A stretch of 39,632 nucleotides of DNA from Myxococcaceae bacterium (GTDB lineage: Bacteria > Myxococcota > Myxococcia > Myxococcales > Myxococcaceae): NCBI GenBank assembly GCA_016926755.1, contig JAFGNZ010000180.1, positions 1 through 39,632 of the forward strand, written 5' to 3'. The position numbers were made by a program, and so were the translations under genes. Positions 1 to 39,632 of this stretch are shown here, piece after piece. The stretch's first letter is position 1. Every line of letters starts with the position of its first letter. A model generated the notes under the pieces. The model saw only the letters and a program-made list of their open reading frames with translations. It did not search any database and was not told the DNA's origin.

Positions 1-261
1 ATGACCGTCGCCGCCGGCGGCACCATCTACGACGAGAACGGCAAGATCCTGAAGAGCTACGAGGGCCGGCTGCCGGCGGTGCTCGAGTTCGACGTGCCAG
101 CCGAGTGCAAGGCGTTCACCCTCGAGGTGGCGGGCCAGCGCTTCACCCAGCCCATCCCCGAAGAGCACGAGGACGAGCACCACGACGAGGAGGAGGAGGA
201 GCACGAGCCCGAGCCGGTCGCCGCTCCCGCCGCCCGTCCGCATCGCGGTCACCGCCACTAG
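1..261 (+). CDS. C-terminal part of a His/Glu-rich protein (5' end probably outside window)
   Basis: The reading frame is open from the first base to a TAG at 259-261. The ATG at position 1 is probably internal, because no ribosome-binding site can be seen and the first residues look like the middle of a small beta-rich domain, not an N-terminus. About 50 residues of ordinary sequence are followed by an acidic, His-rich tail (HEDEHHDEEEEEHE, then PHRGHRH) of the kind that binds divalent metals. The stop lies 11 nt before the start of the P1B ATPase gene, which also has a His-rich N-terminus, so the two are probably co-transcribed and both concerned with metal ions. I do not recognise the family. 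The metal role is inferred from composition and neighbour only. Confidence 0.6.
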   Translation: MTVAAGGTIYDENGKILKSYEGRLPAVLEFDVPAECKAFTLEVAGQRFTQPIPEEHEDEHHDEEEEEHEPEPVAAPAARPHRGHRH

Positions 262-272
262 CAGGGAGCGAC

Positions 273-2954
273 ATGTCGCAGCAGAAGAAGATCGTCCAGG
301 TGCTCGGGCACGTGCATGGCCCTGACTGCAAGCACGACCATGACCACGACCACGCTCACGCGAAGGAGCATGGCGAGAAGCACGTGCACGGTCCTCACTG
401 CAAGCACGACCATGGGCATGACCATGACCACGACCATGATCATGAGCACGACCATGAGCACGGGCCCGGCTGCAACCATGATCATGGCCACCATCACCAC
501 CACCCCGCGCCCAAGCGGATTCGTCCTCCCGGACACCGCGCGGCGGAGGGCGGTGGCGTCGCGCTCCAGCTCGATCTCGAGGGCGCGCTGCCGGGAGAGA
601 CGGATGAGGTCGGCCGCTTCGAGAAGCTCGAAGGCGCCCTGAAGGCCCACCGTGGCATCTCCGAGGTCCACCTCCGGCGCGACAACGGCTACGCGGAGGT
701 CTGCATCCACTACCAGCCCGAGCGGGTGAGCGCCTCGCAGCTGCTCGAGCTCGCGCAGCGCACGGGCGGCGTGGTCGCCAAGCGCTACAAGCAGCACACC
801 TGGTTCGTGCGCGGCATGGACTCGGCTGACGCGGCGATGGTGATCGAGCACGCCGTCAGCAAGATGAAGGGCATCCTCTCCGCGAGCGTCGCGTACGCCA
901 GCGAGCGCCTGGTCATCGAGTATGACCGCGAGGCGGTCTCGCTCCAGGACGTGGAGGCCCGGGTGAAGGCGCTCGGGTATGGGCTGGAAGTGCCCATGGC
1001 GGGCCACGCCTGCTCGCACCACGCGCACGGCGGCGGCCTGGCGCCCAAGCTCGAGGTGCCCCTGGTGGTGCTCTCGGGCATCCTCCTGGCCGCCGGCTGG
1101 GTGCTCGAGCGCTTCGTGCCCGTCCCCGCCCTGGTCCCGACGATCACCTGGGGCCTCGCGATGGCGAGCGGCGGCTTCTTCGCCATCCGCGGCTCGCTCA
1201 AGTCGATCGCCCAGCTCCGCATCGACATTGAGACGATGATGGTCGTCGCGGCGATCGGCGCGGCGTTCCTCGGCGCCTGGTTCGAGGGCGCCTTCCTCCT
1301 CTTCCTCTTCAGCGCGGGCCACATGCTGGAGCACCGGGCGATGGACCGCGCGCGCCGGTCGATCGAGGCGCTCGGTCAGCTGCGCCCCGAGATCGCCCGG
1401 GTCCGGCGTGGGAACGACGTCGTCGAGGTCCCCGTGGAGACGGTCCAGCGGGGCGAGCGGATCGTCATCCGCCCCGGAGACCGTGTCCCCCTCGATGGCA
1501 TCATCCGCGAGGGCAGGAGCGCGCTCGAGGAGGCGGCCATCACCGGCGAGTCCATCCCCGTCCCCAAGAAGCCGGGGGACTCGGTGTTCTCCGGGACCAT
1601 CAACAGCGAGGCCGTGCTGGAGGTGGAGGTGTCTCACCTCGCCTCGGAGTCCGTGCTCGCCCGCGTGGTGGACATGGTCGCCCAGGCCGAGGCCCAGAAG
1701 GGCCCCAACCAGCGCTTCGCCCAGCGCCTGGAGCGCACCTTCGCGCCGCTGGTGATGATCGCGGCGGTGGTGTTCCCCGTGGTGCTCGTGGTGCTCGGCA
1801 CCCCGGTCGATCAGGCGATCCTTCGGGCCGTGTCGCTGCTCGTCGCCGCCTCGCCCTGCGCGCTGGCCATCTCCACGCCCTCGGCGGTGCTCTCCGCCGT
1901 GGCGGCGGCGGCCCGCGGCGGAGTGCTCATCAAGGGCGGCATCTACCTGGAGCTGCTCGGCGGCGTGAACGCCATCGCCTTCGACAAGACGGGCACCCTC
2001 ACCGTGGGGCGCCCCAAGGTGCTCACCGTCGCCGCCGCCTCGGGCGTGACGCGCGATGAGCTGCTCGGCACCGCCGCGGCCGTCGAGTCCCTCTCCGCCC
2101 ACCCGTTGGCTCGTGCGGTGGTGGACGCCGCCACGGAGCACAAGGTCCAGGCGCTTGCGGGCAAGGATCTCGAGGCGATCCACGGCAAGGGCATCCGCGC
2201 GAAGATCGGCGAGGAGCCGGTCGAGGTGGGCAGCCTCTCGCTCTTCGAGGGGGAGTCCATCCCGGCGGAGATCAGCGCGGAGGTGCACAAGCTCGAGGAG
2301 GCGGGGCAGACCACGATGGTGGTGCGCAGGGCAGGGCGCTACCTCGGGGTGATCGGCGTCGCGGACACCGTCCGCTCCGGCGCGCACCACGTCATCCAGA
2401 CGCTCAAGCAGGCCGGCGTCACCCGCACGGTGATGCTCTCCGGAGACAACGCGCGAGTGGCCAAGGCGATCGCCGCCCAGGTGGGGATCGACGAGGCGCG
2501 CGCCCCGCTGATGCCCGCCGACAAGGTCACCTCCGTCCGCGAGATGGGCCGGCAGGGCTCCGTGGCCATGGTCGGCGATGGGGTGAATGATGCTCCCGCG
2601 CTCGCCGCCGCCGCCGTGGGCGTGGCGATGGGCGGCGCCGGCTCGGATGCGGCGCTCGAGACCGCGGACGTGGTGCTGATGAGCGACGAGCTCTCCCGGC
2701 TGCCCTTCGCGCTGGAGCTCGCGCGCAGGGCGACTGGGGTGATGAAGCAGAACCTGGTGATCTCGCTCGGCGTCAGCGGCGTGCTGATCATCGCCGCGGT
2801 GTTCGGGCTCACCCAGATCAGCCAGGCCGTGGTCCTCCACGAGGGCAGCACGCTGGTGGTCGTCGCCAACGGGCTGCGGCTGCTCGGCTTCCGGCCCAAG
2901 GTCGCCGCGGGTTCCCCCGTGGGCGAGGCCGGCACCCAGGTCGCCGTCGGCTAG
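273..2954 (+). CDS. P1B-4-type heavy-metal translocating ATPase with His-rich N-terminus
   Basis: An 893-residue inner-membrane pump that would export a divalent transition metal using ATP. Start chosen at ATG 273, which has AGGGAG just upstream and an in-frame continuous product. Visible motifs: TGES (424-427, actuator), SPC (527-529, membrane metal site), DKTGTLT (phosphorylated Asp571), GDGVNDAP (from 768) and HEGST (from 856) in the last membrane helix. SPC together with HEG(G/S)T is the hallmark of the P1B-4 group, associated with Co, Zn or Fe(II), as opposed to CPC-type Cu or Cd/Zn pumps. Residues 13-77 are dominated by His/Asp, with three copies of HGPxC(K/N)HDH. Two HMA-like folds follow (about 110-215 and 220-295) but both lack the CxxC pair; the second reads GMDSADAA where GMDCxxC is expected. 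The exact metal is not decidable from sequence. Confidence 0.93.
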   Translation: MSQQKKIVQVLGHVHGPDCKHDHDHDHAHAKEHGEKHVHGPHCKHDHGHDHDHDHDHEHDHEHGPGCNHDHGHHHHHPAPKRIRPPGHRAAEGGGVALQLDLEGALPGETDEVGRFEKLEGALKAHRGISEVHLRRDNGYAEVCIHYQPERVSASQLLELAQRTGGVVAKRYKQHTWFVRGMDSADAAMVIEHAVSKMKGILSASVAYASERLVIEYDREAVSLQDVEARVKALGYGLEVPMAGHACSHHAHGGGLAPKLEVPLVVLSGILLAAGWVLERFVPVPALVPTITWGLAMASGGFFAIRGSLKSIAQLRIDIETMMVVAAIGAAFLGAWFEGAFLLFLFSAGHMLEHRAMDRARRSIEALGQLRPEIARVRRGNDVVEVPVETVQRGERIVIRPGDRVPLDGIIREGRSALEEAAITGESIPVPKKPGDSVFSGTINSEAVLEVEVSHLASESVLARVVDMVAQAEAQKGPNQRFAQRLERTFAPLVMIAAVVFPVVLVVLGTPVDQAILRAVSLLVAASPCALAISTPSAVLSAVAAAARGGVLIKGGIYLELLGGVNAIAFDKTGTLTVGRPKVLTVAAASGVTRDELLGTAAAVESLSAHPLARAVVDAATEHKVQALAGKDLEAIHGKGIRAKIGEEPVEVGSLSLFEGESIPAEISAEVHKLEEAGQTTMVVRRAGRYLGVIGVADTVRSGAHHVIQTLKQAGVTRTVMLSGDNARVAKAIAAQVGIDEARAPLMPADKVTSVREMGRQGSVAMVGDGVNDAPALAAAAVGVAMGGAGSDAALETADVVLMSDELSRLPFALELARRATGVMKQNLVISLGVSGVLIIAAVFGLTQISQAVVLHEGSTLVVVANGLRLLGFRPKVAAGSPVGEAGTQVAVG
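315..485 (+). repeat. Three 24-residue-spaced HGPxC(K/N)HDH metal-binding repeats
   Basis: Inside the ATPase N-terminus the nonapeptide HGP-x-C-(K/N)-HDH occurs at residues 15-23, 39-47 and 63-71, a period of exactly 24 residues (72 nt), with alternating His-Asp or His-Glu filler between copies. Each copy offers one Cys and four His or Asp ligands. The regular period suggests growth by in-register duplication. Confidence 0.85.
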
Positions 2955-3059
2955 GGCTCCAGGCCCGGAGGGGAGCCGCGCCATCCTCTCCGGCCGTGGC
3001 AGCTCGCTCCGGGCCAGGCGCTGACGGCGCCACGGCCAGGGGCGCTACACTCCGGAGGC

Positions 3060-3716
3060 ATGCGCCTCTTCCCGTGGCTCCTCCTGGCCGTCCTCCTCGC
3101 CACCTTGCCCGCGCGGGCCGAGCAGCCCCCGGTGCAGCTGGCCCCGGGCGAGCAGAAGGTGATCGATGTGCCCGGCATCCGCCGCGTCGCGGTCGCCGCC
3201 CCTGACGTGGCGGACGTCAAGGTGGTGGGCAAGTCACAGCTGCTCATCGTCGCCCAGCGCCGCGGGCGCACCGCCCTGACGGTGTGGACGCGCAAGGGGC
3301 AGCTCCAGCACACCCTCGTCGTGGAGCCTCCCCGGGCGGAGGAGCTGGCCCGGGAGCTGCGCGCGCTGGGCTTCCCCGAGCTGGAGGTCCGCACCGTCGG
3401 TGATCGCGTCGTCGTCGATGGGCACGTGGACTCGCTCCAGGACATGAAGACCCTGCGCGCGCTCGTCTCCGGCCTCTCCTCCGTCACGCTCCTGGTGCGC
3501 GTGGACGGCCAGGTCGTCAAGGCCGCCCTCACCAACACCGCCGAGCAGATCAACGCCGCCCTGAAGCGCAGCGGCATCCTCTCCGCGCGGGCCGTGGTGC
3601 TGGGCCAGCGCATCGTCCTCGAAGGCTCCGTCAGCGATGAGGCCGAGCGCGACAAGGCCCAGCGCATCGCTGACACTTTCTATGAGGACCTCCAACAGAC
3701 CCTCGGTCCACATTGA
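3060..3716 (+). CDS. CpaC/secretin N-domain-like exported protein
   Basis: A 218-residue protein with a classical signal peptide ending near ARAEQ (residues 1-21). Residues about 25-95 resemble the 'pilus and flagella biogenesis N-terminal' domain found at the front of CpaC/RcpA-type secretins (pattern PGEQKVIDVPGIRRVAVAAPDV, with a later GxTxLTVW-like strand). The rest (about 100-215) has two BON-like repeats (VGDRVVVDGHVDS and LGQRIVLEGSVSD), a fold that binds membranes or stacks in secretin rings. There is no secretin pore domain, so this is a free-standing periplasmic accessory or an orphan. It is isolated: the metal ATPase lies upstream, and a terminator-like hairpin follows 17 nt after the stop. 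Function beyond envelope association is not assigned. Confidence 0.8.
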   Translation: MRLFPWLLLAVLLATLPARAEQPPVQLAPGEQKVIDVPGIRRVAVAAPDVADVKVVGKSQLLIVAQRRGRTALTVWTRKGQLQHTLVVEPPRAEELARELRALGFPELEVRTVGDRVVVDGHVDSLQDMKTLRALVSGLSSVTLLVRVDGQVVKAALTNTAEQINAALKRSGILSARAVVLGQRIVLEGSVSDEAERDKAQRIADTFYEDLQQTLGPH

Positions 3717-3732
3717 CACACATCGGGGAGAA

Positions 3733-3761
3733 CTTGACGCTTCGGGTCAAGGGTTTTGTTT
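3733..3761 (+). terminator. Rho-independent terminator after the secretin-domain gene
   Basis: A 6-bp stem CTTGAC/GTCAAG (3733-3738 with 3746-3751) encloses GCTTCGG, allowing a C(UUCG)G-type capped loop. It is followed directly by GGTTTTGTTT. It lies 17 nt after the stop at 3716. The short stem plus T-rich tract is a plausible intrinsic terminator. Confidence 0.6.
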
Positions 3762-3788
3762 GACACGTCCTTGACGCATCCCTATTGT
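3760..3788 (+). promoter_or_regulatory. Candidate sigma-70-type promoter for the GT2 glycosyltransferase gene
   Basis: TTGACA at 3760-3765 and TATTGT at 3783-3788 are separated by 17 bp. That is a perfect -35, ideal spacing and a near-consensus -10, unusually good for this GC-rich genome. Transcription would start near 3795 and give a leader of about 155 nt before the glycosyltransferase start at 3953. A second TTGACG at 3771 overlaps the spacer. Confidence 0.55.
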
Positions 3789-3952
3789 CCGCGAATTCCT
3801 CTGCCCGGGGCGTAAATCCCTGTGTTTTCGGGCAGATACGTGCGGGGGCTCAGCGGACCCTGGGAGCGGCGGTCTGAGTGAGCGCAGTTCCACGGCCGCC
3901 GCGCAGGGAAGGACCGCGAGAGAGCACCCGCGGTAGAGGCTGAGCGTCACCG

Positions 3953-5470
3953 ATGACCACTGTCGAGATCATCTTCCTGGGCGTGTACTTCTCCGTCCTC
4001 TGCGTGTTGGCCGTCTATGGCTCGCACCGGTACCGGATGGCGTACCTGTACTACCGCCACAAGTTCAAGCTGCCTACACCCAAGGGCGTGCTGCCGAGCC
4101 TGCCGCGCGTCACCATCCAGCTGCCCATCTTCAACGAGATGTACGTCGTCGAGCGGCTGGTGGACTCGGTGTGCCGCATCGACTACCCGCGCGAGCTGCT
4201 GGAGATCCAGGTGCTGGACGACTCGACGGACGAGACGTGCGGCATCGCCCGGGCGTGCGTGGAGCGGCACCGGCAGAAGGGCCTCAACATCGTCTACATC
4301 CACCGGGAGAACCGGCTGGGCTTCAAGGCGGGCGCGCTGGAGCACGGGCTGAAGCTGGCCTCGGGCGAGTTCGTGGCGGTGTTCGACGCGGACTTCGTGC
4401 CCAGCCCGGACTTCCTGCGGCGCACGGTGCCGTTCTTCTCGGACGCGAAGGTGGGCATGGTGCAGGTGCGCTGGGGCCACCTCAACCGCGACTTCTCCAT
4501 CCTCACCCAGGCGCAGAGCATCTTCCTGGACGGGCACTTCATCATCGAGCACACGGCGCGCAACCGCTCCGGGTGCTTCTTCAACTTCAACGGCACCGCC
4601 GGCATCTGGCGCCGCGCCACCATCTCGGATGCGGGCGGCTGGCAGCACGACACGCTCACCGAGGATCTGGATCTGAGCTACCGCGCCCAGCTCAAGGGCT
4701 GGCAGTTCATCTTCCTGCCCGAGGTCATCTCCCCGGCCGAGGTGCCGGTGGACATGAACGCCTTCAAGAGCCAGCAGCACCGCTGGGCCAAGGGCTCCAT
4801 CCAGACGGCCAAGAAGCTGTTGCCCACCATCCTCAAGAGCCAGCTGCCGTTCGAGGTGAAGCGGGAGGCCTTCTTCCACCTCACCAACAACATGGCGTAC
4901 CTGTTGATGGTGCTGCTGTCGGTGCTGATGCCGCTGTCCATGGTGGTGCGCTTCCAGCACGGCCTGTATGGGACGCTGTTCCTGGATCTGCCCTTCTTCA
5001 TCACAGCCACCGCCAGCGTGTGCGTCTTCTACGTGGCCACGCAGCGCGAGCAGGGCATCCAGGGCTGGCAGCGGGTGAAGTACCTGCCGTTCCTGATGAG
5101 CCTGGGCATCGGCCTGGCCATCAACAACGCCAAGGCGGTGCTGGAGGCGCTGCTCAACCAGCAGTCCGGCTTCGCGCGCACGCCCAAGACGGGCGCCGAG
5201 GGCAGGAAGATCGTCCAGGTGAAGAAGAGCTACCTGGGCGCCAAGACGCTGATGCCCGTGGTGGAGCTGCTCTTCGCGGTGTACTTCACGGGCGCGCTGT
5301 GGTTCGCGATCGACGCGCGCATCTACACCTCGCTGCCGTTCATCATCCTCTTCCAGGCGGGCTTCCTGTACGTGGGCCTCTCCAGCCTGCTCCAGGGCCG
5401 CCTGAAGCCGGCGGAGAGCCCCGCCAGCACGCTCAAGGCCTCCGAGGAGCAGGCGCAGCGGGCCGCCTGA
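3953..5470 (+). CDS. Processive family 2 glycosyltransferase, cellulose-synthase/CslA-like membrane protein
   Basis: A 505-residue membrane glycosyltransferase that would polymerise or transfer a beta-linked hexose from a nucleotide sugar. N-terminal membrane helix at about 4-22. The GT-A core shows DDS (D89-D90), DAD metal-binding triad (145-147), TED catalytic base region (236-238) and QQHRW (274-278, the QxxRW motif of processive synthases). Several membrane helices follow (about 310-385 and 425-480). Length and motif order match the bacterial relatives of plant CslA/CslC mannan and glucan synthases better than BcsA, which is larger and carries a PilZ domain; none is present here. The gene stands alone behind its own promoter and converges on a lipoprotein gene 8 nt away. 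The polymer is unknown; an exopolysaccharide backbone or glycolipid is likely. Confidence 0.88.
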   Translation: MTTVEIIFLGVYFSVLCVLAVYGSHRYRMAYLYYRHKFKLPTPKGVLPSLPRVTIQLPIFNEMYVVERLVDSVCRIDYPRELLEIQVLDDSTDETCGIARACVERHRQKGLNIVYIHRENRLGFKAGALEHGLKLASGEFVAVFDADFVPSPDFLRRTVPFFSDAKVGMVQVRWGHLNRDFSILTQAQSIFLDGHFIIEHTARNRSGCFFNFNGTAGIWRRATISDAGGWQHDTLTEDLDLSYRAQLKGWQFIFLPEVISPAEVPVDMNAFKSQQHRWAKGSIQTAKKLLPTILKSQLPFEVKREAFFHLTNNMAYLLMVLLSVLMPLSMVVRFQHGLYGTLFLDLPFFITATASVCVFYVATQREQGIQGWQRVKYLPFLMSLGIGLAINNAKAVLEALLNQQSGFARTPKTGAEGRKIVQVKKSYLGAKTLMPVVELLFAVYFTGALWFAIDARIYTSLPFIILFQAGFLYVGLSSLLQGRLKPAESPASTLKASEEQAQRAA

Positions 5471-5477
5471 GCCCGCT

Positions 5478-6038
5478 TCAGCTCTCGGGCCCCGCGTCCG
5501 GGGCTCCCGTCCCTCCGTCGGGAGCACCTGTCCCCGCGGCGGGAGCCCCTCGGCGCAGCACCTGCTTCGTCCAGGTGGGCGGAGGGCCGCTCGGGGGCGG
5601 GCGGCACGCCTCGTCCAGGGCGGTGCTCGCCACCGTGCGCAGCGTGAGGCTGTCGTCGGCGCAGGCGGTGATCTCCGTGGGGAACGTCACCGGGCACGGG
5701 GTGCCAGCGACGGTGAAGCCCGTGGCGCGGGTCTCCCCCACGAAGCCCTCGGGCGTTCGCGTCAGCACCAGCGTGATCGCCCCCGCTTCCGGAGCTCCTC
5801 CCACCCCCCCATCCCTCCGCGCGCGGGCCAGGGTGAGCGACAGGGTGCGGCCATCATCCTCGGCGAGGTAGCGAAACGCCGGATTGCCTACATGGTGGTA
5901 CTCACCCGCCTGGTTGCGCTCGCAGCCTGGGGGGATGCGCACGGGCGGGGGCCCCTCGGGAGCTCGCGAGGGGCAGGCCACGAGGGCGGAGAAGGCGAGG
6001 GCACCAAGGGGGAGGGACAGTGAGAGCGGACGAGGCAT
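5478..6038 (-). CDS. Putative lipoprotein, family not recognised
   Basis: A 186-residue protein. Start taken at ATG 6038 because it begins a lipoprotein signal peptide (MPRPLSLSLPLGALAFSALVAC, with Cys22 as the lipidated residue); the open frame further upstream looks non-coding. The mature part has a beta-rich stretch (ITLVLTRTPEGFVGETRATGF) and four more Cys. It ends in a Gly/Ala/Pro/Asp tail with three GAPD-like units. Codon choice at third positions is GC-rich like its neighbours, supporting real coding. It converges on the glycosyltransferase gene and has no operon partner. No function can be assigned. Confidence 0.7.
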   Translation of the reverse strand: MPRPLSLSLPLGALAFSALVACPSRAPEGPPPVRIPPGCERNQAGEYHHVGNPAFRYLAEDDGRTLSLTLARARRDGGVGGAPEAGAITLVLTRTPEGFVGETRATGFTVAGTPCPVTFPTEITACADDSLTLRTVASTALDEACRPPPSGPPPTWTKQVLRRGAPAAGTGAPDGGTGAPDAGPES

Positions 6039-6120
6039 GGCGGCGCATCTTTCATCACCCCGCCTTTCGGGGGCACGGTGTTTGACCCCCCAGTTACGAC
6101 TCTCTAACCTTCGTGGGGCC

Positions 6121-7239
6121 ATGTCCTTTCACCGTGCCGCCGTCCTCGCGCTGGTGGCTGCCCTGGTGGCGCCCCAGTCCTTTGCCCAGGATGACCTCTT
6201 CGTTCCCATCCCGAAGAAGGAGGGGGGCAAGAGCAAGAAGCTCGGCAAGCGGAAGACGTCCAAGAAGGCCACCGCGAAGAAGCCGCCGGCCGCGGCCGCC
6301 GCGCCGGAGGAGGATGATCTGATCGTCCCCATCGCGCCTGGGGGGCCCGCCCAGGCCGAGGAGCCGGAGCCGGAGGAGGACGACCTGATCGTTCCCATTC
6401 CTTCCAGGAGGCCCGCGACTGCGAAGAAGCCGCCGGCGTCCAGACGCGCGCCGGAGGAGGACGATCTGATCGTCCCCATCACGCCTGGGAAGAGCGAGCT
6501 GCTCGTGAAGCTGATGGGTGGCGTCAAGGGCGCGCGCCTCTACGTGGACAACAAGGAGGTGGGCTCGCTGCCGCTGTCCGCCCCGCTCCAGGTGGACGAG
6601 GGGGTGCACACGCTCGTCGTCCGCCGGCCCGGCTTCGCCGACTTCTCCCGCCGCGTCACGGCGCGGGAGGGCAGGCCCGTCGAGCTCAACGTGGCGCTCA
6701 ATGCCACTGCGGGTGTGGTGACGGTGGTGGCGGACGTGCCTGGCGCCACCGCCACGATCAACGGGCAGCCGAGGGGGGCGCTCCCGCTCAATGGGATCCT
6801 GCTCAAGCCGGGCTCGTATGACATCGTCGTGAGCGCCGAGGGCTTCCTCCCGGAGCCCAAGAGCCTCGCCGTGCGCGCGGGCCGGGACTACACCGTGACG
6901 GCCAGCCTGCGGCCTGACGAGAGCAGCAAGCCCGCGGTCGTGGCCACCGCGGATCGCCCGCAGCAGCCGGTGCTGACGCCCCCGCCGCCGGCCGTCACCG
7001 GCACCCCCTCGATTCCGCTCACGCAGGATGAGGAGCCGGTGGCGAGCTCGGGCCAGCCGTGGTTCAAGCGCTGGTACGTCTGGGCCGGCGTGGGCGCGGT
7101 GGTGACCGCGGCGACGGTGGGCACGGTGATGGCGACGCGCGGGGATGCGCCGCTGGACCTCCGGAGCAACCCGGACGAGAGCGTCTGCGGTGGCAGGTGT
7201 GACGCCGTTCTCAATGGCAACGGCATCATCCGGTTCTGA
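6121..7239 (+). CDS. PEGA-domain protein with DDLIVPI repeats
   Basis: A 372-residue exported protein. Start at ATG 6121, which begins a signal peptide cleaved near SFAQ-DD (residue 23). Four copies of DDL(F/I)VPI occur at about 24, 65, 87 and 114, joined by Lys/Pro/Ala-rich or Glu/Pro-rich linkers. Two PEGA-type beta domains follow (about 122-200 and 200-275; KLMGGVKGARLYVDNKEVG and VVADVPGATATINGQPRG). PEGA domains occur on bacterial surface and kinase-associated proteins. A Pro-rich linker leads to a single hydrophobic helix at about 320-338 (WAGVGAVVTAATVGTVMAT) and a short Cys-containing tail. The charged repeat region is low in aromatic residues and probably extended. Envelope location is inferred; the ligand is unknown. 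Confidence 0.82.
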   Translation: MSFHRAAVLALVAALVAPQSFAQDDLFVPIPKKEGGKSKKLGKRKTSKKATAKKPPAAAAAPEEDDLIVPIAPGGPAQAEEPEPEEDDLIVPIPSRRPATAKKPPASRRAPEEDDLIVPITPGKSELLVKLMGGVKGARLYVDNKEVGSLPLSAPLQVDEGVHTLVVRRPGFADFSRRVTAREGRPVELNVALNATAGVVTVVADVPGATATINGQPRGALPLNGILLKPGSYDIVVSAEGFLPEPKSLAVRAGRDYTVTASLRPDESSKPAVVATADRPQQPVLTPPPPAVTGTPSIPLTQDEEPVASSGQPWFKRWYVWAGVGAVVTAATVGTVMATRGDAPLDLRSNPDESVCGGRCDAVLNGNGIIRF

Positions 7240-7266
7240 GGCCCGGGGGACGGGCCCGCGCCCCCG

Positions 7267-7857
7267 CTACTGCCCTCGCAGGTCGTCCTCGTTTCCCCGC
7301 GAGGGGGATTCGAGCAGCAGGTACACGTTGCTCACCCGGCCCACTCCCGAGTAGTCCAGCACCGTGGCGCGGACCTTGAACGGCGCGCTCTCCGGGAGCA
7401 GGTTCGTGAGGTCCACCACGCCGGGCTCGAAGGTGAAGGACATGGGGCCCACGTTGTCCACCTGGTTGCGGCCGATGAGCACGCTGTCGGTGAAGCCCAC
7501 CGCGCCGCGGTTGAGCACCTGGCCCTTCTCGTCGAGCACCTCGATCAGGATGAAGTTGTCCACCGAGAAGCCTTCCTTGCCCGCCGCGTCGCCGTAGAGG
7601 CGCGCCTTGGCCCCCTCCAGCCGGAGCAGCGGCGACTCTCCCGTGGCCACCACGCGCGGGGTGCGCTCGAAGTCGCGCGTGTCGATCTCCACGTCCTCGC
7701 GCCGCGCTTCGATCTGCGAGGTCTCCCGCTCGGGCGTCTCCGCCAGGAGCTGGATGGGACGCGGAGGCCCCGAGCGGGTAGGTGTGGCGGGCACCTGTTT
7801 CATGCACGCGAGAAAGGAAGCAGCCAGAACGGCCAGGCCGAGTTTGCGAGCGGTCAT
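7267..7857 (-). CDS. Putative lipoprotein, family not recognised
   Basis: A 196-residue protein. Start at ATG 7857, chosen because it opens a lipoprotein signal (MTARKLGLAVLAASFLAC, lipid Cys18). The mature domain is beta-strand rich (RVVATGESPLLRLEGAKARLYGD, then VDNFILIEVLDEKGQVLNRGAVGF) and fits an immunoglobulin-like or jelly-roll fold. The text around FKVRATVLDYSGVGRVSNVYLLLE resembles Ig-like domains in other myxobacterial lipoproteins. It is transcribed divergently from the M1 peptidase gene 51 nt away and converges with the PEGA gene. I do not recognise a family or function. Confidence 0.75.
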   Translation of the reverse strand: MTARKLGLAVLAASFLACMKQVPATPTRSGPPRPIQLLAETPERETSQIEARREDVEIDTRDFERTPRVVATGESPLLRLEGAKARLYGDAAGKEGFSVDNFILIEVLDEKGQVLNRGAVGFTDSVLIGRNQVDNVGPMSFTFEPGVVDLTNLLPESAPFKVRATVLDYSGVGRVSNVYLLLESPSRGNEDDLRGQ

Positions 7858-7908
7858 CGCTCGGGCTTGTAGCGAGCGCTTCGCCGAGGGGTCAACTAGC
7901 ATTCCCCC

Positions 7909-9678
7909 ATGACGCCCGCTCCTGGATGGATGGTCCTCGTGCTGCTCTTCGCCGCGGCTCCGGCCCTGGGAGGCTCGCCCGAGGTGCAGCTGTGCCTGCA
8001 GCACCTCAAGCCCAGCGAGCGCGAGCGGGCCGAGAAGCGGATGGGCCCGCTGGAGCAGCTGCCGCTCTACCGGGTGCAGCTGGAGGTGGAGCCGACGAGG
8101 CGCGAGGTGAAGGGCCGGGTACAGGTGGAGGTGTTCGCGAAGAAGCGGAAGATCTCCGAGCTGTTCCTGCGCCTGACGCCGAACGCCTCCGGCACGAAGG
8201 TGAAGCTCTCGGAGGCGACGCTCGATGGCAAGCCGGTGACGCTGGAGCGGCCGGAGCCGACGCTGTTCCGGCTGCCGGTGGAGCCGCCCTTGGAGCCCGG
8301 AGCGGTGGCGAAGCTGGAGGTGATGCTCCAGGCGAGCGTGCCTCGCGGGAAGGCCAACGCGGGCTCGCTGCTGGGGGCGCTCGGCGCCTCGGGGCCGCCG
8401 GGGGACTATGGGGCGTTCGCGGCCTCGCCGGACTTCCTGAGCCTGGTGGGGATCGTCCCGATGATGTCGCCGCTGAGCGCGGATGGGAGGCCCTGGGCGG
8501 GGCCCTCGGGGATCGGCGATCTGGCGCTCTACGAGCCCTCCAACGTGCTCGCCAGCATCACCGTCCCGCACGGCTGGCAGGTGCACGCCACGGGCGTGGC
8601 GCTGGGCGAGGTGCCGGAGAAGAGCCGCGGGGTGCGCTTCAGCTTCGCCGCGGCGCTGGTGCGCGACTTCCCGGTCTTCGTCTCCCGGGGCTACGAGAGC
8701 TCCTCGAAGACGGTGAACGGCGTCACGGTGGAGAGCTTCTACGCCGCGCGGGACGCGGCGGTGGGCCAGCGCGTGCTGCAGTACACCGCCTCCGCGCTCG
8801 AGGAGTTCGAGCCGCGGCTGGGGACGCTGCCGTACAGGCACTTCCGGGTGGTGGAGGCCCCGCTCTCCGACGGGGCCGGCGGCATGGAGTTCCAGGGGCT
8901 CATCACGGTGGGCACCTCGCTGTACCGAGGCGTGGCGGACCCCAACAGCATCCTCTCGGGCGTCCAGGGCATGGAGATGTTCGAGGCGATGATGAAGGAG
9001 CTGTCCGCGCTGGGCGGGGGAGCGACGGGCGGGGTGAATCCGTTCGCCCACATCGCGAAGTCGATCGAGCGCACGCTGGAGTTCACCGTGGCGCACGAGG
9101 TGGGGCACCAGTACTTCGCCGGGCTGGTGGGCACGGATCCCATCAAGGATCCGGTGGCGGACGAGGCGCTCACCCAATACGCCTCGGTGCTGTACTTCGA
9201 GTGGGCGCACGGGACGGCCGCGGCGGAGTCCCTGCGGCAGGAGACGCTCGTGGCCGCCTACCACATGTACCGGCTGACGGGCGGGGAGGACGGGCCGGCG
9301 CACCGGCCCACCGAGGAGTTCGGCAGCTCCATGGAGTACGGCGCCATCGTCTACGGCAAGGCGCCGCTGATGTACCACGCCGCGCGCAAGCTGGTGGGGG
9401 ACGAGGCGTTCCTCCGGGCCCTGCGCTCGTACGTGGACACCTACCGCTACCAGTGGGCGTGCGCGGACTGCTTCCGAAAGGAGCTGGTCAAGGCGAGCCC
9501 CCCGCACGCGGGCGCGCTGGAGCGCCTCCAGCACCGCTGGTGGAGGGAGGCGAAGGGGGACGAGGACCTGGGCGCCCCAGGCATCGAGGCGCTCCTGGGC
9601 GGGAGCCTGGGGGACATGAAGCTCGACCCGGAGACGATGAAGCTGCTCCAGGACATGCTGGGCCCGACGGGGAAGTAG
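7909..9678 (+). CDS. Secreted M1-family (aminopeptidase N-like) zinc metallopeptidase
   Basis: A 589-residue gluzincin peptidase. Residues 1-22 form a signal peptide ([18 protein letters not shown]). The N-terminal beta-sandwich domain, about 45-250, is typical of M1 enzymes. The exopeptidase signature appears as GGMEFQ, where most M1 aminopeptidases have GxMEN, so the Asn is replaced. The zinc site is complete: H396-E-x-x-H400 and Glu419 after an 18-residue gap. A Tyr suited to transition-state binding lies in the later [11 protein letters not shown] segment. There is no large C-terminal ARM domain, so it is shorter than PepN (about 870). It would act outside the cytoplasm on peptides, fitting a predatory lifestyle. 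The altered GxMEN motif could change substrate selection. Confidence 0.9.
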
Positions 9679-9693
9679 GCCCGCCGGCCCGGC

Positions 9694-11268
9694 TCAGTCG
9701 AACAGCGCCTTGACGAACTCGCGGGGCTCGAAGCGGCGCAGGTCGGCGATCTTCTCGCCGACGCCCACCCACAGCACCGGGATCTTCAGCTCGTCGCAGA
9801 TGCCGATGATGACGCCGCCCTTGGCGGTGCCGTCCAGCTTGGTGAGCGCGATGCCGGTGACGCCCACCGCCTCCTGGAACTGCTTGGCCTGCTGGATGGC
9901 GTTCTGACCATTGGTGGAGTCGAGCACCAGCAGCACCTCGTGGGGGGCGCCCTGCAGCGCCTTGCCCATCACGCGGTGGACCTTCTTGAGCTCCTCCATC
10001 AGGGGCGCCTGGGTGTGGAGCCGGCCCGCGGTGTCCGCGATGACGACGTCCGCCCCCGTCTCCCGCGCCTGCTTCACCGCCTCGAAGACGACCGCGCCCG
10101 GATCCGAGCCGTCCGCGCCCTTGACCAGCTGGGCCTTGGCGCGCTCGGCCCACACGTCGAGCTGCTCGGTGGCGGCGGCGCGGAAGGTGTCTCCCGCGGC
10201 CAGCACCACCTTCTTCCCCGCGCCGGTGAGCTGCGCGGCCAGCTTGCCGATGGTCGTCGTCTTCCCCGCGCCGTTGACGCCCACCACCATCACCACGTGC
10301 GGCGGCCCGCCGCCCTCCAGCGTGCGCGGCACGGGCAGGTTGACGATGCGCGCCACCTCCTCGCGGATGAGGGCCTTCATGCGCTCGGGGTTGCTCAGCT
10401 CGTTGCGCTTGAGCTTCTCGCGCGCTACCTCCACCAGGCTGGAGGCGGTGCGCACGCCGATGTCCGCGGTGAAGAGGATCTCCTCCAGCTCCGCCAGCAC
10501 GGACTCGTCCACCTGGCGGTTCTGGCCGAAGAGGCCGTTGAGGCGGGCCATGAAGCCCTGGCTCTTCGTCTTGTCCAGGCCCTGGGCCAGCGTCCTGCCC
10601 GCCTCGGCCCGCAGCTTCGCGCGCTCGGCCTCCTGCGCCGCCAGCCGGGCCGCCTCCGCCTCCGCGGCCTCGCGCGCCTTCTGCTCCGCCAGCAGCCGCT
10701 CGGCCTCCTCGCGCTCCCGCCGCTTGCGCTCCCGGGCCTCGTCCTCGGCGGCCTTCTTGGCGCGGTACTCGGCGCGCTTCTCCTCCTCCTCCTTCTCCTT
10801 GAGGGCGCGGGCCTCGGCCTCCAGGCGGTCGCGCGCGGCGTCGTCGGTAGCCTCCCTGGCCGCTCGGGCGGCCTCCTCGCGCTGGCGGGCCAGCTCCTCG
10901 GCGCGGGCGTGGGCTTGCTCGGCCTCCCGCTGCCTGGCCAGCTCCGCCTCCGTCTTCGGCAGCTCCACCCGGAGCACGGGGGCCTCCGCCGGGAGCTGCT
11001 TCTCGGCTTCGGCCGGCACCGGCTTGGCGGGCTTCTCGGGCGCGCGGGGCGGCTTGCGGAGCATCTTTCGCAGCGCCAGCAGCATCAGCAGCACGAAGAG
11101 GGCGATCACCCCGTAGCCCACCAGCTCGGACACGGGGCTGGCCTGGGGGGCCGGCGCTCCCGTCTCGGTGCCCGGGCGGGTTCCAGGCGTCACGTCCGGT
11201 GGGGGAGGCACGGGAGCGGGGGCTGGGACCTGCGCAGCGAGGACGTCCAGGAGTGTCGGAGTCTTCAT
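9694..11268 (-). CDS. ftsY: Signal recognition particle receptor FtsY with N-terminal anchor and long charged arm
   Basis: A 524-residue protein; start at ATG 11268, the first Met of a continuous product. The last 290 residues are the NG GTPase domain: N domain from about 235 ([18 protein letters not shown]), P-loop GVNGAGKT (330-337), DTAGRLH, and [10 protein letters not shown] near the C-terminus. FtsY docks SRP-bound ribosomes to the SecYEG translocon by paired GTP hydrolysis with Ffh. Unlike E. coli FtsY, the N-terminus carries a true transmembrane helix (about 48-66, [19 protein letters not shown]). A roughly 150-residue Ala/Glu/Arg/Lys coiled-coil arm follows. Such a membrane-anchored acidic form is known from other deltaproteobacteria. 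It converges with the M1 peptidase gene and diverges from a lipoprotein gene. Confidence 0.95.
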
Positions 11269-11334
11269 GGGGCGTCCGCTTATAACAATACGCAGTTGGA
11301 TGCAGCGCCCGTGGGCCGGTAAAAGCTCTCCACC

Positions 11335-11886
11335 ATGCGCCTCCTGCCCCTCTCCGTCCTGCTCCCCACGGCCCTGCTCTGCGCCTGCATCGTCGAGGCC
11401 CCGGGGGGCGCCACCGAGGCCGAGCGGCGCCAGGCGACGGTGACGCAGGTGCCGCCGCTGGCGCTGAAGAACGGCGCCAACCTGGGCGGGAAGGTGGAAA
11501 TGCTCGGCGCCACGGTGCAGCCGGGCAGGGTGGTGCCCGGCGAGCCGGCCCGGATCACCGTCTTCTTCAAGGTGCTCCAGCCCATCCAGGAGGACTACAT
11601 GGTCTTCGTCCACGTGGAGGAGCCCGAGGGGCGGATGGCGCGGATGAACCTGGACCACAAGCCGGCCCAGGGGCTCTACCCCACCACGCAGTGGAAGCCG
11701 GGCGAGACGGTGAAGGACGAGTTCGCCCTCTACCTGCCGCCGGGTGTCTCCGCGCGCGCCGTCGACCTGTGGATCGGCCTGTGGGATCCGCGTACGGACG
11801 CGCGCATGCCGCTCACCAACCCGGACGCGGTGCGCCACGACGGGCGGCACCGCATCATGCTGGCGCAGGTGCCCGTGGCGCAGTGA
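11335..11886 (+). CDS. Putative lipoprotein with Ig-like beta domain
   Basis: A 183-residue protein beginning with a lipoprotein signal (MRLLPLSVLLPTALLCAC, lipid Cys18). The mature part forms one beta domain of about 130 residues: PGRVVPGEPARITVFFKVLQP, DYMVFVHVEEPEGRMAR and KPGETVKDEFALYLPPGV. This pattern is seen in proteins that follow glycosyltransferase-like or cell-surface Ig domains (strand, PGE turn, WxxGLWDP). It ends 4 nt before the T-run side of the RNase P RNA gene, transcribed the other way. It diverges from ftsY with 66 nt between starts. Function unknown. Confidence 0.8.
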   Translation: MRLLPLSVLLPTALLCACIVEAPGGATEAERRQATVTQVPPLALKNGANLGGKVEMLGATVQPGRVVPGEPARITVFFKVLQPIQEDYMVFVHVEEPEGRMARMNLDHKPAQGLYPTTQWKPGETVKDEFALYLPPGVSARAVDLWIGLWDPRTDARMPLTNPDAVRHDGRHRIMLAQVPVAQ

Positions 11887-11890
11887 AGGG

Positions 11891-12297
<407 letters not shown>

Positions 12298-12340
12298 CCT
12301 CATACAACAGGTAGGCGCCCGGAGGCACTCCATCCGTCTC

Positions 12341-12366
12341 AGAGCCGCTCGTCAGAGCCGCTCATC
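12341..12366. repeat. 13-bp tandem duplication across the end of the RNase HI-like gene
   Basis: AGAGCCGCTCGTC (12341-12353) is followed at once by AGAGCCGCTCATC (12354-12366), differing at one base. One copy encodes the last residues of the RNase HI-like protein; the other lies across and beyond its stop. It looks like a slippage duplication. Confidence 0.75.
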
Positions 12367-12960
12367 GATGGCGCGGTTGCTCATCTCGTCCGCGGCGGCG
12401 TTCATCTCACGGGGCACGTGGACGAGCTTCACGCGGGAGAAGTCATTGAGCAGCTTCACCGCCTCCTCATAGAGGGGGCGCAGGGAGGGGCTCTTCACCT
12501 GGTAGCGCCCGCCGAGCTGGCGGATGAGCAGCTCGCTGTCGGCGAAGACCTCGATCTCCTTGGCGCCCAGGGCCTTGGCGTGCTTGAGCCCGAGCAGCAG
12601 CCCCATGTACTCGGCGTAGTTGTTCGTCTGGTGGCCCAGGTACTTGCCGAGCCGCGCCACCACCTGGCCGCCGGGCTCGATCAGCACCGCGCCCGCGCCG
12701 CTGGGGCCGGGGTTGCCGCGCGCCGCCCCGTCCGAGTACAGCCGCAGGCGGGGGACGGAGCCACGGAGCTCTTGGGCGGAGGCGGCCGCCGCGGCCCGCG
12801 GCCGGGACCCCGCCGAGCTGCCTGACAGGCGCTCGGCGGCCTCCTCCAGGAGCTGCCCCAGCCGCTCGCGGGTGAGCCCGCGGAAGGCCCGCACCGTCGC
12901 CGTCAGCGGCTCCTCGCGAGCGATGTGCCGGAGGATGTCGGCCTCGGTCGGCGTCGGCAT
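12352..12960 (-). CDS. RNase HI family protein with helical N-terminal extension
   Basis: A 202-residue protein. The RNase H fold spans about 70-200 and keeps the acidic catalytic set: Asp in LYSDGAARGNPG, Glu in NNYAEY, Asp in VFADSELLI and Asp in NAAADEMSN. It would cut the RNA strand of RNA-DNA hybrids in the cytoplasm, and belongs to the short 'RVT_3' branch of RNase HI enzymes. Residues 1-55 are a predicted helical extension (TEADILRHIAREEPLTATVRAF) joined by an Ala/Ser-rich linker, with no hybrid-binding domain pattern I can see. It lies 21 nt downstream of the zinc-ribbon gene, so they are probably one operon, and just upstream of rnpB on the same strand. Confidence 0.88.
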   Translation of the reverse strand: MPTPTEADILRHIAREEPLTATVRAFRGLTRERLGQLLEEAAERLSGSSAGSRPRAAAAASAQELRGSVPRLRLYSDGAARGNPGPSGAGAVLIEPGGQVVARLGKYLGHQTNNYAEYMGLLLGLKHAKALGAKEIEVFADSELLIRQLGGRYQVKSPSLRPLYEEAVKLLNDFSRVKLVHVPREMNAAADEMSNRAIDERL

Positions 12961-12981
12961 GGGGCGGAGCCCGGTGAGGGG

Positions 12982-13710
12982 CTATTTCGCGTCTGCAGGG
13001 TCGGCGAGCGCCTCCACCGCATAGATGATGCGGTGGCACGAGGGGCACACGTCGGTTCCCAGCGAGGTGCGCAGCTGGTTGTAGAGCTGGGGCGGCACGT
13101 TCATGTTGCAGCCCTGGCAGGTGCCAGCCACCACGCCCACCAGCGCGGGCAGCTTCTTCTTGCGCACCGTCTCGTAGCGGCGCAGCAGGGTGGCGTCCAC
13201 CTTGGCGGCCACGCCGGAGCGCTGGCCCTCGAGCTGCTTCACCTGGCTCTCGGCCTCGGCCAGCTTCGCGCGCAGCTCGCTCATGCGCGAGCCGAGCTGC
13301 TGCTGCCGGGCGGAGAACTCCGCCTCCTTGCCCTTCACGGTCTCGCGCGCGGTGGCCAGCGTCTTGGTGAGCTCCACCAGCTCGTCGGCCATGGTGAGGT
13401 TCGCCTTCTTGGCGATGTCGATCTCACGGGCCAGCGCGGAGTACTCGCGCGTGGAGCGCTGCTCAGCCAGCCGCGCCTCCCACTTCTTCACCTTGTCCTT
13501 CTCATCGGCGATGTTCTGCTCGAGTTGGAGCTTCTGCCGCTCGATGTCCGCGACGCGGTTGCGCTCGGCCTCGATTGCGCTCCGCGCCGCGCCCAGCTCG
13601 CGCTCCAACTCGGCAATCTGCCGGGGGTGGACGTCCGCGGCCTTGCGCAGCGTGGCGGCTTCCATGTCCACCTTCTGCAGCTCCGCCAGGGCCTTCAATT
13701 TCTCCCGCAA
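12982..13710 (-). CDS. Coiled-coil protein with C-terminal C4 zinc ribbon (DUF164-type)
   Basis: A 242-residue protein. About 180 residues of heptad-rich coiled coil are followed by a zinc ribbon with two CxxC pairs (CQGC, 22 residues, CPSC). This is the C4-type zinc-ribbon/CT398 family, soluble proteins of uncertain role linked to nucleic-acid or flagellar-type machinery. Start: I chose TTG at 13710. It is preceded by GGGAGG at good spacing and it restores the usual family N-terminus (REKLKALAELQKVD). The first in-frame ATG, at 13665, would remove 15 conserved-looking residues. It is probably co-transcribed with the RNase HI-like gene. Function not assigned. Confidence 0.85.
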   Translation of the reverse strand: MREKLKALAELQKVDMEAATLRKAADVHPRQIAELERELGAARSAIEAERNRVADIERQKLQLEQNIADEKDKVKKWEARLAEQRSTREYSALAREIDIAKKANLTMADELVELTKTLATARETVKGKEAEFSARQQQLGSRMSELRAKLAEAESQVKQLEGQRSGVAAKVDATLLRRYETVRKKKLPALVGVVAGTCQGCNMNVPPQLYNQLRTSLGTDVCPSCHRIIYAVEALADPADAK

Positions 13711-13864
13711 AATTGCTGCCTCCCACGAGGACCACACCGGGTGTGGCCTGCGTCCATCTACCAACAAAATGCATTGGGGTCCAACGCCAGATGATCCCCT
13801 GTCATCTCTCCGGCCGCGCAGGCGGAGTTTGAAACGGCACCTGGGAACCATTAGAGGGGCTGAC

Positions 13865-14659
13865 GTGAACCCCTTCCTGCTCCTCGCCATGCTCGGGCTC
13901 GTCGCGCTCGCGCCCGCCTGCCGCCCTTCCTCGGAGTCGGGCTCCGCACCGCCTGCCACTCCCCCCACCACCCCTCCTCCCTCCTCTATACCCCCACGCG
14001 AGAAGGCCTCGCCGGGCGGGCGGGGGATCATCGAAGGCGTGGTGCGGCTGGCCGGCACTCCCCCCCCACCCGCGCTCCTGGACACCAGCCCCTCCGTGGC
14101 CTCGGCCTGTGGCGAGCAGGTGCCGGAGCGCTCGCTCACCGTGGGAGAGGGGGGCGCGCTGGCGCATGTGGTGGTGTCGCTCGCCGAGGGCGCCGCGCTG
14201 CCGGCCGAAGGCATCACCCCTCCGGCCGCCGTCCTGGACCAGAAGAAGTGCTCCTATGATCCGCCCGCGCTCGCCGCCCGCGCGGGCACCACGCTGGAGG
14301 TGCGCAACTCGGACCCCGTCATGCACAATGTGCGCGCCGTGGCGGGGGCCCAGTCCGTCTTCAATGTCGCCATGCCGCTGGAGGGCATGAGCCTGCGCAA
14401 GCCCCTGCCCGCCACCCCGGGCACCCTCCAGGTGAAGTGCGACGTCCACCCCTGGATGCGCGCGGTCGTTCGCACCTTCGACCACCCCTACTTCACCACC
14501 ACGGACACGCAGGGCCGGTTCCGGCTGGAGGTTCCCGAGGGGAGCCACACGCTCGTACTCTGGCACCCGCGGCTCCCCGAGGCCTCTCGGCCCGTCACCG
14601 TGAAGACGGGGGAGACCGTTCGCCTGGAGCAGTCCTGGGAGGTGGGCGCCCTGCGCTGA
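13865..14659 (+). CDS. Lipoprotein with cupredoxin-like and carboxypeptidase-regulatory-like domains
   Basis: A 264-residue protein starting at GTG 13865 (AGAGGGG upstream), which opens a lipoprotein signal (NPFLLLAMLGLVALAPAC, lipid Cys19). After a Pro/Ser-rich spacer, one beta domain (about 55-215) contains MHNV and, about 45 residues later, KCDVHPWM. These supply His, Cys, His and Met as in type-1 copper sites, though C-x2-H-x2-M is tighter than in plastocyanin. A last strand-rich segment (TDTQGRFRLEVPEGSHTLVLWHP) is like the carboxypeptidase regulatory domain. Such proteins often act as periplasmic or surface electron carriers or copper binders. Copper binding is inferred from the ligands only. 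It diverges from the zinc-ribbon gene. Confidence 0.8.
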   Translation: MNPFLLLAMLGLVALAPACRPSSESGSAPPATPPTTPPPSSIPPREKASPGGRGIIEGVVRLAGTPPPPALLDTSPSVASACGEQVPERSLTVGEGGALAHVVVSLAEGAALPAEGITPPAAVLDQKKCSYDPPALAARAGTTLEVRNSDPVMHNVRAVAGAQSVFNVAMPLEGMSLRKPLPATPGTLQVKCDVHPWMRAVVRTFDHPYFTTTDTQGRFRLEVPEGSHTLVLWHPRLPEASRPVTVKTGETVRLEQSWEVGALR

Positions 14660-14674
14660 GCCAGTGGGTCAGAA

Positions 14675-14692
14675 GAGACACACGGCTGTCTC
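14675..14692. terminator. Perfect GAGACA/TGTCTC hairpin after the cupredoxin-like gene
   Basis: GAGACA (14675-14680), loop CACGGC, TGTCTC (14687-14692). It lies 16 nt past the stop at 14659 but has no T-tract on the plus strand, so terminator activity is doubtful. A further TGTCTCAA at 14718-14725 repeats the right arm exactly 31 bp downstream, so the element could instead be a protein-binding site. Confidence 0.35.
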
Positions 14693-14728
14693 AATCAGGC
14701 ACAGTAATCCCGGACTATGTCTCAAAGC

Positions 14729-14748
14729 GGGACGGGGGGTGGGGAGGG
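14729..14748 (+). other. G-quadruplex motif upstream of the small-protein gene
   Basis: Four G-runs of three or more (GGG-AC-GGGGGG-T-GGGG-A-GGG) lie in 20 bases on the plus strand, with loops of 2, 1 and 1 nt. This is a strong quadruplex sequence pattern. It sits about 70 bp upstream of the sigma-54 promoter match. Confidence 0.6.
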
Positions 14749-14798
14749 TCGGACAGCAAGGCTCTGAAATGTCAAGAATCCGAGAGCTGGTTCTGTCC

Positions 14799-14815
14799 TT
14801 GGCGAAAAAATTGCT
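14799..14815 (+). promoter_or_regulatory. Sigma-54 (-24/-12) promoter match
   Basis: TTGGCGAAAAAATTGCT matches the sigma-54 consensus TTGGCACGnnnnTTGCW with the invariant GG and GC dinucleotides exactly 10 bp apart. Transcription would start near 14827, 26 nt before the ATG of the 51-residue protein at 14853. Activation would need an enhancer-binding protein. Two TGTCTCAA copies at 14687 and 14718, about -140 and -109, lie where such proteins usually bind. Confidence 0.65.
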
Positions 14816-14852
14816 AGATAGCGGCGTGAATCAACTTGGGAGAGGTGGCCCA

Positions 14853-15008
14853 ATGCAAACCAAGAAGCGAGCACACCCGGGGGCTGACATCCGCGCCAAA
14901 GAGGGCAAGGAGGCTCCACGTCCGGTGGGGATGCAGACCATGGGACCGACGCTGTACGAGCAGCTCCGCCGGGTCCTGGTCGAGCTGAAGCTGGTGTCCG
15001 AGAACTGA
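14853..15008 (+). CDS. 51-residue small protein behind a sigma-54 promoter
   Basis: Start at ATG 14853 with GAGAGGTGG just upstream; an in-frame extension to 14664 crosses the promoter and is unlikely. The product is basic in its first half (MQTKKRAHPGADIRAKEGKE) and ends in an amphipathic helix (LYEQLRRVLVELKLVSEN). There is no signal peptide or cysteine. A strong hairpin lies 18 nt after the stop, making a compact transcription unit of about 220 nt. I recognise no family. The combination of a good ribosome site, helix-forming C-terminus and own promoter supports a real gene, possibly regulated in development or by nitrogen or envelope signals. Confidence 0.6.
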   Translation: MQTKKRAHPGADIRAKEGKEAPRPVGMQTMGPTLYEQLRRVLVELKLVSEN

Positions 15009-15026
15009 ACGGACACCCGTAGGGCG

Positions 15027-15049
15027 GGGCTCCACGGTGCGTGGAGCCC
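15027..15049 (+). terminator. Strong hairpin after the small-protein gene
   Basis: A 9-bp perfect stem GGGCTCCAC/GTGGAGCCC with loop GGTGC. The following bases (TGTGAGTCTGT) are only moderately T-rich, so this is either an intrinsic terminator of modest strength or an mRNA 3' stabiliser. It lies between two converging genes. Confidence 0.5.
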
Positions 15050-15104
15050 TGTGAGTCTGTAAGGAAGTGAGGACTCGCGGGGGGTAGGGGAAGACCCACC
15101 CCGG

Positions 15105-15386
15105 CTAGATGTCCTCTTCCTCTTCGGCCTCGGCGGCCTCGTCGTCGAAGGAGTCGAGATCCTCCTCCTCCTCGGCGGCCTCGGGCTCCTCGGGCTCGAT
15201 CGGCTCGATGACCTTGGGGGTAGCAGCCAGGCGGCCGCGACGTCCCTCGGTTGGCGGCTTGAGGGCCGGGCTCTCCCGCTGATCCGCCCCGCACTTCGGA
15301 CAGAGCGGATCGGGCTTCTTCATGTCATAGAACTTCGTGCTGCACTTGAAGCAGACGTACTTCGTCCCGAGGTCCTTCGCCGGCAT
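15105..15386 (-). CDS. TIGR02300-like zinc-ribbon protein with acidic tail
   Basis: A 93-residue protein starting at ATG 15386 with GAAGGTGGCGAG in front. Residues 1-35 hold a CxxC...CxxC ribbon (YVCFKCSTKFYDMKKPDPLCPKCG). The FYDMxKP core is diagnostic of the TIGR02300 'FYDLN' acid-domain family. The C-terminal 40 residues are almost all Glu, Asp and Ala (EEPEAAEEEEDLDSFDDE), the acidic tail after which the family is named. The role is unknown; zinc binding is likely. It diverges from the AgmX-like gene, with about 150 nt between starts. Confidence 0.85.
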   Translation of the reverse strand: MPAKDLGTKYVCFKCSTKFYDMKKPDPLCPKCGADQRESPALKPPTEGRRGRLAATPKVIEPIEPEEPEAAEEEEDLDSFDDEAAEAEEEEDI

Positions 15387-15534
15387 CTCGCCACCTTCTG
15401 GAAACAAGGAAAGCAGAAACCCAAGGGGCGGCTGCATAGTTGGCCCCAGAGAAGGAGTCAACGGGACGTTTTGCGCTCGCGGACTCTGGAGTAGCATCCC
15501 CCACCCGTTTCCCCAGCGCGCATCGGTCGCTCCC

Positions 15535-17307
15535 TTGAACTTCTCCTGTGACAAGTGTCAGAGGCGGTACTCCATCGCGGACGAAAAGGTCCGCGGGAAG
15601 ACCGTCAAGGTCCGTTGTAAGAACTGCCAGAACGTCATCTCGGTCCAGGGGCCTCCCGCCGAGATGGAGGAGAGCACCCGCGTGGTGTCTCTCGCGGACG
15701 TGGAGCGCATCCGCGAGCAGGAGCGCGCGGTGGCCGCGGCCAGCTCCAGCCAGGCCGCGCCGCCTGGCGCGAGCCCCTGGGAGGACGAGCCCACGCGCGC
15801 CGCGCCGGCGCGTCCCGCCAGTGCTCCGTGGTTCGTGATGGTGAAGAGCAAGCAGGAGGGGCCGCTGGATGAGGCCGGCCTGCAGGAGCTGGTGCAGAGC
15901 GGCGCCGTCAACGGGCGCAGCTTCTTCTGGCAGCAGGGCATGGCGGACTGGAAGCGCGGCGCGGAGATCCCGGAGCTCGCGGCCATCTTCGCGCCGCCCG
16001 CGCCTGCCCAGCCGCCCGCGCCGGTGATGGTGCCGGAGCCCGCCACCGCGTCCATGCGAGGTTCGCGCGGCGCGGCCGCCCCGGCCCGGGCGCAGGGCGT
16101 CCCGGCGGAGCATGGCTGGGACGATGTGCCCACCACGGTGGGGCAGGCCGCGATGTCGCGGGAGCCCTGGGATCTGGATCCGCCCGCGTCCGAGCAGCCT
16201 CAGCGCCAGGCGCAGCCGCAGCAGGCCGCGTGGGATGAGCCCGAGCCGCAGCAGGCCGCGTGGGATGAGCCCGAACAGCAGCAGTCGGACGCGCCCTGGG
16301 ATGAGCAGGCGCAGCCACAGCAGGCGCAGGCCGCGTGGGATGAGCCCGAGCAGCCCGCCGCGCGCGCGCGCAGCAATGCGGGGGTGGGCGATGATCTCTT
16401 CTCCGACCTGGATCTGCCCGACCGGAACGAGCAGGCGGAGCTGGGCGAGCCGCCGACGGAGATCCACTCCGATGCGGATCCGCTCGCCGCGGTGCGCGGG
16501 GGCAAGGGCGGGCGGGACGACAAGAAGCCCGTCGAGGACACGCGCCACTTCATGATGAAGTCCGGCGTCACCAAGCGGAACCCGGTGTGGAAGGTGGCGC
16601 TCTTCATCCTGGCGCCCATCTTCCTGGTGGTCGGCACGCTGTACGTGTTGTCCACCCTGAAGGTGGTGCCGCTGAACGTGACGACGGTGAACGCGCAGGG
16701 GCAGAAGGTGGAGAAGTCCGTCTTCTCCGGCGAGGGCGTGAGCGCGCTGCGGGATCGGCTGATGGGGCGCAGCAAGCCGCCGCCCGCGCCGGTGGCCCAG
16801 CCGCCCGCGGACAAGAGGCCGAACGGCGCCGGGGCGAAGCCGGAGGCGGGCTCCGAGGAGGCGAAGCCCGCGGCGCCGGAGACGGGCAAGTCCGCGGAGG
16901 AGATCAAGGCGCTCTACGGAGACGGCTCGAAGCAGGACATGGGCCCCGAGGTGCGCAAGGACTCGGATGTGGCGGCGAAGGATGCGGCCGGCAAGGGTGG
17001 GCCGCCGCCCGAGGACATCAAGAAGGTGGTGGACAAGTCCCAGGGCGCCATCCAGGGCTGCGTGGAGACGGAGCTGCGCAAGAACCCGTCCTTCAAGGGT
17101 GGGAAGGTGCTGCTGGTGGCCACCGTGGGCACCTCCGGCACCGTGAAGAGCGCGAAGCTGGACCGCAAGGAGCTGGATGCCTCCCCGGTGGGCGACTGCA
17201 TCAAGAAGAGCGCCCGGCGGATGGTCTTCCCGCGCTTCAAGGCGGAGGACGGGGTGGACGAGGTGGATCTGGAGATCCCCCTGGTGCTCTCCTCCGGGGC
17301 GATGTAA
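15535..17307 (+). CDS. AgmX/GltJ-like envelope-spanning protein (zinc ribbon, GYF, TM, TonB-like end)
   Basis: A 590-residue protein. Start at TTG 15535, which places the MJ0042-type ribbon (FSCDKCQRRYSIADEK...RCKNC) at the very N-terminus as in the family; no clear ribosome site is visible. A GYF_2-like domain spans about 100-150 (WFVMVKSKQEGPLDEAGLQE). A low-complexity arm, about 160-285, carries WDEPE repeats. One membrane helix lies at about 350-372. The last 90 residues match the AgmX/PglI C-terminal domain, related to TonB ends. In Myxococcus xanthus, GltJ/AgmX links the cytoplasmic polarity protein MglA to the gliding machinery across the envelope. Here the gene does not sit among glt genes but heads an operon with shell proteins (9 nt gap), so it is probably a paralogue with another cargo. 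Confidence 0.85.
   Translation: MNFSCDKCQRRYSIADEKVRGKTVKVRCKNCQNVISVQGPPAEMEESTRVVSLADVERIREQERAVAAASSSQAAPPGASPWEDEPTRAAPARPASAPWFVMVKSKQEGPLDEAGLQELVQSGAVNGRSFFWQQGMADWKRGAEIPELAAIFAPPAPAQPPAPVMVPEPATASMRGSRGAAAPARAQGVPAEHGWDDVPTTVGQAAMSREPWDLDPPASEQPQRQAQPQQAAWDEPEPQQAAWDEPEQQQSDAPWDEQAQPQQAQAAWDEPEQPAARARSNAGVGDDLFSDLDLPDRNEQAELGEPPTEIHSDADPLAAVRGGKGGRDDKKPVEDTRHFMMKSGVTKRNPVWKVALFILAPIFLVVGTLYVLSTLKVVPLNVTTVNAQGQKVEKSVFSGEGVSALRDRLMGRSKPPPAPVAQPPADKRPNGAGAKPEAGSEEAKPAAPETGKSAEEIKALYGDGSKQDMGPEVRKDSDVAAKDAAGKGGPPPEDIKKVVDKSQGAIQGCVETELRKNPSFKGGKVLLVATVGTSGTVKSAKLDRKELDASPVGDCIKKSARRMVFPRFKAEDGVDEVDLEIPLVLSSGAM
16219..16350 (+). repeat. QQAAWDEPE repeats in the AgmX-like protein
   Basis: QQAAWDEPE occurs twice in direct succession, then as diverged DAPWDEQ and QAAWDEPEQ units. 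This gives four Trp-Asp-Glu units in about 44 residues of the cytoplasmic arm. The regular Trp spacing suggests a multivalent binding surface. Confidence 0.75.
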
Positions 17308-17316
17308 CAGGCGCGT

Positions 17317-17580
17317 ATGTATCTGGGTCGCGTCCTCGGCACGGTGGTCTGCGAGCGCAAGTACGAGGGGCTCGAGGGCAAGCGTCTGCTCGTGGTCCAG
17401 CCGTTGGATCACAAGCGCGAGCCCTCGGGCAGCCCGGAGGTGGCCGTGGACACGGTGTCCGCGGGGCCCGGGGAGCTGGTGTACCTGGTGGGCAGCCGCG
17501 AGGCGGCGCTCGCGCTGGATCCGACGTTCGTGCCGGTGGATGCCGCCATCGTCGGCATCGTCGACGCGGTGGACGCATGA
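17317..17580 (+). CDS. EutN/CcmL-family microcompartment vertex protein (BMC-P), copy 1
   Basis: An 87-residue protein made entirely of one EutN/CcmL domain: YLGRVLGTVVCERKYEGLEG, then KRLLVVQPLD, AVDTVSAGPGELVYLVG and the closing AAIVGIVDAVD. The GK-LL-VQPLD and VD-x2-(G/S)AG-G-E-V signatures are typical. These proteins form pentamers that cap the vertices of icosahedral bacterial microcompartments. It begins 9 nt after the AgmX-like stop, and its stop overlaps the next start (ATGA). Usually BMC-P genes sit with BMC-H hexamer genes; none is present in this window, so the shell partner must be elsewhere or absent. Confidence 0.93.
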   Translation: MYLGRVLGTVVCERKYEGLEGKRLLVVQPLDHKREPSGSPEVAVDTVSAGPGELVYLVGSREAALALDPTFVPVDAAIVGIVDAVDA

Positions 17581-17846
17581 ACCTGTGCAAGGTGCTCGGC
17601 AGCATCACCTCCACCCTCAAGCACCCGGCCTTCGAGGGCCGGAAGCTGATGGTGGTGCAGCCGCTGGATGAGCGGCAGCAGCCCCTGGGCAAGAGCTTCA
17701 TCGCCGTGGATCACACCTCCTCGGCGGGGCCGGGGGACGTGGTGCTGGTGATGCGCGAGGGCAACGGCGTGCGGCAGCTGCTCGGGGACAAGACGCTGCC
17801 CATCCGCTCGGTGATCGTCGGCGTGGTGGACGAGGTGGACGCGTGA
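17577..17846 (+). CDS. EutN/CcmL-family microcompartment vertex protein (BMC-P), copy 2
   Basis: An 89-residue paralogue of the preceding gene, starting at ATG 17577 inside the ATGA overlap. It repeats the same framework (NLCKVLGSITSTLKHPAFEG, KLMVVQPLD, AVDHTSSAGPGDVVLVM, VIVGVVDEVD). It lacks the usual small-residue pattern of the pore loop (REGNGVRQLL where GSSAR is common), so the two copies probably differ at the pentamer pore. Tandem but diverged copies suggest mixed or alternative vertices, not simple gene dosage. Its stop overlaps the GTG start of the aldolase (GTGA), so translation is coupled. Confidence 0.92.
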   Translation: MNLCKVLGSITSTLKHPAFEGRKLMVVQPLDERQQPLGKSFIAVDHTSSAGPGDVVLVMREGNGVRQLLGDKTLPIRSVIVGVVDEVDA

Positions 17847-18511
17847 GCGAGGGCTTCATCCCGCTGCCCAAGCTGCGGGCGGAGGTGGTGAGCACCTCCC
17901 ACCGCATGCACCAGAACGGCTGGGTGGCCAACCACGACGGCAACATCTCCGTGCGCCTCAAGGGCGAGCGCTTCCTCATCACGTGCACGGCGGTGTCCAA
18001 GCGGGACATGGACGACGCGTCGCTGCTGGTCGTGGATGCTCAGGGCAAGGTGCTGGAGGGGCGCCGCAAGCCCTTCAGCGAGCTGGAGCTGCACCTGGCC
18101 GTCTACCGCGCGCGCCCGGAGGCCCGGGTGGTGCTGCACGCGCACCCGCCAGTGGCCACCGCCTTCGGGCTGGTGGGGCAGGAGCTGTCACCCATCGCGC
18201 TGCCGGAGATGGTGGTGTCCCTGGGCGATCGGGTGCCCACGCTGCCGCGCGCGATGCCGAGGGATCCCGAGGGCGTCAAGCGCGTGGAGGCGGCTGCCTC
18301 CGAGTACGACGCCTGGCTGCTGTCCGGCAACGGCGCCATCACTCTGGGCGAGGACCTGACGCAGGCGCTGCTGCGGATGGAGCTCGTCGAGCACTACGCG
18401 AAGATCCTCATGGCCGCGCGCTCGCTGGGGGCCATTCCGCCGCTGGCACCGGCGGACGTGCAGAAGCTGCTCGAGGCGCGCAAGAAGGCGGGCCTTGGAC
18501 CGCGGCGCTAG
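17843..18511 (+). CDS. Class II aldolase/adducin family protein (fuculose-phosphate aldolase-like)
   Basis: A 222-residue zinc-dependent aldolase starting at GTG 17843, coupled to the second shell gene. Catalytic features: Glu80 (PFSELELH), zinc ligands His99 and His101 (LHAHPP), and third His184 (VEHYAK). An N-terminal GNISVRL segment binds substrate phosphate. Family members split fuculose-1-phosphate or rhamnulose-1-phosphate to lactaldehyde, or ribulose-phosphate analogues. Class II aldolases are signature cargo of several microcompartment types. The C-terminal stretch (ADVQKLLEARKKAGL) is amphipathic and could serve as a targeting helix, but it is short and this is inference. The substrate is not fixed by sequence. 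Confidence 0.9.
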   Translation: MSEGFIPLPKLRAEVVSTSHRMHQNGWVANHDGNISVRLKGERFLITCTAVSKRDMDDASLLVVDAQGKVLEGRRKPFSELELHLAVYRARPEARVVLHAHPPVATAFGLVGQELSPIALPEMVVSLGDRVPTLPRAMPRDPEGVKRVEAAASEYDAWLLSGNGAITLGEDLTQALLRMELVEHYAKILMAARSLGAIPPLAPADVQKLLEARKKAGLGPRR

Positions 18512-19673
18512 CGTCTCGGGGCGGCTGCCTCGCACGGTGGTGGTGCTGGGCGTGGTGTCGCTGCTCACCGACGTGAGCAGCGAGATGATCTTCCCGCTGC
18601 TGCCGGCGTTCCTGGCCGCGCGCCTGCCGGCTGCGCCGCTGCTGCTGGGGGCCATGGAGGGGCTGGCGGATCTGGTGTCCGCGCTCCTCAAGTACCAGTC
18701 CGGCGTGTGGGCGGACCGGACGCGGCGCCTCAAGCCGCTGGTGCTGCTGGGCTACGGCGTGTCCAGCCTCGCGCGGCCGATGATGGCCTTCGTCACCGCC
18801 GTGTGGCAGCCGCTCCTCATCCGCTCGCTGGATCGGGTGGGCAAGGGCGTGCGCACCAGCCCGCGAGACGCGCTCATCGCGCACGCGGTGCCCGAGGGCG
18901 CGCGGGGCCGGGCCTTTGGCTTCCACCGGGGGATGGACCACGCGGGAGCGGCGCTCGGGGCGCTGGTGGCGATAGTGCTCGTCTCGGCCGGCTTGAAGGT
19001 GGAGCAGGTCTTCCTGGCGGCCGCGGTGCCGGGCCTGCTGGGCGTGCTGGCCCTCTTCCTGGCTCCCGAGCCGCCGCGCGAGCAGGGGCCGATCCACGCG
19101 GGCGTCACGTCGCAGGAGCCCGTGCCGGGGCGGCTGGCGTACTACCTGGTCCCGGTGGTCATCTTCGGGATCGCCAACTCCACGGACGCCTTCATCCTGC
19201 TGAAGCTGAGCGAGGAGGGGGCCGACCCCACGCTCCTGCCGCTCGCGTGGCTGATGCTGAATGCGGTGAAGGCAGCGGTCTCGTATCCCGCGGGCTGGCT
19301 CGCGGACCGGCTGGGCGCGGCGCGGCTGGTGATGGCCGGGTGGCTGCTCTACGCGCTGAGCTACGTGGCGCTCTCGCGCGTGCATGGGGTGACGGGCACG
19401 CTCGTCGTCATGGGCGTGTACGGGCTGTACTACGCGCTCTCCGAGGGCGCGCAGCGCTCGCTGCTCACCTCGCTGGTGCCGGTGGAGGCGCGCGGGCGCG
19501 CCTTCGGCCTGTACAACGGTCTGACGGGTGGGGCCTCGCTCGCGGCGGGGCTGCTCTTCGGAGGGGTGTGGACGCAGTGGGGCAGCTCGGTGGCCTTCGT
19601 CACCGCGGGCATCCTCGCGGCGCTCGGCGTGGCGCTGCTCGTGCTGCTGCTGCCGCGCGCCCGTGCGTCATGA
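18495..19673 (+). CDS. MFS permease
   Basis: A 392-residue major facilitator with about 12 membrane helices. Start TTG 18495 lies inside the aldolase gene (17-nt overlap) with AAGGCGGG upstream, implying coupled translation; a later GTG at 18537 is the alternative. It has the LTDVSSEMIFPLLPAFL signature near the first helix and the loop motif GVWADRTRR between helices 2 and 3. The RVGKGVRTSPRDALIA block seen in a broad, poorly characterised MFS group is also present. The substrate is unknown. Its place as the last gene after two shell proteins and an aldolase suggests transport of the aldolase substrate or product, but this is context only. Confidence 0.88.
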   Translation: MDRGASVSGRLPRTVVVLGVVSLLTDVSSEMIFPLLPAFLAARLPAAPLLLGAMEGLADLVSALLKYQSGVWADRTRRLKPLVLLGYGVSSLARPMMAFVTAVWQPLLIRSLDRVGKGVRTSPRDALIAHAVPEGARGRAFGFHRGMDHAGAALGALVAIVLVSAGLKVEQVFLAAAVPGLLGVLALFLAPEPPREQGPIHAGVTSQEPVPGRLAYYLVPVVIFGIANSTDAFILLKLSEEGADPTLLPLAWLMLNAVKAAVSYPAGWLADRLGAARLVMAGWLLYALSYVALSRVHGVTGTLVVMGVYGLYYALSEGAQRSLLTSLVPVEARGRAFGLYNGLTGGASLAAGLLFGGVWTQWGSSVAFVTAGILAALGVALLVLLLPRARAS

Positions 19674-19686
19674 ATGGAGGCAGTAC

Positions 19687-21072
19687 ATGGTACGGATGAG
19701 TCCGAGGGCGGGTATGTTCATGGGGCTCCTGAGCGGAGTCCTGGTACTCGGGTTGGGGTACGCGAGCACGCGCGATGAATCGCCAGCACCGGCAGGCGCC
19801 CCATCCCCCGCCGCTGTGCCGGCGGGTCGTGGTGAGGAGGGCGACGAAGAGCGGGGGCGGCGAGAGGCGGATGCGTTCGCCCAGAAGGCGTTGGAGACGC
19901 TGCGAGCCTCGGGGCTCCGGGGCGAGCTGCGGTACGATCCCCAGCGTTTTCTCATCCAGGTGCCGGAGTTCGAGGGACAATCGTCGCAGACGATCTTCCT
20001 CAAGAACTTCTATGACGAGTACCGCGCCAGCCCACCCGAGCGGCGCGAGGAAGCACTCAAGCAGCTCCTCAAGCTGGGGAATCTGCCCAAGACCCCCACG
20101 CTGTATCCCGCGGCGCGTCCGTTCCTGCTGCCGGTGGTTCGCCCACGCTTCTACTTCGAGTCGCTCAAGCTCCAGGGGCCTGACAGTGTGACGGGAGGCT
20201 CGGTGCCCGTGGTCTGGCGCCCGTTGGGGACCGTGCTGGGCGTAGCGCTCGTGCAGGACACGCCGGACGCCATGAAATACGTCCCTCCGGAGGAGCTCGC
20301 GCAGTGGGGCGTCACCTCCGAGCAGGCGTTCGCTGACGCGCTGGAGAACCTGCGGCGTCGGAGCCCCGAGGCCCTCATCTCGCTGGCTCCGGGGACGTGC
20401 CAGTCCGCTTGGGACGACAGCTATGCCGCCTCACGTCTGCTCCTGGAGGAGGTGATCCGTCGCTGCAAGGTGCGCGGCGATCCGGTCGTGCTGGTACCCC
20501 ACCGGGACGTATTGCTCATCACAGGCTCAAGAGACGATGAGGGGTTGCTTCGGGTGGCGGAGCTCTCGCAGGTAGCCTACGAGGCGCCCCGTTCGGTGGA
20601 TGGGCGCGCCCTGCGCCGTGCTCCCGAGGGTTGGGTGCCCTTCCTCCCCGCCAAGGGGAGCAAAGCCTTGCCGGCGCTCCGCAAGCTCGCGGTGGAGAGC
20701 CAGCGGCGGGAGTACTCCGCCCAGGAAGAAGGGCTCAACGCGCAGCACAAGCGCCAGGGCGTGGACCTCTTCGTCGCCGAGTTCATCCCCTACGAGGACG
20801 AGCACGGGCGCGTCTTCAGCCAGGCGGTCTGGGTCAAGGGCATGGACACGCTGCTGCCGCGCGTGGACGTGGTCATCTTCATGGACTCGGAGCGGGGGCC
20901 AGAGGCTCCACCGGTAGCGGTGGTGCGCTGGGATGTGGTGGAGCGCGAGGCGGGCAGGCTGCTCGTCCCCGTAGAGGGGCTCTACCCAATTCGCTACCAG
21001 CTCAAGGGCTTCCCCACTCCGGAGCAGCTCTCCCGCTGGAAGAAGGATCCGAGCGTCATGAACGTGCCATGA
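19687..21072 (+). CDS. DUF1444-like membrane-anchored protein
   Basis: A 461-residue protein starting at ATG 19687, with GGAGG 7 nt upstream and 13 nt after the MFS gene. The N-terminus has one hydrophobic segment (MFMGLLSGVLVLGLGYAS), probably an uncleaved anchor or signal peptide, then a charged linker. The body resembles DUF1444 (YtpP/UPF0354-type) proteins: IFLKNFYDEYRASPPERRE near the front, VPVVWRPLG, and VPHRDVLLITGSRDDEGLLRVAE in the middle. Its C-terminal half (about 330-461) is extra relative to that family. It is the last gene of the plus-strand run; an inverted repeat TGACAG/CTGTCA spans its stop codon. No function is known. Confidence 0.72.
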   Translation: MVRMSPRAGMFMGLLSGVLVLGLGYASTRDESPAPAGAPSPAAVPAGRGEEGDEERGRREADAFAQKALETLRASGLRGELRYDPQRFLIQVPEFEGQSSQTIFLKNFYDEYRASPPERREEALKQLLKLGNLPKTPTLYPAARPFLLPVVRPRFYFESLKLQGPDSVTGGSVPVVWRPLGTVLGVALVQDTPDAMKYVPPEELAQWGVTSEQAFADALENLRRRSPEALISLAPGTCQSAWDDSYAASRLLLEEVIRRCKVRGDPVVLVPHRDVLLITGSRDDEGLLRVAELSQVAYEAPRSVDGRALRRAPEGWVPFLPAKGSKALPALRKLAVESQRREYSAQEEGLNAQHKRQGVDLFVAEFIPYEDEHGRVFSQAVWVKGMDTLLPRVDVVIFMDSERGPEAPPVAVVRWDVVEREAGRLLVPVEGLYPIRYQLKGFPTPEQLSRWKKDPSVMNVP

Positions 21073-21161
21073 CAGGAGGCTGTCAAGGGTGGCGCACTGG
21101 CTTGCTCGGCCTGTCCGACAACCCTACCGGTTCGTGCAAAGTCGTCTCGGTGTCGAGCAGG

Positions 21162-21398
21162 TCAAAGCTCGAAGTCGCCGGGTGGGGGCTTCTTCGCCGC
21201 GGCCCGCTGGCGGGCCTGGCGCACCTGCTCGCGCAGCGCCTCGGTGGCCTCTGCGTCCACCTGGCCCGTCTCCAGATCGATGACGTCTCCCTCGCGCGCC
21301 TCCGCGGGCAGCTCGGCGCGGGGCCGGGTGAGCTGGCGGCCGTCGACGATCAGCACGGCCAGCTCGTCCTCGAAGCGATCCACCGTGGCCTTGGACAT
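21162..21398 (-). CDS. DUF3006-domain protein
   Basis: A 78-residue protein with the DUF3006 pattern: TVDRFEDELAVLIVDG, then a PAEAREGDVIDL strand, followed by a charged helix. DUF3006 genes are often found beside ComEC-like metallo-beta-lactamase-fold genes, exactly as here (10 nt downstream of one). It is therefore probably the last member of this three-gene minus-strand operon. The biochemical role is unknown. Confidence 0.85.
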   Translation of the reverse strand: MSKATVDRFEDELAVLIVDGRQLTRPRAELPAEAREGDVIDLETGQVDAEATEALREQVRQARQRAAAKKPPPGDFEL

Positions 21399-21408
21399 GA
21401 GGGGCTCC

Positions 21409-22770
21409 TCAGGGATTGCAGCAGTGGGCAGGTTTGCGCTGCTTCAAGGCCTCGTCGCGTGAGGTGTACGTGATGAGGTTCTCTGGGAAGATCCTCTTCA
21501 CGCTGGGGCAGTCCTCTCTGTGGAAGATCGGGCGATTTCGGCTGGCGTAGTATTTCACGCCACTCGCCGCGGGCTGCTTCTTCGCGGTGCGCGCCCCACG
21601 CTCATTGCCGCTCCTGGAGGGGGGCTCCTCCACCTGCTTGGAGCGCGAGAGGTCGATGTCACTCTCCGCCTTCACGCCCGCGGTCTTCGTGGGCACGGCC
21701 CCCGGGGGCTCCTGTTGCGCGATGGCGGGAGGCGGGGCGATCGGGAGGAAGGGTGGCAGGTCCTCCTCGGCGGAATCGAAGACATGCTGGGTGTTGGACG
21801 GCTCTCCGGGGGCCAGCCGCTGGGTGGTGAGCACGAACCGCTTGCCGTCGCTCAGCGCGTGCACCTCGCCGGCCTCGTCCGTGCGGAAGATCCGGGCATG
21901 CGCCGCGTTCAGACGCTCCAGCGTGGCCTGGGCCGGCATGCCCAGCGTCGTGCTCGCCCCAGCGCTGATGATGGCGGCCCTCGGGCGCACCCTCTGGAGG
22001 AACTCCGGCGTCGTCCCGGTCTCCGCGCCGTGGGCGCCCACCTTGAGCAGCGTGGAGCCCAGCTCCGCGCTCCTGTTCAATAGCGCGGCCTCCGTCTCCA
22101 ACCGCGCGTCGCCCGCGAAGAGCACCGACGTCTCTCCATGGGTGAGCCGCAGGACGATGGAGTTGGCCTCGTGCTGGGCCTGCCTCGTCTCCCTGGGGCC
22201 CTCTAGAAGCAGCGGCTCGCTTGGCGCGCGCGGCCACAGGACGGTCAGCTCCGCCCCGCCGCCCAGCGGCAGGCGCAGATGCTCCTCGGGCTGTGAGGGG
22301 TTGGGGGCGGGCGAGAAGATCTCCACCCCTCGCGAGCCGATGGACGTGAGCAGGGCGTCATACTCGGAGGAAGCCTCGGGGAGCTGCGGCTCCAGGAGCC
22401 GGCGGGGAGCCGCCACCTTCTGCACCGCGTCCAGCGCGCCATAGTGGTCCGCCGCCGGGTGGGTGAGGACGACGAGATCCAACGGCCTGGCGAGCAGCTC
22501 CGGGAGCCGGTTGACGAGGTGGTTCGCGGCCGAGGCCGGGCCCGTGTCCACCAGCACGGTCCTCCCCTCGGGCGAGACGATGAGCGCGGCGTCACCCTGG
22601 CCCACGTCGAGGAAGTAGACGTGGAGCTTTCCGTCCGGCCGGTCCCCCAGGTAGTGCTGCGCCGAGGCGGCGGGGCCAGGGGCCGGAGGCGGTGAGGGCG
22701 TGGGGCGGGGTGGCTCCTTGCACGCGGCGGCGAGGAGCAGGCCCAGCAGGGGCAGCAGACGCACGTTCAT
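21409..22770 (-). CDS. ComEC-like MBL-fold lipoprotein with altered metal motif and Ada-like Zn tail
   Basis: A 453-residue protein with a lipoprotein signal (MNVRLLPLLGLLLAAAC, lipid Cys17). The metallo-beta-lactamase domain spans about 45-300 (VYFLDVGQGDAALIVSPEG, VLVDTGP). The key HxHxDH motif reads HPAADH, so the second zinc His is Ala, while GDARLETEAALL and GAHGAETGTTPEF keep later ligands. ComEC-type MBL domains cut one DNA strand during uptake; loss of this His may reduce or alter activity. The last about 45 residues form an Ada-type zinc-binding module (FHREDCPSVKRI...YTSRDEAL...CCNP). Its start overlaps the stop of the upstream paralogue (22767-22770). Confidence 0.88.
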   Translation of the reverse strand: MNVRLLPLLGLLLAAACKEPPRPTPSPPPAPGPAASAQHYLGDRPDGKLHVYFLDVGQGDAALIVSPEGRTVLVDTGPASAANHLVNRLPELLARPLDLVVLTHPAADHYGALDAVQKVAAPRRLLEPQLPEASSEYDALLTSIGSRGVEIFSPAPNPSQPEEHLRLPLGGGAELTVLWPRAPSEPLLLEGPRETRQAQHEANSIVLRLTHGETSVLFAGDARLETEAALLNRSAELGSTLLKVGAHGAETGTTPEFLQRVRPRAAIISAGASTTLGMPAQATLERLNAAHARIFRTDEAGEVHALSDGKRFVLTTQRLAPGEPSNTQHVFDSAEEDLPPFLPIAPPPAIAQQEPPGAVPTKTAGVKAESDIDLSRSKQVEEPPSRSGNERGARTAKKQPAASGVKYYASRNRPIFHREDCPSVKRIFPENLITYTSRDEALKQRKPAHCCNP

Positions 22771-24011
22771 GGGTTGCAGTCCTTGGCGGGACGGCGCTCG
22801 CGGGCGGCGGTGGCGCGGCTCGTATACACCTTGCGCTCCTGGGTCTTCGCCCGCTTGAGCACGGAGCAGTCCTCCCGGTGGAAGACATCGCTGTCCTTGA
22901 GGCTCACGAAGCGCAGGGCGCTCGAGGGAGGCTCGGCGGCGGGCCGCGCGCTGGGGACCGGGGTGGGCGGCCGATACCCGGCGGGCACCGCCTCACGGCC
23001 GGCACGCGCAGAGATAGCGGGAGCGGGGGCGCTCGCGGACGCCACGGAGGCGCTGGCGCTCGCGGGGGCTGGAGCAGGCCCTCCCTCACCTGGGACGACC
23101 AGCGGCGCGGTGTCCCCCTTTTCGGCCTGGAGGGTGACGGTGTTCCCGTCGCTCACGGCCTGGATCTCTCCGTCCTGGTCCGTGCGGAACACGCGCGCGC
23201 CCGCGGCCGCGAGTCGCTCGAGCGCCTCCGGGGTAGGGTGGCCGTACTCGTTGCGCTCGGCGCAGGAGATGACCGCGGCCTTGGGCCTCACCGCCGCCAG
23301 GAAGGCCTCCGTGGAGGAGTGCTTCCCACCGTGGTGCGCCACCTTCAGCACTGTGGAGGTGTAGTCCACCGGGTAGCGGAGCAGGGCCGCCTCGGTGTCC
23401 GGCTCCGCGTCGCCCGTGAAGAAGAAGGCTGTCCGGCCGTAGGTGAGCCGGGTGACGATGGAGTTCGAGTTCGCGTCCGAGCGGGTGCTCTTCAGGAACG
23501 GCTCCAGAGGGGAGCGGGGCCAGTAGATGGTGAGGACGGCGCCCTCGCCCAGGCCCACGGTGAGGAAGCTGTCCGGCGCCTGGGAGTTCGGCTCGGCGGT
23601 CATCACCTGGCCGACCTCCCTGCCCATGAACTCGAGCAGATCGCGGTACGCGGCGCTCGGGTGGTCGAAGCCGGGATCCATGTAGCGCCGGGCCCCCACC
23701 GCCTGGATGGCGTCCCTCATGCTCCCGAGGTGATCCAGGTGCGGGTGGGTGAGGATGACGAGATCCAGCGGCCCCCGGACGAGCTGGCGGAGCCGGCTCG
23801 CCAGCCGCTCTCCGGCCTCGGGAGGGCCACCGTCGATGAGCACCGTCTTCCCAGCGGGCGAGACGATGAGCGCGGCGTCGCCCTGGCCCACGTCGAAGAA
23901 ATGCACGGTGAGCGGCCTGGCCGTGGAGGGAGGAGCCGCGGAAGGCTGCGCCAGGGCCCGCGAGGCTGTGAGGAGGAGGGCGAGGAGGCTGAGCAGCCGG
24001 GGGAGGACCAT
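22767..24011 (-). CDS. ComEC-like MBL-fold secreted protein with Ada-like Zn tail (intact metal motif)
   Basis: A 414-residue paralogue of the downstream gene. Start at ATG 24011 (GTG 24014 is adjacent and possible), opening a Sec signal peptide cleaved near SRALAQ. The MBL domain (about 35-290) has FFDVGQGDAALIVSP, VLIDGG, the complete HxHxDH (THPHLDHLG), GDAEPDTEAALL and AHHGGKHSSTEAF. This is the full ComEC/Rec2-like site, so hydrolase activity (probably DNA or another phosphodiester) is likely. A Pro/Ala/Ser-rich linker leads to the C-terminal Ada-like Zn module (FHREDCSVLKRA...DCNP). It lacks the channel helices of true ComEC, so it is a free nuclease-like enzyme outside the cytoplasm. 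It diverges from deoC. Confidence 0.9.
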   Translation of the reverse strand: MVLPRLLSLLALLLTASRALAQPSAAPPSTARPLTVHFFDVGQGDAALIVSPAGKTVLIDGGPPEAGERLASRLRQLVRGPLDLVILTHPHLDHLGSMRDAIQAVGARRYMDPGFDHPSAAYRDLLEFMGREVGQVMTAEPNSQAPDSFLTVGLGEGAVLTIYWPRSPLEPFLKSTRSDANSNSIVTRLTYGRTAFFFTGDAEPDTEAALLRYPVDYTSTVLKVAHHGGKHSSTEAFLAAVRPKAAVISCAERNEYGHPTPEALERLAAAGARVFRTDQDGEIQAVSDGNTVTLQAEKGDTAPLVVPGEGGPAPAPASASASVASASAPAPAISARAGREAVPAGYRPPTPVPSARPAAEPPSSALRFVSLKDSDVFHREDCSVLKRAKTQERKVYTSRATAARERRPAKDCNP

Positions 24012-24121
24012 CACGGAGCGACTCTAGCGCCTGCCACCCCCTGTGAGGCAGCCGGCGAGCGCCAGGAGCCCTTCGTCCGAATGCTTCCCGAGGGGCCCCC
24101 ATCTGGGCTACATCCGAAGCC

Positions 24122-25063
24122 ATGGCTCAGGCAGATGACATGAACCAGGTCGTCGACGAGATCGCTGACCGTGTCCGCCGCAGGATGCAAGCTCTCCGAG
24201 CAGGCAAGGAAGAACCCTGTACCGCCTCTCCCGGGCCTGGCGCCCGTGAGGCCAGCGAGACCGGAACGGGCAACAACGCCACGGGCTCTCGGGAGTGTGC
24301 GCCTTCCTGCGACGTGTGCCCCAACGTGTCCAGCTGCGGCACGGTGGCCGCGGTGAAGAACGGCGCGGCCCGGCTCTCCCCGGAGTCCATCCGCACCAGC
24401 GCGGACATCGCGCCGTACATCGACCACACGCTGCTCAAGCCCGAGGCCAGCCGCGACGAGGTCATCAAGCTGGCGGAGGAGGCGAGGAAGCACGGCTTCG
24501 CCACGGTGTGCGTGAACTCGGTGAACGTGGCGCTGGCCGCGCGGGTGCTGGCTGGCTCCAGGACGGTCCCCATCGCGGTGGTGGGCTTCCCGCTCGGGGC
24601 GGCGCTGCCCTCCGCCAAGGCCTTCGAGGCGCGCGAGGCCATCCGCTGCGGCGCGAAGGAGATCGACATGGTGATCAACATCGGCGCGCTGAAGGCCCGG
24701 GACTACGCGCTGGTGCTCAAGGACATCTCCATGGTGGTGGAGGCCAGCCGCCCGCACGGCGTCAAGGTCATCCTGGAGACCAGCCAGCTCACCCACGAGG
24801 AGAAGATCGCCGGCTGCGTGCTCTCCAAGGCCGCGGGGGCCTCCTTCGTGAAGACGTCCACCGGCTTCAGCTCCGGCGGCGCCACCGCCGAGGACGTGGC
24901 GCTGATGCGCAAGGTGGTGGGGGACGACGTGGGGGTGAAGGCCTCCGGCGGCGTGCGCTCCGCCGAGGACGCGATGAAGATGATCCAGGCGGGCGCCAAC
25001 CGCATCGGCGCCTCCGCCTCCGTGGCCATCATCACCGGCCAGAAGTCCACCGCGAAGTACTGA
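24122..25063 (+). CDS. deoC: Deoxyribose-phosphate aldolase with N-terminal targeting-like helix and four-Cys motif
   Basis: A 313-residue class I aldolase that splits 2-deoxyribose 5-phosphate into acetaldehyde and glyceraldehyde 3-phosphate. The catalytic domain begins near 98 ([11 protein letters not shown]) and carries the Schiff-base Lys244 (VKTSTGF) and assisting Lys273 (VKASGGVR). Ordinary DeoC is about 220 residues; this one has about 95 extra at the N-terminus. Residues 7-24 ([18 protein letters not shown]) form an amphipathic helix like microcompartment encapsulation peptides. A Gly/Pro/Thr linker follows, then Cys59-x3-Cys63-x2-Cys66-x5-Cys72, a metal or Fe-S type spacing. The gene starts an operon with a DksA/TraR protein and a phosphomutase. 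The helix and Cys functions are inference. Confidence 0.95.
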
Positions 25064-25089
25064 GCCCGAGTGAGGCCCGGGGAAGCGCC

Positions 25090-25482
25090 GTGACGGATGC
25101 CCAGCGAGAGGAACTCAAGAAGCTGCTGCTCGCGCTGCACGCGGAGCTGACCGGCAAGACGCCAGCGAGGATCGAGCCGAACCGGACGGATGAGGCGCGC
25201 GTGGGGGGCGACGAGGACGAGCAGCCGCTCAACGAGATGATGCAGGCCATCGCCTCCAACCGGAACAAGAACATGGACGGCGTGCTGGCGCGGGTGGTGA
25301 AGGCGCTGGGCAAGCTGAGGAACGATCCGGACAGCTTCGGCGAGTGCGAGGAGTGCGGCGACGAGCTGCCCTACGGCCGGCTCAAGGCCGTGCCCTACGT
25401 GGAGTTCTGCGTGGAGTGCCAGGGCAAGCGGGACAAGCCCAAGGGCGGGCCCACGCGCAAGAAGCTCACCGATTACACCTGA
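25090..25482 (+). CDS. DksA/TraR C4-type zinc-finger protein
   Basis: A 130-residue protein starting at GTG 25090 (GGGGAAG upstream), 26 nt after deoC. N-terminal helical hairpin (TDAQREELKKLLLALHAELTG and a second long helix). The zinc finger has CEECG, 17 residues, then CVEC, the canonical spacing of the DksA/TraR family. DksA-like proteins insert into the RNA polymerase secondary channel and, with ppGpp, retune promoters. The coiled-coil tip Asp-x2-Asp pair of DksA is not obvious (GDEDEQPLNEM is the nearest), so it may be a divergent paralogue. Its place inside a deoC operon suggests a stress or nutrient link, but it may simply be co-transcribed. Confidence 0.9.
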   Translation: MTDAQREELKKLLLALHAELTGKTPARIEPNRTDEARVGGDEDEQPLNEMMQAIASNRNKNMDGVLARVVKALGKLRNDPDSFGECEECGDELPYGRLKAVPYVEFCVECQGKRDKPKGGPTRKKLTDYT

Positions 25483-25528
25483 ACGCGTCACGCGGGGCCC
25501 CCGTGCCACGGGGGAGAGGAGGCGGGAC

Positions 25529-27283
25529 ATGAGCAACACCGGGCTGAGGGAGCAGGCGGAGGCGTGGCGGAGAGCCGATCCGGACCCCACCACGGCGGAG
25601 GAGCTGGCGCGGGTGCTGGCCGCTGGGGATCTGGCGGACCTGGCGGATCGCTTCGCGGGCAACCTGGAGTTCGGCACCGCGGGCCTGCGAGGCGTGCTGG
25701 GCGCGGGGCCCAACCGGATGAACCGGGCGGTGGTGCGCCGCACCACGGCGGGGCTGGCGCGCTACCTCAAGGCCCAGGTCCCGGACGTCGCCTCGCGCGG
25801 CGTGGTGGTGGGCAGGGATGGGCGGCGGATGAGCGCCGAGTTCGCCGAGGACACCGCCTGCGTGCTCGCCGCGGAGGGCATCCCCGCGCTCGTCTTCTCC
25901 ACGCTGGCCCCCACGCCGCTGACGGCCTTCGCCGCGCTGCACCTGGAGGCCGCCGCCGCGGTGATGGTCACCGCCAGCCACAACCCACCCGAGTACAACG
26001 GCTACAAGGTCTACTGGGGCAACGGCGCGCAGATCATCCCTCCCCATGACAAGGGGATCGCCGCCGCCATCGACGCGGTGGAGCCGGCCAACCAGGTGCG
26101 GCTGCTCACCCCCGCCGAGGCCCGCCAGCAGGGCCTGTGGCGGGAGCTCGGGGCGGAGGTGGGGGAGGCCTACCTGAAGGCCATCCTCCGGCTGCGGAAG
26201 TACGCGCGCGGCTCGGACACGCTCTCCATCATCTATACCGCCATGCACGGCGTGGGCGGCGTGTGGATGGAGCGGGCCATGAAGGCCGCGGGCTTCCCGC
26301 GCTTCTTCCCCGTGGCCGAGCAGCAGCAGCCGGACGGCGCCTTCCCCACCGTGCGCTTCCCCAACCCCGAGGAGCCCGGCGCGATGGATCTCTCCAGCGC
26401 CGCCGCCGAGCGCGAGAAGGCCGAGCTGGTGCTGGCCAATGATCCGGACGCGGACCGGCTCGCGGTGATGGTGCGCGGCGCGGAGGGCCGGCTGCGCATG
26501 CTCACCGGCAACGAGGTGGGCGTGCTGCTGGGCCACTACCTGCTCACCCAGGGCACCCAGCTGGTCCGCCCCTACGTGGCCACCACCATCGTCTCCTCGG
26601 TGCAGCTCGGGCAGATCGCCCAGGAGCTCGGCGCCGCCTACGACGAGGTCCTCACCGGCTTCAAGTGGATCGCCAACCGCGCGCTGGAGCGCGAGCAGGG
26701 CGAGAGCCTCCAGTTCGTCTTCGGCTACGAGGAGGCGCTCGGCTACACCGTGGGCAGGGTGGTGCGCGACAAGGACGGCATCAGCGCGGCGCTGGTGTTC
26801 GCCGACCTGGCGGCGTGGTGCCAGTCCCGCGGGGCGACGGTGCTCGGCTACCTGGAGGAGATCCAGCGCCGGCATGGCCTCTTCGTCGGAGCGCAGCGCA
26901 ACTTCACCTTCAAGGGCGCCGAGGGCGCGCAGACCATCTCGCGCATCATGGAGGCCTTCCGCCGCGAGCCCCCGAGGCGCGTGGGCGAGCACCCCGTCCA
27001 GCGCACCAAGGACTACAAGACGGGCGAGGCCCGCACGGGCGACAAGGTGGAGCGGCTCACCCTGCCGCCCTCGAACGTCCTCGCCTACGAGCTGGAGGGC
27101 GGCGGCCGCGTCACCCTCCGGCCCTCGGGCACCGAGCCCAAGATCAAGTACTACTTCGAGCTGAAGGAGCAGCTGCGCTCCGGTGAGCCGATGGCCCAGG
27201 CTCGCGCGCGGGCGGAGGGGCGCCTCGAGAAGCTCATCGACGCCTTCGTGGCGCTCGCGCGTGATCGCGGGCAGCCCGCCTGA
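25529..27283 (+). CDS. Phospho-sugar mutase of the PGM2/PgcA type, candidate phosphopentomutase
   Basis: A 584-residue alpha-D-phosphohexomutase-superfamily enzyme starting at ATG 25529. Motifs in order: TASHNP with phosphoserine Ser150, metal loop DPDADR (305-310), substrate loop YEEALGY (from about 400) and phosphate-binding RPSGTEPK (531-538). Length and sequence fit the PgcA/PGM2 group, whose members interconvert glucose 1- and 6-phosphate or, in human PGM2, act chiefly as phosphopentomutase. In an operon with deoC, and with deoA about 6 kb away, moving phosphate from deoxyribose 1- to 5-phosphate is the simplest role. A general phosphoglucomutase role remains possible. Confidence 0.92.
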   Translation: MSNTGLREQAEAWRRADPDPTTAEELARVLAAGDLADLADRFAGNLEFGTAGLRGVLGAGPNRMNRAVVRRTTAGLARYLKAQVPDVASRGVVVGRDGRRMSAEFAEDTACVLAAEGIPALVFSTLAPTPLTAFAALHLEAAAAVMVTASHNPPEYNGYKVYWGNGAQIIPPHDKGIAAAIDAVEPANQVRLLTPAEARQQGLWRELGAEVGEAYLKAILRLRKYARGSDTLSIIYTAMHGVGGVWMERAMKAAGFPRFFPVAEQQQPDGAFPTVRFPNPEEPGAMDLSSAAAEREKAELVLANDPDADRLAVMVRGAEGRLRMLTGNEVGVLLGHYLLTQGTQLVRPYVATTIVSSVQLGQIAQELGAAYDEVLTGFKWIANRALEREQGESLQFVFGYEEALGYTVGRVVRDKDGISAALVFADLAAWCQSRGATVLGYLEEIQRRHGLFVGAQRNFTFKGAEGAQTISRIMEAFRREPPRRVGEHPVQRTKDYKTGEARTGDKVERLTLPPSNVLAYELEGGGRVTLRPSGTEPKIKYYFELKEQLRSGEPMAQARARAEGRLEKLIDAFVALARDRGQPA

Positions 27284-27350
27284 GTCTCTGGGTGTGCCGC
27301 ACCCGTTCCCACCGGCCGCGCCCGCCGCGGCCCTTCCCTGAGGTTGCTCC

Positions 27351-28025
27351 GTGAAGCGTCTCGTCCCTGGGCTCTTTCTCTGCTCGCTCCTCGCCTCCAC
27401 CGCCGCGCTCGCGCAGGAGGAGGAGGTCTCCTATGGCCGCGGGCAGGGCTGGTCCGTGCTCGCGGGCGACACCGTGGGCGCCAGCCGGAACACCCTCGTC
27501 GCGCAGCTTGGCTGGCCGGGTGTCTCGGTGGGGCTGCTCCACGGCGGCACGCCCCGCTTCGACATCGGCGGCAAGTTCACCTTCAACTGGGGGCAGGAGG
27601 GGCTCGTCGAGATCGTCGAGCCCGGCATCAAGCTCCAGGCCTGGATGCGGCTGATGCTCGCGCGCACCTCCCAGGTGTCCCTGGCGCTCACCTTCCAGCC
27701 CGGGCCGCTCTTCTACTTCCACGACGGCAGCACGGAGGTGGGGATGGCGCTGCCGGTGGCGCTGGTGGCCGGCATCCCCGTGGGCAGCGCCATCATGCTC
27801 AACCTGGGCCTGGACGTGCCCTTCCACGTCTACTTCGGCACCGGCGGCGGCCCCGTCTTCCCCCTCCTGGTGGGAGGGGGGCTGGAGTACTTCCTCGACC
27901 GCGGCCTCCAGGTGAACTTCAACGTCCGGATGGGGCCCTCCATCATCCCGGACTCGGGCCGCCGAGGCCGCAACGACGCGTACTTCACCCTCGAGTCCCT
28001 GCTGGGCGTGGCCTGGCGCTTCTAG
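27351..28025 (+). CDS. Outer-membrane beta-barrel-like protein, family not recognised
   Basis: A 224-residue protein starting at GTG 27351 (GAGG 8 nt upstream) with a signal peptide cleaved near ALAQ (residue 23). The mature part alternates hydrophobic and polar residues in about eight strands rich in Gly (VSVGLLHGGTPRFDIGGKFTF, PVFPLLVGGGLEYFLDRGLQ). It ends in VAWRF, a terminal aromatic typical of outer-membrane barrels recognised by BamA. It lies 67 nt after the phosphomutase, so it could belong to that operon. Size suits an 8-stranded barrel. No specific function is assigned. Confidence 0.75.
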   Translation: MKRLVPGLFLCSLLASTAALAQEEEVSYGRGQGWSVLAGDTVGASRNTLVAQLGWPGVSVGLLHGGTPRFDIGGKFTFNWGQEGLVEIVEPGIKLQAWMRLMLARTSQVSLALTFQPGPLFYFHDGSTEVGMALPVALVAGIPVGSAIMLNLGLDVPFHVYFGTGGGPVFPLLVGGGLEYFLDRGLQVNFNVRMGPSIIPDSGRRGRNDAYFTLESLLGVAWRF

Positions 28026-28028
28026 CGA

Positions 28029-28589
28029 CTACCAGGAGACCACCGGCTCGGCCGGCAGCTCCACCGTGAAGATGTTGCCGCCCATGGGCCGGTTCCTCAC
28101 CGTCAGCCGGGCGCCGAGCGTCTCCGCGCGCTCCATGGCCGCCTGCATCGCGTCCTCGACGATGACGCTGGCCCCGGTGTCCTGCACCCGCAGGCGCGGG
28201 CCGTAGTCACCGAACGCGTCCGCCGGCTCCACGATGACCCGGAGGACGTGGGGCCGGTCCGCCAGCGCCCTCATCGCCGCGGCCGCGGTGGCCACCATGT
28301 GCTCGATCACCTGCGCGAACTGGCGGCGGGGCAGATCCACCTGCAGCCGCTCCTGCGGCAGGTGGTAGTGGATGTCCACGCCGTCCAGCCGGCCCTCGGT
28401 GAGCATCTGCGCCACCACGTCCTGCGCCAGCTCGCTCAGATCCAGCGGCAGCGTCTCTCGCAGGTAGGCGTCCAGCGAGACGACGTTGTCCGAGTCCGAC
28501 TCGGAGCGCGAGAGGTTCGTCCCTGAGGTGTCGTTCTCTACCGACAGGGTCTTGCGAGCGGTTGCCGTGGTCGCCGTTCTCGCCATCAT
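28029..28589 (-). CDS. Degenerate GHKL (histidine-kinase-type) ATPase-domain protein
   Basis: A 186-residue protein; start ATG 28589, with GGAGG 6 nt upstream (ATG 28586 is next). Residues about 1-45 are Thr/Ala/Ser-rich and basic; the rest has the layout of an HATPase_c domain. QFAQVIEHMVATAAAAM sits where the N-box QVFxNLLxNAxxA should be, but the Mg-binding Asn is missing. A G1-like VQDTGAS follows, without clear G2 or F boxes, and the ending GGNIFTVELP matches the final strand. It therefore looks like a kinase ATPase fold that cannot hydrolyse ATP normally: a pseudokinase-like binding partner or a decayed regulator. It converges on the barrel gene (3 nt gap). Confidence 0.75.
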   Translation of the reverse strand: MMARTATTATARKTLSVENDTSGTNLSRSESDSDNVVSLDAYLRETLPLDLSELAQDVVAQMLTEGRLDGVDIHYHLPQERLQVDLPRRQFAQVIEHMVATAAAAMRALADRPHVLRVIVEPADAFGDYGPRLRVQDTGASVIVEDAMQAAMERAETLGARLTVRNRPMGGNIFTVELPAEPVVSW

Positions 28590-28703
28590 CGCGCTGCCTC
28601 CACTTCGGGCTGCCCGTCCCGCGTCCGGGCAGAAGAAGTTCCGCACCGTATAATCCCATCTGCTAGATGCGTGCCTACTTTTCTGACCCGACGGCTTTTG
28701 TCG

Positions 28704-28734
28704 TTCTGGGGACAGCGGAAAATTTTCCCCAGAA
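28704..28734. other. Inverted repeat with nested palindrome in the intergenic region
   Basis: TTCTGGGG (28704-28711) and CCCCAGAA (28727-28734) form a perfect 8-bp inverted repeat. It overlaps GGAAAATTTTCC (28717-28728), a perfect 12-bp palindrome. The surrounding gap 28590-28871 (282 bp) is more AT-rich than the genes and shows no credible ORF; GACCCGGGTC near 28836 is another palindrome. The gap lies between the end of the ABC operon and the GHKL-like gene, both on the minus strand, so operator or terminator roles are both possible. Confidence 0.5.
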
Positions 28735-28871
28735 ATAATCGGGACTTGGCACTATCCTACACCAGAGCAGGGTAGGAAGGGAAGCCTTGGGAAACGAGAA
28801 GGGTGGGTCAGATTTGAATCCTGGTCTTTCTTGACCCGGGTCTTTTCCGACTCTCGCCGTCAGGTGGGCTT

Positions 28872-29801
28872 CTAGCGGGATTCCTGTTCGTAGGGCGTGC
28901 CGAGCGCGGCGGGGGCGCTGCTGCGCTGGCCCTGGACGGCCAGGAGGATGAGCGTGAGGAGGTAGGGCAGGGCGAGCAGGAAGCCCTGGGGGATGAACTC
29001 GAGGATGCCGGGGGCGCTGGAGGCCAGGCCGATGCGCAGGGCGTTGCCGAAAGCGAAGAAGGAGGCGGCCCCGAAGGCGCCCAGAGGCGTCCACCGGCCA
29101 AACACCATGGCGGCCAGGGCCATGAAGCCCAGGCCGGCGGGGGTGTGCTGCTCGAAGCGATCCAGCACCGCGGTGGACAGCACCGCGCCCCCCAGCCCCG
29201 CCAGCAGGCCTCCGCCGAGCACCGCCCCCCAGCGCAGCCCCTGCACGCTCAGCCCCAGCGTGGCCACCGCGTGCGGCTTCTCTCCCACGGCGCGCAGCCG
29301 CAGGCCGATGGGGGTGTGGGTGAGCACCGCGTGGAAGACGAAGGGCAGCACCAGCGCCAGGTACGTCATCCCCGAGTGCTCCGAGAGGGCGCCCAGCAGG
29401 GGCACCCCATGGATCAGCGGCAGCGTCCACCGGGGGAGCTGCTCGATGGCGGGCGTGCCGTTGGGGCTGTAGAGCGACTCCAGGAGGAAGGTGCCGCCCG
29501 CCAGGGCCACCAGGTTGATGGCCATGCCGGACACCACCTGATCCGAGCGCCAGCGGATGCTCAGGTAGCCGTGGATCGCGGCCAGCCCCGCGCCCGCCAG
29601 CATCCCCAGCACCACCCCCAGGGGGGTGGGCATGAACAGGGCCGCCACCGCCGCGCAGAAGGCGCCCGCGCGCATCTGTCCCTCCACGCCTACGTTCACC
29701 ACGCCGGCGCGCTCGGAGAGCACCCCGCCCAGGGCGGCGAAGATGAGCGCGGGGGCCGCGTCCAGGGTGGAGAACAGGAGCGCCTCGAGGAGTTCAAGCA
29801 C
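28872..29801 (-). CDS. BMP-type (nucleoside) ABC transporter permease 2
   Basis: A 309-residue inner-membrane protein starting at GTG 29801, overlapping the upstream permease by 8 nt. About 8-9 hydrophobic helices. It carries the BPD_transp_2 signatures PALIFAALGGVLSERAGVVNVGVEGQM near the N-terminus and HTPIGLRLRAVGEKPHA later, as in the second permease of BMP-type importers (YufQ/NupQ-like). It would form half of the channel for nucleosides with the neighbouring permease, powered by the ATPase upstream. It is the last gene of a four-gene operon (lipoprotein, ATPase, permease, permease). Confidence 0.92.
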   Translation of the reverse strand: MLELLEALLFSTLDAAPALIFAALGGVLSERAGVVNVGVEGQMRAGAFCAAVAALFMPTPLGVVLGMLAGAGLAAIHGYLSIRWRSDQVVSGMAINLVALAGGTFLLESLYSPNGTPAIEQLPRWTLPLIHGVPLLGALSEHSGMTYLALVLPFVFHAVLTHTPIGLRLRAVGEKPHAVATLGLSVQGLRWGAVLGGGLLAGLGGAVLSTAVLDRFEQHTPAGLGFMALAAMVFGRWTPLGAFGAASFFAFGNALRIGLASSAPGILEFIPQGFLLALPYLLTLILLAVQGQRSSAPAALGTPYEQESR

Positions 29802-30898
29802 GGGGCACCTCGGCGGAGGCAGGCTGGGTCCGGCGCCTGCGCAGCAGCGCCAGCCACACCAGGCGGCCCGCCACGAAGAGCAGCGCCAGGCCCTGGATGA
29901 GCTCCGGGAAGCTCTTGTGCACGCCCAAGAGCTGCATCCGCGTGCCGCCGGCGCGCAGGGCGCCGAAGAAGAGCGCGGTGATCGTCACGCCCAGCGGGTT
30001 GTTGTTGCCGATCAGCGAGATGGCGATGCCGTCGAAGCCATAGGGCGCCCCGAGCACGCCGGGGTAGCGGAACTCGGTGCCCAGCACCAGCACCGCGCCG
30101 GCCAGCCCCGCCAGCGCGCCAGCCAGCCCCATGGCCTCGGCCATGCGCTGCTTGACGGGGATGCCGGCGGCGCGCGCCGCCTCGGGGCCCAGGCCGGCGG
30201 CGCGCGTCTCGAAGCCTCGCCGCGTCCGGATCAGCCACGCCCAGACGAACGCCGCCACCGCCAGCGCCATGGGGAAGCCCAGGTTCATCCGGGAGATGTC
30301 GCCCAGCAGCCGGGGCAGGTGCGCGGTGGGGAAGATCTCCGCGGTGCCGGAGACGGAGTGGCCGCCGGTAACCGTCGGGCGCAGCGGGCCCACCACGAGC
30401 CAGTTGTCCACCAGCGTCACCGCCACCCAGTTGAGCATGATGGTGGAGATGACCTCGTGGACGCCGCGCCACAGCTTGAGGGCCGCGGCGATGAGCGCCC
30501 ACAGCGCCCCCGCGACGGCGGCGGCCAGCAGCGCCAGGGGGAGGTGCAGGAGGGCGTGCGCGGAGAGCTGCGCGCCCACCACCGCCGCCGCCAGCGCGCC
30601 CACCACCATCTGCCCCTGCGCGCCGATGTTGAACAGGCCGGCCTTGAAGGCCACCGCCACCGACAGGCCCGTGAGGATCAGCAGGGCGGCCTTGCTCGCG
30701 GCCTCGCCCAGCGGCCGGACGATGACCGCGAGGTCTCCGCCGTCCAGGTACCGGGGCCACTGGCCGATGCCGCCATAGAGCATCTGCAGGTAGGCATTGC
30801 TGGCGACCTCCGTGTCCCGCGTGAGCGCGATGGCGATCCAGCACACCACCAGCGCGAGCGCCACGGAGAGGATGGACGGGACCGCCGCGCGCCAGCGC

Positions 30899-30906
<8 letters not shown>
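29794..30906 (-). CDS. BMP-type (nucleoside) ABC transporter permease 1
   Basis: A 370-residue inner-membrane protein with about 9-10 hydrophobic helices; ATG 30906 overlaps the ATPase stop by 8 nt. The family signature FKAGLFNIGAQGQMVVGAL lies near residue 90 (BPD_transp_2), and TRRGFETRAAGLGPEAARAAGIP matches the cytoplasmic coupling loop. It pairs with the downstream permease as the YufP/NupP-like partner. Compared with permease 2 it has an added N-terminal helix and a periplasmic loop with Trp and Tyr. Substrate inferred from the BMP lipoprotein and deoA next door: purine or pyrimidine (deoxy)nucleosides. Confidence 0.92.
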
Positions 30907-32409
<1,503 letters not shown>

Positions 32410-32413
<4 letters not shown>

Positions 32414-33618
32414 GGCGTGGCTTGGAAGGCGGCGAACTCGTCCATGGTGCCCGGGACCTTGAGCTCCCCGGAGTTGATGCGCTGGCGCAGCGCCTCCACC
32501 TTCTGCAGCGCCTCGGCCTTGCCCGGGAAGTCCAAGCGCACCTCGGCGTAGCCCACGCCGCCCTCCTTCAGGCCCAGCACCACATCACCCGCGGCGAACT
32601 TGCCCTCGGTCAGGTCGCGGCACGCGTGGTAGATGGCCAGGTCCACGTGCTTGAGCATGGAGGTGAGCACCACCTCGGGCGCCACGTGCGACTGGTCCGA
32701 GTCCACGCCGATGACCCACACCTGCTTGCCGGCCGCGCGCGCCTCCTTCACCGCCTGGATGACGCCCAGGCCGTCCGCGCCCGCCGCCTGGAAGATGACG
32801 TCCACGCCCTTCTTCAGCAGATCCTGCGCCACCTGCTTGCCGGCCGCCACGTTGTCGAAGCTGCCGGTGTACACGGCCACCAGGCCCGGCGCGGCCTTGG
32901 CGTTGGTGGTCTTCACGCCCGCGCGGTAGCCCGCCTCGAAGCGCTTGATGATGGGCACCTCCATGCCGCCCACGAAGCCCACCTTGCCCGTCTTGGACAC
33001 CAGGCCCGCCAGCGCGCCCACGAGGAAGCTGCCCTCGTTCTCCTTGAAGGTGACGGTGCGCACGTTGGGCAGGCTGTAGGGCTTGTTCTCCGCGTCGAGG
33101 ATCAGGCTGTCCACGAGGAGGAACTTGGCCTTGGGCTGCTTCTTGGCGGTGGCCTCCACCGCGCTCTCCAGCAGGAAGCCGTTGCCGATGGTGAGGTCCG
33201 AGCCCTGCTCCACGAGCAGATCCAGGTTGGGCTCATAGTCCTCCGGGGACTTGCTCTGGATCACCAGCGGCTCGACGTTCAGCGCGGTGATGGGCGGCTG
33301 CAGGTTGGCCAGGTCCTGGGTGATGGACTGCTTCACCTCCTCGGCGGAGGCGGGGGCGTACTTGCCACCCTCGTACCTCTTGCCCGCGGCCCAGGTCTCC
33401 AGGCCGCGCAGCGCGGCGTCATTGAAGGAGTGGTCGCCGCGGCCGCCCACGTCGATCACGAGGCCAATCTTGAGGGCCTTCGGGGCCGGGGGCTCGGCGG
33501 GCTTTGCCTCCGCCTGGGGCTGCTGCGCAGGGGCGGTGGGGGTAGGGGGTTCTTCCTTCTTGCAGGCGCCCAGGAGCGCCACAAGGGCCACGGTGGACAG
33601 GCGGAGGGTTCGGGTCAT
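32410..33618 (-). CDS. BMP-family substrate-binding lipoprotein (nucleoside importer)
   Basis: A 402-residue lipoprotein (signal MTRTLRLSTVALVALLGAC, lipid Cys19), then a Pro/Ala/Gln spacer and the binding domain from about 50. Features match basic-membrane-protein family nucleoside binders (PnrA-like): GLVIDVGGRGDHSFNDAAL at the N-lobe, with Asp and Phe placed as in purine-stacking sites. Further matches are IGNGFLLESAVEATAKKQP, GSFLVGALAGLVSKTGKVGFVGG and VIGVDSDQS. It captures extracytoplasmic nucleosides for the ATPase and two permeases that follow. It is transcribed divergently from deoA with only 58 bp between starts, so a shared regulatory region is likely. Confidence 0.94.
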
Positions 33619-33676
33619 GGGAGCGTATCTAGCAGATGATGGACCCGATGGAAGGGGTAGGCTATGGCCAGGAGCC

Positions 33677-34981
33677 GTGAGACCCTACGAACTCATCAAG
33701 GCCAAGCGGGACGGCCAGGCGTTGGATCCAGTCGCCATCCGGGAGTTCATCGCCGCGTTCACCCGGGGGGATGTGCCGGAGTACCAGATGTCCGCCATGT
33801 GCATGGCGGTGTACTTCAAGGGGCTGAGCCCGGCGGAGCTGGGGGCGTGGACGGACGCCATGCTCAAGTCCGGCGAGGTGCTGGATCTGTCCGAGACGCC
33901 TGGCACCAAGGTGGACAAGCACTCGACGGGCGGGGTGGGGGACAAGGTCTCCCTGAGCCTGGCGCCCCTGGCGGCGGCCTGCGGGGTGCCGGTGCCGATG
34001 ATCTCCGGCCGTGGGCTGGGGCACACCGGCGGGACGCTGGACAAGCTGGAGTCCATCCCCGGCTTCCGGGTGGATCTGTCGGTGGCGGACTACCGGCGGC
34101 TGGTGCGGGAGGTGGGCGCCTGCCTGATCGGCCAGACGGCGACGCTGGCTCCGGCGGACAAGAAGCTCTACGCGCTGCGGGATGTGACGGCGACGGTGGA
34201 CTGCCTGCCGCTCATCGCCAGCTCCATCATGAGCAAGAAGCTGGCGGAGGGCATCGACGCGCTCGTGCTGGACGTGAAGACGGGCAGCGGCGCCTTCATG
34301 AAGGAGCTGAAGGACTCGCGCGCCCTGGCGCGGACGATGATCGACATCGGCAAGGCGATGAACCGCAAGGTGACCGCGCTGCTGACGGACATGGATCAGC
34401 CGCTGGGGCGCACGGTGGGCAACGCGCTGGAGGTGATCGAGGCGGTGGACATGCTCCGCGGCCAGGCCCCGGAGGACTACACGGAGGTGACGCTGGCGCT
34501 CACGGCGGAGATGCTCGTGCTGGGCGGCAAGGCGGCCACCGCGCAGGAGGCGCGGCAGCGGCTGACGCGCGCGGTGGAGGATGGCAGCGCGCTGCGCAAG
34601 CTGAAGGAGATCGTCCAGGCACAAGGGGGAGACCCGCGCGCCATCGACGACTACGCGCTGCTGCCCCAGGCCCGGGCCACGGCGGACGTGGTGGCGCCGG
34701 AGGGCGGCTTCGTCACGGGCATCGACACGGAGGCCGTGGGGCTGGCGGCGGTGGCGCTGGGGGCGGGGCGGCAGCGGGTGGACAGCCCCATTGATCCGGC
34801 GGTGGGCTTCACGCTGCTGCGCAAGGTGGGCGAGCCGGTGAAGGCTGGCGAGCCGGTGGTGCGCGTGCACTACAACGACGAGGGGCCCCTGAAGGACGTG
34901 AAGCAGCGGCTGCTCGTGGCGTATCGCTTCGGGCCGCGAGCTCCCGCGCCGCGCCCGCTCATCGTCGAACGGCTGGAGTAG
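33677..34981 (+). CDS. deoA: Thymidine/pyrimidine-nucleoside phosphorylase
   Basis: A 434-residue enzyme converting thymidine, deoxyuridine or uridine plus phosphate to base and (deoxy)ribose 1-phosphate. Start at GTG 33677, giving the family N-terminus RPYELIKAKRDGQAL; the AGGAG is close (2 nt), so initiation may be weak. Helical domain I first, then the phosphate-binding KHSTGGVGDK (from Lys81), the SGRGLGHTGGTLDKLE signature (family motif SGRxLGxTxGTxDKLE), and K-x-G-S-GAFMK (VKTGSGAFMKE). The C-terminal domain (about 340-434) is complete. The STGGVGDK and KTGSGAFM motifs are shared by thymidine and broader pyrimidine phosphorylases, so the exact base range is open. It is divergent from the nucleoside importer. 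Confidence 0.95.
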   Translation: MRPYELIKAKRDGQALDPVAIREFIAAFTRGDVPEYQMSAMCMAVYFKGLSPAELGAWTDAMLKSGEVLDLSETPGTKVDKHSTGGVGDKVSLSLAPLAAACGVPVPMISGRGLGHTGGTLDKLESIPGFRVDLSVADYRRLVREVGACLIGQTATLAPADKKLYALRDVTATVDCLPLIASSIMSKKLAEGIDALVLDVKTGSGAFMKELKDSRALARTMIDIGKAMNRKVTALLTDMDQPLGRTVGNALEVIEAVDMLRGQAPEDYTEVTLALTAEMLVLGGKAATAQEARQRLTRAVEDGSALRKLKEIVQAQGGDPRAIDDYALLPQARATADVVAPEGGFVTGIDTEAVGLAAVALGAGRQRVDSPIDPAVGFTLLRKVGEPVKAGEPVVRVHYNDEGPLKDVKQRLLVAYRFGPRAPAPRPLIVERLE

Positions 34982-35123
34982 TCCCCTCCCGAGCCCGGGC
35001 GCTTCCCGGAAAAGGCCGGATTACTCGGCCAGTGCGGATCCGACGAACACCGTGCGTGTCGGGAGTTCTTGAAGACGTGGGGGGTCTCGTGCGAGATCGC
35101 GCCGCCACCGGGAGGGGTGCCTC

Positions 35124-35987
35124 ATGACTCGCAAGTTGCTGTTTCTCGCCACGCTGATCTCCGTCTCGATGTTGCCGCTCAACGCCCACGCGGGCGTGTG
35201 GTTCGAGCTGCTCCACGCGCCCTGCTGGACGGGGGATGAGAACGACATCAAGCAGGACAACGGCGTCATCGGCCGCTACAGCGGCGCGATCGACTGCTTC
35301 AACAAGGACTTCAATGGAGGTGGGTCCCGCACCATCCTGTCGATCAAGGCGTTCCAGGCCTGGGAGTACGGGACAATGTTCCTGTATTACGACATCACCG
35401 GGCCCTTCAACAGCGCCGTCTCCGGTGACGCGAGCGACAACGAGCGGGGCGGCTTCTTCGGCGGCATCACGTTGACGGTGTCACCCAAGAAGATCGGCGA
35501 GAAGTTCGCGGGCCGGGAGTTCGACTGGGGCCCCATCGCCGACGTGCAGCTCAAGTACGAGGCGGAGCACGTCTCCAAGATCGGCATGCTCAACTACTAC
35601 GGCCTGCAGTGGGACCTGAAGGCCCCGTTCCTGGACTTCCTGTCCGTCACCACGGTGATCCGTGACGACTACGTGTTCAAGGGGATCGACTTCCAGGTGG
35701 GCGCGGCCTTCCAGAAGTCGTTCTCGCTGGCCAACCAGGATCTCATCTTCGCCGCCTTCCTCCAGGCGGGCCTCTTCGGTGAGGGTGACTCCAAGGTCGA
35801 AGGGTCACCCCCCGGCAACCAGTTCTTCATCACCCAGCCGCAGCTGCTCTGGGACGTGGCCAAGAACTTCGGCGCCACCCCGGGCAAGTTCTACCTCGGG
35901 CTCGAGTGGCAGGTCGCGTACAACCGCTACCTCATCGAGGACAAGACGGAGAACGTGCTCCAGGGCATGATCCGCTGGAACATCTGA
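35124..35987 (+). CDS. Tsx-like nucleoside channel of the outer membrane
   Basis: A 287-residue protein with a signal peptide (RKLLFLATLISVSMLPLNAHA). The mature chain is beta-strand rich and aromatic. It shows WEYGTMFLYYDITGPFN, which matches the Tsx-family stretch w-yGdnfff-Di, plus the FFGGITLTVSPKKIGEKF and WGPIADVQLKYE segments and the C-terminal MIRWNI strand. Tsx proteins are 12-stranded channels that pass nucleosides. Placement 142 nt after deoA and beside a nucleoside importer fits this role strongly. Assignment to the family is from pattern recognition, not an alignment. Its codons are less GC-extreme than its neighbours' (more a/t at third positions), consistent with high expression. 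Confidence 0.75.
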   Translation: MTRKLLFLATLISVSMLPLNAHAGVWFELLHAPCWTGDENDIKQDNGVIGRYSGAIDCFNKDFNGGGSRTILSIKAFQAWEYGTMFLYYDITGPFNSAVSGDASDNERGGFFGGITLTVSPKKIGEKFAGREFDWGPIADVQLKYEAEHVSKIGMLNYYGLQWDLKAPFLDFLSVTTVIRDDYVFKGIDFQVGAAFQKSFSLANQDLIFAAFLQAGLFGEGDSKVEGSPPGNQFFITQPQLLWDVAKNFGATPGKFYLGLEWQVAYNRYLIEDKTENVLQGMIRWNI

Positions 35988-36017
35988 GCCCTGGGGGCAA
36001 ACGGGGCCTACATGAGT

Positions 36018-36050
36018 CCACCCTTGGAGGAGGCGCCCGTTCAAGGGTGG
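36018..36050 (+). terminator. Inverted repeat after the Tsx-like gene
   Basis: CCACCCTTG (36018-36026) and CAAGGGTGG (36042-36050) form a perfect 9-bp stem with a 15-nt loop, 31 nt after the stop at 35987. No T-tract follows, so it is either a rho-aided terminator, an mRNA 3' stabiliser or an operator for the histidine kinase gene starting at 36086. Confidence 0.45.
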
Positions 36051-36085
36051 GCTGCACGGAGCCGTTCGTGCTTCCATAGGCCTGG

Positions 36086-38191
36086 ATGAGCACGATGGAG
36101 CGGGTGCCCGGGGCGTTGCTGGATGGAGCGCTCGCGGAGAAGGTCAACGCCGCGGAGCGGGGCATCGCGGTGCTTCGCCTGCTGGTCGTCCTGGGCGGGT
36201 GGATCACCTATCCCCTGCTGGACAAGGCCGGGACGAGACCGTGGCTGGTCTACCTGCTGTTGAGCGGCGCGACGCTCTACGCGCTCGGGCTCTACCTGCT
36301 GGGGCGGGAGAGCGGGTACCGGAAGCCGTCGTCGGTCGCCGCCACGTCCGTCCTCGATGTGCTGTTCACGCTGCTGTGGCTGTACGCCACCGGGGGGATC
36401 CACTCCCCCTTCCTGATCAGCGTCCTGCTGGCCGTAGTCACGGCGGGGATCCGCTTCACTCCGAGGCAGACCGTCCTCTTCGGCCTGGCGCTGATGGTCG
36501 GCTACCTGGCGCTCCTCGCCCTGACGGGGCAGGCGCAGGGCCGGTGGGGCCTGGTGGTGCTCCACATCGTCTTCATCCTGCTGTCCTGCGTGCTGGGGCA
36601 GCTCGTCTCCCGGCTGCTGATCGAGCAGCTCGTCGCGAAGCTGGAGCTGCAGAAGCGGCTCGAGATGGAGGAGCAGCTGGCGCGCAGCGAGGCGGCGCTC
36701 GCCGAGGCCCAGGCCATTGCCCACACGGGGAGCTGGAGCTGGGAGCTCTCCACCGGCCAGCACACCTGGTCGTCCGAGCTCTACCGCATCCTGGGCCGTG
36801 CCCCCGGTGAGCCGGCCAGCGCCGACACCTTCCTGGAGTGCGTCCACCCGGAGGCGCGGCCCTCGCTCCAGCTCGCGCTGGCGCACGCCCAGGCGGACGG
36901 CCAGCCCTTCCAGGGGGAGTACCGCCTGCTCCATCCGTCCGGAGAGGTGCGGTGGATCCACCTCAAGGGCCAGGTGGTGGCGGATGCCTCCGGTCAGCCA
37001 GCGCGCATGAGCGGCACCGCCCAGGACATCACCGAGCGCAAGGCCATGGAGAAGCGCCTGGTGATCGCCGATCGCATGGCCGCGCTGGGGACGCTCGCCG
37101 GGGGGATCGCCCATGAGATCAACAACCCGCTCACCTTCATCACCACCAACCTGATGTGGCTCGAGGAGTGCCTGCTCCCGGGGGATCCGAAGCAGCTCCC
37201 TCCCATCCACGAGCTGCGGGGGGCGGTGTCCGACGCGCGCGAGGGGGCCAGCCGCGTGCGCAACATCGTGAGGGAGCTCAAGTCGTTCTCCCGCGTGGAC
37301 GAGGCCCGGCACCAGCCGGTGGACGTGCACCGCGGGCTGGAGTTCTCCCTCAACATCGCCGCGCAGGAGATCCGCCCACGGGCTCGCCTGGTGCGGGACT
37401 TTGGAGAGGTTCCGCACGTGCTGGGGGACGAGACCCGCCTGGGGCAGGTCTTCCTCAACCTCCTGATGAACGCCGCGCAGGCCATCCCCGAAGGCCGCCC
37501 CGAGGCGAACACCATCACGGTCCGCACGCGCGTGGCCGCCCCCGGCCAGGTGGTGGTGGAGATCAGCGACACGGGCGTCGGCATTCCGCCAGAGCTCCTG
37601 GAGCGCATCTTCGATCCGTTCTTCACCACCAAGCCCATGGGCGTCGGCACGGGCCTGGGCCTGTCGATCTGCCACGGCATCGTGTCCGCGCTCGGGGGGC
37701 AGATCTCGGTCCAGAGCGAACTCGGCAAGGGCACCACCTTCAGCGTGACGCTGCCCGCCACCGACGCGCCGCTGCTCCAGGGCGATGAGACCCCCGTCCC
37801 CTCCAGCCCCGTGCGGGCCCGCCTCCTGCTCATCGATGACGAGCCGATGGTCGCCGCCTCGCTGAGCCGGATGCTCCGGGCGGAGTACGACGTCAGCACC
37901 AGCTCGGGCGCCGAGGCCCTGCGCCGGATGCTCGAGGGGGAGCCCTTCGACGTGATCCTCTGCGACCTGGGCATGCCGGACATCTCCGGCATGGACCTGT
38001 ACGCCCGGCTGCACGCGGAGCGGCCCGCCCTGGCCGCGCGGATGATCTTCCTCACGGGGGGCGCGGTCACCCAGCGGGCGCAGGAGTTCATCTCCCAGGC
38101 GCGCTACTGGGTCGAGAAGCCCGTGGAGCTGCCCACGCTGCGCGCCCTCCTCCAGGAGGTCATGCGGGAGTCAGCGGCCTCGCGTCGCTGA
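36086..38191 (+). CDS. Hybrid sensor histidine kinase (TM sensor, PAS, HisKA, HATPase, receiver)
   Basis: A 701-residue signalling protein. About six membrane helices (24-165) form an integral membrane sensor with almost no outside loop. A coiled linker (about 170-205) leads to a PAS_3-like domain (about 210-325). The kinase core has phospho-accepting His343 (GGIAHEINNPL), N-box NLLMNAAQAI, G1 DTGVGIPPE, F-box FDPFFTTKP and G2 GTGLGLS. A C-terminal receiver (about 580-695) has DDE acidic pocket, phospho-acceptor Asp627 (CDLGMPD), Thr in FLTGGA and Lys in EKPVE. Having kinase and receiver in one chain means a phosphorelay, but no Hpt or partner regulator is next to it. An orphan hybrid kinase is common in myxobacteria. 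The signal is unknown. Confidence 0.94.
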   Translation: MSTMERVPGALLDGALAEKVNAAERGIAVLRLLVVLGGWITYPLLDKAGTRPWLVYLLLSGATLYALGLYLLGRESGYRKPSSVAATSVLDVLFTLLWLYATGGIHSPFLISVLLAVVTAGIRFTPRQTVLFGLALMVGYLALLALTGQAQGRWGLVVLHIVFILLSCVLGQLVSRLLIEQLVAKLELQKRLEMEEQLARSEAALAEAQAIAHTGSWSWELSTGQHTWSSELYRILGRAPGEPASADTFLECVHPEARPSLQLALAHAQADGQPFQGEYRLLHPSGEVRWIHLKGQVVADASGQPARMSGTAQDITERKAMEKRLVIADRMAALGTLAGGIAHEINNPLTFITTNLMWLEECLLPGDPKQLPPIHELRGAVSDAREGASRVRNIVRELKSFSRVDEARHQPVDVHRGLEFSLNIAAQEIRPRARLVRDFGEVPHVLGDETRLGQVFLNLLMNAAQAIPEGRPEANTITVRTRVAAPGQVVVEISDTGVGIPPELLERIFDPFFTTKPMGVGTGLGLSICHGIVSALGGQISVQSELGKGTTFSVTLPATDAPLLQGDETPVPSSPVRARLLLIDDEPMVAASLSRMLRAEYDVSTSSGAEALRRMLEGEPFDVILCDLGMPDISGMDLYARLHAERPALAARMIFLTGGAVTQRAQEFISQARYWVEKPVELPTLRALLQEVMRESAASRR

Positions 38192-38259
38192 AGCCGAGCT
38201 CTGGACTCTGCCCGGAGTTGCTGGATTCCTACCCACGTATCAGGTAGGGAGCCAGTGTG

Positions 38260-39135
38260 ATGGGACTTCGCGAACTCTTCAGGGGCAGGCGCAGGGCGGT
38301 TGCTTCCACGCGGAAGCAGCCCTTGAGCCTTCAGGTGGTGTTTTCACGCGAGGTGATGCTCACGGCGGACGTGCTGGCGCACATGCTCCGGGAGTGTCAC
38401 CCCTCCTTGGCGCAGGCTCGCGTCGAGATCCGGACGGGCATGCTGGGCCCGGGCGAAGGGCAGTTCGGGCAGATGGCGCGGGTGCAATGGGAGCGGCACA
38501 CCGTCCACGTGGTGTTCTTCAACACGCCCGCGCCCGCCGAGATGATGGAGCACACGACGGAGTTCGCCCTCTACGAGGAGGAGCTGAAGGCGCAGGCCAG
38601 GAGGCACGTCGCCCACGCCATTCTCGGCTATCAGGGCGAGGAGCTGGATCCGCTGGCGCAGTATGTGGCGCTGGCGAAGATCGCGGTGGCGCTGATCCCG
38701 CTGGGGGCGATCGTGGTGTTGAACGCGGGCGCGTTTACCTCCTACCCCGCCGAGCAGCTGCTGCCCCGCCCAGGGGAGGAGCTGGACGAGGTGCTGAACA
38801 CGCTGCCCTTGATGGCCCTGTTCGTGGGCTTCGCGAGGGTGGGGGTGAGGGGCGAGGAGGGGATGTGGATACGGACCAGCGGCGCGCCGCTGCTGGACAT
38901 GCCGGATCTGGCCATCCACGTCCGCGATTACCGCGAGAGCCAGCGGGTCTTCCTGATCTTCAAGAACATCTTCGCCGCGATGCGCTCCTCGGGGGTGAGG
39001 TTCAGCGCGGGGGACATGGTGGAGGACGAGGAGACGCACTGGAAGTTCCGGAAGCCGCGCGCGAACGAGGGGGTGCTCCACAGTGAGCGGATGATCGTCC
39101 TGGAGCCCACCAATCTCAAGGTGTGGCTCCCCTGA
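38260..39135 (+). CDS. DUF4261-domain protein
   Basis: A 291-residue protein; ATG 38260 chosen (GTG 38257 is adjacent), with GGTAGGGA upstream. A basic N-terminus (LRELFRGRRRAV) precedes a domain resembling DUF4261: LSLQVVFSREVMLTADVLAHMLRE, then ALIPLGAIVVLNAGAFTSYPAE and a RVGVRGEEGMWIRTSGAPLLDMPDLAIH segment. DUF4261 proteins are soluble, of unknown role, and in several bacteria lie near secretion-system effectors and immunity genes. A neighbouring gene 3 nt away, on the opposite strand, looks like a member of a toxin-immunity family, which may be related. No catalytic motif is apparent. Confidence 0.75.
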   Translation: MGLRELFRGRRRAVASTRKQPLSLQVVFSREVMLTADVLAHMLRECHPSLAQARVEIRTGMLGPGEGQFGQMARVQWERHTVHVVFFNTPAPAEMMEHTTEFALYEEELKAQARRHVAHAILGYQGEELDPLAQYVALAKIAVALIPLGAIVVLNAGAFTSYPAEQLLPRPGEELDEVLNTLPLMALFVGFARVGVRGEEGMWIRTSGAPLLDMPDLAIHVRDYRESQRVFLIFKNIFAAMRSSGVRFSAGDMVEDEETHWKFRKPRANEGVLHSERMIVLEPTNLKVWLP

Positions 39136-39138
39136 AGG

Positions 39139-39632
39139 TCAGGGGCGCCACGACCTTTCGAACTGATCCAGCGGGGTGAAGCCCACGTTGCGGAGCTTCG
39201 CCCGCTCGAACGCCTTCTTCACTTCCTCCACCACCAACACAAATCCGCTATCTCCGGCGGCCATGAAGAAGTCGGAGCCATCCCAGGATGCAGGATCGAA
39301 GAAGAACCCCTTCCACACGGGGAAGATGCCGGCTGGGCGGATGCGTGGCAGCTCGATACTTTGGGACCAATCAATGTCGCCGCACCGTCCGGTGATGGCC
39401 AGGCCGCTGTAGCCGGGGATCAGCTGACCCTGCTTGTCGCGAACGGAGACCTCGTAGAGCGACCACCCGGTGAACCCGTGCGACCGCAGGAGTTGCACGA
39501 CGGAGTCTGCAATGATGATGGGTACTGCGTGTGTCGTCCAAATCAGGGTCTCTTGCTGGATCCGTGGATCTCGCAGGGTGGACGGTGGAGTCCACGGCGA
39601 GAGACGGTGGAGAGGCCTTGCCCCGCCCCAAT
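39139..39632 (-). CDS. C-terminal part of a double-CXXCG (SitI6-like) protein, truncated by window end
   Basis: The minus-strand frame is open from the window edge to the stop at 39139. The ORF calls that start inside it (GTG 39498) cut off upstream residues that fit the same protein (RIQQETLIWTTHAVPIIIAD, then SVVQLLRSHGFTGWSLYEV). The segment ends in FFFDPASWDGSDFFM...VVEEVKKAFERAKLRNVGF. From memory this is the C-terminal region of the TIGR02264 Myxococcus double-CXXCG paralogues, some of which (SitI6) give immunity to swarm-inhibition SitA toxins. The CXXCG pair would be in the missing N-terminal part, beyond 39632. If so, a cognate toxin gene may lie just outside the window. Confidence 0.65.
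   Translation of the reverse strand, partial: WGGARPLHRLSPWTPPSTLRDPRIQQETLIWTTHAVPIIIADSVVQLLRSHGFTGWSLYEVSVRDKQGQLIPGYSGLAITGRCGDIDWSQSIELPRIRPAGIFPVWKGFFFDPASWDGSDFFMAAGDSGFVLVVEEVKKAFERAKLRNVGFTPLDQFERSWRP

What the first reader, a model, noticed from the sequence alone, without database searches (positions are those of the whole stretch)
17317..35987. Scattered nucleoside-to-acetaldehyde pathway with two microcompartment shell vertices
Tsx-like porin, BMP lipoprotein, ABC ATPase, two permeases, DeoA, a PGM2-type mutase and DeoC form a complete route from outside nucleosides to acetaldehyde plus glyceraldehyde 3-phosphate. Within about 6 kb upstream sit two EutN/CcmL pentamer genes with a class II aldolase and a permease. 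DeoC and class II aldolases are known cargo of Haliangium-type and some 'incomplete core' microcompartments. Whether this locus encodes a DNA/RNA-fed reduced compartment in a predatory myxobacterium is inference. No hexamer, aldehyde dehydrogenase or PduL gene is visible here.
Basis: partly seen in the sequence, partly recalled or inferred. Interest (0 to 1): 0.85.

Follow-up and report, generated by a model that had tools for sequence, protein, structure and literature searches.

The report
Myxobacterial DNA-sugar organelle, satellite operon
Next to genes for eating nucleosides, this myxobacterium carries two corner pieces of a protein-shelled organelle whose other shell genes lie elsewhere in the genome, and comparison with relatives suggests that the organelle encloses the enzyme that cuts DNA sugar into acetaldehyde, a use proposed before but not shown.

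Summary
The genes are real. Two EutN/CcmL pentamer genes and a class II aldolase form an overlapping operon 6.3 kb upstream of deoC in a nucleoside-salvage locus. The missing parts are elsewhere in the genome: BMC-H, two BMC-T, a third BMC-P and an aldehyde dehydrogenase on one contig, PduL (fused to acetate kinase) on another. The window therefore holds the BMC-P2/P3 satellite of a Haliangium-type (HO) microcompartment, not a reduced compartment. The 2021 BMC catalog already describes this satellite and suggests DeoC cargo and nucleic-acid catabolism for HO.

Added here: of 147 genomes of the class, 46 have the shell. All 42 of these with deoC carry a cysteine cluster in an N-terminal extension of DeoC; 93 of 96 shell-less deoC genes lack it (the 3 exceptions are one genus). 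Most shell-less relatives examined keep the salvage locus without the pentamer-aldolase genes. In two basal genomes pentamers, class II aldolase and deoC are contiguous; in a third about 0.8 kb intervenes. Against: the targeting-type helix persists in 53 of 61 shell-less genes of one clade, tree-supported contrasts number three, PduL is in only 15 of 46, and the Tsx call is unsupported.

The parts
17317..17580 (+). BMC-P2, EutN/CcmL shell pentamer
   Evidence: Pfam PF03319 E 3.4e-28; stop overlaps the next start by 4 bp
17577..17846 (+). BMC-P3, EutN/CcmL shell pentamer
   Evidence: Pfam PF03319 E 1.4e-24; stop overlaps the aldolase start by 4 bp (letters read)
17843..18511 (+). class II aldolase of the HO satellite; likely cargo, substrate unknown
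   Evidence: PF00596 E 1.6e-43; orthologues (51% identity or more) in 41 of 147 genomes, all 41 with the shell; the canonical third metal-ligand His is Asn
18495..19673 (+). MFS permease, overlaps the aldolase gene; kept in some shell-less relatives, so not specific to the shell
   Evidence: PF07690 E 2.1e-32; match kept in shell-less G094 and, partial, G047
24122..25063 (+). DeoC, deoxyribose-phosphate aldolase, with an N-terminal extension of about 95 residues
   Evidence: TIGR00126 E 1.4e-77 over residues 96-304; D182, K244, K273 among the invariant columns of 27 shell-positive DeoCs
24128..24199 (+). N-terminal helix of DeoC (residues 3-26), encapsulation-peptide-like
   Evidence: helix 3-26 in the AF2 model, residues 29-63 under pLDDT 50; best 14-residue hydrophobic moment 0.73
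24296..24337 (+). DeoC cysteine cluster C59-x3-C63-x2-C66-x5-C72
   Evidence: alignment of 32 shell-positive sequences: C59, C66, C72 invariant, C63 at 90% or more; positions checked
25529..27283 (+). phosphohexomutase-family enzyme, presumed phosphopentomutase
   Evidence: four PGM_PMM domains; specificity inferred
28872..29801 (-). ABC permease (BPD_transp_2), presumed nucleoside importer
   Evidence: PF02653 E 2.3e-35
29794..30906 (-). ABC permease (BPD_transp_2)
   Evidence: PF02653 E 2.6e-44
30899..32356 (-). ABC ATPase, two ABC domains
   Evidence: PF00005 E 2.3e-49, two stretches
32410..33618 (-). Bmp/PnrA-type substrate-binding lipoprotein
   Evidence: PF02608 E 4.9e-65
33620..34981 (+). 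DeoA, thymidine/pyrimidine-nucleoside phosphorylase (start not determined)
   Evidence: NF004490 E 1.2e-173, above its cut-off
21409..22770 (-). metallo-beta-lactamase-fold protein beside deoC, exported-looking; locus context, not shell-linked
   Evidence: PF00753 E 1.1e-14; found beside deoC in shell-less relatives
22767..24014 (-). second metallo-beta-lactamase-fold protein beside deoC; locus context
   Evidence: PF00753 E 2.4e-17; found beside deoC in all 14 shell-less loci printed

Best explanation
The window holds the satellite operon (BMC-P2, BMC-P3, class II aldolase) of an HO-type microcompartment, beside the locus that feeds it. [quoted passage not shown] The acylating-type AldDH of the main locus turns the confined acetaldehyde into acetyl-CoA. 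Shown here: gene content of the genome, co-occurrence, the DeoC extension, contiguity in basal genomes, and absence of the operon from an otherwise kept locus in shell-less relatives. Inferred: the substrates, entry of DeoC into the shell, and the flux.
For: BMC-H, two BMC-T proteins, BMC-P1 and AldDH on contig C322; BMC-H and one BMC-T hit the shell chains HO-5815 (E 6e-46) and HO-5816 (E 3.7e-78); AldDH scores above the cut-off of NCBIfam subfamily NF011927 (668.5 bits; 403) and, below their cut-offs, hits acetaldehyde-CoA dehydrogenase models. PF03319 in 46 of 147 genomes; PF00936 in the same 46 plus 2 low-complexity false hits. AldDH orthologue in 43 of 46 shell+ and 0 of 101 shell- genomes; class II aldolase orthologue in 41 of 46 and 0 of 101. 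DeoC Cys cluster in 42 of 42 shell+ deoC genes and 3 of 96 shell- ones (G146 read). In 14 shell-less loci printed none has P2, P3 or the aldolase, while 12 of 14 keep GYF, both MBL genes, deoC and the mutase gene in order (G047 lacks an MBL1 match; G042 lacks MBL1 and GYF matches in the stretch fetched). Four of them carry the window's genus code, and their DeoC lacks helix and cluster. P2-P3-aldolase-deoC contiguous in G039 and G040 (gaps under 60 bp), in G145 with about 0.8 kb before deoC and deoA after it; the same order in the named contigs L082 and L083.
Against: The amphipathic helix is kept in 53 of 61 shell-less DeoCs of one clade, so the helix alone does not prove targeting. The DeoC tree gives 5 label changes but only 3 on well-supported branches; the sign test cannot reach significance. 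The four shell-less genomes of the window's genus group on that tree with the other shell-less ones (99/97), so they are no separate loss there, and the genus code and the DeoC tree disagree. Three shell-less genomes (G140-142) have a helix plus an Asp/Cys-rich stretch. deoC and the pentamer pair are on one contig in 13 of 42 genomes, within 6.3 kb in 10. PduL is in 15 of 46 shell+ genomes, and in the window's genome it is a fusion with acetate kinase whose frame shows no EP-like helix at its start (by eye). deoC and deoA are present without the shell. Outside the class the Cys cluster is absent from 10 of 28 DeoCs near shell genes. Importer and mutase specificity unproven.
Confidence: 0.7

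Rival explanations
1. The compartment serves another substrate through the class II aldolase (for example 5-deoxyribulose 1-phosphate, which also gives acetaldehyde, or a 6-deoxyhexulose phosphate); DeoC is an ordinary cytosolic enzyme and a neighbour by history.
For: The aldolase is tied to the shell (41 of 46, 0 of 101) and sits in the pentamer operon; the top solved-structure hit is 6btd, an entry named once in PMC6079011, the paper on the 5-deoxyribose aldolase DrdA (occurrence counted, other passages read), though FucA chains score almost the same; nucleoside genes persist without the shell.
Against: It does not explain why the DeoC cysteine cluster follows the shell (42 of 42 against 3 of 96) or why deoC is contiguous with the pentamers in basal genomes. 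The metal-ligand His is Asn in 12 of 14 aligned rows, so its activity is open.
Confidence: 0.18
2. The N-terminal extension of DeoC is an oligomerisation or other element unrelated to the shell; its variation follows phylogeny.
For: The helix is kept in 53 of 61 shell-less DeoCs of one clade; only 3 supported contrasts; G140-142 have helix and Cys-rich stretch without PF03319 or PF00936 hits.
Against: In other phyla DeoCs encoded near shell genes often have a similar N-terminal helix (by eye), and 18 of 28 have at least 3 Cys within 25 residues, against 8 of 52 named loci without shell genes in the stretch held (two of the 8 belong to genomes known here to have the shell).
Confidence: 0.11
3. 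A free-standing reduced compartment made only of pentamers and aldolases, encoded in the window.
For: No hexamer gene found in the window.
Against: Hexamer, trimers, P1 and AldDH are in the same genome, and PF03319 and PF00936 occur in the same 46 of 147 genomes.
Confidence: 0.01

Closest known systems
HO-type microcompartment, type I with satellite (Haliangium ochraceum; PMC8217296, PMC4207490, passages read)
   Same: One BMC-H, a BMC-P triplet, BMC-T proteins, AldDH; satellite with two BMC-P and an aldolase
   Different: Two BMC-T here against three reported for H. ochraceum; deoC 6.3 kb from the satellite in a nucleoside locus, contiguous with it in some basal genomes
SPU (sugar phosphate utilization) microcompartments (PMC4207490, PMC8217296, passages read)
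   Same: DeoC plus AldDH with a shell; 18 of 28 named DeoCs near shell genes, several in SPU-like loci by gene content, have an N-terminal Cys cluster
   Different: Here deoC is not in the main locus; no RpiB among the Pfam hits of the genes scanned
DrdA 5-deoxyribulose-1-phosphate aldolase (PMC6079011, passages read)
   Same: Class II aldolase; best solved-structure match is 6btd, an entry that this paper names
   Different: Distant (E 6.6e-18, FucA nearly equal); the third metal-ligand His is replaced by Asn

Membership tests
HO-type BMC | three BMC-P genes | tested here: met
   one on C322, two in the window
HO-type BMC | satellite with two BMC-P and an aldolase (type I) | tested here: met
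   17317-18511
HO-type BMC | BMC-H and BMC-T similar to the H. ochraceum shell proteins | tested here: met
   HO-5815 E 6e-46; HO-5816 E 3.7e-78; the second BMC-T and P1 were not compared with solved chains
HO-type BMC | AldDH in the main locus, phylogenetically near SPU5/SPU7 | tested here: inconclusive
   AldDH between P1 and a BMC-T on C322; its position in the AldDH tree was not tested
HO-type BMC | assembled shell enclosing the enzymes | not testable with these tools
   needs microscopy or proteomics
SPU BMC | DeoC-type pfam01791 aldolase in the BMC locus | tested here: inconclusive
   deoC co-occurs and lies 6.3 kb from the satellite pentamers, but is not in the main locus
SPU BMC | RpiB (pfam02502) in the locus | tested here: inconclusive
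   not among the Pfam hits of the genes scanned on C267 and C322; genome not searched
Encapsulated cargo (EP) | amphipathic helix of about 15-20 residues joined by a flexible linker | tested here: met
   but the helix also persists without a shell
Encapsulated cargo (EP) | helix needed for entry into the shell | not testable with these tools
   loading assay needed

The most novel reading that the evidence does not exclude
Shell-linked DeoCs carry a distinct module, targeting-type helix plus a Cys cluster, in which the cluster (a possible Zn or Fe-S site) rather than the helix is the shell-dependent part, for example by tying DeoC to AldDH or the shell or by sensing redox state. Related clusters occur in DeoCs beside shell genes in Chloroflexota and other phyla. 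In shell-less members of the same family (Corallococcus among them) the helix would then be a fossil of a lost organelle, or have been put to a second use.
Probability: 0.3. Interest if true: 0.75.

Novelty: new member of a known kind. Interest (0 to 1): 0.58.

Why it matters
The H. [quoted passage not shown] Co-occurrence with a DeoC whose N-terminus is remodelled, contiguity with deoC in basal genomes, and absence of the operon from the kept locus of close shell-less relatives turn 'nucleic-acid catabolism' from a suggestion into a specific, testable claim, with shell-positive and shell-less species under one genus code as a ready comparison.

Tried and rejected
Reduced pentamer-only compartment: rejected, shell elsewhere in the genome. 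Possible BMC relics in shell-less G078 and G080: rejected as low-complexity matches. PduL as a shell marker: rejected, 15 of 46 shell+ and 4 of 101 shell- genomes. deoA as a marker: rejected, 135 of 147. Helix alone as a shell marker: rejected, kept in 53 of 61 shell-less DeoCs of one clade.

Count details. The 42 shell+ deoC genomes exclude 4 shell+ genomes without a deoC hit (G089, G134, G135, G041). The 42 of 42 is 40 by pattern plus G145 (4 Cys in other spacing), and G146, whose extension cut at the wrong place and which I read. Of the 96 shell-less genes, 3 match the Cys pattern (G140-142) and a fourth (G127) has 4 scattered Cys upstream. In one search, 3 of 42 have no pentamer pair found (G124, G006, G002), and G146 counts as a pair although its pentamers are apart. 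Named loci are the best 80 of 585 confirmed stretches, a capped list; at least five of them match contigs of G genomes by length (L073, L074, L075, L076, L085), so they are not independent of the class-wide set. In one search, 4 of the 52 loci without shell genes had no barrel anchor and count as 0 Cys. One search has 14 rows, two of them (L051, L075) the same sequence: Asn in 12 of 14 rows, 11 of 13 distinct. The structure alignment holds 22 sequences, the window's and 21 of the 80 named loci, chosen by eye. Genome lists and coordinates were typed by hand from tool outputs.

Errors of mine: two of 23 queries (GYF and the 19528 ORF) were cut out of frame; one search repeats that comparison in frame for 19 loci and its positions are the ones used. 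One search printed nothing because a wrong column was read; re-read the same table.

Papers. Passages found by term: PMC4207490, PMC8217296, PMC8346489, PMC6079011. No whole text was read; other papers were seen only in listings. Searches that might have shown a paper on a DeoC Cys cluster or on DeoC in microcompartments are; none of their listings shows one, but most listed papers were not opened and subscription journals are mostly not held.
Full report
Observation. The window is the whole of contig C267 of a 9.59 Mb draft genome in 409 contigs. It carries a short operon of overlapping genes: EutN/CcmL (17317-17580), EutN/CcmL (17577-17846), class II aldolase (17843-18511) and an MFS permease (18495-19673). 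Further on come two metallo-beta-lactamase-fold genes on the minus strand, deoC (24122-25063), a phosphohexomutase-family gene, a Bmp-type ABC importer on the minus strand and deoA. The 'Tsx-like porin' at 35124-35987 has no supporting hit.

The missing shell. PF00936 and PF03319 searches of the own genome find BMC-H, BMC-T domains and a third BMC-P on contig C322; Pfam scans show a BMC-T, BMC-H, BMC-P, AldDH and a second BMC-T in a row. BMC-H and the first BMC-T match shell chains HO-5815 and HO-5816. PduL is on contig C325, behind acetate kinase in one 599-residue frame.

Co-occurrence in the class. Of 147 genomes searched, 46 have PF03319 and the same 46 have PF00936, plus G078 and G080, whose weak matches are low-complexity frames. 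AldDH orthologues (E 1e-60 cut): 43 of 46 shell+, 0 of 101 shell-. Class II aldolase orthologues (51% identity or more): 41 of 46 and 0 of 101, although weaker paralogues (34-42%) occur in both groups. PduL: 15 of 46 and 4 of 101. DeoA: 135 of 147. deoC: 138 of 147, that is 42 of 46 shell+ and 96 of 101 shell-. The window's genus has no name here; by equal contig length G062 is Corallococcus llansteffanensis and G054 an uncultured Archangium bin, both under the window's family code.

The DeoC extension. N-termini of all 138 DeoCs were extracted. By my choice of start, 35 shell+ DeoCs have 83-104 residues before the barrel motif: an amphipathic helix, a linker and a Cys cluster (in the window C59, C63, C66, C72; C59, C66 and C72 invariant in the 32 sequences aligned). 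The cluster is found in 42 of 42 shell+ genes (40 by pattern and G145; G146 read) and in 3 of 96 shell- genes. Those three, G140-142, have a helix and an Asp/Cys-rich stretch of a different kind. An AlphaFold2 model (22 sequences) gives helix 3-26, residues 29-63 of very low confidence and a confident barrel. Residues D182, K244 and K273, which I take from recall of E. coli DeoC to be the catalytic ones, are invariant in an alignment of 27 shell+ DeoCs.

Shell-less relatives. Of 14 shell-less loci printed, none has P2, P3 or the class II aldolase, and 12 keep GYF gene, MBL, MBL, deoC and mutase gene in the window's order; G047 lacks a match to the first MBL, G042 to it and to GYF within the stretch fetched. 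In four genomes of the window's own genus code the GYF and MBL genes end about 260 bp apart; in G094 the MFS gene is still there, and the pentamer-aldolase genes alone are missing between GYF and MFS. In those four, DeoC has lost both helix and cluster. On the DeoC tree, however, these four group with the other shell-less genomes of the clade (99/97) and not with the shell-positive members of the genus, so they are no separate loss there. In 53 of 61 shell-less DeoCs of that clade an amphipathic helix remains, and in 0 of these 61 the cluster. So the helix alone is no marker of the shell; it may be a relic or have another use.

Linkage. deoC and the pentamers lie on one contig in 13 of 42 genomes, within 6.3 kb in 10; 3 of the 42 have no pentamer pair found, and the rest have them on other contigs, many of them short. 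In one of the 10, G146, the pentamers are part of a main-locus-like cluster. In G039 and G040 the order P2-P3-aldolase-deoC is contiguous; in G145 about 0.8 kb separates aldolase and deoC, and deoA follows. The named contigs L082 and L083 have the same order. In G084 the aldolase lies with deoC, about 22 kb from the pentamer pair. A tree of the DeoC barrel needs 5 changes of the shell label, 3 forced by supported branches; at the supported contrasts the cluster goes the same way in 2.8 of 3 on average with G140-142 counted as having it, never the other way, but three pairs cannot be significant. The Fisher p of 3e-32 ignores kinship and should not be taken at face value.

Outside the class. 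Of the 80 named loci kept (best of 585), 28 have shell genes in the stretch held; 18 of these 28 have at least 3 Cys within 25 residues in the DeoC extension, 10 do not (for example Neobacillus, one Paenibacillus, a Gemmatimonadetes bin). The cluster is thus frequent but not required, and its spacing differs.

The class II aldolase. In 12 of 14 aligned rows (11 of 13 distinct) the position of the third metal-ligand His of FucA (residue role recalled) is Asn; two retain His, and four (those two among them) end in an EP-like helix, by eye, that the window's protein lacks. The best solved-structure match is 6btd, an entry named in PMC6079011, whose DrdA aldolase makes acetaldehyde from 5-deoxyribulose 1-phosphate (passages); FucA scores nearly the same, so this is only a lead. 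If it were right, both aldolases would deliver acetaldehyde into one compartment.

Verdict. An HO-type microcompartment satellite beside a nucleoside-salvage locus: a new member of a known kind, with new, specific evidence for the published suggestion that HO compartments degrade nucleic-acid sugars, and one feature, the shell-linked Cys cluster of DeoC, that none of the listings and none of the passages read describes.

Noticed in passing
L230:8542-10338 (minus strand; own genome C325): Acetate kinase and PduL-type phosphotransacylase lie in one 599-residue frame; PTAC also occurs in 4 shell-less genomes of the class, in open frames of 602-626 residues.
   Followed up: partly
L199, L200, L201 (G141, G142, G140): DeoC N-terminus with helix and a long Asp/Cys-rich stretch in three small (about 3 Mb) genomes without shell hits.
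   Followed up: partly
window 17843-18511 and L052, L080, L082, L083: HO class II aldolase: third metal-ligand His replaced by Asn in 12 of 14 rows; EP-like C-terminal helix in four others that the window's protein lacks (by eye).
   Followed up: partly
window 21409-24014 (minus strand): Two exported-looking MBL-fold proteins with similar Cys/His-containing C-terminal tails beside deoC, present with and without the shell; the fold resembles the ComEC MBL domain (recall), so a role in extracellular DNA use is possible.
   Followed up: no
window 28029-28646 (minus strand): Small protein between the importer and the mutase genes, well conserved under the window's genus code and weakly elsewhere, with only sub-threshold Pfam matches (HATPase_c E 0.04).
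   Followed up: no
   Followed up: partly
G000, G081, G082 against G077-G080 (same genus code): The DeoC barrel tree places the shell-less members of the genus with other shell-less genera: the genus code and the gene tree disagree, by gene exchange, tree error or grouping.
   Followed up: no
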